Below are positions 1 to 64,000 of a stretch of DNA of 64,000 nt, in pieces. Origin of the DNA: Oceanicoccus sp. KOV_DT_Chl (GTDB lineage Bacteria > Pseudomonadota > Gammaproteobacteria > Pseudomonadales > Dasaniaceae); assembly GCF_900120175.1 (NCBI RefSeq), contig NZ_FQLF01000005.1:684501-748500 (forward strand), written 5' to 3'. Every line of letters starts with the position of its first letter. Within the stretch, counting starts at the first letter, position 1. The position numbers and the translations under genes are program-made. The notes beneath the pieces were generated by a model. It was given only the letters and a program-made list of their open reading frames with translations. It made no database searches and was not told the origin of the DNA.

Positions 1-1254
1 GCACCATATCGATAGCAATAACGGGTAATTCCCTATGCGGATCAAAATGCACCCCACATCGTTAATCCGTGAGTCCACTTCTGCCAGGGCAATAACATCA
101 CGCACCATGTCATTAACATCTACCTCGACCAAACCACCGTCGGGTTTCTTTACAAACTTTCTAATACGCTGAATAACTTCAGAAGCACGCTCCGACTGAA
201 CCCCTAAACGGTCCAGAATATCGGCCATTTTTTCTGCATCTAAAGGGTCCTGTGACAACAATCGTTTCGCGACGCGTGAATAATTCGAAATAGCCGTTAG
301 CGGTTGATTCACTTCATGGGCAATCCCTGCTGCCATTTCGCCGGTAGTACTCAAACGCTCAATATGAGCAATATTTTTTCGCTGCGACTCCAGTTCTTCA
401 CGCGCAACTCGCAATTCTTCTTCGCTGTGCACCCATTCGCTTATATCCCTCAGCACTACCACCGCCCCACCTTCACCGCGCGGCGTTGAAGTAATGGCCA
501 CAGGGAGCAAACTTTTATCTCGACGACATATCACTTCCATGTCACTGTGTACTGATTGCCGCAACCGATAACTTTTATAGGGCAGGGTTTCATTTTCAGG
601 GACATGATGATCGCCATCCACATCAAACAATTTTAGCGTGGATAACTGTTCCCCCACACAGTCCGACGAAGCCCAACCACAAATCGCAGTCGCGGAAGGA
701 TTCAGCATCGAGATTCTGCCGTCGCTATCCAGGCCAATAATACCTTCACTAACAGCATTAAGTATTTGCTGATTTTCTGATACCAGCTCTTCATTACGAC
801 GCGCCAGCTGCCGCTCCAAACGATGGATTTTTATATGATTCCGTACGCGAGCAACCACTTCGTCAGACTGAAATGGCTTAGAGATATAATCAACACCCCC
901 CACAGAAAAACCTCTTACCTTGGCACTGCTATCTTCCAAGGCAGATAAAAAAATCACCGCAATACTAGCGGTTTCAGGGTTTTTCTTGAGCGCTTCACAG
1001 ACCTCGTACCCATCCATACCGGGCATCATAATATCTAACAGAATGAGAGACGGGATTACTTTTTGAGCAATATCTAAAGCAGTTTCTCCATCTTTAGCAG
1101 TTAATAATTTATAGCCGGAATTAAGCAAGGTTTTGTAGAGTATTTGCAAATTGATGGGACTATCATCAACTAACAACACATATTCCAGCGAACCATCTTG
1201 AGGAGACACTGCTTCCAGCACCGTATGCTCTTGTTGCAAGTCTGTATCCTTCAT
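1..1254 (-). CDS. Hybrid PAS sensor histidine kinase with N-terminal receiver domain, C-terminus beyond the window
   Basis: Membrane-free sensor kinase, probable partner of the divergent FixJ-type regulator. From ATG at 1254 the protein has a receiver domain (acidic DD at residues 30-31, phospho-acceptor D74 in LLDIMMPGMDGYE, lysine in SKPF), then a PAS domain (about residues 145-260), a coiled linker, and a HisKA dimerisation box with HEVNQPLTAISNYSR. This H-box type is typical of FixL/TtrS/DctB-like kinases. The ATP-binding domain lies off the left edge. The frame appears to break near 52-55: upstream codons read ...SRINDVG, and the expected continuation VHFDPHRELPVIAIDMV is found one frame over, so one C of the run at 52-55 seems to be missing. 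Receiver, PAS and HisKA assignments come from visible motifs; the signal sensed is unknown. Confidence 0.85.
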   Translation of the reverse strand, partial: MKDTDLQQEHTVLEAVSPQDGSLEYVLLVDDSPINLQILYKTLLNSGYKLLTAKDGETALDIAQKVIPSLILLDIMMPGMDGYEVCEALKKNPETASIAVIFLSALEDSSAKVRGFSVGGVDYISKPFQSDEVVARVRNHIKIHRLERQLARRNEELVSENQQILNAVSEGIIGLDSDGRISMLNPSATAICGWASSDCVGEQLSTLKLFDVDGDHHVPENETLPYKSYRLRQSVHSDMEVICRRDKSLLPVAITSTPRGEGGAVVVLRDISEWVHSEEELRVAREELESQRKNIAHIERLSTTGEMAAGIAHEVNQPLTAISNYSRVAKRLLSQDPLDAEKMADILDRLGVQSERASEVIQRIRKFVKKPDGGLVEVDVNDMVRDVIALAEVDSRINDVGCILIRIGNYPLLLSIWC

Positions 1255-1667
1255 GCCGCGTCCTATTTTTTACCTAAATACTCACTAACAGCAGAGCGAA
1301 TAACCCTGCCACCCACAACAAAAAATCAACCGGAAAATATATTCCCGCACAACTGAACCACTCACTAATTACAGCGCTGCTGTCGCTTTTCAGCTGTAGT
1401 AAATCATTGATCTAGTCACTTATTTATTTAACAGCTTAGGAATATCTCAGCGATTAAACAACAAACTATCGACGAATTCAGCAATACGGCCTATCGAGTG
1501 CTAACACTAAAACCTACTGAATATTGAATTACTTGGTAGGCGAATCCACACCCGCGAATGGCAAAAAAACAAGCAATATACGTACAAATACGCACTTAGG
1601 GCTTTACGAGAGCTTAAAAATGCCATATATAACTGTACAGAACTATAAATAAAAAGGGACCCTAACA
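1255..1667. other. Divergent intergenic region between sensor kinase and FixJ-type regulator
   Basis: AT-rich, 413 bases, no credible gene. It should carry the promoters of both divergent genes. A plausible plus-strand promoter is listed separately (1603-1631). I see no clear promoter for the kinase side. Confidence 0.6.
1603..1631 (+). promoter_or_regulatory. Candidate sigma-70 promoter of the FixJ-type regulator
   Basis: TTTACG (1603-1608) and TATATA (1626-1631) are separated by 17 bases, each matching four of six consensus bases, and lie 36 bases before the start codon at 1668. Found by eye only. Confidence 0.35.
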
Positions 1668-2291
1668 ATGGAAACACCCTCTCGCATTTATATCATCGAA
1701 GATGATGATGCTGTTCGCGACTCGCTACAAATGATGCTGGAATCCATTGGCCGCGAGGTCATGTCCTTTGCCAGCGCCGATAGTTTTCTAGCCAGCTACT
1801 CACAAGACATGGCCGGCTGCATTGTGCTGGACATCCGCATGCCAGGCATGAATGGCATGGAGCTACAACGCAAACTGAATGATATCAATTCGATATTACC
1901 TATTATCTTTGTCACCGGCCATGGTGATGTACCCATGGCGGTAGAGGCTATGCAACAGGGCGCCGTCGATTTTGTACAAAAACCCTACCGGGAGCAGGAA
2001 TTACTCGACAAAATCAGCCAGGCAATGGCCCTCGATGAAGAAAACCGTAGCAGCCTGTTGCAGCGTCAAGTCATTATTGAATGTATCAAGGAACTCACTC
2101 CCAGAGAGTTGGATGTGATGCGACTGATGGTCGACGGCAAAGCCAATAAGGTCATTGCTATTGATTTGGATATTAGTCAACGTACCGTTGAGATACATCG
2201 CGCCAGAGTCATGGAGAAACTCAGTGCTAATTCCCTCGCGCACCTGGTACGTATGTATTTAGCCGTTGAAAGCGAATTAGCCGAAAGTTAA
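1668..2291 (+). CDS. FixJ/NarL-type two-component response regulator
   Basis: Cytoplasmic DNA-binding regulator of 207 residues. The receiver domain occupies residues 1-120, with acidic residues EDDD at 11-14, phospho-acceptor D55 in CIVLDIRMPGMNG, T83 and K105 (QKPY). The C-terminal LuxR-type helix-turn-helix (about 140-200) starts at LTPRELDVMRLM and includes ISQRTVEIHRARVMEKL. This size and arrangement is the FixJ class, normally paired with PAS kinases like the one divergently encoded at 1254. An AGGG about 11 bases upstream of the ATG at 1668 can serve as ribosome binding site. The target genes are unknown. Confidence 0.92.
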   Translation: METPSRIYIIEDDDAVRDSLQMMLESIGREVMSFASADSFLASYSQDMAGCIVLDIRMPGMNGMELQRKLNDINSILPIIFVTGHGDVPMAVEAMQQGAVDFVQKPYREQELLDKISQAMALDEENRSSLLQRQVIIECIKELTPRELDVMRLMVDGKANKVIAIDLDISQRTVEIHRARVMEKLSANSLAHLVRMYLAVESELAES

Positions 2292-2301
2292 TTCAGCCAC
2301 C

Positions 2302-2520
2302 ATGCACGCTGTCATCAGCAAAATAGTGCCATGCCCTTATTGCGGCGAAACCTTTGAAGCACTTATCGATACCAGCGCCGGAGATAGTAGCTACACGGAA
2401 GACTGCTATGTATGTTGCCGCCCGATTATTTTTAACTGCATCATTAATACCGATAGTTTTAGCGGTGATGACGATCACAATATTACAGTCACCACTCACA
2501 CTGAAGACGATAGTTACTAA
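2302..2520 (+). CDS. CPXCG motif-containing cysteine-rich small protein
   Basis: 72 residues. The N-terminal CPYCGETFEALID and a second cysteine pair in CYVCCRPI make a likely zinc-binding knuckle, which is the hallmark of the CPXCG family of small conserved gammaproteobacterial proteins. The acidic, threonine-rich C-terminus is also typical. It starts 11 bases after the response regulator stop and so may be co-transcribed with it. Its stop codon overlaps the stop of the convergent yqcC gene. The biochemical role of the family is not established. Confidence 0.85.
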   Translation: MHAVISKIVPCPYCGETFEALIDTSAGDSSYTEDCYVCCRPIIFNCIINTDSFSGDDDHNITVTTHTEDDSY

Positions 2521-2864
2521 AGCTTGGGCACAGCTTGTTCACCCGCCGCGGAGAGCAATTGATCCAAACTCTCCAATACGCTTAATAACTCGTCAGCATT
2601 TATGTTTATTTTATTAAAATACTCTGCCGCCATCGGGGCGATAGCACAACGAACGGGTAATGTTTGCTGTTGCTCCAGTAACAAGCGCATCTTAGGTAAA
2701 AATATAAATTGCAGCCATTGCACAAAGGTTAACGTATCTATACAAAAAGGCTCCACACTGGCTAACGCTTTTGCTGAAGGGGAATCCTTTTGCCACTGAC
2801 CTGAATTTCGCAATAGCAATTCTATATCCATTAACAATGACGCAACTTCAATCGCAACAGTCAT
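2517..2864 (-). CDS. yqcC: YqcC family protein
   Basis: 115 residues, all-helical in appearance, matching the YqcC/DUF446 family in length and in conserved stretches (FVQWLQFIFLPKMRLLLE, LPVRCAIAPMAAEYF). In E. coli yqcC lies beside truC, the tRNA pseudouridine-65 synthase gene; here the upstream neighbour is dinG, 29 bases away on the same strand. The function is not well defined. The 3' end overlaps the CPXCG gene on the other strand by four bases. Confidence 0.88.
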   Translation of the reverse strand: MTVAIEVASLLMDIELLLRNSGQWQKDSPSAKALASVEPFCIDTLTFVQWLQFIFLPKMRLLLEQQQTLPVRCAIAPMAAEYFNKININADELLSVLESLDQLLSAAGEQAVPKL

Positions 2865-2893
2865 AAATTTTCCTGGCGCATAAGAATACCCAG

Positions 2894-5011
2894 CTATTTG
2901 CCAATACTTCGCTTAAATGGCGGCAGCGAATCCAACATTGCCTGCCCATAGCGCTTAGTAACCACCCGCCTGTCTAACAGTGTCACCTTGCCGCTATCGG
3001 TTTCTGTACGCAACAAACGGCCGCTCGCCTGCACCAATTTCAACGCGGCATCCGGCACAGTCATATCCATAAAGGGATTACCGCCCCGGCTTTCAATCCA
3101 CTCGGCTAGCGCTGCCTCAACCGGCTGATCAGGGACCGCAAAAGGAATTTTAGCAATCACCACATGGGTGCAATATTTACCAGGTAAATCCACACCTTCG
3201 GCAAAGCTGGCCAAGCCAAAAATAACACTAGCCGCGCCACTATCAACGGCCACCTTATGGAGCCGCAATACTTCATGCTTAGGATAACTATTTTGCATGA
3301 CGATACGCTGCTGCCACTCTAACGCAATACCTTCGTAAACTTGTTCCATTTGTCGCCGCGAAGCAAACAATACCAGGCTGCCTTCACAGCTGTTTAATAT
3401 TTTCGGCAACAAATCGATAACCGCTTCGGTATGCGCTTCGGCATCAGATGGATCGCAGTCCATATTTGGCACCACCAACTCACCGGCAGTAAAAAAGTCA
3501 AAGGGACTGGGTACCACAGAATAACTACTTAACTCAGGCGTGCCGGCACGCATTTTAAAACGCTCAAAACCACCAAGTGCTGTCAGGGTGGCTGAGGTAA
3601 CCACCGCACCATAGCATCGATTCCACAAATAGCGCGATAAGGTATTCGCCGCCAAAATCGGGCTACTACACACTTCAAAATCCAGATTACCGCTGGCATT
3701 ATCTACCACAGACACCCAGCGACCACGCGGAGGATCTTCAGCCTTGTCGGCACGGCTATAATCTAACCACAGCGAGTTATTAGCCTCTGCCCGACCACGC
3801 AACATAGAGAACGCTGGAAACCATGATTCGGCTTCCTGTTTATTAATCGCGTTGCCTGACTCCTCCATTGCCTCATCCAATAATGTACAACAGCGGTCTA
3901 ACAGGTCGTGCATGGTGCGAAATTGTGCCGCCAGTTCCACCGCTTGAAGACGATAAGCGGTTGGCACTATTCCCCGCTCAAAACGATGCGCAGGAATAGA
4001 ACCACGCCGGTCTGGCTCAGTATTTAACTCACCCTCAAAACTATTAAACAACATACCAAATTGTTGCTTAAGCGAAGTCATGACAGCTGGTAAAGCCTGC
4101 AGCGGTCTGTCAATGCCTGCGCCATCACCCAGCTTGGGAGCAGCTTTTGCTAGTACCTTGATGCCTTGGTCTAACCACTTTTCAGTGGAACGCAAGCGAC
4201 AGGAAAGGGCAAAATGATTAATCGCTTTATCGGGTAGATGATGGCCTTCATCAAAAATATAAATGCAATCTTCAGGGTCCGGCAAAATAGCACCACCGCC
4301 TAGAGATAGGTCAGCGAGCACTAAATCGTGATTAGTGACAATCACATCCACCTTACCCAACTGTTCTCGACCTTTATAAAAACAACACTGGCTGATATTG
4401 GCGCAGCGTCGTCCGGTACATTGAGCATGATCAGTGGTGACCCGGGACCACACGGATAAATCAAGTTCCTGCGACCACGCATCCCGATCTCCATCCCAAT
4501 CTCCAGCGCCTAACGCGGTAATCATATCCTGATAGACCGTCAAGGTTTGAGTATCAACTTTGGACTGTAATTCATCCGGGTATAAACCCATCACTTCATT
4601 ACCTGCATCATTATCCTGCAGCACGCCATCAAGTTTGGATAAACACAAATACCGACCACGACCTTTCGCCAGTGCAAAGCTGAACGCTAAACCACTGTGA
4701 CGTAATATATCCGGTAAATCTTTGTGAATAATTTGCTCCTGCAGTGCCACAGTCGCAGTCGAAATGACCAACGTTTTTTCTAACGCCTGCGCGATTGGTA
4801 CCGCGGCAATGGTGTACGCAATCGTTTTCCCTGTTCCTGTGCCGGCCTCTACCACACACACTGGCGCCTCTTCGGTTTCAGCTACCGAAGTTAAAGTACG
4901 GGCGACATCAGCAATCATTAAACGCTGGCCATAACGCGCCTTCAAATCCTTGCTCTCAAGCAAAGTAGAGTAAGCGGTCTGGATAGTGTGCTTAATATCG
5001 TCAGTTAACAT
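2894..5011 (-). CDS. dinG: ATP-dependent DNA helicase DinG
   Basis: 705 residues, the usual DinG length. DinG is a 5'-3' superfamily 2 helicase (XPD-like) with an iron-sulphur cluster that unwinds D-loops, R-loops and forked DNA. Walker A is GTGTGKT at residues 57-63, with E55 just before it; the DEAH-type box is FDEGHH. The cysteine group around CTGRRCANISQCCFY fits the [4Fe-4S] domain, and motif VI is QASGRLLRTETD near the C-terminus. It is followed by yqcC. I see no LexA box (CTGT-N8-ACAG) in the short upstream gap, so SOS control is not evident here. Confidence 0.95.
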   Translation of the reverse strand: MLTDDIKHTIQTAYSTLLESKDLKARYGQRLMIADVARTLTSVAETEEAPVCVVEAGTGTGKTIAYTIAAVPIAQALEKTLVISTATVALQEQIIHKDLPDILRHSGLAFSFALAKGRGRYLCLSKLDGVLQDNDAGNEVMGLYPDELQSKVDTQTLTVYQDMITALGAGDWDGDRDAWSQELDLSVWSRVTTDHAQCTGRRCANISQCCFYKGREQLGKVDVIVTNHDLVLADLSLGGGAILPDPEDCIYIFDEGHHLPDKAINHFALSCRLRSTEKWLDQGIKVLAKAAPKLGDGAGIDRPLQALPAVMTSLKQQFGMLFNSFEGELNTEPDRRGSIPAHRFERGIVPTAYRLQAVELAAQFRTMHDLLDRCCTLLDEAMEESGNAINKQEAESWFPAFSMLRGRAEANNSLWLDYSRADKAEDPPRGRWVSVVDNASGNLDFEVCSSPILAANTLSRYLWNRCYGAVVTSATLTALGGFERFKMRAGTPELSSYSVVPSPFDFFTAGELVVPNMDCDPSDAEAHTEAVIDLLPKILNSCEGSLVLFASRRQMEQVYEGIALEWQQRIVMQNSYPKHEVLRLHKVAVDSGAASVIFGLASFAEGVDLPGKYCTHVVIAKIPFAVPDQPVEAALAEWIESRGGNPFMDMTVPDAALKLVQASGRLLRTETDSGKVTLLDRRVVTKRYGQAMLDSLPPFKRSIGK

Positions 5012-5100
5012 GAGATTATGTGAATAAGTGAACGGTAAGCTATTCTACGCGAGTATTGCATAGCAATGACCAACGAACGCAAATAAGCTAATTAATGAAG

Positions 5101-6258
5101 TTACTGCAGGTACTGTTTTTTGTTATCAATGGTATTAGCATAAATACCCAGCGCATAAGGTTGATGCGCTTGCGGTAAAGTCTGGATACGCTGCTGGAAA
5201 GATTTTTCCTGCGCCTCTAAACCAGCAATAGCAAAAGGCTTATTAGCACTGCTTACCAATCCATCCGGGTAATATCCATGTAGCATTTTATAAGCGAAGA
5301 AATTACTGGGGTGCAACACATAGCGACTCACCACCTGCTCATCGACAGCCGAAGCCACTGCATCAGCATCAACGAAGTCGCCGGTGAGCTGTTCACCAAA
5401 GGATACATGCACCTTACCCTTGTTACCCGCAATGCCTGCAGCGATTGAAGCAACATCTTCGTGCTCCGTTTTTTGATACTTACCCTGCTCAGTAGTGATG
5501 TAGAGCTCTTTTGCCTTGGCACTATCACAGGGATCTAATTCATAGGAAATTGAAACCGGAACAATATTCAATGCATTAATATAATCTGAAAAACTTTCAG
5601 TGGCCTTGTTCTGGCTCATTGCCAACATTTTAATGATCGCAGGCTCAGTACGATCTTTACCATCCTTGGCTCGACCTTCTCGCTGTGCAATCCAAATGGG
5701 ATTTTTATCTTCTTCAATTGAATGCCGAATATAACTTGAGAGTAATTTATAGGCCGCCAAAATTTGTCGCGGCCCTTTCGCAGAACGCTTAACAATAAAA
5801 CTTTTATTAAGCCGCATTAAGTCAGATACATACGGTTTGGTCAGCAAGTTATCGCCAATCGCAACCCGGACCGTATCGTGATCATTATGATATAGCGCGT
5901 AATTCACAAAGGCCGGATCCAGTGTAATATCGCGATGGTTGCTCATAAATAAATAAGGCTTGGCCGGATCCAGTTGATCCAGACCCGAGACCGTAAAACC
6001 AGTAGTAGTGCTTTCAATCATACTATCCATGTAATTTTTAATGATGTGTTGAAAGCCATCAACCGTCGCCACACCACGAAGCTGGCCCTTTAAAAACCGA
6101 CGAACCAATGGATAAATCAACCAAGTAAACGATTTATGCCACGCCCCCAACTTAAGGCTCGCAATAGCGGATATGAGTTCATCATCCCTAATCAGGCTCC
6201 GCAGAACAGCTGGAACTTCGGCATCGTTATAGGGGCGAATATCGGCAAACTGACCCAT
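5101..6258 (-). CDS. 1-acyl-sn-glycerol-3-phosphate acyltransferase-like protein
   Basis: 385 residues. This is a member of the PlsC/glycerolipid acyltransferase superfamily, which transfers fatty acyl groups to glycerol phosphate lipids at the inner membrane. Motif I is NHRDITLD (the NHxxxxD catalytic pair), with motif III-like REGRAKDG further on (IAQREGRAKDGKDRTEP). It is longer than E. coli PlsC (about 245 residues) and has an extra N-terminal stretch and a C-terminal region of unknown role, as in the larger gammaproteobacterial paralogues. The acyl donor and acceptor cannot be read from sequence. It is encoded upstream of dinG with an 89-base gap. Confidence 0.82.
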   Translation of the reverse strand: MGQFADIRPYNDAEVPAVLRSLIRDDELISAIASLKLGAWHKSFTWLIYPLVRRFLKGQLRGVATVDGFQHIIKNYMDSMIESTTTGFTVSGLDQLDPAKPYLFMSNHRDITLDPAFVNYALYHNDHDTVRVAIGDNLLTKPYVSDLMRLNKSFIVKRSAKGPRQILAAYKLLSSYIRHSIEEDKNPIWIAQREGRAKDGKDRTEPAIIKMLAMSQNKATESFSDYINALNIVPVSISYELDPCDSAKAKELYITTEQGKYQKTEHEDVASIAAGIAGNKGKVHVSFGEQLTGDFVDADAVASAVDEQVVSRYVLHPSNFFAYKMLHGYYPDGLVSSANKPFAIAGLEAQEKSFQQRIQTLPQAHQPYALGIYANTIDNKKQYLQ

Positions 6259-6316
6259 CTTTGCTCACTTATTGGCGGTTAATCCGTGGCGGGGAACAAT
6301 ACCGGAAACAGCATTA

Positions 6317-7210
6317 TTAGTCACTAGACGCCTCACCCTTATCGAGTAATAGCGTCATTAGTAATATCCCCTGCGCCGTAGCATGGAAACTAGGTTTTGG
6401 CTTAGTGATGGCGAGACTTTTGCCAGTGAAACCAAAATATTTCTCTCCGGTCATTGCCAGCAGTGGCTGGAACGGGCTCCAACCGCCGCCTGCCAATTGC
6501 TGATTAATGATACGGCGTAGCCAAATAGGATTAACATCAGCAACAGCACCTGTATCAACCAACATCAACACCCGTTGCAAATACACATCAACAACACGCG
6601 GATCCCAAGTCAACTGCTTAACAATCATTGACTGCAAAACTTCCACCTGCCGTTTCATTTCTGCCTCATCACCACAGGCATTCTGCTGGCGAAACTGTAA
6701 TCCCATTAACTGATGGGTGACGCAAGCCGGGCTAATAGGATGGTGATCCGAACAAAAACCATCCTCCATTTGTGCTTGCACCAATGCCTGAGCTTGCAAA
6801 CCCTGATCGCAAGTTAGACCGTAAATAAAATATAAATTGTAATCAGGAAACCCCTCTAAACGCTGGGCAAGATTGCTACGACCTGAGTACAGGCCAAATA
6901 AAGGCCGCCAGGGGGACGCAAGATTTCCATCAATATAACGCTTGCGATAATCATTATATAAACGCTGCAAACGATAATCGTTAGATAATTCAGCACTGCG
7001 CTTAATCATCCACCACAACATGGCATTATTTTGTGTTAACAAACTATCACGGTTAGTGACCGCCCAGTGGGTGGCTTTCTCCAGACTACTGGCAATAATA
7101 TGCTGTTCTACAGGGTCAACATCGCGATTGTTTTCAATGAACAGCGCTGTATAAATTAGCACCGGTAATGCAAGGATTCCAAACACGAGCCATAAGCTCT
7201 TTTTCATCAT
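6317..7210 (-). CDS. Hypothetical membrane-anchored protein
   Basis: 297 residues, not recognised. An N-terminal hydrophobic segment (residues 4-24, LWLVFGILALPVLIYTALFI) without a clear signal peptidase site suggests an inner-membrane anchor with a periplasmic body. The remainder is helical and rich in Trp, Tyr and Gln, with four or five cysteines between about 130 and 180. A glycine-rich piece (QLAGGGWSPFQP) and a late hydrophobic stretch (FHATAQGILLMTLLL) follow. Its 3' end lies 58 bases before the acyltransferase start, so the two may share a transcript. No function assigned. Confidence 0.65.
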   Translation of the reverse strand: MMKKSLWLVFGILALPVLIYTALFIENNRDVDPVEQHIIASSLEKATHWAVTNRDSLLTQNNAMLWWMIKRSAELSNDYRLQRLYNDYRKRYIDGNLASPWRPLFGLYSGRSNLAQRLEGFPDYNLYFIYGLTCDQGLQAQALVQAQMEDGFCSDHHPISPACVTHQLMGLQFRQQNACGDEAEMKRQVEVLQSMIVKQLTWDPRVVDVYLQRVLMLVDTGAVADVNPIWLRRIINQQLAGGGWSPFQPLLAMTGEKYFGFTGKSLAITKPKPSFHATAQGILLMTLLLDKGEASSD

Positions 7211-7311
7211 TATTATTATTCCATCAGATCAAATATCAAACTTAAATACACTGTAAAGCTTATAAAACAAAACACCAATAATATATTCTGCTTATTTAAC
7301 CATAATTAATC

Positions 7312-7340
7312 TTGACCTATAACAAGCACACCCCTATGAT
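7312..7340 (+). promoter_or_regulatory. Promoter of the initiator tRNA gene
   Basis: TTGACC (7312-7317) and TATGAT (7335-7340) are spaced by exactly 17 bases and followed by a GC-rich discriminator (GCGCGCC). This is the typical form of a strong, growth-rate and ppGpp-controlled stable-RNA promoter. The tRNA begins 54 bases after the -10 box, leaving a short 5' leader. Confidence 0.85.
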
Positions 7341-7393
7341 GCGCGCCTTGTTAACGACAGCGCCACAAGAGCTGGACGTAACAGAGTTATCGA

Positions 7394-7470
<77 letters not shown>

Positions 7471-7473
7471 ATT

Positions 7474-7506
7474 AAAAAAGGCTTGCCATTGGGCAAGCCT
7501 TTTTTA
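7474..7506 (+). terminator. Rho-independent terminator after tRNA-fMet
   Basis: AGGCTTGCC, a short ATT loop and GGGCAAGCCT form a strong hairpin flanked by an A-run and a T-run (TTTTTT), a few bases after the tRNA CCA end. Confidence 0.92.
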
Positions 7507-7684
7507 TTGCCTATGCATTCATGCCTTTGGCTTAATGACTACCCTTCGAATAAAATATTAGTCATTAATTTCAGTGATTCAAACAACCCATTGACGACGC
7601 ACCTCTTTCTCTCTTAGTGTCGTCAGCCTTGCAGCTGCATGCTAAGCTTAGCGGCAAAGACCACTAAAATATTTGGAGATTACT

Positions 7685-7912
7685 ATGGAAGCACTTCCTG
7701 CTCTATTCACCACCTTCGGTGTTGCTGCACTGCTCGCTAGCTGGGTATCACTACTTTTTACCAGCGCCAAAGAAGACTTCACCTGGGGACTGTGCGCTTT
7801 TCTCCTCCCACCTCTAGCCTATGGCTATGCGTTATTGCGTCTGGATATTGCCAAAGAATCACTGGTCCTCGCCTTGATCGGTTGCGTATTAGTAGCCGCA
7901 GGCCTCGCTTAA
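7685..7912 (+). CDS. Small two-helix membrane protein
   Basis: 75 residues from the ATG at 7685, preferred over an in-frame TTG at 7673 because GGAG at 7675-7678 is correctly placed before the ATG. There are two hydrophobic segments (residues 2-26 and about 34-52), then a third short one at the C-terminus (LVLALIGCVLVAAGLA), so it is probably an inner-membrane protein. I recognise no family. It stands alone between the tRNA terminator and the next small gene. Confidence 0.6.
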   Translation: MEALPALFTTFGVAALLASWVSLLFTSAKEDFTWGLCAFLLPPLAYGYALLRLDIAKESLVLALIGCVLVAAGLA

Positions 7913-8175
7913 CACAACCCGGATAATCACTTATCCCTTTACCAGCTCACTCATCATGCAATGGGCTGGTAATTAACAAAACTTTAATCCCGTACACACC
8001 TGCATCAAAGTAATTAAAAACCTTAAGAATCAAATACTTAAAACCCATAAGAGCCATCAAACTGAAGATGCCGGCCCCGCCAGCAAAACAGTCCGTCTAG
8101 TCGGCTAGCAATTACGTTTTCAGATGGTAGAATGCCCGCACAATTTTAGCCAACAAGGAAAACTCTGAGACTCGC

Positions 8176-8448
8176 ATGAAAAATTTTTTATCTATTTTAA
8201 TAGCTCCCGCATTATTAGCCGTATCCATGACGGCAACTGCCGCCAAACCAACCAGCATCACTTTTGCCGCGGACGGAACAACTCCCGATGGCGTTGAATA
8301 TTCAAACTATATTGTCAAATGCTCCAATGGCCAGAAGCAGCCACTAACCGCCTGGAATCAGCGTAAAAAATGGTGTGTCGGTAGTGACTCGCTGGATAAC
8401 TGCCATAAAAAGCAAATTAAAGCTGCCAAAAACGCCTGTCAGGCATAG
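8176..8448 (+). CDS. Small exported cysteine-containing protein
   Basis: 90 residues with a clear Sec signal peptide: MKNF, a hydrophobic core and an AxA-type cleavage site (TATAA). The mature part is about 67 residues, with four cysteines (KCSNGQ, KWCVGS, DNCHKK, NACQA) that could form two disulphides in the periplasm, and many lysines. No family recognised. A long imperfect inverted repeat lies just downstream. Confidence 0.65.
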   Translation: MKNFLSILIAPALLAVSMTATAAKPTSITFAADGTTPDGVEYSNYIVKCSNGQKQPLTAWNQRKKWCVGSDSLDNCHKKQIKAAKNACQA

Positions 8449-8880
8449 CACTGCAAAAAGACCAGTTAGCGTGCTGCATTGAGCATTTGCGCTATACCCC
8501 AATTAAGCCATACTGAAGAATACTACCTCAGCATGGCTTAATACTTTCTAGCCATGATAAATCAGCTAACCACCCTGTTGAGTAGCAATCATGCAAAATC
8601 AGCCGCTTTCAGTCTTCACCCAATATACACAGCACTTCTCGGGCCGAAGAGCCTCCACAAGCACCTCAACCGATGCCTCCTCATTTGGCGACCAATTATC
8701 CTGGATAAATCACACCCGCATAGAGATCGACTCTCGCCACACCCGACCAGAACAAGATCCGAGCAATGCAACTGCCTATCCACTACACAATTTGCAAACC
8801 AGCATTAAATTAGTGCTAAATCAAAGCAATGGAAACAAAGCCAAAAAGAAGCACAAAGAACGCAACCAATGAAATACCGG
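8449..8880. other. Intergenic region between convergent genes
   Basis: 432 bases. Besides the inverted repeat at 8502-8542 I see no supported gene. Short open frames here have biased, low-complexity composition (Thr, Ser, His, Lys) and no good ribosome binding site. Confidence 0.5.
8502..8542 (+). terminator. Long inverted repeat, terminator-like
   Basis: ATTAAGCCATACTGA (8502-8516) pairs with TCAGCATGGCTTAAT (8528-8542) with one mismatch, around an 11-base loop. The T-tract is poor, so this is a possible transcript 3' end rather than a strong intrinsic terminator. Confidence 0.5.
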
Positions 8881-9672
8881 CTAGATTAGATAACGCTCTT
8901 GCAACCACGCTTTCTCTTCAACACCCACACCTAACACTTCTTGCAGATAAATATCCAGGGAAGGAAATTCGTTATCAATGGCATCGAATGCTGTTTGTAA
9001 ATAGCTCTCGCGGACTTCCAGCATAGGACGTATTGCACCACCATCTCCCTGCCATTGATATTTATTTTTTATCCGCTCAATTTCATTTTCGATATTAAAA
9101 TAATCAGCTGTTAGCATATAATCTTGCATAATAGTGGCTCTCGACACACCTAAAGCTGACAACACCATCGCTGCTGCAAACCCCGTACGATCCTTGCCAG
9201 CAGCACAATGCACTAACGAGCCGCCCGCTTGCTGGCTCAGTAGGTACTGAAACATCTGACGATAAATTGCCCCTTGCTCCAAAGCAAATTCGCGGTTAAT
9301 CAAACACATGTAATCCGCCATTTCCTTGTCGCCAAGACTACCACTACCCACTTTGTCAAAAAAACCGGTAGAACTACCCGGATCAATCGGTAAACCAACC
9401 ACTTCAGGCATTGCATTCACTGGAAAACAACTAGGATCATGTTCACGCTCAGCATCGCGCCTAAAATCAAACACAACACGTATATCCAAGGCTGTAAATT
9501 GCTGATGATCATTACTGGTCAACGCTGACAATTGACCGGAGCGAAATAATGTACGCCACTTTATAGTGCGGCCATCTATAGTTTGATAACCGCCGTAGTC
9601 ACGAAAATTAGGGGTACCTTCAAAAGGCAAGTGTCGCGAAGGCAACATAGTCATATTATCCGAATCACTCAT
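8881..9672 (-). CDS. Tyrosine-protein phosphatase (Y_phosphatase3 type)
   Basis: 263 residues. The catalytic P-loop is HCAAGKDRTG, with nucleophile C156 and R162 (CX5R); an upstream FRDYGGY motif and LFRSGQL are characteristic of the bacterial tyrosine phosphatase/phosphoinositide phosphatase-like family. It is cytoplasmic with no signal peptide. The start codon overlaps the stop of the upstream TetR gene (ATGA), so the two are translationally coupled and probably one operon. The substrate is unknown; family members hydrolyse phosphotyrosine or phosphoinositides. Confidence 0.88.
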   Translation of the reverse strand: MSDSDNMTMLPSRHLPFEGTPNFRDYGGYQTIDGRTIKWRTLFRSGQLSALTSNDHQQFTALDIRVVFDFRRDAEREHDPSCFPVNAMPEVVGLPIDPGSSTGFFDKVGSGSLGDKEMADYMCLINREFALEQGAIYRQMFQYLLSQQAGGSLVHCAAGKDRTGFAAAMVLSALGVSRATIMQDYMLTADYFNIENEIERIKNKYQWQGDGGAIRPMLEVRESYLQTAFDAIDNEFPSLDIYLQEVLGVGVEEKAWLQERYLI

Positions 9673-10271
9673 GATCGTTCCGCTGGCCCCATAACGAATT
9701 CAGCCAACTTCAGGATCATCTCAGTCTGTAACAATCTCGCTTCATCAGAGTAGGGATCCTGATCCAACATATCCTTATAGAGCGGCGCCATAGTCAGATA
9801 GGACATCATAATATTATTGAGTGCAATAATAGCGAACGGTTGCAACTCTGGATTTCCTAAACCGAACAATTTCTTTTGAGCTTCTTCTCCTCGCCGATCA
9901 AACATCGGTTTCACCATACGCTCAACCAATTCTTTAGTATGAGGCCCACCCGAAAGTGCTGCATGCTGAATGAGTCGAGCAAAGTTTGGATTGTCATGGT
10001 GTAAGTTCACCACTTTTTCCAACCACTTCAAGACGCTGCTTTGACTAACATCATCGCCTTCCAACATTTCCACCAAAGGAAAATAAAAACGGGAAATTAG
10101 CCGCTCAACGACGGACGTATATAAAGCCTCTTTATTGCGAAAATGGTTATAAAGACTAGGGGACCGAATCCCGACAACATCGGCAACATCGCCCAAGGAT
10201 GTTGCGTCATAACCCTTTTCAGCAAAGAGATCCTCTGCCGCATCGAGTATTTTTTCTGCGGTTGATTTCAT
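9669..10271 (-). CDS. TetR/AcrR family transcriptional regulator
   Basis: 200 residues. The N-terminal helix-turn-helix (residues 6-52) is classical: ILDAAEDLFAEKGYDATSLG, then IRSPSLYNHFRNKEALY. The C-terminal ligand-binding region is all-helical and unassigned. It is the first gene of a two-gene unit with the tyrosine phosphatase and may regulate that unit. A pyrimidine-rich spacer precedes the ATG, with GGGGG close upstream on the coding strand serving as ribosome binding site. Confidence 0.9.
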   Translation of the reverse strand: MKSTAEKILDAAEDLFAEKGYDATSLGDVADVVGIRSPSLYNHFRNKEALYTSVVERLISRFYFPLVEMLEGDDVSQSSVLKWLEKVVNLHHDNPNFARLIQHAALSGGPHTKELVERMVKPMFDRRGEEAQKKLFGLGNPELQPFAIIALNNIMMSYLTMAPLYKDMLDQDPYSDEARLLQTEMILKLAEFVMGPAERS

Positions 10272-10424
10272 GGAGCCCCCCTCAAGGCTAAAGTTGTCTT
10301 AAAAATTCGCCGAAGTATAACTAATATTGATTCAGGGCGATATGGCACCAAGCTTTAAAAGACCGGCTACTCAATCACTCAAGAAACCTAAGTCTAGCCA
10401 GGGAAGTTACAAAAATATCAGACG

Positions 10425-10452
10425 AAAAAAAGGAGCTACCTAAGCAGCTCCG
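10425..10452 (-). terminator. Rho-independent terminator of the 10481-10807 gene
   Basis: Read on the minus strand, GGAGCTGCTTAGGTAGCTCC forms a hairpin followed by a run of seven T. It lies about 30 bases after the stop of the small exported protein. Confidence 0.85.
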
Positions 10453-10480
10453 GTTCACGAAGGGAGAGCTACGTGAGAAA

Positions 10481-10807
10481 CTAATAATCAGCTGTCAGCA
10501 AAGCCAGCTCGGTCATCCTATCCATTGATTCCATGCGCGCTTTATAACGACGCGCACTGCGATTATATTGATCAGCAATGTCATTCATTCGATCAATCGC
10601 CTGATTGTGACGGCGACCATCCTGTACACAGCTTAAAAACAACTCCTGCTGAGCTAAATACTCTTTTACCGCAAATTGGGCCTGTAACATTTCATACTCA
10701 CCTGCTTCATCAGGGTGCGGCAAACCTGGCGCCTCGGCCTCTATACACGCAGCATCCACCAAAGCCGAAACTACCGATAACCACAATAATGCTGCTACTT
10801 TCTTCAT
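10481..10807 (-). CDS. Small exported helical protein of unknown function
   Basis: 108 residues with an N-terminal signal peptide (MKKVAALLWLSVVSALVDAA, cleavage likely before CIEAEAP). The mature part is predicted all-helical, with a cysteine near its start and one in FLSCVQDG. The charged C-terminal half (NDIADQYNRSARRYKARMES) looks coiled. The cysteine directly after the signal could suggest a lipoprotein, but the preceding residues (VDAA) are only a weak lipobox. It has its own terminator, so it is probably monocistronic. Function unknown. Confidence 0.65.
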   Translation of the reverse strand: MKKVAALLWLSVVSALVDAACIEAEAPGLPHPDEAGEYEMLQAQFAVKEYLAQQELFLSCVQDGRRHNQAIDRMNDIADQYNRSARRYKARMESMDRMTELALLTADY

Positions 10808-11105
10808 AAGCCTACAAACCTAACTTTTCAGGCGACCACCGCCATGGCTAAAACTCAATATTGAAATTAAGCTTAGCGGCTAATACCGCCGAAATCATGG
10901 GGAAAAGTTGGCAATGTTTTGCTTGACAGGAACTACCATCAAGACATGTAGAAACAATCAACACCCACTGCCAAATCCTGCCAATATCAATTGTTATTTT
11001 TACCAGAACCATATGATTAAAGTGAAAATATTACACTTTTCCATACCAATCAATATAACGCCGATTGCAAAAATTAATGCTTTGTTTCAAATAATGAGCC
11101 CACAC
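10808..11105. other. Intergenic region, nothing recognised
   Basis: 298 AT-rich bases between the end of a CMD-like gene and the start of a small exported protein, both minus strand. It should hold the promoter of the latter. No hairpin or gene that I can support. Confidence 0.45.
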
Positions 11106-11624
11106 TCACACTGGCGTAGGCATTGTAAACACTGGCAATGAATCAGGCATACCACCTAACGAAACCGCTATTTTTGAAAAGCCCATAAACATAGCCAGCC
11201 CAGCGGTTAATTCTACAATTTGCGCCTCACTAAAATGTTCTGTCATTGCACTTTTCAATTCATCTGTCAGCGCCGCTGGATTTTTCAAAAAAACATCAGT
11301 GTAAGCTATAACCAATTTTTCCTTATCACTCAACGCGCTACTCGCATAATTATCCCTGATCAAATCGACCTTGGCTTCCGTCAATCCCGCTACTTTAGCC
11401 TGCTCGAAACGAACATTTTTACAGAACACACAATTGGTAGTTCTGGCATTACGTAGTCGTGCAATCTCTTTGTAATTGTGTTCCAGCTCCCCTCGACTCC
11501 ACAACGTTGCATATAACCGGTTAAATGCTTGTAGCGACTCTGGCTGCAACGCCAAGGCACTACCACTAATGGGGTCTCCTCCCGCGGCATTTGCTGGCGG
11601 GCTCACTCTCGCGGTCGTAGCCAT
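11106..11624 (-). CDS. Carboxymuconolactone decarboxylase family protein (AhpD-like fold)
   Basis: 172 residues. The core resembles the CMD/AhpD family: NCVFCKNVRFEQAKVAGLTE carries a CxxC pair followed by the conserved helix, then SDKEKLVIAYTDVFL and a final helix region (AQIVELTAGLAMFMGFSK). CxxC members are often redox-active peroxidase partners, but no substrate can be inferred here. Three bases separate it from a degenerate paralogue immediately upstream, so both are probably on one transcript. The N-terminus (about 25 residues, Ala/Pro/Ser rich) is not part of the domain. Confidence 0.8.
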   Translation of the reverse strand: MATTARVSPPANAAGGDPISGSALALQPESLQAFNRLYATLWSRGELEHNYKEIARLRNARTTNCVFCKNVRFEQAKVAGLTEAKVDLIRDNYASSALSDKEKLVIAYTDVFLKNPAALTDELKSAMTEHFSEAQIVELTAGLAMFMGFSKIAVSLGGMPDSLPVFTMPTPV

Positions 11625-11627
11625 CTC

Positions 11628-12182
11628 TTAATCCTCCAGTACAATGATTTGTAATTGCTTATCTACTGCAACATCCAACATTAACTGAAACCGACAAAAG
11701 CCATCAAACATCGCTAACGCTTCCATTAAGGCGACAAACCCATTGTCGCCCAGAGAATGCTGCACCGCTGCTGCCACCTCGTCGCTAATAGCATGAGGAT
11801 CGATCACAAACAATTCAGCCAATTCCAAACACCCCCGCTCGGATCGTGAAAAAACATTGGCTGTATGCCACTGGGATAACTGCTGAATTTTTTCTTCTAC
11901 TAAACCGGCATCTATTGCCAATTGATAGCGACGATTCAACTCCGGTTTACAATTATGTAGCTGTGCCACCCTGAGCCGAGTCAACTCCAAAATCACCACA
12001 CTCAGCGACGTGCGCTGCCATAGCACCGCAATAAATCGCTGATAATCTGCCCAAAGATTAGGCCTTAGCGAAAATATCTGGCCAAAAGTGCCTCGCTGTT
12101 GCGATGAATGCCGCTGCCAAATCATAAGCCAACCTATTATTTGAATTGCATAACCAGCACAGTACTGGATATTTTTACGCAC
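11628..12182 (-). CDS. Carboxymuconolactone decarboxylase-like paralogue lacking the second cysteine
   Basis: 184 residues if the GTG at 12182 is used; an ATG at 12125 (MIWQRHSSQQ) is an alternative and gives about 165. It aligns by eye with the following CMD gene over the whole core: LRVAQLHNCKPELNRRYQLA matches LRNARTTNCVFCKNVRFEQA, so the first cysteine of CxxC is kept and the second is replaced by Glu. The later segments (CLELAELFVIDP; GFVALMEALAMFDGF) also correspond. It may be a structural partner or a decayed copy of its neighbour. Confidence 0.65.
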   Translation of the reverse strand: MRKNIQYCAGYAIQIIGWLMIWQRHSSQQRGTFGQIFSLRPNLWADYQRFIAVLWQRTSLSVVILELTRLRVAQLHNCKPELNRRYQLAIDAGLVEEKIQQLSQWHTANVFSRSERGCLELAELFVIDPHAISDEVAAAVQHSLGDNGFVALMEALAMFDGFCRFQLMLDVAVDKQLQIIVLED

Positions 12183-12258
12183 CCAGCATAAAGCACTGTA
12201 TTTTTATCAAGCAACCAACATATTATTACCGTTTACTTACTAATAAGCCTCCCGATAC

Positions 12259-12684
12259 ATGAGTAAGCACACTCCCGACTCAACAAAAGACCCTGAACCG
12301 GCAATGAATAAACCGGGGAAAACGGGTATCGCTCGTATAATCGCAGCCGGCGGCTATTCGGCCAAAGGACTCAAGGCCGCTTGGCTACACGAGGAAGCCT
12401 TTCGAGTTGAAACCTGTCTTGCCGTGGTTTTTGTACCATTAAGCTTTGTAATCGCCGACACCCTCGCCCATCAATTACTACTCATTGGCAGCTGCTTTTT
12501 AGTACTCATCACCGAATTGATTAACTCCGCTATTGAGGCCATTGTTGACCGGGTTAGCACTGAACTTCATCCTCTATCAGGACAAGCCAAAGATATTGGC
12601 TCTTCAGTAGTATTCCTGGCTATGGCCTTATTCCTAATTTGCTGGTGCCTAAGTTGCTGGGACTATCTTCAAGGAGGCGGCTGA
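12259..12684 (+). CDS. dgkA: Diacylglycerol kinase (DgkA type)
   Basis: 141 residues from ATG 12259; an internal ATG at 12304 (MNKPGKTG) would give 126, closer to the usual 120-125. It is an integral inner-membrane enzyme that phosphorylates diacylglycerol to phosphatidate, recycling the by-product of periplasmic glucan synthesis. The signature ELINSAIEAIVDRVSTELHP is followed by SGQAKDIGSSVVFL. Three hydrophobic helices are visible (about residues 53-72, 73-92 and 116-133). It stands alone upstream of rpsT. Confidence 0.93.
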   Translation: MSKHTPDSTKDPEPAMNKPGKTGIARIIAAGGYSAKGLKAAWLHEEAFRVETCLAVVFVPLSFVIADTLAHQLLLIGSCFLVLITELINSAIEAIVDRVSTELHPLSGQAKDIGSSVVFLAMALFLICWCLSCWDYLQGGG

Positions 12685-12875
12685 AGCTTCTAGGTCACAA
12701 ACACCAAACCAGCCATAAATCACAAGAATACATCCAGATGCCTTCTGTGGGTTGACATCAGGGATTGAACAAGGAATAATCCCGCCTCCTAAATTCAAGC
12801 TCGCTTTTCTATCCACTTATATGATCGATCTGCGGGACAAAACTTTACACTTTATCGACACTCAGGATTGAAATA

Positions 12876-13142
12876 ATGGCGAACTCACCACAAGCCAAAA
12901 AGCGCGCCCGTCAGGCGGAAAAACGTCGCCAGCACAATGCTAGCCTGCGCTCGGTTGTACGTACCTCTATTAAAAAAGTTATTGCAGCGATCCAGTCCGG
13001 CAATGCAGAAGAAGCCACTCAGGCGTATAACGCAGCCGTACCGGTTATTGACCGCATGGCTGACAAAGGCATTATCCACAAGAATAAAGCCTCGCGTCAC
13101 AAGAGCCGCTTAAATGCACAGGTTAAAAGCCTGGCTGCCTAA
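12876..13142 (+). CDS. rpsT: 30S ribosomal protein S20
   Basis: 88 residues with the highly conserved S20 opening [19 protein letters not shown] and late [17 protein letters not shown]. It binds 16S rRNA in the small subunit. AGGA lies eight bases before the ATG. A TATGAT at 12820-12825 may be its -10 box, but no convincing -35 is seen. It is followed by a strong terminator shared with convergent proB. Confidence 0.98.
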
Positions 13143-13157
13143 GCCATTAGGTCGCAA

Positions 13158-13193
13158 GCATAAAAAAACCGGCAACAGCCGGTTTTTTTATGC
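13158..13193. terminator. Bidirectional rho-independent terminator between rpsT and proB
   Basis: A perfect inverted repeat, GCATAAAAAAACCGGC and its complement around the loop AACA. The A-run and T-run on either side let it end both the rpsT transcript (plus) and the proB transcript (minus). Confidence 0.93.
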
Positions 13194-13224
13194 TCATTGT
13201 TTCACTCGATACATTTCACTCCGA

Positions 13225-14346
13225 CTATACAAGCACTAGATTATCCCTGTGGATCAACTCTTTATCTCCCTGATAACCGAGTAGTTGCTCTATCTCAGCA
13301 CTACTTTTTCCACATAGCAACGCCGCCTCTGCCGCACTGTAATTAATCAAACCTCTGGCAACCTCCAACCCGTCTTTATCCTGGCATGAGACCAAATCAC
13401 CACGCTCAAACGCGCCCGACACCGACTTAACACCTACTGGCAGCAAACTCTTACCCGAACTGCACAACACCCTCACAGCGCCATCATCAAGCGTCAACTC
13501 ACCTTTCAATTTGGACATGCCCGCCAGCCATTGCTTGCGCGCCAACAAGGGCTGCTGAGCCGCACGCAACAATGTACCCACTTGCTCACCAGCGGCAATT
13601 TTGAGTAGTACGGAGTCCAGCAAGCCACCGGCAATGACTGTATTGGCGCCAGAACGTGCCGCCAACTTTGCAGCCTGAACCTTGGTCGCCATCCCACCAC
13701 GCCCCAGCAGACCACCACCACCTGCCATTGCTAATAGCCGGGCGTCACTGGCATCCGCTTCATGCAATAATTCCGCTTGCGGATTAGAGCGCGGATCAGC
13801 CTCATACAAGCCTTGCTGGTCAGTCAAAATAACCAAGGTATCGGCATCAATTAAATTGGCAACCAATGCCCCCAGAGTATCGTTATCACCAAACCGTATT
13901 TCATCAGTAACCACGGTATCGTTTTCATTGATCACCGGAATCACCCCCAGCGCCAACAATGTGGTCAAGGTACTGCGGGCATTCAAATAGCGGTCACGGG
14001 CCGATATATCATCATGCCCCAATAAAATCTGAGCAGTATGTAAACCATACTGCTGAAAACAGGATTCATAAGCCTGCACCAACCCCATTTGCCCCACCGC
14101 CGCCGCGGCCTGCAAATCATGCAAGGCGTGCGGACGCCTGGACCAACCTAAACGACTCATCCCCTCGGCAACCGCGCCGGAGGATACCAATACCAACTCA
14201 ATCCCCTGCTGACGTAACTGCACCATTTGCGCCGTCCAATCAGCAATAGCGGCCCTATCCAAGCCTTTACCATCAGCGGTTAATAGTGCGCTACCAATCT
14301 TGATAACCCAGCGCTTGGACTGCTGTAATTGCTCTCTGGCACTCAT
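13225..14346 (-). CDS. proB: Glutamate 5-kinase
   Basis: 373 residues from the ATG at 14346 (MSAREQLQQ); an in-frame ATG at 14364 adds six residues but has a poorer ribosome binding site and exceeds the usual length of about 372. It catalyses the first step of proline synthesis, ATP-dependent phosphorylation of glutamate. The amino acid kinase domain has [22 protein letters not shown] and [10 protein letters not shown]; the substrate-binding and oligomerisation segment includes [12 protein letters not shown]. The C-terminal PUA domain (about 270-365) is present. It lies downstream of obg, the arrangement found in Pseudomonas and relatives. Confidence 0.95.
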
Positions 14347-14391
14347 CTCAAAAGAAACCTGCATACACCGTTATTATTCATTACCACGCAT

Positions 14392-15602
<1,211 letters not shown>

Positions 15603-15742
15603 TTAATAAAAATAGAATTAAATAAAAATAATGCTGTAGATAATAGTCGATCACCCCAACACCATCCATTGACCACTATTCCCTAGATACTCGCCTGAAA
15701 CAAGCAACACCTAATCAAACCAGCAGCCAAAATGTTACGCAT

Positions 15743-15770
15743 AAAAAAAGCCCCGTCCTGAGACGAGGCT
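15743..15770 (-). terminator. Rho-independent terminator after rpmA
   Basis: On the minus strand AGCCTCGTC and GACGGGGCT pair (nine base pairs, one G-T) around a TCAG loop, followed by seven T. It lies between rpmA and obgE, so obgE-proB must rely on readthrough or on a promoter in 15588-15742. Confidence 0.9.
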
Positions 15771-15793
15771 TTCAAAAAACTTCTTACTCGTGC

Positions 15794-16051
15794 CTAGGCA
15801 GAAACTATGCTAATAAATTTGCGATTTTTCGGGCCTTTCACTTCAAATTTCACTACTCCATCTGCCTTGGCAAACAAAGTATGATCAACACCACAACCTA
15901 CATTTTCACCTGCATGAAAACGCGTACCGCGCTGACGAACTAAAATATTTCCTGCTAATACTTCCTGACCACCGTAACGCTTAACACCTAAGCGCTTGGC
16001 ATTAGAATCGCGACCGTTACGAGTACTACCACCTGCTTTCTTGTGAGCCAT
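15794..16051 (-). CDS. rpmA: 50S ribosomal protein L27
   Basis: 85 residues beginning [20 protein letters not shown], the canonical L27 start without the cleavable N-terminal extension seen in Firmicutes. It sits near the peptidyl transferase centre. It follows rplU by 16 bases in the same operon and is followed by a terminator. Confidence 0.98.
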
Positions 16052-16067
16052 TGTTCAATCTCCTCGT

Positions 16068-16379
16068 TTAGCCTTTAATGCCAGTGATCTTAACTTCAGT
16101 GTACCACTGACGATGACCAGCTTGTTTCATAGAGTGTTTACGGCGACGGAACTTCATAATTTTAACTTTTTTATGACGCCCTTGCTCAATAACTTCAGCA
16201 GTTACCTTGCTGCCTTTAACGTAAGGAGCGCCAATTTTAACGCCCTCACCCTCACCAACCATCAAAACCTTATCAAACTCGATGGCTTCACCGACGGCGC
16301 TTTCAATTTTTTCTAACTTAAGGGTTTCGCCCTCGATAACACGGTGCTGCTTACCACCGCTTTCAATAACTGCGTACAT
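16068..16379 (-). CDS. rplU: 50S ribosomal protein L21
   Basis: 103 residues with the conserved [18 protein letters not shown] start and [16 protein letters not shown] near the end. It binds 23S rRNA. It is the first gene of the rplU-rpmA unit, with the promoter at 16527-16555 upstream. Confidence 0.98.
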
Positions 16380-16526
16380 TGTCTAACTCCAGTGTTGGCC
16401 TGCTTGCAATATGAACCAATCTATCAACCAGCCGCCAACTACTCTCAAATAGCCAGCTAGCCAGGACAAGTCCAGGCACCAGAACCACAACATCAGAATA
16501 TGCGGGTTCGGATTTAAGGGACGCGC

Positions 16527-16555
16527 ATTCTACGGTAGTTTACCTACCACCACAA
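16527..16555 (-). promoter_or_regulatory. Promoter of rplU-rpmA
   Basis: On the minus strand TTGTGG (16555-16550) and TAGAAT (16532-16527) are separated by 17 bases and followed by a GC-rich discriminator (GCGCGTCCC), as expected for a ribosomal protein operon. The leader to the rplU ATG is about 140 bases. Confidence 0.65.
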
Positions 16556-16669
16556 GCCCCTAACTGCGCTAAAACAGCCCAAGCCAATCATCCAGAGCCC
16601 TGCTTGACACAATTAATACAGCAACCTAGCATGCCACCCCGTAAACCAGCCCACTAGACCCAACAAAAC

Positions 16670-17632
16670 ATGCAAGCAATACGCGAAACTGTCAGCAGCG
16701 AGTTTGAAGCCGTTAACCGGCTCATTATCGATCAATTGCACTCAGATGTGCCGCTAGTAGAGAATATTGGCCACTACATAGTCGATGCTGGCGGCAAACG
16801 GATGCGCCCCATGCTGGTATTACTCGCTGGCGGCAGTTGTAACAAACTCAATCAGGACCATGTCACCCTGGCCGCCGTGATAGAGTTTATACATACCGCC
16901 ACCTTACTCCATGACGATGTTGTCGACCTCTCCAATTTGCGCAGAGGACGACCCACCGCCAATGCCGAGTGGGGCAATGCTCCCAGCGTGCTAGTGGGTG
17001 ACTTTCTATATACCCGGGCCTTTCAACTGCTAGTAGCAATCGGCAACATGGAGGTTATGAACCTCATCGCCGACACCACTAACAACATTGCTGAAGGCGA
17101 GGTATTACAACTCACTAAAGCCGGCGACCCGGAAGCCAGTGAAAGTGATTATTTTCAAGTCATCAAAAACAAGACTGCAGTACTATTCGCCGCCGCCACT
17201 GCTGGCGCGGCCATGCTATCAGGGCGCGACGATGAAACAGTAAGCTGCTACTACGACTATGGGCTGAACCTCGGCCTGGCTTTTCAATTAATCGATGACG
17301 TACTGGACTACGAAGGCGACCCCGCAGAAATGGGCAAAAACGTAGGCGATGATCTGGCTGAAGGCAAACCCACTCTTCCCCTTATCTATACATTAAAAAA
17401 TGGCTCCACTACCGAAGCAGATATCATCCGCAGAGCTATCATGAAAAAAAGCAAAGATAACATTGAGCAGGTGATACAGGCCGTTCAGAGCTGCGGTGGT
17501 CTAGACCACACCAAGCAAATCGCCAAGGACCACCAGCAAAAAGCATTGGCCGCCATTCACCACCTCCCACCAACCGACTATAAAGAAGCAATGATTAAAT
17601 TAACGCACCTGGCCATTACTCGGAAAAATTAG
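16670..17632 (+). CDS. ispB: Octaprenyl diphosphate synthase (all-trans polyprenyl synthase)
   Basis: 320 residues. It condenses isopentenyl diphosphate units onto farnesyl diphosphate to make the quinone side chain. The first aspartate-rich motif is DDVVD (residues 82-86, after LLH) and the second is DDVLD (209-213) in FQLIDDVLDYEGD. GGKRMRP (41-47) binds isopentenyl diphosphate. The N-terminus MQAIRETVSSEFEAVNRLI is that of IspB. It is divergent from rplU, the conserved arrangement. The ribosome binding site is weak. Confidence 0.95.
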   Translation: MQAIRETVSSEFEAVNRLIIDQLHSDVPLVENIGHYIVDAGGKRMRPMLVLLAGGSCNKLNQDHVTLAAVIEFIHTATLLHDDVVDLSNLRRGRPTANAEWGNAPSVLVGDFLYTRAFQLLVAIGNMEVMNLIADTTNNIAEGEVLQLTKAGDPEASESDYFQVIKNKTAVLFAAATAGAAMLSGRDDETVSCYYDYGLNLGLAFQLIDDVLDYEGDPAEMGKNVGDDLAEGKPTLPLIYTLKNGSTTEADIIRRAIMKKSKDNIEQVIQAVQSCGGLDHTKQIAKDHQQKALAAIHHLPPTDYKEAMIKLTHLAITRKN

Positions 17633-17650
17633 CCCATCAGGCTTATTTTT
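17631..17650 (+). terminator. Weak terminator-like hairpin after ispB
   Basis: AGCC-CATCA-GGCT overlaps the ispB stop and is followed by TATTTTT. The stem is only four perfect pairs, so it is weak. Confidence 0.35.
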
Positions 17651-17780
17651 CAGGCAAAATCGTCACAAAACCGCTATATATTTACCACCAAACGCATTCT
17701 ATAGTTGTCATATCCGCCCCCAGGTATCAAAATAAATCTAGTGGGGAAATAAATCCCACACTGAATTTGGATTAACCATC

Positions 17781-18326
17781 ATGCCGAGCCCAACCAAAGC
17801 TCTTATTCTCATTGCACTTTCCAGCCTTGTTATCGCTTGCGGTGGCGGTGGCGGTGGCGGTGGCGGTGGCGGCGAAAGCAATGCAACAACCTCACAAACA
17901 CAAGCAACCTCGAGCAATACCGTGGCTAGCACTTCTAGCCAGCAAGCCCCTGAACAAATTTCTGTACCACCTCCTGTTACAAACAACGCTTCCAGCAACG
18001 CACCTGACGACAGCGACAGCGATGATCCGCTAACTGATACCGAGCTACCAGAAGCCAAAAGTATTTCTATCTCCTGGACCGCACCGGCGACACGTGAAAA
18101 TGGTGACGCACTCCTTGCCAACGAGATCAGTGGATTTACTATTTATTATTTTCGCGAAGGGTCTGCGCAGGGAGAAGGAGAAGTGGTCACAATAGATAGT
18201 GGCGAGACCTATGAGCACACCACTCCACCACTACCGCCAGGCACCTATTATTTTGCCATCAGCACCACTGACAATACTGGCAACTCCAGCGCCCTGTCCG
18301 ACTTTGCCGAAGCAACCATTAACTAA
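17781..18326 (+). CDS. Lipoprotein with poly-glycine linker and fibronectin type III-like domain
   Basis: 181 residues. The signal peptide (MPSPTKALILIALSSLVIAC) ends in lipobox VIAC, so the cysteine at 20 is probably lipidated. Directly after it come eleven consecutive glycines, then a Ser/Thr/Asn-rich linker to about residue 90. The C-terminal 90 residues (SISISWTAPATRENGD to the end) look like a fibronectin type III or Ig-like fold, with ISGFTIYYFREGS and PPGTYYFAISTTD. It is likely a surface or periplasmic exposed lipoprotein. Partner unknown. It lies between ispB and a DUF1631 gene, all plus strand. Confidence 0.75.
   Translation: MPSPTKALILIALSSLVIACGGGGGGGGGGGESNATTSQTQATSSNTVASTSSQQAPEQISVPPPVTNNASSNAPDDSDSDDPLTDTELPEAKSISISWTAPATRENGDALLANEISGFTIYYFREGSAQGEGEVVTIDSGETYEHTTPPLPPGTYYFAISTTDNTGNSSALSDFAEATIN
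17841..17873 (+). repeat. GGTGGC hexanucleotide repeat encoding eleven glycines
   Basis: Five tandem GGTGGC units plus one GGC. The unit is six bases, so length changes would stay in frame and vary only the linker length of the lipoprotein. Confidence 0.9.
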
Positions 18327-18563
18327 CCCCATCCCAGCACAAACTGTCGACAATTTTTACGATCAAGCCACGCAAGCGAAATCCAGCGAATTTGACCGCA
18401 CCCAAGAGACTGGTATTTTTTGATTTAAAATCAATAACTTAGATTGATCCTGTGACACAAAACCCGAAAGCTAGAATCACTTAAAATAAAGGCATAATAA
18501 TTGCATTCTCTATTGTATTCCTTTTGAGCGCTTGCAACTGTCGAGACTACTTTTGCCAATATT

Positions 18564-20792
18564 ATGAAAAAAGATACTGATTACATTCAAGCTGTTAACA
18601 ACAGCACTTCACCTAAGAGCCTGCCAACGCTGTTACGTCAAGTGAAAGAGAATTCTATATCTATCTTATTAGCCCAACTTGAAAACCTGTTCAGCTCCTG
18701 CGACGACCTCTTTTTCGATCTATCCAGCCGTGCAGAAAGCAATCAGGAACAAAATCTATACTTTGAATCCATGCGTGAAGTTCGCCTCAAAAAGAATGGC
18801 GTCATCGCCTGCTTTAAAAGCGAAATCGAAACCGGGTTCCACCAGCTTGCCTCACCCGGTGCCAGCAAAACCAAGCACCAACAAGATAGCAACCACCCCG
18901 AACATCATAGCAACTTAAGCTTGGTGCAGAATGACATTCTTGAGCAAGATGTCGCCATTTCCAGCATGTCGAGCAAAGCACGGGCAAATTCTCAGGAGGC
19001 GCTTTACCACCTGACACTGCGTTTCGATTACCTCACCCCACACTCTTCAGTTGATCAAAACAATAATCCGCTCGATCCACAGCAAATTTGTAACTATTTT
19101 GCTAACGCGAGCAAACTATTAGAATTAAATATTAAAGCCCGTATTATTTTACTTAAGCAATTTGACCGTATCGTCACCTCTAAGCTGGCGTCTGTGTACT
19201 CTTCAGCCAACAACTTATTAATAGATGCCGGGACGCTTCCCAAAACGGAACGCTACAAAAAATCATCACCGAAGGCAGAGCAGTCACCCGCCCAACCCAT
19301 TCAACCCAATGTTGAATTTGATCTGGAAGAATTAAGCTCTATTCTGGCGCTCATCCGCAATCAATCGCCCGAACAGCTCGCCACCATAATACCTAACTAC
19401 ACGGCGTACTCAGCCAACCACGGCCCCGCAATATCCAATCTTGAGCTAGTAAATTTGCTGACTACAATTCAGCACAATATCAGCCCGATACAGGATAGCG
19501 AACCGCAGCTAGCGGAAGACTTACGCCAAATTATTGAACTCATATTATCCAATCAGGAAGACAATACGCCTGAAAAATCTGTACACCAGCCTGACGACGA
19601 TGTTATTAATTTAGTTGCCATGTTCTTTGAATTTGTATTGGACGATAAGAGCCTGCCGCTACCCGCCCAAGCATTAATCAGCCGGCTGCAAATACCGACA
19701 CTAAAGATCGCCTTGCGGGATAAAACTTTTTTCAGCAATGGCAAGCACCCTGCCAGACAGCTGATTAACTTCATCGCTGAAACCAGCATCGGCCTTGATG
19801 ATTCGGCGCAGCACAACAAAGACCGGTTATACAGCCTACTAGCCAAAATCACACAAGACATTATTGATAACTTCACCGATGACGACAGCATTTTTTCTGA
19901 AAAGCTTAGTGAGCTACAAAGCTTTTCAGAAAAAAATGAACATAAATCCAAGCTTATCGAAAAACGTACCGAGCAAGCCGCCGAAGGCCAGGCAAGAACC
20001 AAACTCGCCAAGCTCATGGCCCAAAAAATCATGTTTGAAAAGCTGGAAACGTCAGCTTTACCGGATGCTATCAGTGAATTTCTTACCACGCACTGGTTAA
20101 ATCTATTAGTCCTTGTACACCTAAAACATGGCGAAGAAAGTCCAGAATGGATCGATGCTGCACAGCTAATTGATGACCTGATATGGGCTAGCCTGCGGCA
20201 TCAGGACACCAAATCACAACAGCGCTATGAAAGCATCAAGCCAAATCTTTTGCAGCGAATCAGCGTTGGCATGAATCAAATCTCGGTCACCTCAGAAGCA
20301 GCTAACGAGCATCTGGCAAGTATCGAAAAAACACTCGACAAACTAGCATCAGGCGCTCACAGCGACTTGCTAACACGCCCACTAAGTGCGGCACAGGCAT
20401 CACAACTAGGTCACCAACCAGGTGGCGGTAGCAAGAGCTGGCAGGACATGACTGGAGTCGAACGACAGCAAGCTCGCTACAAGCAACTGACTTATGAATA
20501 TATTCGCAAAGCAGAACAACTGCCCCTGCAAACCTGGATTTCTTACACCGATCATAAGAGCGGCAATGTGACTCGCTGTAAACTGTCAGTCAAGCTGGAA
20601 GCTTCTGACACCTACGTGTTCGTCAACCGATTTGGCTTCAAAGTGCTGGAGAAAGCCCGCAAAGATTTTGCTTGTGATATGCAAGCAGGCAGAGCGGTTA
20701 TTTTGAACTCATCCAATATTTTTGACCGAGCAATGAGCCAAGTACTGGGCAATTTGAATAGTGCCAGCTCACCCAAACCAGAAAAGATTTAA
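18564..20792 (+). CDS. DUF1631 family protein
   Basis: 742 residues, cytoplasmic, no membrane segment. Layout and sequence resemble the DUF1631 family of gammaproteobacteria: an N-terminal helical part (LLAQLENLFSSCDDLFFDLS), a central PLPAQALISRLQIPTLKIAL region, and a C-terminal beta-rich part (LPLQTWISYTDHKSGNVTRC, ASDTYVFVNRFGFKVLEK). Members are sometimes misannotated as thymidine phosphorylase. The C-terminal portion recalls a PilZ-like or PilZ-adjacent beta domain, but the RxxxR and DxSxxG motifs are not clear. Function unknown. It is followed by prsK after 165 bases. Confidence 0.75.
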   Translation: MKKDTDYIQAVNNSTSPKSLPTLLRQVKENSISILLAQLENLFSSCDDLFFDLSSRAESNQEQNLYFESMREVRLKKNGVIACFKSEIETGFHQLASPGASKTKHQQDSNHPEHHSNLSLVQNDILEQDVAISSMSSKARANSQEALYHLTLRFDYLTPHSSVDQNNNPLDPQQICNYFANASKLLELNIKARIILLKQFDRIVTSKLASVYSSANNLLIDAGTLPKTERYKKSSPKAEQSPAQPIQPNVEFDLEELSSILALIRNQSPEQLATIIPNYTAYSANHGPAISNLELVNLLTTIQHNISPIQDSEPQLAEDLRQIIELILSNQEDNTPEKSVHQPDDDVINLVAMFFEFVLDDKSLPLPAQALISRLQIPTLKIALRDKTFFSNGKHPARQLINFIAETSIGLDDSAQHNKDRLYSLLAKITQDIIDNFTDDDSIFSEKLSELQSFSEKNEHKSKLIEKRTEQAAEGQARTKLAKLMAQKIMFEKLETSALPDAISEFLTTHWLNLLVLVHLKHGEESPEWIDAAQLIDDLIWASLRHQDTKSQQRYESIKPNLLQRISVGMNQISVTSEAANEHLASIEKTLDKLASGAHSDLLTRPLSAAQASQLGHQPGGGSKSWQDMTGVERQQARYKQLTYEYIRKAEQLPLQTWISYTDHKSGNVTRCKLSVKLEASDTYVFVNRFGFKVLEKARKDFACDMQAGRAVILNSSNIFDRAMSQVLGNLNSASSPKPEKI

Positions 20793-20957
20793 TAATTAAT
20801 GACAGGCAATTCTAACCAGTATCGATTTTTTCAATCCAGCACCACCCCGACTTTGCCGAAAAAATACCAACCTACAAATTAGAATTAACAGCTATACTTT
20901 CCCACTATTGATCAATAACCCACCCGCCATATAACCGGCAGGGAAAATATAACTGCT

Positions 20958-23000
20958 ATGGAAGAAAATTATATAGCCTTTGCAAGCTACTTGAGTGGCA
21001 GCATAGTCTTTGCCGCACTGACACTCACCCTCATATATCTTTACAAGATAAAGCTAGCACCACCGGCGCTGATCGCTGCGAGTTTTTTTTCTCTAGTCTG
21101 GCAGCTCGCCATTGCACTGAACTATCAAGGCTACACACTTGCCCGTGAGCATCTTGTCTTACTGGAAACATTGCGCTATGGCGTCTGGATTAGCGCCATC
21201 CTGTCCTGCTTACAGTTTACTGCCGGTCAACTACCACCCAACGTCCGCTATACCATCCACAGTATTTGGCTAATCAGCCTAAGCTCCATTATCGGACTGA
21301 TCGCCCTTAATCACCCCTGGATGCTCGATAGCGACCTATTAATTTGGAACAACCTGATACTCTCGATTGTAGGCCTGATCTGCGTTGAACAACTCTACCG
21401 CAACAGCAGACAACAACGCTTAATGAAACTCATTAGTGTTAGCATAGGCGCACTATTCGCCTACGATATTTATTTATTTTCTTATAGTTTGATTTTCAAT
21501 CAAATTGATCTCGGGCTTTGGCAGTCCCGCGGCGCAATTAACGGCTTATCCGCACTCACCCTCACAGTGGGCAGCATCATTTTTATCAACCAGGGGCCGC
21601 AAAGAACTGCATTATCGGTATCACGCCCCGTAGTTTTTTACACCACCAGCATGTCAGCCGCCGGATGTTTTTTAGCCCTCATTGCTATCGGCGGCTATTA
21701 TGTTCAACTATACGGCGGACGCTGGGGTAGTGTTGTTCAAATCGCCGTACTATTCAGCGCCCTGCTTTCAATTGTAACTCTGTTTGTTTCCAGCACTATT
21801 CGCTCTCGCATCAACGTTTGGATCAATAAACATTTCTTTCGCCACAAATATGACTACCGCAGCGAATGGCTAAGGCTAATCGGCTCGCTTACTCAGCCCA
21901 CCCAAAACGAAAATTTTCACCAACGCGCTATTACCGTAGTCGCATCGATTTTTAAAAGTGAGGGCGGTTGTTTATGGTTGGCCAATAACGGCTATTACAG
22001 ACCTGTCCAAACCTATAACTTACAACTTCCAACCACCTCGATAGCCGAACATCAAGATACTGATTTCTGTAAAACCATGAAGAACGAGGAATGGGTTTTT
22101 TCACCGCACTCTACCGACAAGGAAGCAATAGGAGAAATCAACCGGCAACTGCCCGACTGGATTTACGATATACCGCAGCTATGGCTGGTACTGCCGCTAC
22201 TGACAGAGCGTAATTTACTGGGCTTTATTATCCTTACTCAACCGCCCCATGATGCAACACTCACATGGGAAGATCTCGACCTGCTTAAAACAGTAGGGCG
22301 TCAGGTGGCCAGCTATCTCGATCGCCACGAAGCCGCTGAACAGCTAGCTGAATCCAAGCAGTTTGACGCCTTTAATAAACTTACCGCCTTCATAATGCAT
22401 GATCTGAAAAACCTCATTGCCCAACAAGCATTGGTGGTAGAAAACGCAGCCAAACACAAAGAAAACCCCGCATTTGTTGAAGACGCCATAAAAACTATCG
22501 ACAACTCAGTCAGTAGAATGAGCAATTTACTCAGAAAACTTCAGCAACAGGAAAGTCTGGAAGTACGCAATCTAGAACTGCACAAAGTGCTGATGGAAGC
22601 CGCCAAAAAATGCAAGGAACTCAAACCTACTCCATCACTGCGCTTTGAGACCAAAGAACTGAAAGTAACCGCAGATCAGGATCACCTCATCATGTCGCTG
22701 GGCAACTTAATTAAAAATGCCCAAGAAGCGACAAATAGTAACGGATTTGTCGATGTGACTTTACGTCAAGAGGCTAAAAATGCCATTATAACCATCGAAG
22801 ATAACGGTTCAGGGATGGATGAAACATTCATTCGAGAACGCTTATTTAAACCCTTTGATACCACTAAATCAGGTAAAGGAATGGGGATCGGCGTGTACCA
22901 AACCAGAGAGCTCATCGCCAGCCTCGGAGGCTCAGTCGACGTTGATAGCACGCTCAACGAGGGAACCACCTTTACTATCAGCATTCCGATCAGTGCCTAA
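20958..23000 (+). CDS. prsK: XrtA/PEP-CTERM system histidine kinase PrsK
   Basis: 680 residues. The N-terminal 290 residues form a multi-helix membrane sensor region (about eight helices), followed by a GAF-like domain (about 310-450) and the kinase core. The H-box is FIMHDLKNLIAQQ (near residue 480); the N-box is GNLIKNAQEA; G-boxes are DNGSGM and GKGMGIGVYQTREL. This order and the H-box are those of PrsK, the sensor kinase found beside PrsR in genomes with type 1 exosortase (PEP-CTERM) loci and exopolysaccharide genes. It precedes prsR by 19 bases. No exosortase gene is seen in the window. Confidence 0.88.
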   Translation: MEENYIAFASYLSGSIVFAALTLTLIYLYKIKLAPPALIAASFFSLVWQLAIALNYQGYTLAREHLVLLETLRYGVWISAILSCLQFTAGQLPPNVRYTIHSIWLISLSSIIGLIALNHPWMLDSDLLIWNNLILSIVGLICVEQLYRNSRQQRLMKLISVSIGALFAYDIYLFSYSLIFNQIDLGLWQSRGAINGLSALTLTVGSIIFINQGPQRTALSVSRPVVFYTTSMSAAGCFLALIAIGGYYVQLYGGRWGSVVQIAVLFSALLSIVTLFVSSTIRSRINVWINKHFFRHKYDYRSEWLRLIGSLTQPTQNENFHQRAITVVASIFKSEGGCLWLANNGYYRPVQTYNLQLPTTSIAEHQDTDFCKTMKNEEWVFSPHSTDKEAIGEINRQLPDWIYDIPQLWLVLPLLTERNLLGFIILTQPPHDATLTWEDLDLLKTVGRQVASYLDRHEAAEQLAESKQFDAFNKLTAFIMHDLKNLIAQQALVVENAAKHKENPAFVEDAIKTIDNSVSRMSNLLRKLQQQESLEVRNLELHKVLMEAAKKCKELKPTPSLRFETKELKVTADQDHLIMSLGNLIKNAQEATNSNGFVDVTLRQEAKNAIITIEDNGSGMDETFIRERLFKPFDTTKSGKGMGIGVYQTRELIASLGGSVDVDSTLNEGTTFTISIPISA

Positions 23001-23019
23001 TCACAAATAAGACCACTTT

Positions 23020-24371
23020 ATGAGCAAAGAACCTAGCGACAAAACCCTCCTCATTGTTGAAGATGATCCCGGCCTACAGAGTCAATTACGTTGGCACTTT
23101 GATGCCTACAACGTCATCATTGCCGGTGACCGCGAAGCGGCTGTCGCAGCCGTTCGCCAACATGAACCAGCGGTCATTCTGCAGGATCTTGGGCTACCAC
23201 CTGACGAAGAAGGGGTCGAGGAAGGGTTTAAAACCGTACAAGAAATTAGCAGTATCTCCCCGTCTACCAAGATCATCGTAGTCACAGGTAATCATGACTA
23301 TGAAAATGCCGTACGCGCAGTTGCGATGGGGCCTATGACTTTTATCAAAAACCGATCAACACAGAAACCCTGGATCTCATCGTACAACGCGCGTACCACA
23401 TGTATTCGCTGGAACAGCAAAACCGTCAATTGCATGAAGAACAGCAATCACCACTTGATGGTGTCATTGCCACTGACCCACAAATGCTACGGATTTGCAG
23501 AACTATAGAAAAGGTTGCGCCAACCACGGTAACCACCACACTGCTAGGTGAGAGCGGTACCGGTAAAGAAGTATTTGCCAAAGCCATCCACCGAATAAGT
23601 CCACGACGTGAAGCCCGATTTGTAGCTATCAATTGTGCCGCAGTGCCTGAAAACCTGATGGAAAGCGAACTATTCGGTTATGAAAAAGGCGCCTTCACTG
23701 GCGCCAATAAACAAACGATTGGTAAAGTCGAAGTTGCGCAGAATGGCACCCTGTTTCTTGATGAAATTGGCGATATGCCCCTGCCTTTGCAAGCCAAGCT
23801 GCTACGCTTTTTACAGGAGCGTGTTATTGAACGCGTAGGCGGCCGGGATGAAATCCCGGTAGACGTCAGAGTTGTCTGTGCTACCAATAAAAATCTTGAA
23901 GAAATGGTAGCCGAAGGCAGCTTCCGTGAAGATTTATACTATCGAATTTGCGAAATGGTAATTCATATTCCACCGCTACGCGACAGGGAAGGTGATAAAG
24001 TGTTACTAGCACGCCACTTCCTCGAAACTATGACCGTCGACCAAAAAAGTAAAGCGACCTCTTTTTCAACAGAAGCAACTCAAGCTATTGAATCCTATCC
24101 ATGGCCAGGCAGCATTCGGGAAATGGAAAACAAAATCAAGCGCGCCATTATTATGTGCGATGGTAAGCAGATTACTCCCGAAGACCTCACCATCAATAGT
24201 GCAGAAAACTTTTCAATCAATTTACGTCAAGTTCGCCATGACGCTGAAAAAAGTGCCATCAAACGCGCTCTATCAATGACCGATGGTAATTACTCTGCAG
24301 CAGCAAAATTATTGGGCATTACTCGCCCCACGCTATACGACCTAGTAAAAAAATATAAAATCAGCAACTAA
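23020..24371 (+). CDS. prsR: XrtA/PEP-CTERM system sigma-54 response regulator PrsR, frame interrupted by an apparent one-base deletion
   Basis: Receiver, AAA+ sigma-54 interaction and Fis-type DNA-binding domains. The receiver starts LLIVEDDPGLQSQLRW with D-containing ILQDLGLPPD. At the GGGG of 23328-23331 the frame slips: AVRAVAMG should continue AYDFYQKPINTETLDLIVQR, which reads one frame over. Restoring one G gives 450 codons, the PrsR size. The AAA+ part has Walker A GESGTGKE, the sigma-54 contact loop GAFTGA and Walker B LFLDEIGD; the C-terminal helix-turn-helix is YSAAAKLLGITRPTLYDLV. It probably activates sigma-54 promoters of polysaccharide or exosortase genes. I could not find a convincing sigma-54 site by eye. 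Confidence 0.88.
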
Positions 24372-24417
24372 TTTTTCGGTGTAATCAGCAAAAACAGGAA
24401 ACAATAAAAGGATACTT

Positions 24418-27051
24418 ATGCGCTCCCCTTCACACATCTTATCGACTGCAGTCTATGCTTTTGGTTTGACCGCACTACTCCTGATTAATGGCTGCTCTGA
24501 TGAGCAAGCTGACAGTAGCAAGCAAGCAGAAATTCATCTAAACACCTCTGCCTCTTATATGAAGCAGGGACAATACCGCGCAGCGATTATCGAAGCTCGA
24601 AATGTAATTAAATATGCACCTGAGTCAGCCGATGGCTATATTCGGCTAGCAACTATCTACAACGAATTGGGAAACACCTCGTCCGCACTGGATGTACTGA
24701 ACTCTATAGCGGAAAAATATCCAAGTGAAACAAGCTTAACCCTAGCAACAGTACAAAATTCTGCACGAAAATTTCGCTCAGCTCTAAACACTATAGACAC
24801 GATACGCCCAAATGATAATTCAATAGCAACCAAGCTAATTCGGGCCAATGCACTGCTTGGATTAAAGGACTTTGAATCAGCAACTGCAATATATCAGCAA
24901 ATTCTAAATGAAAACGCCGATAATGCGGAAGCCAAAATCGGCTTAGCTAAAATTGCAATAGCAAAAAATGAGTTTAGCAACGCGTCAACAATACTGGACC
25001 AATTACTTAGCTCTAGCGCCAACAATCCAGAAGCACTTTTCCTTAAAGCCCAACTGGCCTATTACAAAAATGAGCTGGAAAACACTGAACGATACTTGAC
25101 TGAAGCAATTCAGCTACTACCACAAACTGATATGTTACTGCCATTAAAGAGTAGAATTTTGCAGCAGCTATCAGAAACACTAACTCAGCTTGGACGACCC
25201 AGCGAAGGACTGGTTTACTCTCGCATCCTTGCCGAAGCAAACCCTGAGGCACAACAAGCTAAAAGCAAATTCACTGAAGCTCTACGCCTTTACCAATCTG
25301 GTGAACTTGATCAAGCTGAAGAACTACTCACCACATTATACGAAGAATTTCCTAATAACAGCATGAGCGGCGTGCTGCTTGGAATGATTAATTACCAACA
25401 AGGCGATATGTCGGAAGCAGAAGCTCTACTGAGTCAAAATATTGATGCAGAAACTGCGTCCACTCAGGTTATAAGCTCTACAGCCCTCACTCAAATCAAA
25501 CTCAACAAAGCGGACAAAGCTGTTGAACTACTCGAAGACGCACTGAAATCACATCCCGATGATTCCGGGATTCATACCATTTATGGCCTAGCCTTACTCA
25601 ACCTTAACCCTACCGACGAACAAGGCGCACTGGCTATTCAAAAAGCTTTAGCTATAGAACCTAGTAAAGCAAGATTGCATCTCATTCTTTCCCGGTATTA
25701 TCTAGCGCTTAACAAACCCGAGCAGGCCTACGCACAGCTCAATACAGCTCTGACAAAGTCACCTCAGGACAACAACATTCAAGAGGAATACATCAAGCTA
25801 TTACTCAGCAATAAAGAGCTATCCAAGGCACAGAAAACAGCAGACAAAATGCTTGTCGACTCTCCAGACAGTTCAGCCACTATGCTGTTAGCAGCTCAAG
25901 TCAGTCTTGCCGCCAGAGACTTACCGGAAACAAGACAGCGACTTGAACAAGCTGCGGCGCTTGATAACAATAATTTACTTGCCCACCTTTCGCTAGGCCA
26001 GCTTGATCTTGCTGAAAAAAAGTTAACTAACGCTGCTACAAAGTTTCGACAAGTTATCGCTGCAGACCCTAATAATATAAGCGCCTACAAAGGCTTAATC
26101 ACCAGCTTTGAAGCACAGGGAAAAGGCGATGCCATCCTTCAGGAACTGAACAAAACGGCTAAGCAGGAAAACACCAATAGCACCTTGCCAAGTGTTCTCG
26201 CTGAATACTACGGTCGACAAAACAACCTGCAACAAGCTCAGCAACTCATTAAACAGGCAACCGCCACCTCGCCGATTAGTGAATACACCCGATCAGTAGC
26301 AATCTCTCTCTACCGCAGCTTATCTCTACAAAATGTACAAGATGAAAACTATGATGAGGCCAGATCCAGTATTTTTCAGGCACTTAAATTAGCGCCGCAG
26401 GAGGCACGATTACTAACCGACCTAACCAACGTAGAGATAGCAGCAAAAAATTATTCAGAAGCGCTGAAGGTTACCGATCAAATTGCTGCCGCTGATACAG
26501 GCAACCCTTTAAGTAACTTCCTTAAGGGACAAGTTTATGTAGCACAGCAGCATTGGGATGACGCCATAAAATTTTTCCAACTGTCATGGAACACACAACC
26601 TAACGACACCACTGCTTCAAGTCTTTACCGTACTTTGCAACGGCGCGGAGATAAAGCCGCTGCTGCCGACTTTGTTACTGAATGGCAACAAAAACTTCCC
26701 AATAGCTCACGAGCCAAAGTACTTAAAGCAATAGAGTTCCAAAGTGCCAACCAGAAGAATGCCGCTATAGAACTCTATGAACAAGCACTTGAATTAGCAC
26801 CCACTGACAGCTTGGCGCTGAATAATCTAGCTTGGTTATATTTTGAAAAGTCAGACCCAAAAGCGACCACGCTAGCTGAAAAAGCCTATAAAGTGTCACC
26901 AGAAAGCGCAGGTGTTTTAGACACCTATGGCTGGATATTGGCTCAGAATGGCGACGTTAAAAAAGGTATTTCATTACTTGAAAAAGCAGCTGAAAAAGCG
27001 CCCAACAATAAAGAAATACAACAACACCTGGAAGCCGCAAAAAATATGTAA
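24418..27051 (+). CDS. prsT: XrtA/PEP-CTERM system TPR-repeat lipoprotein PrsT
   Basis: 877 residues. The signal peptide ends in lipobox INGC (C26), giving a lipid-anchored periplasmic or outer-membrane protein. Most of the chain is tandem tetratricopeptide repeats of about 34 residues (for example YMKQGQYRAAIIEARNVIKY, AEAKIGLAKIAIAKNEFSNA, LNNLAWLYFE). Length, lipobox and context immediately after prsK-prsR match PrsT. TPR lipoproteins of this type commonly scaffold polysaccharide export. AAAGGA sits five bases upstream of the ATG. No frameshift seen in this long gene. Confidence 0.88.
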   Translation: MRSPSHILSTAVYAFGLTALLLINGCSDEQADSSKQAEIHLNTSASYMKQGQYRAAIIEARNVIKYAPESADGYIRLATIYNELGNTSSALDVLNSIAEKYPSETSLTLATVQNSARKFRSALNTIDTIRPNDNSIATKLIRANALLGLKDFESATAIYQQILNENADNAEAKIGLAKIAIAKNEFSNASTILDQLLSSSANNPEALFLKAQLAYYKNELENTERYLTEAIQLLPQTDMLLPLKSRILQQLSETLTQLGRPSEGLVYSRILAEANPEAQQAKSKFTEALRLYQSGELDQAEELLTTLYEEFPNNSMSGVLLGMINYQQGDMSEAEALLSQNIDAETASTQVISSTALTQIKLNKADKAVELLEDALKSHPDDSGIHTIYGLALLNLNPTDEQGALAIQKALAIEPSKARLHLILSRYYLALNKPEQAYAQLNTALTKSPQDNNIQEEYIKLLLSNKELSKAQKTADKMLVDSPDSSATMLLAAQVSLAARDLPETRQRLEQAAALDNNNLLAHLSLGQLDLAEKKLTNAATKFRQVIAADPNNISAYKGLITSFEAQGKGDAILQELNKTAKQENTNSTLPSVLAEYYGRQNNLQQAQQLIKQATATSPISEYTRSVAISLYRSLSLQNVQDENYDEARSSIFQALKLAPQEARLLTDLTNVEIAAKNYSEALKVTDQIAAADTGNPLSNFLKGQVYVAQQHWDDAIKFFQLSWNTQPNDTTASSLYRTLQRRGDKAAAADFVTEWQQKLPNSSRAKVLKAIEFQSANQKNAAIELYEQALELAPTDSLALNNLAWLYFEKSDPKATTLAEKAYKVSPESAGVLDTYGWILAQNGDVKKGISLLEKAAEKAPNNKEIQQHLEAAKNM

Positions 27052-27205
27052 CGCGATACAACCTTTAATTTAACTACTCTGCTGCGGATTACACTCCCTA
27101 TAATTGATCGATTATATTTTCGCAGCAACACACTAAATAGAAACAACGGATATGCCTGCCGCATCAAATAGATCGGTTTGTCCGCTCTGTTGTATTATGC
27201 CCTGA

Positions 27206-28135
27206 CTAGTATGAGCCGCGAGGAGGGTTATACCCTCTAAACACCGACCTGAACATTACAAAACCCCAACCGATTAATGACTTTACAGCCTGAGACCAAC
27301 CTCTGGTTTGTGGAAAACCTGGTCGCAACCCAAATTTTCGCAGCAATTTATTGCACTGGTGTATTCGCGCAGCACGTCGGGTTTGATCAGTATAAAACAC
27401 AACACCCAAAGAAATAGAGACACCATCATTGTCATTAACCCAATCAGGTTTAGACTCAGACATATGCGGACTGGTTGAGGGAAAATAAATCCCGTCGCCC
27501 GGGCCGACATTAAAACTTTTACCACGATCCAAAAATTTATCCTGCAAGCGAACATTGCCAAGGCTGCCTGAAATAATAAAATCCTCTACATCAGGCCCGC
27601 TAACAACCTCTCTATCAGTATGATCAAACACTGTTAAAGTCTTGCGGCCTTTAACCTGCATCCAAAAATTGTTTTCCCGGTCAATATGAAAAGGAGTTAC
27701 CGATGGTGGCGCAGACACAAACATAAATCCAGCCACATGACATATCCCTGTTTGCTCAGGCTCGACCAAAGGCTTAAAAGACTCCACCAACTGATCTAAC
27801 AGCTTCTTATAACTGGGATGCTCTTCTATTTGATATAACGCAATCCAGGAACCAGGTTCTTCTATTCGCCGAAAGACTTCGGATAATGAACGCCCATCAA
27901 CAGGCGTCTGCTGATGATTAAATGCCGAATCAATAGCGGTATCGGGATGGATGAATTTACACAACCCTTTTTTCATCAAATGCTCTGCTAAGCCCTCAAT
28001 ACTTTGCAATGACATCAAAGGGTCTTTGTGCAAATTATGCCGAAAAGCTGATGATGAATAAGTACTAAACTGCTGAGGATTATCCGGCGAAATCTGGAAC
28101 GTCTGGAACGGAGAAGATGTTTTTGCTTCAATCAT
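27206..28135 (-). CDS. JmjC/cupin-like Fe(II)/2-oxoglutarate oxygenase-type protein
   Basis: 309 residues. The facial-triad candidates are H150 and D152 in TPFHIDRENNFWMQVKGRK and H224 in FPSTSPHMSESKP, with the jelly-roll signature GPGDGIYFPSTSPH and a late RR-rich helix. This is the cupin_8/JmjC-like class, which hydroxylates peptides, carrier-bound amino acids or proteins. It is the last gene of the minus-strand NRPS/PKS locus, 207 bases after the terminal NRPS, so a role as tailoring hydroxylase is plausible. A role in the surface glycan or on a protein cannot be excluded. Confidence 0.72.
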   Translation of the reverse strand: MIEAKTSSPFQTFQISPDNPQQFSTYSSSAFRHNLHKDPLMSLQSIEGLAEHLMKKGLCKFIHPDTAIDSAFNHQQTPVDGRSLSEVFRRIEEPGSWIALYQIEEHPSYKKLLDQLVESFKPLVEPEQTGICHVAGFMFVSAPPSVTPFHIDRENNFWMQVKGRKTLTVFDHTDREVVSGPDVEDFIISGSLGNVRLQDKFLDRGKSFNVGPGDGIYFPSTSPHMSESKPDWVNDNDGVSISLGVVFYTDQTRRAARIHQCNKLLRKFGLRPGFPQTRGWSQAVKSLIGWGFVMFRSVFRGYNPPRGSY

Positions 28136-28342
28136 CGTTTAACTCAAAGTTGAAATATCATAGACTTATTTCAATTACAGTTTAAAAAAATAAAGCTATC
28201 AGCTTTTGCTAAAATATATACCATAGTAATGCGCATATTCATAACCTCCCTGAAAGGTGACTTTACAATTTTTTCTAATGCTTGCCAAAAGTCACGCAAC
28301 ATCCAACCACTCACTTTTATTTCCGTAAAAACTTTTTCATCA

Positions 28343-31300
28343 CTACCACTTAAACCGTCCAATCAGTCGTCTCAAACCACCCTTCTTTGTCGCTGACTTC
28401 TCGGCATTTGAAGAACCTCTATCGCCAACATCACTACTATCAAACTTAGCCTCGTCAATTTTTGCGGCTATCTGTTCCAATGAATTCACCAAAATATCCA
28501 TCGGCGAGATAGTTACGGACAATTGTTGCTCGACGGCATAAATTATGTCCATTGCCAGCAGGGAGTGGCCACCAATTTCAAAGAAATAATCCTCGACACT
28601 AATATCCAACTCAGCATTTAGGGCTGCGCACCAAATCTCAGCCAGCATTATTTCAGTAGCTGTCCGCGGAGCAATGCGTTCCTGCCGTTGACCGCTGCCC
28701 ATTGACGGTTGCGGCAGCGCCTTGCGATCAACTTTGCCATTGGGTGTGCGTGGCATTGCCTTCAGCTCTACGAAAAGTTGTGGAATCATGTAGTCTGGTA
28801 AGTGCTCCCGCAAGAAACGACGCAATTCCGAATTGGTGACTTCCCCTCCCGCTTCAAATACTGTGTACATCACCAGACGCTTATCGTTAACAGAAAATTC
28901 TTTGACCGCTGCCGCACACTCATTCACCCCCGGGTGATAACCCATCACATTTTCGAGTTCGCCAAGCTCAATCCGGAAGCCGCGTAACTTCACCTGATTA
29001 TCTATTCGTTCAAAGTATTCCAGCCGCCCATCACTGTGCCAGCGCACCCGATCACCTGTACGATACATTTTTTTTGCGGCCATACTTGCAGCAAAGGGAT
29101 CCGTTAAAAACCGCAAAGCTGTTTCCTCTTCCCGATTTAAATAACCGGCGGTAACGCCATAACCACCGATATACAATTCACCGGCAACACCAATAGGTAC
29201 AGGCTGCTGGTATTCATCCAGCACATAGCATTGGGTATTTGCGATCGGCTTACCAATAAGAAGCTGTTTAAAATCCTTGCTTAACAGTTCACAGGTAGAC
29301 CAGATAGTTGTTTCCGTCGGGCCATACATATTCCAGACTTCCACACCTTTATTCACCAATTCCTCAGCCAAAGCTAACGGTAGTGCTTCGCCGCCACATA
29401 AAACTTTAAAGCCTTGCCGGGGCTGCCACCCCGCCGCCAATAACAATCGCCAACTACTAGGTGTTGCCTGCATAACAGTGACAGCATTCGCAGCGAGTAG
29501 ATCACATAGCTTATTGCCGTCCATCGCCTGCTCTTGCTCTGCAATAACGACCGTTGCACCTACCATCATCGGCAGAAATAATTCCAGCCCGGCAATATCA
29601 AATGACAATGTCGTTACTGCCAGCAAAATATCCTCTGCTACAAGACTGGGTTCTTCCGCCATTGAATTGAGAAAGTTAGCAAGCGCCCCCTGTGGCACTT
29701 TCACCCCTTTAGGCTTACCGGTCGAGCCGGAGGTAAATATCACATAAGCCAAAGAGTCTTGGGACAATTTAATATTTGGCTGACGATTATCCCGAGCGCT
29801 GATGTCTGCCGCGTCGCTATCGATTAAAATCCGTCGGCAAGGATAATCGCTTAATGTATCAGCAAGACCAGATTCAGTAACCAGCACGGACACACTGCCC
29901 GTCTCGAGCATCTGCAATAAACGACTGGCAGGGTAAGCGGGGTCTAGAGGAATATAGGCAGCTCCCACTTTCCATATCGCCAACAAACTGGCCACCATTC
30001 GCACATCACGCGACAAACAAACACCAACATAATCGCCACTGGCCACACCGGTTGTTAACAGGGTATGGGCCAATTGATTGGAATAGCTATCCAGCTCAAC
30101 ATACGTTAATGATTCACTCCCACCCCGCACGGCTATTTTGTTACCCTGAGCACTCACAGCCTGATAAAAATGATCGAGAAATAAAGGCTGCCCATAATCT
30201 CGACGGGTGTCATTCCAGCTCGCCATCATGGCAACATCCTTAGCACTGGCAGCAGCTAATTTGTACAGCGGTGTCTCCGGCCGCGCTGCAACCTGGGAAA
30301 GAATCTGACTAAAGCTATCGGCAAATCGTTGCGCGCTATCATGCTCAAACAGAGCGACGGGATACTCCAGACCACCAACTAATCCGCTACTCTGACGCTT
30401 AACCCAGAAATCAATATCCGTTTGCACACCGGGACGATCAACGTTGATTTGCTCTCTCTGCAGCGAATTAAATTCTTCGGTACGATTACGCGTATCCTGA
30501 AATAAAAAGAATGCCTGGAATATAGCTGAGCGAGAGCGGTCTCTCTTTGGTTTCAGTTCCTGCACCAGCAATTCATACGGCACATCCTGATTGGCATACC
30601 CATTTAGGCAGGTTTGTTTCACCTGCTGTAACCAACTATTAAAAGAAGCACCCGGCTCGATGCCAAAACGCAACACGATGGTATTGACAAAAAACCCCAG
30701 CAAACCACTGGTTTCATCCTGACCACGGCCAGAAACCGGCGCGCCGATTAAGATATCCTGTTGGCGACTGTGCCGATGCAGCATCAAAGCATAGACCGAC
30801 ACTAACAACATAAATAAAGTGCAGCCCAACTCTTTGCACTTGTGCTCCAGTGAAACAACCTCTTCCTCAGTGAGTGACCATAGCACCGCTTCGGATCGAT
30901 GCGGCTGACCCACCGGCCGATTAAAATCTTCCGGTAAGTTAAGGATCGGCAACTCGCCGCCCAATGTATCCAGCCAGTAATTGAGCTGCTGATCCATATG
31001 GCCGGATTGCAGCAATTCACGCTGCCAAATAGCATAGTCGCTGTACTGTACCGGCAGCTCATCCAAAGGGTTTTGTTCACCCTGTGACAAAGCGTTATAC
31101 AATACGCACAATTCATGCAGAATCACGTCAAAAGACCAGCCATCAAATATCAGATGATGTATCAACAAAAACAGCACATGTTCCTGATCATTAATGGTAA
31201 ACAGCGCCGGCCGAAACAAGACATCACTACTCAAATCAAAACTATGCATCGCCTGCTGTTTTAAAAAGCGATGTAAAGTCATGTCCCCATTGATAACTTC

Positions 31301-34300
31301 TTCGGGTAATAACTGCGGCTGTAAATCAATAGTCAACACTGGACGGATCGATTGCACTAGTCCTTTATCAGTGTGAATGAAATTAGTACGCAGCACACTG
31401 TGACGCTCAACGATGAGGGCAAAGCATTTTTGTAAAACCGCTATATCAAGGCTGCCGGTAAGCTTGAAAGAGGCCGCCAGGTTATAGGCCATGGAGTCCT
31501 GCTCAATTTGCTCAAGATACCAAATACGTTGTTGTTGAGAAGACGCTGGTGGCAGCCCCTCGTAATTCGCATAAGAGTGAATGGCTGGAATACTAATGTC
31601 ATCCTTTAAAGACTCAATAACCAACTTCGCCTGCTTACGGATAGTCGGCGCTAAAAATAAATTATTCAAACTTAAATTCACACCATATTCTGTGCTGATT
31701 TTGGCGAACAATTGTGTTCCCAATAAGGAGTGACCACCAAGCAGAAAAAAATCGTCAGTTACTCCTACTTCACGAATATTCAACACCTCGCACCAAAGGT
31801 CTGAAATTCGCCGTTCAAAATCATTGGCAGCCGCTACTTGTTGCTGTACATCTTGCTCCAGCTCAGGCTTGGCCAGCGCGCGGCGATCCAATTTGCCATT
31901 CGGCGTCAGCGGGATATGATCCACAGCGATAAAGTGCTGCGGCACCATATAGGCTGGCAACCGCGCAGACAACTGATCGCGTAATGCCGCCGCGTCCAGA
32001 GCATCACTAGCGAGCTTATTGTTATCGGACAAGACCAGGCAAGCCACTAACCTGACATCATCTGCACTTCTTTCCCACAGATAAACTGCAGCCATCGCGA
32101 TGGCTTCACTCTCTGCCAGCGCCGTTTCGATCTCACCAAGTTCTATCCGATAACCGCGCACTTTTACTTGATCATCAAGTCTTCCCAGGTGTTGCAGCTC
32201 GCCGCTTGCCAACAACTTTGCTGAGTCACCGGTGCGATAGATACGACCATAGTCAGGATGCTGAATAAAGCGTTCCGCATTTAATTCCTCACGACGGTGA
32301 TACCCCAAGGTGACGCCTTTACCGCCGATAAACAATTCGCCGGGAACAGATTCCGGCAGCGGCTTGAGATTTTCATCGAGAATATAACACTGGGTATTGG
32401 CAATAGGTTTACCAATTGAAATGGCAGTATCCACTTCGGTAATACGTTTGCAGGCGGACCAAACTGTGGTTTCAGTGGGACCAAACATATTCCATAGCTC
32501 ACCCACTTTCGGTAATAGCGCCGCAGCAAGATCAGCAGGTAAGGGCTCGCCACCACACAATGCCTTCAGGCCACCGCCCATATTATTAGACTGTCCCACC
32601 CAGCGACTCGCCAACAGCATACGCCAAGTACTCGGTGTTGCCTGCAACGCAGAAATCTGGTTCGATTTAATTAACACCGCCAGCTTTTCACCATCCATCA
32701 CCTCATCACTATTGGCGATCACGGTGGTAGCGCCCACCATCAAAGGTAAAAACAATTCGAGTACAGAAATATCAAATGACAAGGTGGTAACGGCTAACAA
32801 TTTATCGCTGGCGCATAGACCCGGGCTTGCCGCCATGGACTCAAGGAAATTCATCATCGCACTATTTTGGATACAAACACCCTTGGGTTGTCCAGTTGAG
32901 CCCGAAGTGTAAATCGTATACGCCATCCGATTAGCCGATGACATTAACGGGTCAAGAACATCATTCAATCCGTTTTCAGCCATCGCACTCCCCAGCTCGA
33001 TATGCTTGAGCGCAGTCTGTTTCACTCTGGAAGGTGCCAACTCATCTTCAACGATGGCTACCGCACCGCTATCCTCCAGCATATAAACCAAGCGGTCTTC
33101 AGGAAAAGCCGGATCAAGGGGTAGATACGCGGCACCCAACTTTAAAATGGCCAAGGTAGCGATCAACAGATTTTCTGAACGCTGACAACAAATCGCCACC
33201 GTGTCACCTTCATTAATCTGCTGGGTTTTTAAATACAGCGCCAGTCTGGTGGATAGATCATCCAGCTCGCGATAACTAAGCGAATGATTATTGGCAATAA
33301 CCGCAACGCCGGAAGGATTGTGAGCAACTTGCTCTGCAAATGCAGAAACCAGATCGGCATACTTTACCTCACGCTCAGTCTGATTGGATGCCTGCAACAC
33401 AGCAGGTAAGTCATCACTAAGCACGAAAGATGAAAGCGCTAACTGACCTTCAACTATAGATTGCTGCAGGATCGTCTGTAGGGCTTGCATCCACGCATCA
33501 ATCGTTGCCTGTTCAAACAAAGCAGTTGAGTACGTTACTTCGATAGTCAGTTGATCACTGGTCGGGACAACATTCAGAAATAATTCAAAATTCTCCCCTG
33601 CCCTAGGCAAGCCGCGAACTGAACCGGTGGCGGCACCAAATTCCAATAAAGCCATGGGCTGGTCGATATTAAATATGGTACTGACCAAAGGCACACGGGA
33701 GCGATCGACTGCATATTTTTCCAATAACTGGCCAAAGGTAAAATTGGGATGATCACTGGCATTAAGCACTTCGGTCTTCACCTGCTTGACGACTTCAGCA
33801 AATGGCATCGCTGCATCGAGCCCGATACGCACCGGCAGTAGCTGTACCATGTGTCCAACCTGTCCCAGACGATGCATGGCAGCTTGGCCGGCCACAGGTA
33901 AACCAACGACTATATCAGTGTTGCCAGTTAGCCGGTAAAGCAACGTAAAATAACCAGCCAGGACATAATTAACCAAACTGGATTTCAGCAGCGAGGCCGC
34001 TTTGGGTAAGCGCTGTACTAGTGCATGATCCAATTCAAAATCGACGCGGGTAGCCTCAAAGCTACGCAGCAGCGGGCGAGTTTTATCCAGAGGCAGGTCC
34101 AGTGTTGGCGGCAGTTGTTTGAACCGCTCTAACCAGTAATCGATATCGGCGTTGGCCGCCATTGATGCGCCCTGCTGATCGGCAAAATCAAAAAAAGAAG
34201 GAGCGGGCTGCATCTCACTGCAATCACCTTCGCGGCTGTAAAGCTCCGCCAGTTCAGACAGTAACAATCCCTGTGACCAACCATCAGCAATGGCATGATG

Positions 34301-34744
34301 AAGCAGCATGATCAACTCATAGCGGGCATCTCCCAATTTACGCAGCCAAACAAATAGCAAAGGACCATCTTCTAAGTTCAATGGTTTAAGCGCCACCTCC
34401 TGATAAAGGCTATCCAGCGCTTGCTGTTTTTCTGCTGCAGCCAGCTCACTATAATCGGCAAAATCTAGCTGCAGATCTTTTGCTTGCTGAAGACACAACT
34501 CATCCGCCAAGGAAGAAAAAGTAGCGCGCAAAATATCGTGACGAGCGATAAGTGTATTAAACGCTTTTTCCAGTAACACAGGGTTTATCTCACCATCGAT
34601 AGCGACGGCCACGGCTTCATTAAAGGCGATATTGGCCTCGGCGCTCATTTTGCATGAGGCAACGACTTCCCTTTGTGGCGCGGTGGTCGGACTAATACGT
34701 AGAATTTCGCCACCAGCAAACGGATTGAAGTTTGCTTCGCTCAT
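28343..34744 (-). CDS. Non-ribosomal peptide synthetase, two modules (C-A-T-C-A-T)
   Basis: 2133 residues. Condensation 1 (about 15-440) has HHAIADG near residue 147. Adenylation 1 (about 460-950) has YTSGSTGQPKG and GPTETT, and carrier 1 has LGGHSLLG near 1006. Condensation 2 has HHLIFDG near 1198. Adenylation 2 has FTSGSTGKPKG, and carrier 2 has IGGHSLLAMD near 2060. Reading the ten specificity positions by eye gives DILQLGMVWK and DILQLGMIWK, close to the glycine code as I recall it. No epimerase, thioesterase or reductase domain; the chain ends in a basic tail (KKGGLRRLIGRFKW). It overlaps the upstream synthase by four bases, so the two are translationally coupled and probably act in sequence. 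Substrate calls are inference. Confidence 0.93.
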   Translation of the reverse strand: MSEANFNPFAGGEILRISPTTAPQREVVASCKMSAEANIAFNEAVAVAIDGEINPVLLEKAFNTLIARHDILRATFSSLADELCLQQAKDLQLDFADYSELAAAEKQQALDSLYQEVALKPLNLEDGPLLFVWLRKLGDARYELIMLLHHAIADGWSQGLLLSELAELYSREGDCSEMQPAPSFFDFADQQGASMAANADIDYWLERFKQLPPTLDLPLDKTRPLLRSFEATRVDFELDHALVQRLPKAASLLKSSLVNYVLAGYFTLLYRLTGNTDIVVGLPVAGQAAMHRLGQVGHMVQLLPVRIGLDAAMPFAEVVKQVKTEVLNASDHPNFTFGQLLEKYAVDRSRVPLVSTIFNIDQPMALLEFGAATGSVRGLPRAGENFELFLNVVPTSDQLTIEVTYSTALFEQATIDAWMQALQTILQQSIVEGQLALSSFVLSDDLPAVLQASNQTEREVKYADLVSAFAEQVAHNPSGVAVIANNHSLSYRELDDLSTRLALYLKTQQINEGDTVAICCQRSENLLIATLAILKLGAAYLPLDPAFPEDRLVYMLEDSGAVAIVEDELAPSRVKQTALKHIELGSAMAENGLNDVLDPLMSSANRMAYTIYTSGSTGQPKGVCIQNSAMMNFLESMAASPGLCASDKLLAVTTLSFDISVLELFLPLMVGATTVIANSDEVMDGEKLAVLIKSNQISALQATPSTWRMLLASRWVGQSNNMGGGLKALCGGEPLPADLAAALLPKVGELWNMFGPTETTVWSACKRITEVDTAISIGKPIANTQCYILDENLKPLPESVPGELFIGGKGVTLGYHRREELNAERFIQHPDYGRIYRTGDSAKLLASGELQHLGRLDDQVKVRGYRIELGEIETALAESEAIAMAAVYLWERSADDVRLVACLVLSDNNKLASDALDAAALRDQLSARLPAYMVPQHFIAVDHIPLTPNGKLDRRALAKPELEQDVQQQVAAANDFERRISDLWCEVLNIREVGVTDDFFLLGGHSLLGTQLFAKISTEYGVNLSLNNLFLAPTIRKQAKLVIESLKDDISIPAIHSYANYEGLPPASSQQQRIWYLEQIEQDSMAYNLAASFKLTGSLDIAVLQKCFALIVERHSVLRTNFIHTDKGLVQSIRPVLTIDLQPQLLPEEVINGDMTLHRFLKQQAMHSFDLSSDVLFRPALFTINDQEHVLFLLIHHLIFDGWSFDVILHELCVLYNALSQGEQNPLDELPVQYSDYAIWQRELLQSGHMDQQLNYWLDTLGGELPILNLPEDFNRPVGQPHRSEAVLWSLTEEEVVSLEHKCKELGCTLFMLLVSVYALMLHRHSRQQDILIGAPVSGRGQDETSGLLGFFVNTIVLRFGIEPGASFNSWLQQVKQTCLNGYANQDVPYELLVQELKPKRDRSRSAIFQAFFLFQDTRNRTEEFNSLQREQINVDRPGVQTDIDFWVKRQSSGLVGGLEYPVALFEHDSAQRFADSFSQILSQVAARPETPLYKLAAASAKDVAMMASWNDTRRDYGQPLFLDHFYQAVSAQGNKIAVRGGSESLTYVELDSYSNQLAHTLLTTGVASGDYVGVCLSRDVRMVASLLAIWKVGAAYIPLDPAYPASRLLQMLETGSVSVLVTESGLADTLSDYPCRRILIDSDAADISARDNRQPNIKLSQDSLAYVIFTSGSTGKPKGVKVPQGALANFLNSMAEEPSLVAEDILLAVTTLSFDIAGLELFLPMMVGATVVIAEQEQAMDGNKLCDLLAANAVTVMQATPSSWRLLLAAGWQPRQGFKVLCGGEALPLALAEELVNKGVEVWNMYGPTETTIWSTCELLSKDFKQLLIGKPIANTQCYVLDEYQQPVPIGVAGELYIGGYGVTAGYLNREEETALRFLTDPFAASMAAKKMYRTGDRVRWHSDGRLEYFERIDNQVKLRGFRIELGELENVMGYHPGVNECAAAVKEFSVNDKRLVMYTVFEAGGEVTNSELRRFLREHLPDYMIPQLFVELKAMPRTPNGKVDRKALPQPSMGSGQRQERIAPRTATEIMLAEIWCAALNAELDISVEDYFFEIGGHSLLAMDIIYAVEQQLSVTISPMDILVNSLEQIAAKIDEAKFDSSDVGDRGSSNAEKSATKKGGLRRLIGRFKW

Positions 34745-37700
34745 GGTTTGCCAACCTCAATGTACTGGCCTTTATTTTTCGGATCTTCAATAAAGTAAGC
34801 CGGTTCACCGCGTGCATTTTTACCTAGCCTGGCACCTTCAGGAATAGCGGGTCTCTCACTCAAAAAGCGCTTGGCAGCCACCATATCCCCTTCAATCAAT
34901 CCATGACAAACTAATTGGGCCAATGACTTTTTAAATGCTTTTAGAATTTTTTCTATATCCGCTTCGCTATGTTCGGTAGTAAGAAAATTAGGACGGTATT
35001 GCTGGATATGAATACCCTCCAGAGTCATCAGGGTAAATAACATATGCCCCCAATGTGCACTGGTCGGCACCGACACATAAAAAAATGAAGCAAAGTATTC
35101 AAAGCCCACAGCGCATTTCATTTCCTCGATAAACGTTTTCGCCGTGGCCGTCATCGCTGCAGTTTTTTGCTCCAGCGTTTCGTAGAGTACAGAACCTTCC
35201 TGTTTGATACGGGTTAAAATAGCGTTGGCTGCCGCCAGGGCGATGGGATGTCGAACAAAGGTACCTGCAAAAAACGTCACTCCCACTTCCGGGATCGATT
35301 CATCACCGAATTGCCAAAAACCGCCATCCAGTGCATCCATAAATTTAGCCTTACCACCGATGATGCCAATCGGATGACCACCCCCAACCACTTTGCCGTA
35401 TGTTCCCAGATCAGCATCGATGCCGAAGCGCTCGCGGATACCTCCGGCAGCAACACGAAAGCCAGTCACCACTTCATCCAGTATCATCGCCGTACCAGTT
35501 TCTTCAGTGATAGTGCGAATGCTCTGCAAATATTGCTGATCGTGAAATTGCGGTTTGCGACTTTGCACGGGTTCCACCAACACGGCCGCCAACTCAGAAC
35601 CAAGATCCTTGATCACTTCCAAACTTGACGCCTCTCCCCAGGGCAGCACTAACATATTAGCTGTGGCCTCACGGGGAATCCCCGGAGCAGCAGGTAGTGC
35701 CTGATAGTTTTTACCCGGACGGTTAATAACTTCATCTGTAATACCGTGGTAACTGCCCTCGAACATGACTACTTTTTTACGCCCGGTTACGGTTCGCGCC
35801 AAACGAATCGCACCCACAACAGCTTCCGACCCAGTACTGGCAAAACTACAACGCTCATTACCAGTCAGCTCACAAAACAGTTCGGCAACGGTGCCTGCCA
35901 ATGATGACTGCGGGCCAGTCTCAATACCCATCGCTAATTGTTGCTGTACCGCTTGCGTGACAAAGTCCGGCGAGTGCCCAAAAAATATTGGGCCAAATCC
36001 ATTGGAAGTATCAATCAACTCATTACCATCGATATCCCACAATTTCGAACCTTTGGAACGCTCTGTCACAATCGGAAAAATAATCTCTTTCCACTCGGGA
36101 TTAAAACCTGACACCGTACGCGGGTCAGCGAGAATTTTTCGATATTTCTGTGTGTATGCCTTGGAACCAGCATATTTTTTCTGGTATTGATCAAGCACTT
36201 CATCCAACCACTGCCGCTGGGCTTTGGTCAGGTTTACCCCCACCGATTCCTTGACAATACGTGTGCCTGGAGTTTGTCTGGCGCCCTGCGCTTTATTCGT
36301 TTCCATAGCTGGCTTATCGGCGGCAGGTAAAACAGGCTGGGATGACATCTGCGCAGATGATACTGGCTGCGACCCTACTGCAGCTGACGTGCCGGACAAA
36401 GCCTGCAATTGCATCTGCATAATTTTTAATTGCTGCTGGATCAGCAACTGTACATCGCTACTCATATTCGAAGGCCCGGCCATACCCGTAGGCATCATCT
36501 GTGCCAGTGTCGCCTGAATGTCGGCTGCACCACCAACCGTAGTATCGACCATCGTTGACGCAGCAACAGTCGTAGTGGCAGGAGGTACCTGCTCGGCGAC
36601 AAAATCACTGAGCTCTGCAATCGATGAATAGTCTTCAACCAAATGACGGAAAGTTAAACCGATAGAAAACTCCTGATCGATAGCAGTAGCAGCTTGAGTC
36701 AATGCCAATGAATCCAAACCAACCTCGCTAAAATGCGCTTCGGCCTCGACCTCAGCAAGCTCAAGCCCGGTCACATCTTCTAAAATATTGCGCAGCTTTA
36801 GCTCAATTTGCTGACGGTGTTGTTCTGCACTCATTGTCACTTCCTGCATTACTGGTGGTTTTTGTATGGGCTGCTGTATGGGCTGCTGGGTAGACAGCTG
36901 CGAGCTGTCTGCAACGGCTGGCGCACTATTTTTTTCCAGCCAAAAACGTTTTTTATCAAAATTATAATTAGGCAACTTTACTTTGCTCAGGGGCCCTGGA
37001 CCTTCACGCTGACGCCAATCAATCTCAAAACCATTCACCCAGAGCGTATTTAAACATTGATTAAATTCATCGATAAACTTTTCATCAACGCAGCTGCCCG
37101 ACGCACAACTGGCCAAGGTATTTTTTACTTTAACCGGTTTGGTGGAAACCACATTATCTGTCGCCACCAAGCTGGACAATGCGGCCCCTGGGCCGACTTC
37201 CACAAAAGCCAGCTGCTGTCCCTGATAATATTCACGGGCACTATTCACTGCCGCTGAAAATAATACAGGCTGACGTAACTGCATTGCCCAGTAGCCAGGG
37301 CTCATTGCTTGCTCGGCGGTCAGCAGCTTGCCGGTTGCAGTAGAAAAAATGGGAATTTGTGGTGCTTTGCCCTGCAGAGAAGCGGCGAGCTTTTCAACTT
37401 CGCCTACTATGGGCTGCATCATGTCGGAATGAAAAGCATGACTGGTGTGCAGCACCGAACACGCCGTTTTCGTTTCAAGTAGACTGGCTGCTGCCCGCTC
37501 AATCGCCTCAGTGGGGCCCGCCAGCACGATACGCTCGGGGCGTTTACTGCTGCCAGACACAAGCCTGCATCCAGCAAGTGACTTATCGATTCAGTTTTTG
37601 CCTGCACTGCCAGCATTTTTCCCGCGGGCATGGTCTGCATTAATGCGCCTCTGGCAGCAACCAGACGCAGAGCCTGATCAAAATCAAAAACGCCGGCCAA

Positions 37701-40700
37701 TACCGCGGCAGCAAACTCACCCACGCTGTGACCGATTAGAAAGTCCGGCTGACAACCATTAGCCTGTAAATATTTAGCCAAACCGTACTCTAATAAAAAC
37801 AGCAGCGGCTGCGCGATACGTGTTTGATTCACATCCAGTGAGAGTTCAGCTTTTTCGTCAGCCAGAATAATATGGCGCGGGTCAAAACCTTGCTGCTCAA
37901 GAATAATGTCGGCGCCGTCATCCACTAGCTGGCGAAAATCGCGACTATTTTGGTAGAGCCAGCGGCCCATTTGTAATCGCTGAGAACCTTGGCCGGGAAA
38001 CATAAAACCAATTGGCCCCGCCGCATTACGCAACTCACCACGAGCATAAGCACGCTTATTTTCCAGCTTGCTAATCATCTCGGCAACACTGCCTGCACTT
38101 ACTGCAGCACGCCAGGAAAAATGTTGGCGAGTGGTCCGGCTGCTATAAGCCACATCTCGCAATTGAACAGATTCGTTAGCGCCGGCAAAAAACTGCCGAT
38201 AACTATTAAGCTGACACTCCAAAGACGCCTGATTCTTTGCGGTAATTAAAACCGTATGACCCGGATGGCTGACGGGCGCGGTATGAGCTGTATCTTCGGC
38301 GATTATTTCAAGGGGGTTATGTTCCGCAATAAACTGTTCGAGAATAATATGTGCATTGGTACCACCGACACCTAGCGAGCTGACAGCAGCTCGGCGCGGC
38401 GCGTTTTTTTCAGCCCAGTCTACTGACTGATTGTTGACGTAAAAAGGCGTGTTCTGCAAATTCAATTTTGGGTTGGGGCTATTAAAATGCAGCGTAGCAG
38501 GAATTTTTCCATGCTTAACAGCCATCACGCTTTTAATAAAACTCGCAATACCGGCGGCATGGATAGTATGGCCAATGTTGGATTTAACCGAGCCCAAAGC
38601 GCAAGGCGCAAAATCAGCATGCCGTTTTTCCATATCTTTGCCGCCGCTATAAACTTCTGTTAGCGCTTTAACTTCTATCGGATCTCCCAGCGGTGTGGCA
38701 GTACCGTGTGTTTCAATAAAGCCAATACTGGCGGGAGCAACACCGGCATTTGCCAGCGCCTTTTTATAGACACTGACTTGTCCGGCAACACTAGGTGCGG
38801 TAAAACTGGCCTTGTTGCCACCATCATTATTGACATCACAGCCTTTAATCACTGCATAAATAGCGTCGTTATCGCGCAATGCCAACCGCAAAGGTTTAAG
38901 CACGACAAAACCAGCACCATCATTAAAAGTAGTACCGGTTGCTTTTGCATCAAAGGGACGACAGTGTCCATCCTGCGATAGCATGCTGCCTTCCTGATAA
39001 AGATAGCCGCTGTTAATCGGGGTAGCGATGGACACACCACCCGCCAAGGCAATATTACATTCGCCTTGAGCCAAACTCTGGCAAGCTTGGGCGATGGCAA
39101 CCAGCCCTGTCGAACAGGCGGTATAAACATTTATACTCGGGCCCGTAAGATTTAACTTGTAGGAAATTCGACTGCTGAGAAAGTCGGACTCATTAGCCAG
39201 CGCCGCGTTAAACGCGCCAAACTTATTCGTTACTTCAGTATTATTGAGCACATATTGCTGGTAGTACCGCGACCAGTTCATACCCGCAAAAACACCGGTA
39301 CGCAGCACAGCATCTCCCGGGATTACAGCGGCATCTTCCAGCGCATGCCACGCTAGCTGTAAGGCAATTCTTTGCTGAGGGTCCATAATCGCCGCTTCGG
39401 CGGGAGAAATACCAAAAAAGGCGGCATCAAACTCATCACAGCCTGCAACCACACCTTTAGCAGCTACGTAGTTTGGATTATTGGCATCCGCTGGATTAAC
39501 TTCAGGTGAAAGCTCCTCAGGTTTAAAAAAGCTTATGCTCTCTCGACTGTTAATCAGGTTATCCCAGTATTGCTCCAGATTTTCGGCACCCGGAAAACGG
39601 CAGGCCATGCCAATGACGGCGACATCCTCATTTCCCGAATCACTGGCTAAACTTTCCGGTTGCTCATCATTAGCATCTGTAATCGCATCCGCTGCAGTTT
39701 GCGCCTTGCCCCTAGCGTCAGGAGAAAAATACTTTATCTGTGCGCGAATCGTGCTGTGCGCAAATACAAATGTTGCATCCAGTTCACAATCAAAGGTTTT
39801 TTCCAACAGTTCAGTCAGGCGCAAGGCCTCTAACGATGTTCCTCCCGCATCCAGAAAATTAGTGGCGTCATCAACATCGCGACCCAATATTTGTCGCCAA
39901 CACTCTGTAACCTGCGGGGATGAAACCGGTGAACTCCGATCTGTGATAAACGGATCAGGTAATTGCGCTTCATCCAATTTTCCATTTTGGTTCTTGGGCA
40001 GTTTGGCTAGCGTAATAATAAAATGAGGAACCATAAACGCGGGAAAGTGAGCACTAATAAGCGCACGTAACTCGCGCTTGTCGACCTGGCCGACAAGATA
40101 AGCTACCAGCCTTTTTTGACCCTGTGGCCCGACCCTGACTATAACTCTGGCATCATCAACCGAGCCCAGTCGATTAATAAAGTGTTCAATCTCTAGAGGT
40201 TCGATGCGATGGCCGTCAATTTTGACCTGCTTGTCATTGCGTTGGCGATAGTCATAACGACCATCGGCTAATTTAACCACCAGATCCCCTGTTCGGTAAC
40301 CACGGCGGCTGACGCCATCAGCACAGCTCACTTCAACAAACCGCTGCCCGGTTAAATCCTGGCGGTTAAGATAACCAAGCGCCAAACCATCACCAAAAGC
40401 GATCAACTCTCCAGACTGACCATCAGCAACGGGATTTAAGCTTTCGTCAAAAACCTCGCAGTGCGTTTTGTAGATGGGGTAGCCGATAGCTATGCGGCTA
40501 ACGGTTGCGGGAAGATTACGAGGGATTGGGTAGGCTGTGGTGAAAGTGGTGTTTTCAGTCGGTCCATAACCATTGATGATCTGGGTATTCGGCAGTTTTT
40601 CCAGCCCCCTGCGCACATGGGCAACAGACAAGGCTTCGCCGCCGATCAGCAACTGTTCCAGCGGCTGTAATATATCAGGCCGCTCGCTAATGAGGGTGTT

Positions 40701-41483
40701 ATAAAGCGAAGAGGTCAGCCACGCTGTCGTCACACCGTTAGCAATGATATCTCCTAACTGGTCGTAACCGGGCATGTTGTCGCCCGGCAAAACCGTACAG
40801 CAACCGCCATTCAGCAATGCACCCCAGATTTCAAAAGTAGAGGCATCAAAAGACAACGGGGCCAGCTGCAAAAAATGGCGGGTTTCATCAAACCGGCAGT
40901 AGCTATTTTCAGGCGAGACCAAGCGCAGAATACTGCGCTGAGGAACAACCACGCCCTTGGGTTTTCCTGTTGATCCAGAGGTATACAGAATATAGGCGGC
41001 TGTTTCAGCAAGACCTTGCTGTGGAATCGGGGCTACTGACGCTAAACCTGCATACTGACAATCGCCAGACAGCAGCAGTGCCTGTACTCCCAGCGCCGGG
41101 GCCAACTCAGCAGCTTCAGGCCCGGCAAAGACCACTCGAATGGCCGCGTCCGCGAGCATCATTTCCAATCGGGATTCGGGATAGGCCGGGTTTAAAGGTA
41201 CATAGTGGGCGCCGACTTTCACAATAGCCAGCATCGCCGCAATAGCTCCCGCAGACCGTTCGGTCAGCAACCCAACGGCGTCGCCCGCCCTAACCCCTTG
41301 CTCCAGCAGCTGCCGCCCCAGCTTATCACTCCATTGATCCAGCTCCCGGTAAGATACTTTGCCTGCTGGCACTGTTGCTGTAGCCGGAAGGTATAAAGAG
41401 GGACGATCTGGAAATGTTTTTACCTGGTGCGCAAAGCATGACTGGATAGTAATAGCTTCTTCACCAGAATGGTTGCCTCGCAT
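34741..41483 (-). CDS. Hybrid NRPS-PKS with aminotransferase domain (A-T-KS-AT-ACP-AMT), frame interrupted by an apparent one-base deletion
   Basis: About 2247 residues once one base is restored near 37525. Adenylation (20-500): LYTSGSTGKPKG, GYGPTENTT, code read as DAFWLGGTFK, close to valine. Carrier: DAGGTSLEA near 544. Ketosynthase (615-1040): YTACSTG (near 789), ETHGTATPLGDP, NIGHTIHAAG. Acyltransferase: GHSVGEFAAA, then after the frame break LAGPTEAI and HAFHS, indicating malonyl-CoA. ACP: VGLDSLALTQA. After a Gln/Ser-rich linker comes a class III PLP aminotransferase (LDEVVTGFR, YGKVVGGGHPIG). This order parallels the mycosubtilin/iturin starter protein, but with an amino-acid A domain instead of an acyl ligase. 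The first frame runs on to a stop at 37419 and the second opens at 37560. Confidence 0.9.
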
Positions 41484-41846
41484 AACGTTAAGCTACCCCT
41501 TACTCCATTAAATATTGTAGATGACTTCTCTTGCCTACCGCCAACTCCAATGTGCCCGCCAGCTGCAATGAGCCTCCGGTCTTCACGGCATCCTCTGCTC
41601 TGGGCAATGGCTAAGCTGACGCCATTATTCTTATTGGTCCACTGCGCGGGCTAATAGATATAGCACATTAACCCTGCAACTAGCTCCCAATAATGCCTTG
41701 ATAGACAGCACCCTGAGATCTATGTTGGCGGGAGTATGGAAGTATCTAAGTGTAGTATTTATTTGTCAGCGCCATGTGACTAATTTAGGTAATAATACGA
41801 AGGAATATACCTCTAAAATTGGCTAGAACCTCGCTTATTTCGGCAC
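41484..41846. other. Non-coding gap between acyltransferase gene and the A-T-KS synthase
   Basis: 363 bases without a supported gene; both neighbours are on the minus strand. It probably holds the promoter of the downstream synthase (candidate at 41741-41769), dividing the locus into two transcription units. Confidence 0.5.
41741..41769 (-). promoter_or_regulatory. Candidate promoter for the 41483 synthase unit
   Basis: On the minus strand CTGACA (41769-41764), a 17-base spacer, and GATACT (41746-41741). The leader to the ATG at 41483 would be about 250 bases. By eye only. Confidence 0.28.
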
Positions 41847-42977
41847 TCAGCCGACACTATGATCAAACTTACCAGTAACCAGCCGCCGACGCCATGGGCG
41901 CTCCACCAGATGATAGCTAGCATGTGAAATCAACAAGACTGCGATCAGCGCAAGCACCACCACAATACCTTGCTGTGGTAAAGACAACAGCGCCGTCACT
42001 GGCTGACCCGTCACCCAAAATACCGGCTCGGTAATCGCTTGTTTGACCAACCAGTGCATCATGTAGATCGAGTAGGAAATCACGCCAAGATGTACTAATA
42101 GCTTATTCGCCAACCAATGTTGATCGCCATCCCGGATAACTGCCGACACGGGCACGAGTAGCAGGAATAACATCACGCTGATGATGTGCGGAACGGGGAG
42201 TGCCAGCGACAGCAATATCGCTACAAAGGCAGCCGTTGGCGCCCAATCAGGAAAATTACCAAACCAGCCTCTTTGATAAAAACGATACAGCGCAATACCC
42301 ATAGTCGCCTCCACCAGACACCGCACCAACATGGGCCACCCTGCATAGAACAAACCCAAATCACCATACCGCCACTCCATCAGACCAAGAGCAACCAGCG
42401 CTAGCGGAAACACTATTAGCAAGCGTTTGATACAAGCTTTTCCCAACAGTGCGATCAACCAGGGAATCAACAAATACACCCACCACTCGGCACTGATTGA
42501 CCAGGCTGGCTCATTCCAATATGTATTGCTATGAAAGGTTTGCAACAACAAAAAATTAGACAAAAGCGTCAGCCAGGTGCGTTTATCACCCGCACTTCCA
42601 GCCCTTACTAGTTCTGGATCCGGGCTGTTGGCCAGCACATATAGATACAGTAACTGGAATACAATAAACACCAACAACATAAAAAAATGCAGCGGATAAA
42701 TTCTGGCAAACCGTGCTAGCAAAAATCTTTTAAACTCAACTTTGTGATACCCCGAGGAAAAACGCTGCTGATAGACATGAGTCATCACAAAGCCACTGAG
42801 AATAAAAAAAAGATCGACCCAGAGATAGGATTTTGTCAAAAAATGGGAAGGCAACAATCGATAGATTTCAGGAAATAAAAATACACAAAAGTGATGCAAT
42901 ACCACGCACAGCGCAGCAATACCTCGCAAGGAAGTCAGTGCTGCCAGATGCGGCAATGTTATTGGTGTTGTTCGCAT
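41847..42977 (-). CDS. Acyltransferase 3 family membrane protein (OafA/YrhL type)
   Basis: 376 residues with about ten transmembrane helices. The N-terminal signature LTSLRGIAALCVVLHHFCVF contains the R and H typical of the family; FFILSGFVMTHVY and the mid-chain WSISAEWWVYLLIPW are also family hallmarks. Such enzymes O-acylate sugars of lipopolysaccharide, exopolysaccharide or antibiotic substrates from the cytoplasmic membrane. It is encoded 92 bases after the last hydrolase and could acylate the product of the locus or a surface glycan. Confidence 0.88.
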   Translation of the reverse strand: MRTTPITLPHLAALTSLRGIAALCVVLHHFCVFLFPEIYRLLPSHFLTKSYLWVDLFFILSGFVMTHVYQQRFSSGYHKVEFKRFLLARFARIYPLHFFMLLVFIVFQLLYLYVLANSPDPELVRAGSAGDKRTWLTLLSNFLLLQTFHSNTYWNEPAWSISAEWWVYLLIPWLIALLGKACIKRLLIVFPLALVALGLMEWRYGDLGLFYAGWPMLVRCLVEATMGIALYRFYQRGWFGNFPDWAPTAAFVAILLSLALPVPHIISVMLFLLLVPVSAVIRDGDQHWLANKLLVHLGVISYSIYMMHWLVKQAITEPVFWVTGQPVTALLSLPQQGIVVVLALIAVLLISHASYHLVERPWRRRLVTGKFDHSVG

Positions 42978-43068
42978 TGATATGCCCGATCAATCTCCAG
43001 CACTATTTAAGAACCAGACAATGACACCGTTATTAAGGCGCGATAAAAACTACATCAAATAAAAAAAT

Positions 43069-43917
43069 TTACCGCAGCCAGTCGCAGACATTTTCAACCA
43101 ATTGCCTTCTATCCGCCGGATTAGAAAAAACATGATCGCTGTCTTCCATGTAAGTCAACTTAACCGAATTGCCAAATGAAACCTCATTGAACATATCGAA
43201 GAATTGATTGGCATAATTATACTCATGATCCCATGAACCGGTAAAAACCACATTAAATCGAACCGCTCTTTTTACACAATCGCGATACAGCGTTTGTATA
43301 TATTCCTTTGACGGATAATGCCCCCAATCGAACTGAAACATTTCGACAGACTCATCTTCTGCTTTGGTTTTTACAAAACGGGACTTGATATGACCGGGGA
43401 TTGAATGAAAAACAAATCGGCGCCATTCGCGCCAGTCGAATACCCGGGTTTTATAATGCTCAAGATAATAGCGACGATTTTTAAAGGCATAGCCATCCAT
43501 TTGCATCACTCCCGTCACCCGGGAATCCTGGGCCGCAACCCGTACCGCATCTCTGGCACCGGAACACAGACCGTACAAAATAAACTGACTGATACCCTCT
43601 TTGCGCTGCAGATAATCCATTACTTCAATAATTTCCTGATCCACCTGACTATCACGGTCCAGGGAAGAACGACGCTTTGGGCTATCACCCAGACCGGAGT
43701 AATCAAAACGAAAACTGGGAATGCCGGTACTCGATGTCACCCCACGAGCCAATTCCACACTCAACCTGCAAGCCCCAACCCGATGGATAATACCTGAATT
43801 GAGCAGGATAAAGGCAGGCCTATCACTATCGCGATTTGTGTGCGCACACCAAACACCCATCAATGGTGCTGGATCACCAATCATAAATACCCGTTCTCTC
43901 ATTGCCTCTGCGCTCAA
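43069..43917 (-). CDS. Alpha/beta hydrolase, exosortase-system hydrolase 1 type (second copy)
   Basis: 282 residues from the TTG at 43917, supported by a strong AAGGAGAGG seven bases upstream; the ATG at 43902 (MRERVF) is an alternative matching the paralogue's start. It has the alpha/beta hydrolase fold with oxyanion region FNSGIIHR-like (LLNSGIIHRVGACRLSVELA) and FDYSGLGDS. The nucleophile elbow is GLCSG with C118 where serine is usual. Late acid/His segment EDSDHVFSNP. It is closely similar to the gene at 44855-45721. This subfamily is typically found beside exosortase (PEP-CTERM) loci, always with a type 2 partner. Confidence 0.8.
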   Translation of the reverse strand: MSAEAMRERVFMIGDPAPLMGVWCAHTNRDSDRPAFILLNSGIIHRVGACRLSVELARGVTSSTGIPSFRFDYSGLGDSPKRRSSLDRDSQVDQEIIEVMDYLQRKEGISQFILYGLCSGARDAVRVAAQDSRVTGVMQMDGYAFKNRRYYLEHYKTRVFDWREWRRFVFHSIPGHIKSRFVKTKAEDESVEMFQFDWGHYPSKEYIQTLYRDCVKRAVRFNVVFTGSWDHEYNYANQFFDMFNEVSFGNSVKLTYMEDSDHVFSNPADRRQLVENVCDWLR

Positions 43918-43939
43918 CTGCTTACCTCTCCTTAAACTG

Positions 43940-44686
43940 CTACTCTTTTAATTTTTCAACAATGGCCGACAGCATCGCAATAGGCCAAAGAATACCGCCA
44001 TTAGTGTCGAGATAATTCCAATCATGGGGTGCGGATACAAATTCAAACTGATAATTTTCCCGGTTGGAAAAATGCATTTTAAGCTGCTCAAAACGTTGAT
44101 TTTCATGTGAGGCGAACTGAATTATTTGTATTTTATTGGCTGGTTCACTAACCAGTAAAGACAGCGGAGCAAGCGACTGAATAAACATCTCAGGTGCCTG
44201 AAAACCATGGACAATAACTGAGCCATCGTCTCGCTGGGATCCGTCACCAAGAATTTCCTGAAGATAGTCTTCACCGGCAACTACCGGATCCCATAGCACC
44301 AACCGGGAGACCTGAGCAGGCATTTCAGTCAGCGTGGCCAGCAATAAGGCTCCCAGCCTTAACCCCAGCAAGGTCACTTTGGAAACCCTGGAAATATCCA
44401 GCACTTCCTGAATGGCCAGACAAATATCGGCCTGCCAGTCACGGGCTGTAACACCCGACATATCACCAAAAGAATCACCCTGTCCACGGCAATCAAAACG
44501 CAGCAGGTGGTAGCCTTGCTCAGCTAGCCGATCAGCCAGAAAACTAAAAGATTTATGCGAGCGCATGTACTCCTGCCCAAAAGGAAAAACAAGTACCACA
44601 GCCTCGTTGCGATCCAGAGCTCCCGTAGGGGGTGTATAAACACCATAAAGATAGCTGTCCGAAGGACCAAAAAAAAATGCTTCCAT
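43940..44686 (-). CDS. Alpha/beta hydrolase, exosortase-system hydrolase 2 type (second copy)
   Basis: 248 residues. N-terminal MEAFFFGPSDSYLYGVYTPP and FPFGQEYMRSHK are shared with the gene at 45813-46577. FDCRGQGDS is conserved. The nucleophile elbow reads GLRLG (R110), so the catalytic serine is absent; a late histidine sits in SAPHDWNYLD. Such sequences resemble the exosortase-associated hydrolase 2 family, where GLRLGA appears to be normal, so the chemistry is uncertain. The ribosome binding site is weak. It is 22 bases upstream of its type 1 partner. Confidence 0.8.
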   Translation of the reverse strand: MEAFFFGPSDSYLYGVYTPPTGALDRNEAVVLVFPFGQEYMRSHKSFSFLADRLAEQGYHLLRFDCRGQGDSFGDMSGVTARDWQADICLAIQEVLDISRVSKVTLLGLRLGALLLATLTEMPAQVSRLVLWDPVVAGEDYLQEILGDGSQRDDGSVIVHGFQAPEMFIQSLAPLSLLVSEPANKIQIIQFASHENQRFEQLKMHFSNRENYQFEFVSAPHDWNYLDTNGGILWPIAMLSAIVEKLKE

Positions 44687-44854
44687 GAAATACCATAAAT
44701 ATTGAAAAACGCATTAAACTTATTGTCGTTGAGCTTGCCCCTGAATAAATGGCATAACTACACTTGGCAATAAATTTGAACACGTACAACTTTAGTGCAT
44801 AAAGGCATGCTGATTTTCACTCACAGAATCAGCCTACCTCCAAAATAATAAAGG

Positions 44855-45721
44855 CTATTTATTTACCAAGCGCGTACTCACATTAGCTAACCAAGCCGAT
44901 ATCTGTTCAACGGCAAATTTCTGGTGCCGGGGATCAGTGATAATGTGATTGGATTCCACCAGGTAATCGAGTTGTAACAAATTCTTGAAATCGATATTTT
45001 TAAAACTGTCCAGGTACTGGGACTTATAATTATAATCAGGTTCATCGCCAGTAAACATAACGTAGTTAGGAACCCCTCGGCCAATAATTTTCCTTAAGCC
45101 CTCAGCAACTTCTTCTTTTGGAGGGAAAACACGGGAATAGTTTGGCACCTCAAAATATTCATCCTCTATTCCCGAGTGCTCTGCAGCGCTTTGTTTTTTC
45201 TTCTCACCACGCAACGCAGCTAGCAAACGCTTAAAGCTACTCTTCCAGCGTTCTGCAACTAAAAAACGTGATGCGTAATACTGCACATGATACCGAAAAG
45301 TACGATAACAATAGGGATCAATTTGAGCAAAAGCTACTACCCTGTCATCGATAAGAGCCGTTTGGTAGGCAGCATCAGCTCCTGAACACAATCCAAACAA
45401 TACAAAACTTTTGCAACCGCGCTTTCGCTGTAGATAATCCATAATTTCGGCAGCCTCTTTAGGCGCTGAAACCTCAAAAGAATCCGTACCTCGACGCGGT
45501 TCGCTATCCCCAATACCGGAAAAGTCGAAGCGAATAACTAAGTGGCCCGCGGCAGCAAATGATCTCGCCATTTTTACCGACAAACGGCAGCTACCAATAT
45601 GATGCATGACACCCGAGTTAAAAATAACGACCGCTGGCCGCTCAGGTTGAATTTGATCCGGTTCAGAAATCACACCCACTAGCGGTACGGGCTTACCTAT
45701 ACGAACTGCTCGTTCCTTCAT
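44855..45721 (-). CDS. Alpha/beta hydrolase, exosortase-system hydrolase 1 type (first copy)
   Basis: 288 residues, ATG 45721 with AAGG seven bases upstream. FNSGVMHHIGSCRLSVKMAR and FDFSGIGDSEPRRG match the paralogue at 43069. The elbow is GLCSG with C112 at the nucleophile position; late ESNHIITDP supplies a His. There is an extra lysine-rich insert (GEKKKQSAAEHS). Genes of this type are reported in type 1 exosortase genomes next to a second hydrolase; here the partner is the gene just upstream. A role in releasing or transferring acyl or peptidyl chains from the neighbouring carriers is my inference. Confidence 0.8.
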   Translation of the reverse strand: MKERAVRIGKPVPLVGVISEPDQIQPERPAVVIFNSGVMHHIGSCRLSVKMARSFAAAGHLVIRFDFSGIGDSEPRRGTDSFEVSAPKEAAEIMDYLQRKRGCKSFVLFGLCSGADAAYQTALIDDRVVAFAQIDPYCYRTFRYHVQYYASRFLVAERWKSSFKRLLAALRGEKKKQSAAEHSGIEDEYFEVPNYSRVFPPKEEVAEGLRKIIGRGVPNYVMFTGDEPDYNYKSQYLDSFKNIDFKNLLQLDYLVESNHIITDPRHQKFAVEQISAWLANVSTRLVNK

Positions 45722-45812
45722 CTTGCTACCTTATATTACCTTCATGACTAAACCAAAATACCTGACGCCTTACTACTACCGTCAAACAACTGCTCGCCGA
45801 TAAACCACTATG

Positions 45813-46577
45813 CTATTCCATCCAATTAACAATGGCCTGAATTATTGGCTGAGGAAGTAAAATACCTCCTACTTTATCTACATAATTCCAGTCATGCGGG
45901 GCTGGAGTCATCCGGTAGTGAAAACCTTCATAAGCACTCCAGGATTGCTTCAACGCGGCAAAAGCGTCTTCTTTATGGGAAACGGCTTGATAGATTTGTT
46001 TGGCATTTGGCTTCATCTCCAGCAGCTGCAATTTTTCCAAACCTTGTTGAAAACACGCAGTCAAAGCAAACCCGTTAAAGTTAAGACGACCATCAGCCTC
46101 TTCATAATTGCCTATTATCGGCTTCTCTTGGGAAATCTCCTGCTTCAACTCCCGAATATAATCGGCACCAGAAAGAATAGGGTCCCACAAAACTAGTCTT
46201 TTTATGTCACTTCTAGCTGTTGCAGTAGCCGCTGCAATCAACGCCCCTAAACGCAGACCTATAACACTAATCTGACTAACACCCGCCATGGCGCGCAATT
46301 CATCGATAGCAACGCCAGTATCTTCTAGCCATGTCTGGGCCTCGATATCTTCCATATCAAGCGCCGAATCACCGGTACCACGACAATCAAAGCGCAAGAC
46401 GTGGAAGCCTTTTTTGGTTAATTGCATCGCCAGCTGACGCATAGCACGATGAGCGCGCATACCTTCTTGTCCAAACGGGTAACAAAGCACTACTCCTTCG
46501 TCTTTATTTGCCCCTGCTGGCGGATGATAAACTCCGTAGAGAGGCTCTTTGGAGTCACCAAAGAAAAATGGATTCAT
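45813..46577 (-). CDS. Alpha/beta hydrolase, exosortase-system hydrolase 2 type (first copy)
   Basis: 254 residues, ATG 46577 with GGAAGGA nine bases upstream. MNPFFFGDSKEPLYGVYHPP, CYPFGQEGMRAHR and FDCRGTGDS are the hydrolase 2 features. The elbow is VIGLRLGA with R109, no serine; APHDWNYVDKVGG holds the late histidine. It begins three bases after the PKS stop, so it is in the same operon as the KS-AT-KR-DH synthase. Confidence 0.8.
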   Translation of the reverse strand: MNPFFFGDSKEPLYGVYHPPAGANKDEGVVLCYPFGQEGMRAHRAMRQLAMQLTKKGFHVLRFDCRGTGDSALDMEDIEAQTWLEDTGVAIDELRAMAGVSQISVIGLRLGALIAAATATARSDIKRLVLWDPILSGADYIRELKQEISQEKPIIGNYEEADGRLNFNGFALTACFQQGLEKLQLLEMKPNAKQIYQAVSHKEDAFAALKQSWSAYEGFHYRMTPAPHDWNYVDKVGGILLPQPIIQAIVNWME

Positions 46578-46580
46578 TAT

Positions 46581-49500
46581 TTACTTCCTTCCAAATAGCT
46601 TTTTAATGAGCCCTTTTGGCTCCTTGGTATCACCAGACTCAGTGTCGCCGCTACTTCCTTCAACATCGTCAGCCGGCTTATCATCTCTTTGCCCGTCAAT
46701 CTCACTCGCAATTTGTTCAAGTGTGTGCAGCACCATGGTGGCCTGATCGAGACGCACACCAAACTTTCGTTCCACTCTGACGATGATTCTAATGGACAAT
46801 AGCGAATGGCCACCGATGTCAAAGAAATTTTCATTCAACCCCACGCGGTCAATGCCCAGTGCGTCCTGCCATATTTTGGCCAGCGCTCGCTCCGTTGAGG
46901 TTCGCGGTGCAACATAACTGTCTTCCACTGCGAAGGGATCTTTTAGCTGCAAACGGTCAATTTCACCGCTCTCGCTGACAGGCATTTCATCCAGCTCAAT
47001 AAATTGCTGTGGAACACTGCCTAATGCCAATACGTCTTTGGCAAAGCGACGCAACTCACTAACCGTTATATTATGATCGTAATCCGGCACAAAATGCGCA
47101 ATCAACCGTCGTTCACCCGCTTCGTCAAGATGCGAACGCACAACAATAGCCTCAATAGCCTCGTTGGCCAGCAGCACTTGTTCAATTTCAACAATTTCAG
47201 GGTCAACATCAGGATCGTGAACCACTTCATTACTCACGGGCTCCGGTGCCGCAAAAGGCGCTAACAGCTCAGCCTGCAACGCCGCTAATTCATAGACACT
47301 GACTACCGTTTGCGGCATAGAGCGCTGTCCGAGCACATGCAGCAAAGCAGCTGTACCCTCTTCTGCACCAATACCTAATTCCAACGTTCGCTCTAAGCTG
47401 GCGTTATCATTTCGACCGACGCTATCCACCGCCCGCCGCAATGCGGATACATCAACAATACGCTGCATGGTAAAGTCATCAACCTGCACCACCACCTTAC
47501 CCTGATCATCACAAATACGAATATCAAACTTGGCAATGTCATGATTATGAACACCGCCATCGCCAGATTTATAGACCACATGGCTAAACATCTGCGGGCT
47601 CAATTCACCACTAAAGCGCAAACGTCCATAGCCCACCGGTACATATAATTCATCTTGCGCATGGTATTCAGGAATGATCACTTGCGCGCCGGCTGTGGCC
47701 ATATCCAAAATGGCAGGGTGCAGATGCATGTGCTGTAATTCATCGCAATAGCTTTCGTCTAATTGCAAATCGATACACGCTTGCTCCCTGCCATAATGCA
47801 CTTTGTTCAACACTTGCCAGCGGGCGCCAAAATCCAAATAGGGGTGATGGTCAGCATCATGGAAACCCTGCACCCCTTGTTGGCAATTACTCATTATGGC
47901 CGACAAATCCAACTGCTCGTTAACATCATCGCCGCGTCGAATAGAACCCCTCACATGTTCGACGACATCGCCGTCGCTATCACTGGTGATCGTAAAGTCA
48001 GCACCTTGCTCGCGATAAAATAAACTCACCTGCAGTGCTTTATACTCATGATCAGCAACAAAAAAAGGCAACTCAAAAGCCAAGTCCTGCATCGCTACTG
48101 GGCCAGGGCCCTTAGCCTCAGCAAAGGCAGCTCTTGCCAATTCGACAAATCCGGAGCCGGGAATTAATGCGCCACCCTCTTTAATGCGATGCTCGCTCAG
48201 CAACCAGTAACTTTCCACATCAAACAAGGTTGAGTACACAGCCTGCGTTTCATCTTCGCGAATACAGCGATCCAACAAAGGATGCTCCACCGGCCTTCCC
48301 GCGGGCTGATAGCGCTGCTTGCTACCATCAGCAATCGCCGCGGCCATTCCCACGTCTCGCCAAGCTGGCCAATTTATCGAAATGACATTGGCATCAACAC
48401 AGGCATGAGCAAAGCTATCAAGGAAGGCATTAGCGGCGGCATAATCAACCTGTCCCGGCAATCCAGAAAAAGCACTGGTCGATGAGTACAGCACCATAAA
48501 GTCCAACGCCGATAAATCCAGCAGCTGCTGTAGCACTAAAGTTCCAGTGACTTTAGGTGCCAGTACTTGCGCCACCTGCTCAATACTCCTGAGCTGAATT
48601 AACTCATCATCGATGACACCGGCGGTATGAATGACTCCATTTATAGGGCCCAGTTGCTGCTGAACCTGATCAATCGCCGCACTCATACTGCTAACATTGT
48701 TGACATCTGCTTGGACCAGCATGACCTCGGCACCGCGCTCTTCCAGCGCCAGAATTCGACTTAATGTAGGTGCTTCAGCCACCTGCTCAGCAATAAGCGC
48801 TTGCCAATATTGTCGCTCGGGCAAATTACGTCTAGCCAATAACGCCACTTTAACCTGCGCGTCCTGTAACAAGGCCTCGGCGGCAACCAAGCCCAGACCG
48901 CCGGTTCCCCCGGTAATAAGATAAACACCCTGATCCCGCACCGCGGTGGCAGTCGTCTGGTTGCCAACCACATGCTGGTAACTTTGACTAAACCGCGCCG
49001 CACCGCGCAAAGCGACTGCGCCTTCTGTAGCGGTAAGCTCTGCTAATAAAGTTTCAGCAAGGCTAGCCTCATGGGCTACTGCCTGCTGCAGTGAAAGATC
49101 TACAGAGACGCAGGAAATATTCGGCATCTCGTGCGGAATAACCCGTGCCGGCCCATTCATTAACGCCTGCAGTGCGGAGCCCATTTCCTCTCCTGCCACC
49201 TGCTGTGCGCCCGCGGTCAACAATAACCAGCGCTGATCGTGTTCCCAGCCTTCATTACCGACAGCTTGGGAAAGATAAAACAAGCTATCGAACACCAGTG
49301 TTTGCTGCTCAGCTAAATTGTCCAACGAACAGCCTTGTGCAGGATCCAGCTCTAGCGCCAAACTGTGAATAACATAATTGATTAGCTGGCCGTCTTGCTG
49401 CAACTTGTCGACAAGATACACGAAATCATCACTATTGCCTGCTCGTACCGTCATCGGCGTGGCGTCGACTTGCAGACGATTACCAATGCGTACATCGATC

Positions 49501-52390
49501 ACGGTTGCGCCGCGGCTTTGCAATGACGCCACCAGCGCTGTATTCAAAGTATGTTGGCCAGCCAATAACAAGACTTTGCTATTGCTTAAATCAGCCGTTA
49601 ATTCCAAGCGCGGCTGCCGCTGCCAAACCGGCTGATACAACCATTCATTTAGCTGTTCACGGCGCTGCAGGGCTTTACCAGCCAGCGACTTGCCAGGCTC
49701 AACCCAATGCCGGACGTGGTCGAAGGCATACGTGGGGATGGATACTCGACGCCGATCCTGATCGGCAAATAAACCGGCTTTATTAAAAATACAATTTCCC
49801 TGCCACAGCCGACCCAAAGCAGCCAGCATGAACGGCACATCCGCAACGACTTCGTCCGGGTGCCGCAGTGATGACTGGATAGTATGCTGCAAGGTCTTTT
49901 CAGGATGCATCGCAGCGAGACTGCTTAATGTCCGACCGGGTCCCACTTCCAACAAATTGTATTGGTTGGTTTCAAGCAGGCAACCCACACCATCACTGAA
50001 TCTAACGGTGTTGCGTAGGTGCTTAACCCAATACTCAGGGTCAGTAGCCTCGCGATCTTTTATCCAATCACCGGTCAGGTTGGAAATAAACGGTATATTA
50101 GGCTCACTCAACGAGATCGAACGAACATAATCCCCAAACGCTCCAAGAATTGGCTCCAGCATGCTGGAGTGGGCAGCAATATCGATATGCACCCGCTGAT
50201 AGGAAAACTCTCTGGCCGCGAGTACGTTTTCCAATGCCGCCAGCGCTTGTTTAGGCCCCGACACCACAGACAAGCCGGGCGCATTTTGAGCGGCGACTGA
50301 CAATTGGGGCGATAATAATGACTGCAATTGTTTTTCATCTAACTGCACACTGAGCATGCCGCCTTCAGGAACAGTCTCAAACAGCTGGCCACGCAACGCC
50401 ACCAAGCCCAATGCGTCCTTCAGTGACAACACCCCGGCGATACATGCCGCGGTATTTTCACCCATGCTATGGCCGATCAATACCTTGGGTTCTACCCCCA
50501 TCGACATCCATAATCGCGCCTGCGCATACTGAGTAACAAATAGTGCTGGAAGTGAACGGCTGGGGCGCTCTAATTCCCGTCCCGCTGTCGCCAAATCATC
50601 CGTCTCGGGATACAGCAACGCCTTTAAATCATAATCAATAAATTCTTCCAGCAGTTGCAAACACTCATCGACTGTTGACCTGAAGACTGGCTCGTCGAGA
50701 TATAAACCGGCGCCCATTCCCGCATACTGCGCGCCGCCGCCAGCGAACATAAACGCGAGCTCGCGCTCAACGTCCGGGTGTCGGCCGACTCAATTCGTCC
50801 GCGCTCGGTACCATCCAATACCGTAACCGCATCCGCGGTTGATTGCACGACAGCAAAACGCCGCTTGTTAAAACTGCGCCGCCCTACTGCCAGGGTATAA
50901 GCCACATCCGCTAGCTGCGGAGCGGCATCCTGATTAGCCGCGTCATCCGGATCCAAAAATTCAGCCAATCGATCTGTAGCTCTCTGTAATGCCTGATCAC
51001 TACGCGCTGAAATCATCAACAACTGCCAATCGCGTGGACAGCTACCACTTTCTAAAATTTCTGCCTCTTCAACAATGATGTGGGCATTAGTCCCACCCAC
51101 ACCTAAGGAACTTACTCCAGCACGACGGCTGTCGGCACACTGCCAATCGCGCAACTCCGCATTGACAAAAAATGGACTGGCAGAAAAATCTATTGAGGGA
51201 TTTGGTGCTCGATAGTGCAGTGTAGGCGGGATTTTTTTATGCTTTAGTGACTGCACCACTTTAATTAAACTGGCGACACCTGCGGCTGTATCAAGGTGAC
51301 CGATATTCGATTTAACGGAGCCAATGGCACAGTATTGTTTGCGATCATGTCCGGCACCATAAGCTTGGGTGAGTGCGGCAACCTCAATAGGATCACCGAG
51401 CTGCGTGCCCGTACCATGACACTCAACATACTCAACCGATTGCGGATCTATTTCCCCAATTTCCAATGCTTCATGAATGGCTGCGGTCTGGCCATCAACA
51501 CTGGGCGCCAAATAACTTACTTTACCTGCACCATCGTTATTAATAGCGGAGGCCTTAATGACCGCATGAATATTGTCTTTGGCGGCAATGGCATCATCAA
51601 GGCGACGTAATACCAGCACCCCTGCACCACTGCCAAAAACCGTACCCTTGGAACTCGCATCAAACGGCCGGCAATGTCCATCGGGAGACAGAATTTCGCT
51701 ATCTTTAAACTGATAGCCCCTACGGTGCGGCAAGTCGATGGTAACGCCACCGGCTAAAGCCATATCACACTCGCCGTTTAATAAGCTTTGTACTGCAGAA
51801 TGCACAGCGACTAATGAGGTGGAACAAGCGGTTTGGACATTAATGCTTGGACCTTTTAAGTCAAAGCAATAGGACACTCTAGTGGTGAGAAAGTCTTTAT
51901 CATTACCCGTATGACGAACCAGAAAGAAACCCAGGTCATCCATCAAGTCTGGATTAGTCAGCAAATTATAGGGCATGTATGCATTGTGGCCGGAACCACC
52001 AAACACCCCAACGGAACCGGAAAAGTCAGCGGGATCATAACCGGCATCTTCAAATGCCTCCCAGCTTACTTCAAGAAAATGCCGATGTTGCGGATCCATG
52101 ACTTTCGCATCCATAGGACTGAAGCCAAAAAAGCCCGCATCGAAATTTTCCATATGCTGCAGAAACATACCGGACTTTACATAATTTGGATGCTTAATTT
52201 GCTCCTTTGATACACCCGACGCCAACAACTCTTCATCGGTAAGCATAGTGATAGACTCATGCCCGCGCTGCAAATTATTCCAGTACTGGCTTGGGCTATC
52301 AGCATCAGGAAAACGACAAGCCATACCCACTATCGCTATATCGCTGCTTCCCGCCTCAAAATCATCAGCCTGTTCGTTTTCATCAATCAT
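46581..52390 (-). CDS. Type I polyketide synthase (KS-AT-KR-DH-orphan A subdomain-carrier), frame interrupted by an apparent one-base deletion
   Basis: About 1936 residues with one base restored near 50769. Ketosynthase (15-440): QTACSTS near 190, ECHGTGTQLGDP, NIGHLDTAAG. Acyltransferase: AFMFAGGGAQYAGMG, GHSMGEN, and AAHSS where HAFH or YASH is usual. Ketoreductase: YLITGGTGGLG, YSSTSAF, GQVDYAAANAF. Dehydratase-like region: LSEHRIKEGGALIPGSGF. A free-standing adenylation C-terminal subdomain follows (about 46935-47200, SELRRFAKDVLALGSVPQQF), then the carrier IGGHSLLS and a basic tail (GLIKKLFGRK). The first frame ends at a stop near 50624; AFMFAGGGAQY continues in the next frame. It lies 72 bases after the upstream NRPS. 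Confidence 0.9.
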
Positions 52391-52462
52391 TATTACTTTT
52401 AACCTTGTATTTTTTTGCAGCCCAATAACAATTCATTGGCCGATTGAACTTTACGCCCCAAA

Positions 52463-55400
52463 CTAGCGACGGCGACGTCGCCCCGCAGCCGCTTTTCTCG
52501 CAGCCGCCCGGGCCTGACTTTGATCCAGCGTTTTTGCGCCATCACCATCACCACTAATAAATTCGACCAATGCTTCTATCGTTGTGTATTTAAACAAATC
52601 TGTCATCTGTACCGGTTTGGACACTTTTTCCTGTAACTCTTTTAACACTTGCACAATCAATAAAGAATGGCCGCCAATATCAAAAAAGTTATCCCGCACA
52701 CCGACGGAAGGGATGTCCAGCGCTCGCTTCCAGATATCGGCAATCATGATTTCCGCATCATTTTCCGGCGCCTTTGAATCTTCCGTGGCGGTCGACGATT
52801 GTTGCGGCTTGGGCAAACTCTTGCGGTCTATTTTTCCATTGGGTGTTAAGGGCAGTTCATGCAATGCCACAAACAAAGAGGGCACCATAAAATCTGGCAG
52901 CTGCTCCTTTAAAAACAACTTTAGCTCAGAAGCATCCAAATCCTGAATCGTGTGGCAACGAACATAAGCGACCAACCGTTTATCACCAGGCGAATCCTCC
53001 CGCAAGATTACCGCTGCCTCCATCACTGATTGATGTTGACGCAATAGGGATTCTATTTCTCCCAGCTCAACCCGATAGCCACGGATCTTGACCTGATGAT
53101 CGACCCGCCCCATGCACTCTAAACGGCCATCAGCAAGATAGCGGGCAAGGTCACCGGTGCGATACATGCGTGCGCCTACGCCCTCGGAGTACTTATCCTC
53201 AATAAAAACAGTATCGGTTAAATCCGCTCGATTGTGATAGCCGCGGACCACGCCATCGCCAGCAATAACCAATTCGCCCGCCAAACCAATGGGCATCGGC
53301 TGCTGATTTTCATCAAGTATATGAATTTGTTGATTAACCAATGGGCGACCGATAGACACTGACTGGGCATTGCCGCCTTCGACATCTCCGGTGCTCGACC
53401 AAATTGTAGTCTCGGTAGGTCCATACATATTTGAAACGCGACCGCTTACCAGAGACTTAAGCTCGCTCGCTAGCTCCGGAGGAAACGCCTCACCCCCAAC
53501 CATCATATGCTTAAGAGCAGCCAATCCCGAGCGCGCCTGCTTGTCGGCTGCTAACATTGTCGCCATCGACGGTGTGCATTGAAAATGGGTAACGTTATGC
53601 CGTTGAAATAACGCCGGCAAACTATAATCATCAACGGCAGTAGTATCCGCCTTAAGCACTTGCTGGCTATATTCACGCAGCTGATTGAGGTACGGCAGAT
53701 GTTCGAGCACCAGTTCGGTATCGATACCAAAATCTATTAGACAAGCAATTTCATCTATATCTGATGCTTTTACTTTATCCACCATTTGCATCGCACTCTT
53801 GGGAGTACCAAACAAACCGCTGGTGTGAAAATAGCGCTGAAAGGAAAACTCCAGCAACGCATCCATATCCTCGTCAGAAATAGTTTCGAAAAAGTCATCA
53901 AGGGTTTTGCCTTGCTGCTCCGACATTTTCTTAAAAGTAGGAAATTGCCAGGCCGCCGCTTTGACTAAAAACATCGCACTTTTTAGATAGTCTTTCAATG
54001 GTTGCCGCACTTGTTCCTGCACCGTCGCCGCATCCTCACCGACAAACGTATGCAGCATTAGCGTCACTGTGCCTTCGCCAGGATGGCCAGCCGCTTTCCA
54101 GGCCGACCGATACGCTTTCACTTTTTCAGCGACTTCTTCAATGGTCTGCCCGAGTAAATGGGTCAGCACATTAGCGCCAATTTCGGCGGCGCGCACATAA
54201 CTATCAATATTACCTGCGGTAGTAACCCATAGCGGCAACTCTGCCTGCAGCGGACGCGGTAACGTTCGAACAGCGACCTCTTTGCCATCTGGCCCCGGGA
54301 AGTTCAAGGTTTCACCACGCCACAATTTACGTACTGTTTCTGCCGACTCAAACATAATATTTTTAGCGTCGGAAAAATTTTCCGGTTTAATGGCAAAATC
54401 CGGTGGCGCCCACCCCGCAGCTATAGCGATTCCCGCACGACCATTAGACAAGTTATCAACCACCGCCCACTCTTCTGCTACCCGAATAGGGCTATGTAAC
54501 GGCACTACACAACTACCGGCACGAACAGAAATATTTTCGGTGATTGCAGCAACTGCGGCACCGGTAACAGCAGGATTGGGAAATAAACCGCCAAATGCGG
54601 CGAAGTGCCGTTCGGGTGTCCACACTGCATTGAAACCATTCTGATCGCCGTATTTAGCACCCTCTAACAGCAATCGATACTTATCCTGATCGTACTGATT
54701 TTCGTCAGTTGCCACATTCCAATAGAATAAACCAAACTCGACGGATTGATCCGGGTAGGCGCTAAGCGGAATACCCGCATCGGATTTCTGGCGTACGGCA
54801 TCCGCATACAACACTACGGTCAAACCTCGAGCCAAAGTCCAAAATATTTCCAATACTGATATATCGAAGGAGATACTAGTCACGGCCAACCAGGTTCCCG
54901 GTGCCGGTTCCACCCGCTGATCCATACCGGCAAAAAAGTTAATCACATTGCGGTGCTCTACCATCACCCCTTTGGGTTTACCGGTAGAACCCGAGGTATA
55001 AATCATATAAGCCAGGGACGCGGGATCAACCACCTCGCCCAAATCACTTTCATCATAGGAGACCAACGCGCCCTGCAACTCATCCACAATAATCCGCTTG
55101 ACCCCATAACCGCCCAGCAAAGTGGCCAGCTTACGGTGAGTGATTAGCATTTCGAGACCGGAGTCTGCCACCATATAAGCCAGGCGGTCTTTTGGGTAAA
55201 CCGGGTCCAGCGGGACATAAGCACAACCCGCCTTCAACGTCGCCAGCAGCGCAATCACCATATCCAGCGAGCGATCAACCAGAATACCGACCAAATCACC
55301 GCTTCTGGCACCACTGTCTAATAAGTGCCGCGCCAACTGATTGGCTCTGCTATTCAGTTGCTGGTACGTTAGCTGCTCACCCTCGAATACATAAGCGATG

Positions 55401-57154
55401 GTATCTGGCTGACTCAGTACCTGACGCTCAAATAGTTGGTGCACGCAATCATTAATATCGCTATCGCCAGCCGTGCCGTTCCACTCAGCCAACTGCGCGA
55501 GTTCTGCTGCAGGAACTATTGGATACATCGATAACAGTGCTGCCTGATCGGCCATCACCCCGTCCAGCAACACGATAAATTGTTCAAATAGACGACTGAT
55601 AGCAGTCGCATCCAACGCTCGCGCATCGTAGCGAAAATGCAAGCTGCTGCCATCCGTCGGCACCACAATCACTAACTGATTATGCTCCGTTGGTGCCAGC
55701 ACCGAATAGTCGGATAAACTCTGCACTCGATCCAATCGTATAGGGAACTCTTCACAACCCAGTGACCCCGCCAAAGCAGGTACACGGGCGCGCAAGTCCG
55801 ACAGATAACTCACTCGCTGCTCCGCTTGCTGCAAATCAACCGCAAAGCCCTGTTGCCAATGCTGAAAAGTCTCTCCCCCCTCAACATTGACCACCAATGG
55901 CACTACAGGCGCAAAATAATCCTGCAACACAGGGTCCAATTGCTGCAAACTAAGGGGACGGTACGCCAGCGTATAATGGGTTTTACGCCCCAGCCGGCTC
56001 AATAACAGCGCAAATACCGAAGTGATAAAATCGCCACCCAATCCAGTCAGAGGCAGCACCTGTTCACACTGCTGCCAATCTGCTTGCTGTCGACGTTGCT
56101 GCTGACTATACGGCGCCTCAAGCGGTTCAGACAACAATAGCCGTCGCTCCCAGTAAGGCTCGTAGCGAACCAGCTTTCGTACGGTTTCAGTTAACAACTG
56201 CTGCTGATCGCTTTCTATCACTGGCAAACAATCACCTGCTTTAAGCCCACAGGCTGCCAGTACGGCAACAACATCAACAACTTTGCCATCCAAATCAGTC
56301 AACCTGGTAAACCGAATACCCCCATCAGCAGTCGCAACGGTTAAGGTTTTACTGCAACAAGAAATAATGCTGCCAACAGCGGTGTTAGCTTCCAGCGCAA
56401 CAAATTCAGGTGTGGACACTAGTAGATGCTGGGCCCCCAATACGATACGGGGAGCGATCACCGGGTTGGGATAAGGCCCGTAATCCAGCGCCCGCACCAG
56501 CCGATCAATATCTCGAAAACCCTGATTCCAATCAATGGTCGCCGCTGCCACCGGGCGATCTACCAGCCCAAAGTAAGAGCGCCCTGCTTCACCTTGACTA
56601 ACGCCCTCTAACGCACCTTTTGCCAAGCCATCCAATAGCTCGGTAAACGACTCTATTGCCGCCTGATAACACTTTGCATTAAGGGTAAAAACCGTTTCGC
56701 CGGGGACAATCGGGAAATATTTTTGTGCCAGTAAATTACCTTTATCTACGTCGCTGGTCATGATGTGCCAGCTAACCCCATGCTGCTGTTCGCCATGCAA
56801 TAAGGCCCACACGGGCGCATTCAGACCCGCATAGGCTGGCAGCGGTCCATCATGAAAATTTATCGCCAATACCTTGGGGATCGCCAGCACTTCAGCCGGT
56901 AACATTTTGAGGTTGGTAATACTAAAAAGGAAATCAATCGGCTTATCACCTACAGCGGGTATCAGCTCGTCAATTTTAGAAATATGCTTGATAGCGTGTT
57001 CACAGCACCATTGCACAATACTCTGATTATTAGTAACTACCATTTCAACCTGATAATTACTGCTCAGCAATAGCTCGCAACACTGGACCAGCAGTGACTG
57101 CTCCCCCAACACCACACAAGATTGCTTAGTATTAGGCAAATCCATTTTAGTCAT
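52463..57154 (-). CDS. NRPS loading protein: formyltransferase, half condensation domain, A domain with inserted luciferase-like monooxygenase, carrier
   Basis: 1563 residues, ATG 57154 with GGAG upstream. Formyltransferase (1-260) has the N99-H101-D135 triad in INFHDGPLP and SDVDKGN. Residues about 320-540 resemble the second half of a condensation domain but have no HHxxxDG. The adenylation domain starts near 560 (IYTSGSTGKPKG near 720). It is interrupted at about 795-1165 by a flavin-dependent luciferase-like monooxygenase (EFGLFYWN, WTPERHF, FPNP), then resumes (CTPSMATML, YGPTETT, TPNGKIDRK). The specificity positions read DILQMGMIWK. The carrier is IGGHSLLIVQV. The C-terminus is strongly basic (GRRRRR). 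The insert matches the MupA/Atu3671-type family known inside A domains. It probably starts a chain on an N-formylated, oxidised small amino acid (inference). Confidence 0.92.
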   Translation of the reverse strand: MTKMDLPNTKQSCVVLGEQSLLVQCCELLLSSNYQVEMVVTNNQSIVQWCCEHAIKHISKIDELIPAVGDKPIDFLFSITNLKMLPAEVLAIPKVLAINFHDGPLPAYAGLNAPVWALLHGEQQHGVSWHIMTSDVDKGNLLAQKYFPIVPGETVFTLNAKCYQAAIESFTELLDGLAKGALEGVSQGEAGRSYFGLVDRPVAAATIDWNQGFRDIDRLVRALDYGPYPNPVIAPRIVLGAQHLLVSTPEFVALEANTAVGSIISCCSKTLTVATADGGIRFTRLTDLDGKVVDVVAVLAACGLKAGDCLPVIESDQQQLLTETVRKLVRYEPYWERRLLLSEPLEAPYSQQQRRQQADWQQCEQVLPLTGLGGDFITSVFALLLSRLGRKTHYTLAYRPLSLQQLDPVLQDYFAPVVPLVVNVEGGETFQHWQQGFAVDLQQAEQRVSYLSDLRARVPALAGSLGCEEFPIRLDRVQSLSDYSVLAPTEHNQLVIVVPTDGSSLHFRYDARALDATAISRLFEQFIVLLDGVMADQAALLSMYPIVPAAELAQLAEWNGTAGDSDINDCVHQLFERQVLSQPDTIAYVFEGEQLTYQQLNSRANQLARHLLDSGARSGDLVGILVDRSLDMVIALLATLKAGCAYVPLDPVYPKDRLAYMVADSGLEMLITHRKLATLLGGYGVKRIIVDELQGALVSYDESDLGEVVDPASLAYMIYTSGSTGKPKGVMVEHRNVINFFAGMDQRVEPAPGTWLAVTSISFDISVLEIFWTLARGLTVVLYADAVRQKSDAGIPLSAYPDQSVEFGLFYWNVATDENQYDQDKYRLLLEGAKYGDQNGFNAVWTPERHFAAFGGLFPNPAVTGAAVAAITENISVRAGSCVVPLHSPIRVAEEWAVVDNLSNGRAGIAIAAGWAPPDFAIKPENFSDAKNIMFESAETVRKLWRGETLNFPGPDGKEVAVRTLPRPLQAELPLWVTTAGNIDSYVRAAEIGANVLTHLLGQTIEEVAEKVKAYRSAWKAAGHPGEGTVTLMLHTFVGEDAATVQEQVRQPLKDYLKSAMFLVKAAAWQFPTFKKMSEQQGKTLDDFFETISDEDMDALLEFSFQRYFHTSGLFGTPKSAMQMVDKVKASDIDEIACLIDFGIDTELVLEHLPYLNQLREYSQQVLKADTTAVDDYSLPALFQRHNVTHFQCTPSMATMLAADKQARSGLAALKHMMVGGEAFPPELASELKSLVSGRVSNMYGPTETTIWSSTGDVEGGNAQSVSIGRPLVNQQIHILDENQQPMPIGLAGELVIAGDGVVRGYHNRADLTDTVFIEDKYSEGVGARMYRTGDLARYLADGRLECMGRVDHQVKIRGYRVELGEIESLLRQHQSVMEAAVILREDSPGDKRLVAYVRCHTIQDLDASELKLFLKEQLPDFMVPSLFVALHELPLTPNGKIDRKSLPKPQQSSTATEDSKAPENDAEIMIADIWKRALDIPSVGVRDNFFDIGGHSLLIVQVLKELQEKVSKPVQMTDLFKYTTIEALVEFISGDGDGAKTLDQSQARAAARKAAAGRRRRR

Positions 57155-57809
57155 CTTAATTCAACTCCGAATATGATGCCCATGCACCATCCCTTATTAA
57201 TTTGCTTTAACGCTACACAATTAGTGCTGCCAGAACATGTGGCTTTATTAGAGTTTCAACCGAGAATACTTGGCATTGCGCCAAACAACATCGAAGGCCT
57301 TAGTGGCTAACTGTATGCCAGCCAGAAGTCACTCTATGCACCCCCATAATGTAGGCGCATATCTATGCAAGCCCAATCGCGACAAAAGACACACATCCCT
57401 TTATATATAGAAAAAAATATGGCCCTTAGCAACGTAAATAATACTCCATTTACCGCTGTCTATGTTATTCGCCGATTACAAAAACAGGGAGAAGCTGGAG
57501 TGTAACATTTGCCCCAGCGCCTAAAATTCAGCAGATAAATACGTCAAAGCGCTGTTTTAGAGGGTTTTCTGTACATATTTCAACCCCATTGCGATTAACT
57601 GGTTATTATAATCATCTTTTAAAAAACCAATTTGCTGACACCTTTGTTTTTCCAGCAGCAGTCGAATGTGCAAAATCCCACTTTTTTAATTCTCACAAGA
57701 CAAAAAGACATCTCACTTCTACAATAGGACATTTGAGATTACGTTAACGGCTGAAATAGCCTCCTTCCTTTTATCGCTTTCATCGAAACAAATAAGAAGC
57801 AGAATCAAA
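57155..57809. other. Long divergent intergenic region between NRPS locus and glycan genes
   Basis: 655 AT-rich bases with no supported gene. It must contain the promoter of the minus-strand NRPS operon and of the plus-strand glycan operon. TATAAT occurs at 57607-57612 (also readable on the minus strand) but without a convincing -35. I searched by eye for sigma-54 (GG-N10-GC) elements expected for PrsR control and found none. Confidence 0.5.
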
Positions 57810-58951
57810 ATGCTAGAGATTATTTTTTGGACACTACTACTACTATCGGCTTACAGCTACTTTATCTATCCCGTTATTCTCATTCTCCTGATAAAAATGA
57901 AACCGACGTTAACAATCAAGGAGCAACCTGCAAGCCCTTTTCCAAATCTCACACTGATTATTACAGCCCACAATGAAGCGAGCCGCATCAGAGAGAAGCT
58001 GGATAATTCACTCGAACTTACCTACCCGGAAGCCCAACTTGAAATTATTGTAGCCTCAGACTGCTCAGATGACGGTACCGATGACATCGTCAACGAGTAT
58101 TCCAATAAAGGTATAAAACTTGTCAGAGCTACTGAACGACTCGGAAAAGAGCACGCGCAACTCTGTGCCATCCAGCAAGCCAGTGGTGACGTGATTGTCT
58201 TTTCTGATACAGCGACTCAAATTCCTGAAGATGCCCTTAGCATATTGGGTAAATACTTTACTGATCCAACTATTGGCTCCGTCTCCAGTGAAGACCGTGT
58301 GCTGAACCAAAATGGCGAAGTCGCTGGAGAGGGCGCTTATGTCAAATATGAAATGTGGTTGCGTCAACTGGAGTCTAAACTCGCAGGATTAGTTGGCTTA
58401 AGCGGCTCATTCTTTGCTGCCAGGAAAATCATTTGCGAAACTTGGGATATTCATTCGCCAAGCGACTTTAACACGGCCTTAAACACAGCCGCCAATGGCT
58501 ATGCTTCGATTAGCGCACCAGATGTATTAGGCTACTATCAAGACCTGAGCGACCCAGCAAAGAATACGCCAGAAAAACGCGCACTGTCATCCGCGGCCTA
58601 ACTGCACTTAACAGCAATCCACAAGCCATAAATCCGCTAAAGCATGGCGTCTTTGCTTTTCAGGTCATTAGCCACAAATTAATGCGCTGGCTAGAGCCCT
58701 GGTTTTTAATATTACTCTTAGTGACTAATTTAATGTTGTGGGGCGAGGCCAGTATTTATAACTTCGTATGCCTACTACAAATAATATTCTATGGAACCGC
58801 TCTATCTGCACACTACTCTCAAAAAATAAGGCAGTTCCCGATCAGCAAATTAATCTACTTCTTCGTACAAGTGAACCTTGCTATTTTTGATGCTAGCTGC
58901 CAGTTTTTAAGTGGCAAACGGATGAGCGTATGGCAACCCTCGACCCGATAA
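57810..58951 (+). CDS. Family 2 glycosyltransferase, frame interrupted by an apparent one-base deletion
   Basis: About 380 residues with one base restored near 58581. The N-terminal membrane helix (LEIIFWTLLLLSAYSYFIYP) is followed by a GT-A fold: LTLIITAHNEASRIREKLDN, IIVASDCSDDGTDD, and the DxD-like FSDTATQIP. The acceptor region is GSVSSEDRVL, then LVGLSGSFFAAR. The frame ends at a stop near 58601, but the next frame continues TVIRGLTALNSNPQAINPLK and two C-terminal membrane helices (LMRWLEPWFLILLLVTNLML, YNFVCLLQIIFYGTAL), which is the usual ending of this subfamily. It probably builds a surface polysaccharide. The 3' end overlaps the next gene by 22 bases. Confidence 0.85.
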
Positions 58952-60069
58952 TACACGGGGATCTCCCTCCTGTAGGGGAAGCTATTCTTATACCCAAGCT
59001 TGTGGAACCTGCGCCTGAATTTGACGGCTTCAATGCGCACTATGTAGACTCCGGCACCTCCGCACTGGCCTTAGCCTTACTCGCTGCGAAACAGCTACAT
59101 CCCGACGTCAAACACCCTGAAGTCATTATCCCAGCCTACTGCTGCCCCGATTTAGTCAGTGCAGCTGTATTTGCAAAAATAAAGCCTGTGGTTGTCGATA
59201 TTACGCCCAATCAACCTACCTTATGTTTATCTGAACTTAAGCAGAACCTCTCGGGCAATACGATTGCAGTGATCGCGGTAAACTTTCTAGGCATACCTGA
59301 ACGACTAAAGGAGATAAAAAACCTACTCCCCGCACACTGCCACCTAATTGAAGACAATGCACAATCCTATACCCCATTAACCCGCCCTACTGAATTGCAA
59401 GGCGACTTTATTATTACCTCATTTGGGCGAGGTAAACCGGTCAGCTTGCTGGGAGGCGGACTCTGCCTTATTAATTCCACGTTTACTAATCGACTCCAGC
59501 TAAGCCCCTATATTCATGCCTCAAGCGATGATCGCCTGTTAACATTAAAAATAAGAGCTTATAATTTACTCATCCACCCCAAATTTTATTGGCTAGCCAA
59601 TAGAAATCCATTGCTCAACATTGGCCAAACTATTTATAAGCCCTTAAAACAAATAACGGCTATCGATTCTGTCAGAAAGCACTGGCTACAAGCCAACATT
59701 CATTGCTACCTGCGAAGAGCGCGCACCATTGAAAAAAATTTAGACGAAACACTAGCAATGCAATGCTTAATACACCCCATCGCTCAGCAAAATCGAGACC
59801 CATTACTGCGCTACCCCGTTCTATGTGAACAGCGACAGAACAAAGACCAACTCTACAAAATATTAAATACGAAAGGGCTTGGCGCCAGTACTATGTACGG
59901 CTCTAGTATTGATCGAATCCCAGGGATAAACTCTTTGGTGACGCTAACCTCTGATAATCGCCACGCTGCCAGGTTTGCGGAGGCTCTACTCACTTTACCC
60001 TGCCATAGCAGGTCCAACCGTTTAATAAAAGACATCTCTCAGGCTTTAAAGCTACTAACCTCCCGTTAA
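58930..60069 (+). CDS. DegT/DnrJ/EryC1-like aminotransferase
   Basis: 379 residues, fold type I PLP enzyme. VDSGTSALALAL (39-50) is the phosphate-binding turn, IEDNAQ has D142, and TSFGRGKPVSLLGGG carries the candidate Schiff-base K169 in the same place as in DegT enzymes. The early segment VIIPAYCCPDLVSAAVFA matches the family. DegT enzymes usually make aminosugars, so it probably supplies or modifies a sugar of the glycan. The last part is divergent from typical sugar aminotransferases. It starts inside the GT2 3' end, indicating one operon. Confidence 0.82.
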   Translation: MATLDPIIHGDLPPVGEAILIPKLVEPAPEFDGFNAHYVDSGTSALALALLAAKQLHPDVKHPEVIIPAYCCPDLVSAAVFAKIKPVVVDITPNQPTLCLSELKQNLSGNTIAVIAVNFLGIPERLKEIKNLLPAHCHLIEDNAQSYTPLTRPTELQGDFIITSFGRGKPVSLLGGGLCLINSTFTNRLQLSPYIHASSDDRLLTLKIRAYNLLIHPKFYWLANRNPLLNIGQTIYKPLKQITAIDSVRKHWLQANIHCYLRRARTIEKNLDETLAMQCLIHPIAQQNRDPLLRYPVLCEQRQNKDQLYKILNTKGLGASTMYGSSIDRIPGINSLVTLTSDNRHAARFAEALLTLPCHSRSNRLIKDISQALKLLTSR

Positions 60070-60094
60070 AAACCTGAATCTATTTATTTATACT

Positions 60095-60113
60095 CAGCCT
60101 GCTAACCAGGCTG
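60095..60113. terminator. Inverted repeat between convergent genes, terminator-like
   Basis: CAGCCTG-CTAAC-CAGGCTG, a perfect seven-pair stem in the short gap between two convergent stops. No T-tract on either side, so termination is only suggested. Confidence 0.4.
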
Positions 60114-60148
60114 CACTCACGGCTTAGCTACACTATCTATGCTGATTT

Positions 60149-61351
60149 TTAGGCTACTGTTCCAACCAGTTTCTGATTAAAATCACGCCCTACTTTATCC
60201 CAGCAATAACGCTGATTAACAAAATCAGCACCACCATCCGCAATCTTTTTCATCTGTTGCAAATCGCCGAACATGTCAACTATTTGCTCTACGCAACTTT
60301 TTTCATCGTCAGCAATCAATATTGATTCACCATGAATTGCGCATACACCGCCATTAGAAACGGACGAAGATATAATAGGCTTTTTAGCATACATAACTTC
60401 CAACATTTTGTTCTGCTGCCCAGCGCCCATTGCCATTGGCAATACAAACAAATCCACCCCATTAACATGTGGCCATATATTATCCAAGGTGCCAGTAACC
60501 GAGATGTCATCAGCTTCATAAGCTTTTATTTCCGGCAAGGGGTCCCGGCCAATAATATATAAATGCAAGCCTGGCACACGCAACTTTGCCTGGGCATGGA
60601 CACGACACAACGTATGCACAGCCTCTACATTTGGTAGGTAAGACATATTTCCAAGAAAACCAATGCTAGGGGTCCGCAATGTCAACGCTTCCGAAGAATA
60701 GTTATCAATAAATATCCCATTAGGTATCACCGCTAATTTTCTATCGGCATCAACAACGTAGCCTTCTATTTCCTGCCTATCTCTTGGGGATATATACACC
60801 ACCAAATCACATACAGAAATAATATCCAATTCCCAGCGACGCATTTTTGCCAGCTTAAGCCTACCCTTGATAGTTTTAGCGCCACTGGTACGTGACTCAG
60901 TCAAAGTTGGCGAGTCAATCATATCCATCACCCAGCGATCAGCAGTGATAGATCGGCGACATATTTTTAACGCCTCAGTCAAACCCGGAGCAACCCACAA
61001 AACGGCATTATAATGGCTTTCACAAACATCAATAATTTGAGCTGCAAGCTTCACAGCGCCATGACGATAACATCGATAAGGAATACCCCAAGGAGAGAAC
61101 ATGCAAGATAAGCTTTTAATTTTATCCAGAAAGGAATCAGCAGCCCTACTGGTACGTAAAATAGTTATACTGTTGGTGTAATCCGTGAGATCTCCATGCT
61201 CAACTTCACCACTGCCATCAGCCAAACAGATCAAATCCACATCGATATATTGTGCCAATTCTTTAATCAATGGGTAATATCGAAGCGTATAGCCATTCCT
61301 TGTCGCTGGGTAAGGAATCTCGGCAAGCACTAGTAATACTTTTTCTTTCAT
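60149..61351 (-). CDS. Family 4 glycosyltransferase, possibly exosortase/EPS-system associated
   Basis: 400 residues from ATG 61351 (MKEKVLLVLAEIPYP), chosen because AGAGG lies four bases upstream; an in-frame ATG at 61372 is less likely. GT-B fold: N-terminal donor-facing LAEIPYPATRNGYTLRYYPL, central IPNGIFIDNYS, then IGFLGNMSYLPNVEAV and LHLYIIGRDP, and the C-terminal acidic region MAMGAGQQNKMLEVMYAKKP. The style resembles the sugar transferases described next to PEP-CTERM/EpsH loci (TIGR03087-like), but I cannot confirm it. It is on the opposite strand to its neighbours. Confidence 0.8.
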   Translation of the reverse strand: MKEKVLLVLAEIPYPATRNGYTLRYYPLIKELAQYIDVDLICLADGSGEVEHGDLTDYTNSITILRTSRAADSFLDKIKSLSCMFSPWGIPYRCYRHGAVKLAAQIIDVCESHYNAVLWVAPGLTEALKICRRSITADRWVMDMIDSPTLTESRTSGAKTIKGRLKLAKMRRWELDIISVCDLVVYISPRDRQEIEGYVVDADRKLAVIPNGIFIDNYSSEALTLRTPSIGFLGNMSYLPNVEAVHTLCRVHAQAKLRVPGLHLYIIGRDPLPEIKAYEADDISVTGTLDNIWPHVNGVDLFVLPMAMGAGQQNKMLEVMYAKKPIISSSVSNGGVCAIHGESILIADDEKSCVEQIVDMFGDLQQMKKIADGGADFVNQRYCWDKVGRDFNQKLVGTVA

Positions 61352-61687
61352 ACAGCCTCTATTTTTTAACACTGTGAACTGATATTAGTTGAAATACTCA
61401 GTTAATATACTTCTATTATATAGGCATTTTACACTGCACCAAGCACAAATCCCGACACACAAACTAAATAGCATAATTTTTCAAAATAAACCACATTGAA
61501 ACAACGAGATATCATACCGAAAGTTGATATTGAAGCCCCGAAATAAATACAGCATACTTCCAATCAAAGCATAATCATTACTGGTCGATTGTTATGGTAT
61601 AGAAGTAAACATTCACCAGTAAAAAAACATGCCATAGATATTACGACTAACAGCGCCTCAGAAATCCGACAAAGGTATAAAACAGCA
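61352..61687. other. Divergent intergenic region between GT4 and wecB
   Basis: 336 AT-rich bases; no gene or hairpin that I can support. It should carry promoters for both genes. Confidence 0.45.
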
Positions 61688-62830
61688 ATGACTATAAAGG
61701 TACTTAACGTTTTCGGCACAAGGCCGGAAGCGATTAAAATGGCTCCCGTTGTGCTCGGATTGCAAAATGATCCAAACTTTTTTCCTTTAGTCTGTGTTAC
61801 CGCGCAGCACAGAGAGATGCTGGACCAAGTCCTTTCGATATTTGATATCAAACCAGATTTTGATCTTAACTTAATGAAACCAGGTCAATCCCTCGCAGAG
61901 ATTACCTCAAGGGTTCTGCATGGCGTTTCAGATGTTATTAAAGAGACAAAACCCGATATCGTCCTGGTACATGGTGATACCACTACATGCTTTGCAGCAA
62001 GCTTAGCCGCCTTTTACGAAGGGGTAAAAATAGGCCACGTAGAAGCCGGGTTAAGAACAGGAAACATGCAGGCGCCGTTCCCCGAAGAGGCCAACCGCTC
62101 ACTAGTCGGGCGGCTAAGTAATTTTAATTTTGCGCCGACACCCGCAGCAGTCAACAATTTATTAGCAGAAAATATATCAGAATCAACCATCACGAAAACG
62201 GGAAACACCGTTATTGATGCATTAAAAATTGCCACCGACAAAGTAAAACACCTCGACGAAGACTTACTAGAACACCAATTCGGGACAGATATCATCAATA
62301 AAGTATCCGATAAATCCAGAAAATTGATCTTGATAACCGGGCACCGTAGAGAAAACTTTGGCCAAGGATTTATAGATCTGTGTAACGCCATCAAAGAACT
62401 CGCCAATAACCATCCCGACTGGGATTTTATTTATCCCGTGCATTTAAACCCAAACGTACAGACCCCAGTCAACAAAATATTAAACGGGCTAGATAATGTA
62501 ATACTAATCAAACCTTTAGAATACTTACCATTTGTCTGGATTATGTCCAACGCTGACTTAATCTTAACCGACTCTGGTGGGGTCCAGGAGGAGGGGCCAT
62601 CACTGGGCAAGCCCGTTCTGGTGATGCGTGATGTCACAGAGCGCCCAGAGGCTGTAGAAGCAGGAACCGTCCTTTTAGTCGGCACCAATACAAAATCCAT
62701 AACCAACGGTATAGAAAACGTACTCAATGATGATACTCTCTACAACAAAATGGCAACTGCAATTAACCCATATGGTGATGGCAAAGCCACACCAAGAATT
62801 ATACAAACACTAACTGATAATTTTAGCTGA
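61688..62830 (+). CDS. wecB: UDP-N-acetylglucosamine 2-epimerase (non-hydrolysing)
   Basis: 380 residues from ATG 61688 (MTIKVLNVFGTRPEAIKMAP), preferred over an upstream ATG at 61589 because it gives the normal WecB length. It interconverts UDP-GlcNAc and UDP-ManNAc, a precursor for surface glycans. Motifs: FGTRPEAIKMAPVV, HGDTTTCFAASLAAF, GHVEAGLRTG, PEEANR, LITGHRRENFG and TDSGGVQEEGP. It is followed by an acyltransferase after 111 bases. A ManNAc-containing exopolysaccharide is likely (inference). Confidence 0.95.
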   Translation: MTIKVLNVFGTRPEAIKMAPVVLGLQNDPNFFPLVCVTAQHREMLDQVLSIFDIKPDFDLNLMKPGQSLAEITSRVLHGVSDVIKETKPDIVLVHGDTTTCFAASLAAFYEGVKIGHVEAGLRTGNMQAPFPEEANRSLVGRLSNFNFAPTPAAVNNLLAENISESTITKTGNTVIDALKIATDKVKHLDEDLLEHQFGTDIINKVSDKSRKLILITGHRRENFGQGFIDLCNAIKELANNHPDWDFIYPVHLNPNVQTPVNKILNGLDNVILIKPLEYLPFVWIMSNADLILTDSGGVQEEGPSLGKPVLVMRDVTERPEAVEAGTVLLVGTNTKSITNGIENVLNDDTLYNKMATAINPYGDGKATPRIIQTLTDNFS

Positions 62831-62941
62831 GCAAAACGGCAACTGGGCCACGGTGGTTTGATTTAGGTAAGCCAAAATTTACATCAACAACCAAGCATTT
62901 TATTAACCGTAGAAAACCATGCCAGCCATCAAGGAAAGAAG

Positions 62942-63943
62942 ATGAGAATTGCCGCATTAGACTTGATAAGATTTTTTGCCGCTTTAGCTGTAGTACTTTA
63001 CCACTATATTTCACGACCAGAATCTACCGCGTTCCCAACACTGGCTACAATCACCCAATTTGGATATCTCGGGGTACCGCTATTCTTCATTATTAGCGGC
63101 TATGTTATTGCTCTATCTGCTGAAAATAGAACGCCAATCCAATTTGGAATCTCCAGGTTTGTACGATTATACCCAGCTCTATGGGCCGGTGTTATATTTA
63201 CCGTGCTAACACTTACCATACTCACAAAAGACAATTTCAGCATTGCCCAAATATTAGCCAATTTTACACTTTTGAATGAATATATGGGATTTGAAGATAT
63301 AGACGGCGTCTATTGGACACTCAAGAAAGAACTCAAGTTTTACCTATGCATTTTTTTATTATTACTTTTTGGTGTTTTTCACCAGTATAAAATATGGCTG
63401 AGTTTATGGCTTGGAATAACAGTTCTCCACAGCTTGACGGGGCAGCCTTTTTTTATGGGGTGGTTTATTTCACCTGGCTACTCCTCATTTTTTATTGCCG
63501 GCATAGCTTGCTTTTTAATACAAAAAGAAGGCAACACTCCTTTCAACTTGATCGTCCTGCTATCTTCATTAGTAATCTCAAGCTTTAAAGCATTCGACCA
63601 GGCCGATGGCTTTCTATTAGTCGCCAACGCCACCACAAAATCAATTGCAGTAATAATAATTTGGCTTTCTTATGCATTGATATATGCAATGGCCACCGAC
63701 AGAATAAAGATAAAGCAACGCAAAATAATTCTGACTCTTGGCGCTCTCACATACCCGCTATACTTAATACACAACCTCGCCGGCAAAGCAATAATTGACC
63801 AATATTCAAGCTTCATCGCTGAAGAAATATTGATCTTCACCACAATCGTCATTATGTTATTTATTTCATGGGTCATTAACATAACGATTGAAAAGCCATT
63901 AGCGACACCACTCAAAAACCTACTACTTTCAAAATTCAAATAG
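62942..63943 (+). CDS. Acyltransferase 3 family membrane protein (OafA/YrhL type)
   Basis: 333 residues with about ten membrane helices. MRIAALDLIRFFAALAVVLYHYISR contains the R/H signature; FFIISGYVIALSAENR, WTLKKELKFYLCIFLL and the C-terminal TYPLYLIHNLAGKAII are family features. AAGGAAAG is a good ribosome binding site. It probably O-acetylates or otherwise acylates the glycan made by the neighbouring genes. It is distinct from the second family member at 41847-42977. Confidence 0.88.
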   Translation: MRIAALDLIRFFAALAVVLYHYISRPESTAFPTLATITQFGYLGVPLFFIISGYVIALSAENRTPIQFGISRFVRLYPALWAGVIFTVLTLTILTKDNFSIAQILANFTLLNEYMGFEDIDGVYWTLKKELKFYLCIFLLLLFGVFHQYKIWLSLWLGITVLHSLTGQPFFMGWFISPGYSSFFIAGIACFLIQKEGNTPFNLIVLLSSLVISSFKAFDQADGFLLVANATTKSIAVIIIWLSYALIYAMATDRIKIKQRKIILTLGALTYPLYLIHNLAGKAIIDQYSSFIAEEILIFTTIVIMLFISWVINITIEKPLATPLKNLLLSKFK

Positions 63944-64000
63944 TCACTATTAAAAAGAGTAACCCGATCAAGAAAGCCCCATATTCAAAACAAAGAAATA

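What the first reader, a model, noticed from the sequence alone, without database searches (positions are those of the whole stretch)
28343..57154. Modular NRPS/PKS locus carrying the exosortase-type hydrolase cassette
A roughly 29 kb minus-strand locus combines three types of synthase protein with two pairs of alpha/beta hydrolases of the kind otherwise reported beside type 1 exosortase (PEP-CTERM) loci. It lies between prsK-prsR-prsT and surface-glycan genes. In ordinary exosortase loci, as I know them, the hydrolase pair accompanies a small acyl ligase, decarboxylase and carrier protein. Here those appear to be replaced by full assembly lines. This suggests a peptide/polyketide decoration of a surface polymer or an exosortase-related small molecule. 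It is my best candidate for an undescribed system.
Basis: partly seen in the sequence, partly recalled or inferred. Interest (0 to 1): 0.85.

Follow-up and report, generated by a model that had tools for sequence, protein, structure and literature searches.

The report
Assembly lines inside an exosortase locus
A gammaproteobacterium carries, inside the gene cluster that builds its surface sugar coat and sorts surface proteins, two small-molecule assembly lines, each with its own pair of odd 'hydrolases' that probably unload the product; the same pair is found with different assembly lines in other bacteria.

Summary
At 28343-57154 (minus) lie two short assembly lines: I, FT-A(Gly)-LLM-PCP plus KS-AT-KR-DH-PCP; II, A(Val-like)-PCP-KS-AT-ACP-aminotransferase plus C-A(Gly)-PCP-C-A(Gly)-PCP. 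Two hydrolase-2/hydrolase-1 (H2/H1) pairs go with them; no thioesterase domain was found. Exosortase, FemAB, deacetylase and chain-length genes start 12 kb beyond the window, so the lines sit inside an exosortase/EPS locus.

The hydrolases match TIGR03100/TIGR03101 best but at about half the cut-offs: relatives, not members. Both layouts recur in other bacteria, H2 usually directly behind a carrier domain (48 of 66 two-gene pairs). In canonical loci that carrier is a small ACP, with ligase and decarboxylase.

H1 has Cys in the catalytic-Ser place (96 of 99 rows); H2 has Arg (102 of 102). Best reading: H1 is a Cys acyltransferase and H2 its non-catalytic partner, unloading carrier-bound acyl/peptidyl groups, here probably onto the surface glycan. 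Chemistry, product and acceptor are inferred. New leads: last-module glycine (22 of 25 lines) and a shared C-terminal tail on the last synthase (27 of 36, post hoc).

The parts
52463..57154 (-). Line I loading protein: formyltransferase - (rest of a C domain, judged by eye) - adenylation domain (Gly code) with an inserted LLM/MOX monooxygenase - PCP, 1563 aa, Arg-rich C-tail
   Evidence: Pfam; TIGR04020 486 bits over cut-off 244; code DILQMGMIWK (last K assumed); LgrA and PuwE among the solved matches
50624..52390 (-). Line I PKS, first frame: KS and linker
   Evidence: Pfam; KS motifs present
46581..50750 (-). Line I PKS, second frame: AT-KR-DH-(trace of an A-domain C-terminus)-PCP, tail ...GLIKKLFGRK
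   Evidence: Pfam, NCBIfam, tail; single 1966-aa protein in L051
45813..46577 (-). H2B, alpha/beta hydrolase without nucleophile (Arg109), pair of line I
   Evidence: TIGR03101 102.5 bits, below 202.75; model pLDDT 89; groups with type I L051, SH-aLRT 98
44855..45721 (-). H1B, Cys-nucleophile alpha/beta hydrolase, pair of line I
   Evidence: TIGR03100 70.0 bits, below 168.45; groups with type I L051, SH-aLRT 98
43940..44686 (-). H2A, alpha/beta hydrolase without nucleophile (Arg110), assigned to line II
   Evidence: TIGR03101 104.5 bits; groups with Marinobacter type II, SH-aLRT 89
43069..43917 (-). H1A, Cys-nucleophile alpha/beta hydrolase (Cys118, His262), TTG start
   Evidence: TIGR03100 81.6 bits; model pLDDT 86; C118 aligns with Ser of solved hydrolases
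41847..42977 (-). Membrane acyltransferase 3
   Evidence: PF01757 9.9e-27; a homologue follows H1 in 6 of 9 Marinobacter-type line II loci (L093, L095, L097, L098, L101, L102, L103, L105, L111)
37419..41483 (-). Line II, first frame: A (Val-like code DAFWLGGTFK) - PCP - KS - AT start
   Evidence: Pfam, code, motifs
34741..37560 (-). Line II, second frame: AT end (HAFH) - ACP - class III aminotransferase
   Evidence: Pfam; PLP Lys motif; single 2213-aa protein in L068
28343..34744 (-). Line II NRPS: C-A(Gly)-PCP-C-A(Gly)-PCP, no TE, tail ...GGLRRLIGRFKW
   Evidence: Pfam, codes, tail
27206..28135 (-). Cupin/JmjC-like protein next to line II
   Evidence: PF13621 and PF08007 below gathering scores; homologues beside line II in L068, L069, L111, L116, L118 and also in the type I locus L112
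20958..27051 (+). prsK, prsR (frame-split, overlap 23400-23508), prsT
   Evidence: NCBIfam; receiver domain in 23020-23508
57810..63943 (.). GT2, DegT aminotransferase, GT1, UDP-GlcNAc 2-epimerase, acyltransferase 3: start of the glycan genes
   Evidence: Pfam; GT2 and DegT homologues also side by side in L051, L069, L080 and Marinobacter loci

Best explanation
The H2/H1 pair is an off-loading unit for carrier-protein thioesters that can be coupled to different acyl-building lines. In ordinary exosortase loci it serves a small ACP that goes with a ligase and a decarboxylase. In this genome it serves two short assembly lines inside the exosortase/EPS locus. Line I would make a formylated, oxidised glycine extended by one reduced ketide. 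Line II would make Val-(beta-amino ketide)-Gly-Gly or a close variant. H1 takes the chain from the last PCP onto Cys118 and passes it to an acceptor. H2 has Arg in the nucleophile place and no conserved His, and acts as a non-catalytic partner that binds carrier or acceptor. The likely acceptor is an amino or hydroxyl group of the locus's surface polysaccharide or its lipid-linked unit, perhaps with the membrane acyltransferase 3 in the last step. Shown from sequence: domains, synteny, exosortase context, Cys/Arg pattern, carrier adjacency. Inferred: chemistry, product, acceptor.
For: Locus inside an exosortase/EPS locus: exosortase TIGR02602 128/106 bits, FemAB 350/260, deacetylase 399/276, chain-length 329/279. 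In 12 other genomes an exosortase match lies on the contig of the H2 gene, 4 to about 40 kb away: G007, G090, G340, five Marinobacter, G394, G398, G406, G424; the named ones were chosen for checking because the coordinates looked near. XrtA-model match in 12 of 16 genomes with a strong H2 match against 110 of 374 others, one-sided Fisher P = 3e-4, relatedness not corrected. A carrier domain ends within 600 nt upstream of H2 for 48 of 66 two-gene pairs, against 6 of 574 similar-sized ORFs in the same loci. H1 Cys in 96 of 99 rows and H2 Arg in 102 of 102, canonical ones included; AF2 models put both at the elbow between strand and helix, and both align with the Ser of solved hydrolases. H2 labels on its tree need 13 changes against 33.7 in shuffles, H1 13 against 32.0. 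PKS-terminal carriers fall with NRPS H2-facing carriers and not with PKS ACPs, SH-aLRT 87. No TE domain in either line. A TIGR03100-type predicted hydrolase stands next to an acyltransferase 3 in the B. cenocepacia EPS cluster Bcam1330-1341 (PMC3584217, passages; the mutants tested there were bcam1330-1332, not the hydrolase gene).
Against: No biochemical data. 17 of 35 named genomes gave no exosortase match and 4 of 16 order genomes no XrtA match (which scored at most 6 candidates a genome). Of 34 rows classed as fused, only 2 have a carrier nearby, and one of these two (L065) is a synthase-H2 fusion. H2A/H1A lie about 8 kb from the NRPS assigned to them, and H1A does not group with the type II H1s. 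The closest solved folds are esterases and lipases. One real exception to the H1 Cys (L117). In G038 no synthase was seen in a 38 kb contig. The exosortase match of G394 is below cut-off and broken. G396 has its exosortase on another contig.
Confidence: 0.5

Rival explanations
1. The lines make diffusible metabolites (signal, siderophore or antibiotic) and H1/H2 hydrolyse the product off the last PCP; the place in the exosortase/EPS locus reflects shared regulation or chance insertion.
For: Gly-MOX modules are known from natural products (PMC12283262, passages); LgrA and PuwE chains are among the solved matches. 17 of 35 named genomes lack an exosortase match. H1/H2 have esterase/lipase folds.
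Against: No receptor or exporter for a small molecule was recognised among the window proteins scanned (not all ORFs were scanned). The pair sits beside EPS genes in several lineages, and in canonical loci with no assembly line.
Confidence: 0.28
2. H1/H2 are type II thioesterase-like editing enzymes that clear misloaded carriers; release is by another enzyme (FemAB, acyltransferase 3 or a terminal C domain).
For: L067-L070 lines end in a C domain, which could itself release the chain. The pair is separate from the synthase.
Against: Cys in H1 and invariant Arg in H2 are, as far as I recall, unusual for editing thioesterases; no other release domain is in the window lines.
Confidence: 0.1
3. 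The frame splits are real, the two PKS genes are dead and the locus is decaying.
For: Four split genes in the window; no homopolymer of 5 or more in the stretches looked at.
Against: obgE, usually an essential single gene (recalled), is split in the same window, and the synthase motifs searched for are present, which points to sequence errors. Not proven.
Confidence: 0.07

Closest known systems
Canonical exosortase A-associated cassette (TIGR03098 ligase, TIGR03099 decarboxylase, ACP, TIGR03101, TIGR03100, amidotransferase-like)
   Same: H2-H1 order, carrier directly upstream, Cys in H1, Arg in H2, exosortase genomes
   Different: Ligase, decarboxylase and small ACP replaced by modular lines; the hydrolases score about half of the model cut-offs, and the small-ACP H2s form their own branch, SH-aLRT 95
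Burkholderia cenocepacia Bcam1330-Bcam1341 EPS cluster
   Same: TIGR03100-type predicted hydrolase (Bcam1334) next to an acyltransferase 3 (Bcam1333) among EPS genes; mutants bcam1330-1332 lose wrinkling and pellicle (PMC3584217, passages)
   Different: No assembly line among the genes of the table seen; the hydrolase gene was not among the mutants; its relation to the fused pairs of Caballeronia was not tested
A-MOX modules (myxothiazol MtaG type, recalled; PuwE MOx, PDB 6ket)
   Same: Luciferase-like monooxygenase inside a Gly-coded A domain; window code one letter off DILQLGMIWK, which a survey gives for its four Gly-MOX domains
   Different: Here an N-terminal formyltransferase makes it a starter module; in the myxothiazol case it ends the chain (recalled)
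Linear gramicidin synthetase LgrA (FT-A-PCP starter)
   Same: Formyltransferase-adenylation starter layout; best solved match
   Different: Glycine code, inserted monooxygenase, followed by a PKS
Cys-nucleophile acyl enzymes of the same fold, such as PHA synthase PhaC and Cys thioesterases (recalled)
   Same: Cys in the elbow in place of Ser
   Different: No PHA synthase among the 50 best fold matches listed; relation not shown

Membership tests
TIGR03100 hydr1_PEP | Score over the curated cut-off 168.45 | tested here: not met
   H1A 81.6, H1B 70.0 bits
TIGR03101 hydr2_PEP | Score over the curated cut-off 202.75 | tested here: not met
   H2A 104.5, H2B 102.5 bits; no match over cut-off in the genome
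H2/H1 kind, canonical members included | Cys (H1) or Arg (H2) in the nucleophile place | tested here: met
   H1 12 of 12 and H2 14 of 14 small-ACP rows; 47 of 48 and 50 of 50 assembly-line rows, the one miss being a wrong cut
Classical Ser hydrolase or thioesterase | Ser nucleophile | tested here: not met
   Cys118 and Arg109 align with the Ser of solved hydrolases
XrtA/PEP-CTERM locus | Exosortase, prs genes, FemAB, deacetylase, chain-length gene together | tested here: met
   below cut-off are the XrtA model itself 189/208, tyrosine kinase 165/231, TIGR03016 83/91, flippase 221/273 and glycosyltransferase TIGR03088 219/409
PEP-CTERM sorting system | PEP-CTERM target proteins in the genome | tested here: met
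   32 of 40 listed matches over the 16-bit cut-off, 9 with E <= 0.001; 2 of 14 control genomes also ring over the cut-off
Canonical exosortase acyl cassette | TIGR03098 ligase over cut-off 592 | tested here: not met
   Best 253 bits in the genome
TIGR04020 LLM of secondary metabolism | Score over 244.45 | tested here: met
   486 bits
Known BGC | Match to a characterised cluster (MIBiG, antiSMASH) | not testable with these tools
   No such library on hand; no synthase equivalog over its cut-off among the hits shown (lists capped at 25)
Acyltransferase activity | Transfer of acyl from PCP to an acceptor | not testable with these tools
   Needs biochemistry

The most novel reading that the evidence does not exclude
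The carrier-H2-H1 cassettes make the attachment point for exosortase, which as I recall is still unknown. They would hang an acyl or peptidyl handle on the surface glycan or lipid. With FemAB, and in analogy to the pentaglycine bridge that sortase uses (recalled), the free amine of that handle would be the acceptor for PEP-CTERM proteins. Line II fits in having a free N-terminal Val amine, a beta-amine and a C-terminal Gly. Line I, being N-formylated, does not, and exosortase is missing from many genomes with the unit.
Probability: 0.08. Interest if true: 0.92.

Novelty: new variant of a known kind. Interest (0 to 1): 0.7.

Why it matters
The exosortase-associated hydrolases are names without a function in the models and papers seen. 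The pattern found here turns them into a testable enzyme pair: it usually follows a carrier-bound thioester, has Cys in one partner and Arg in the other, and is coupled to ligase/ACP, PKS or NRPS lines. It would link modular assembly lines, known mainly for free natural products, to the building of the surface coat. Cultured Marinobacter strains carry line II next to an exosortase, so the test can be made there.

Tried and rejected
1. Equivalog membership of the hydrolases in TIGR03100/TIGR03101: rejected, below cut-off.

2. Mutual exclusion of canonical and assembly-line H2 within genomes. 16 of 390 genomes have H2 over the TIGR03101 cut-off, and none of them is among the 16 with a strong match to the window H2. 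By a rough estimate the expected overlap is also small, so this says little.

3. Amphipathic helix for the C-terminal tail: helical moment 0.57 against 0.49 in shuffles for 17 chosen tails, and 27% of shuffles reach the mean, so not supported. The tail motif was written after seeing the tails, so its counts are post hoc. The likeness to the MinD membrane tail is recalled, and no MinD over its cut-off was found in the genome.

4. PHA-synthase likeness of H1 by fold: not seen among the 50 best matches listed; the second aligner was not available.

5. Siderophore link through fabrubactin/Atu3671: the listing showed no paper on this architecture (listing only).

6. Papers saying what the hydrolases do: the phrase 'exosortase A system-associated' is in no paper held. 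In PMC1569441 the words hydrolase, ligase, acyl and decarboxylase do not occur at a word start. PMC3237569 and PMC9850573 were seen in passages and gave nothing on the hydrolases. PuwE papers: listing only.

7. Homopolymers at the frame splits: none of 5 or more in the stretches looked at.

8. The G396 exosortase is on another contig than its H2 (160087 against 322965 bases), so it was not counted as linked. Of the 18 named genomes with an exosortase match, 10 contigs were checked, picked because the coordinates looked near; 9 were linked and 8 genomes were not checked.
Full report
WHAT IS THERE. The window is G000:C5:684501-748500 of a 4.8 Mb genome. On the minus strand, in order of transcription, are: FT-A-LLM-A-PCP (57154-52463), a PKS module KS-AT-KR-DH-PCP in two overlapping frames (52390-46581), H2B, H1B, H2A, H1A, an acyltransferase 3, an A-PCP-KS-AT-ACP-aminotransferase protein in two overlapping frames (41483-34741), a C-A-PCP-C-A-PCP protein (34744-28343) and a cupin/JmjC-like protein (28135-27206). 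The synthase active-site motifs searched for are present (the G-x-S-x-G found in the NRPS lies inside a C domain). Neither line has a thioesterase or reductase domain in the Pfam lists.

CONTEXT. To the left lie prsK, prsR and prsT over their cut-offs. To the right glycan genes continue beyond the window. Of ten L009 proteins scanned there are a flippase-like (221/273) and a glycosyltransferase-like (219/409) protein, an exosortase (TIGR02602 128 bits, cut-off 105.55; XrtA model 189, cut-off 208), deacetylase (399/276), FemAB (350/260), TIGR03016 (83/91), tyrosine kinase (165/231) and chain-length protein (329/279), the last six between 11.8 and 19.5 kb past the window end. The genome has 32 of 40 listed PEP-CTERM matches over the cut-off, 9 with E <= 0.001; 2 of 14 control genomes also ring over the cut-off. 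Among 39 adenylation-type matches in the genome, only those of this locus lie in frames longer than 650 aa.

THE HYDROLASES. Their best NCBIfam hits are the exosortase hydrolases 1 and 2, at 70-105 bits against cut-offs of 168 and 203. I aligned the rows found in loci L051-L163 and the window; 10 of the 80 named loci were dropped because their contig lengths show them to be copies of loci already held. The place of the catalytic Ser is Cys in 96 of 99 H1 rows; two of the three exceptions are rows that I cut wrongly (L120, L065) and one (L117) is real. It is Arg in 102 of 102 H2 rows. The small-ACP rows show the same (12 of 12 and 14 of 14). The patterns of the scan did not include this place. 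H1 keeps His262 in 94 of 99 rows; H2 has His at the like place in about 18 of 102. AlphaFold models (pLDDT 86 and 89) put Cys118 of H1A and Arg109 of H2B between the elbow strand and helix, and sequence alignments put them on the Ser of solved hydrolases. Nearest folds are esterases and lipases. Reading: H1 is a Cys enzyme and H2 a pseudo-enzyme; this is inferred.

RELATIVES. The window H2A searched over 390 genomes of the order matched 36 at E <= 1e-10, 16 of them at E <= 1e-20. 12 of the 16 show synthase domains in the stretches I fetched. G038, G071, G285 and G255 do not: G071 and G285 are on short contigs, G255 is a fused pair, and G038 shows none in its 38 kb contig. A scan of named genomes gave 80 loci, the best of 155. 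Two layouts recur. Type I is an FT-A-LLM protein plus KS-AT-KR-DH-PCP plus H2-H1. In L051 the loading protein also has a methyltransferase that the window lacks. It is seen in Spongiibacteraceae, Oleiphilus, Granulosicoccaceae, a Bugula symbiont, an Acidobacteria and Gemmatimonadetes MAGs, and its PKS part in a Myxococcota MAG. Type II is KS-AT-ACP-aminotransferase plus C-A modules plus H2-H1, seen in Marinobacter and others. A Lysobacterales genome (L100) has both types side by side. Simpler C-A lines, small-ACP cassettes and fused H2-H1 proteins (Rhodococcus, Caballeronia and others) complete the range. The scan patterns came from assembly-line H2s, so the named set leans towards them.

CARRIER LINK. 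For two-gene pairs, 48 of 66 H2 genes have a carrier domain ending within 600 nt upstream (14 free ACPs, 34 ends of multi-domain proteins), against 6 of 574 ORFs of 230-320 aa in the same loci. Of 34 rows classed as fused, 2 have one, and one of those (L065) is a synthase-H2 fusion. In the H2 tree the labels need 13 changes against 33.7 in shuffles. H2B and H1B pair with type I L051 (SH-aLRT 98 each) and H2A with Marinobacter type II (89), but H1A does not join the type II H1s. In a carrier tree of 117 rows and only 80 columns, 12 PKS-terminal and 21 of 24 NRPS-terminal carriers that face H2 fall in one loose group of 42 rows (SH-aLRT 87), together with 9 rows labelled internal; the internal PKS ACPs lie elsewhere. 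The last PCP of the window NRPS falls in that group, although its hydrolases are not next to it.

EXOSORTASE LINK. An XrtA-model match is found in 122 of 390 genomes of the order (which scored at most 6 candidates a genome, so misses are not firm; G003 and G008 had 11). It is found in 12 of the 16 genomes with a strong H2 match against 110 of 374 others (one-sided Fisher P = 3e-4; relatedness not corrected). Of the 12 with a visible synthase, 8 have it and 4 do not (G003, G040, G008, G344). Among 35 named genomes 18 have an exosortase-family match, 16 over cut-off, and 17 have none; one of the 35 (L085) is the G038 contig again and shows no synthase. On the same contig, exosortase and H2 lie 4 to about 40 kb apart in G007, G090 and G340. 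In G394 and G398, FemAB, prsT, kinase, chain-length and deacetylase homologues run on to acyltransferase 3, H1 and H2 within about 17 kb. L063 has prsR and L064 a FemAB homologue near the pair. In the window genome the exosortase is about 32 kb from the H2 genes.

CHEMISTRY (inferred). A-domain codes, the tenth residue K being assumed: loading DILQMGMIWK; NRPS DILQLGMVWK and DILQLGMIWK; hybrid DAFWLGGTFK (the automatic read gave T for W in the last one, and alignment gave W). A survey paper gives DILQLGMIWK for all four Gly domains with MOX in its set and Val codes such as DAWWLGGTFK (PMC12283262, passages). Of 25 lines whose last protein before H2 has a readable A domain, 22 carry a Gly-type code DILQxGxxW; the exceptions are L115, L136 and L141, and L116 and L118 had no readable last A domain. 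The survey counts 93 Gly domains and 2051 A domains, so this is far from a random draw. But seven of the 22 are Marinobacter and the lines share descent, so no probability is claimed. Why the chain ends in glycine is unexplained; an unhindered thioester would ease passage to a Cys.

TAIL. The last synthase before H2 ends in a basic-hydrophobic tail in 27 of 36 cases, against 1 of 26 other synthase proteins (that one is a 413-aa KS protein), 0 of 11 LLM proteins and 62 of 1047 unrelated ORFs; shuffles of the 36 give 2.6 on average, at most 7. Both last proteins of the window have it. The motif was defined after seeing the tails, and amphipathicity is not supported. It may dock H2/H1 or the membrane; neither is shown.

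VERDICT. A real, recurrent and, within the searches named, undescribed variant of the exosortase-associated acyl cassette. How it works is a proposal, not a result. I put 0.5 on the full model with the glycan as acceptor, and more on the narrower claim that H2/H1 acts on carrier-bound thioesters.

Noticed in passing
window 14392-15587, 23020-24371, 34741-41483, 46581-52390: Four genes (obgE, prsR, both PKS genes) are split into two frames each. obgE is normally essential (recalled), so sequence errors are likely. Described only, nothing mended.
   Followed up: partly
window C-termini of 46581-50750 and 28343-34744; L051-L113: Shared basic-hydrophobic C-terminal tail on the last synthase protein before H2 (27 of 36, motif post hoc), like a membrane or docking tail.
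   Followed up: partly
L053, L057, L067-L070, L091, L093, L095, L097, L098, L101-L103, L105, L111, L113, L114, L120, L122-L124: The last adenylation domain before the hydrolase pair is glycine-coded in 22 of 25 lines from several phyla.
   Followed up: partly
L127, L130-L135, L137, L138, L147 (Rhodococcus); L143, L149, L151, L157, L159, L161, L163 (Caballeronia): H2 and H1 fused in one protein of about 590-660 aa, with no carrier found within 600 nt upstream; a third form of the pair.
   Followed up: partly
L195, L196, L197, L206, L208: A formyltransferase-like protein of about 275-320 aa lies near the exosortase in Marinobacter and others (weak matches, 20-28 bits).
   Followed up: no
window 27206-28135: Cupin/JmjC-like protein conserved beside several type II lines (and L112); perhaps an iron-dependent hydroxylase.
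   Followed up: no
L051 7991-13945: A relative of the loading protein carries a methyltransferase inside the A domain that the window protein lacks.
   Followed up: no
window 18564-20792: DUF1631 protein (611 bits) just before prsK; function unknown.
   Followed up: no
L085, L107: Record titles of two relatives (Verrucomicrobiaceae; Klebsiella pneumoniae) do not fit their place in the window's order (G038, G041); probably mislabelled MAGs.
   Followed up: no
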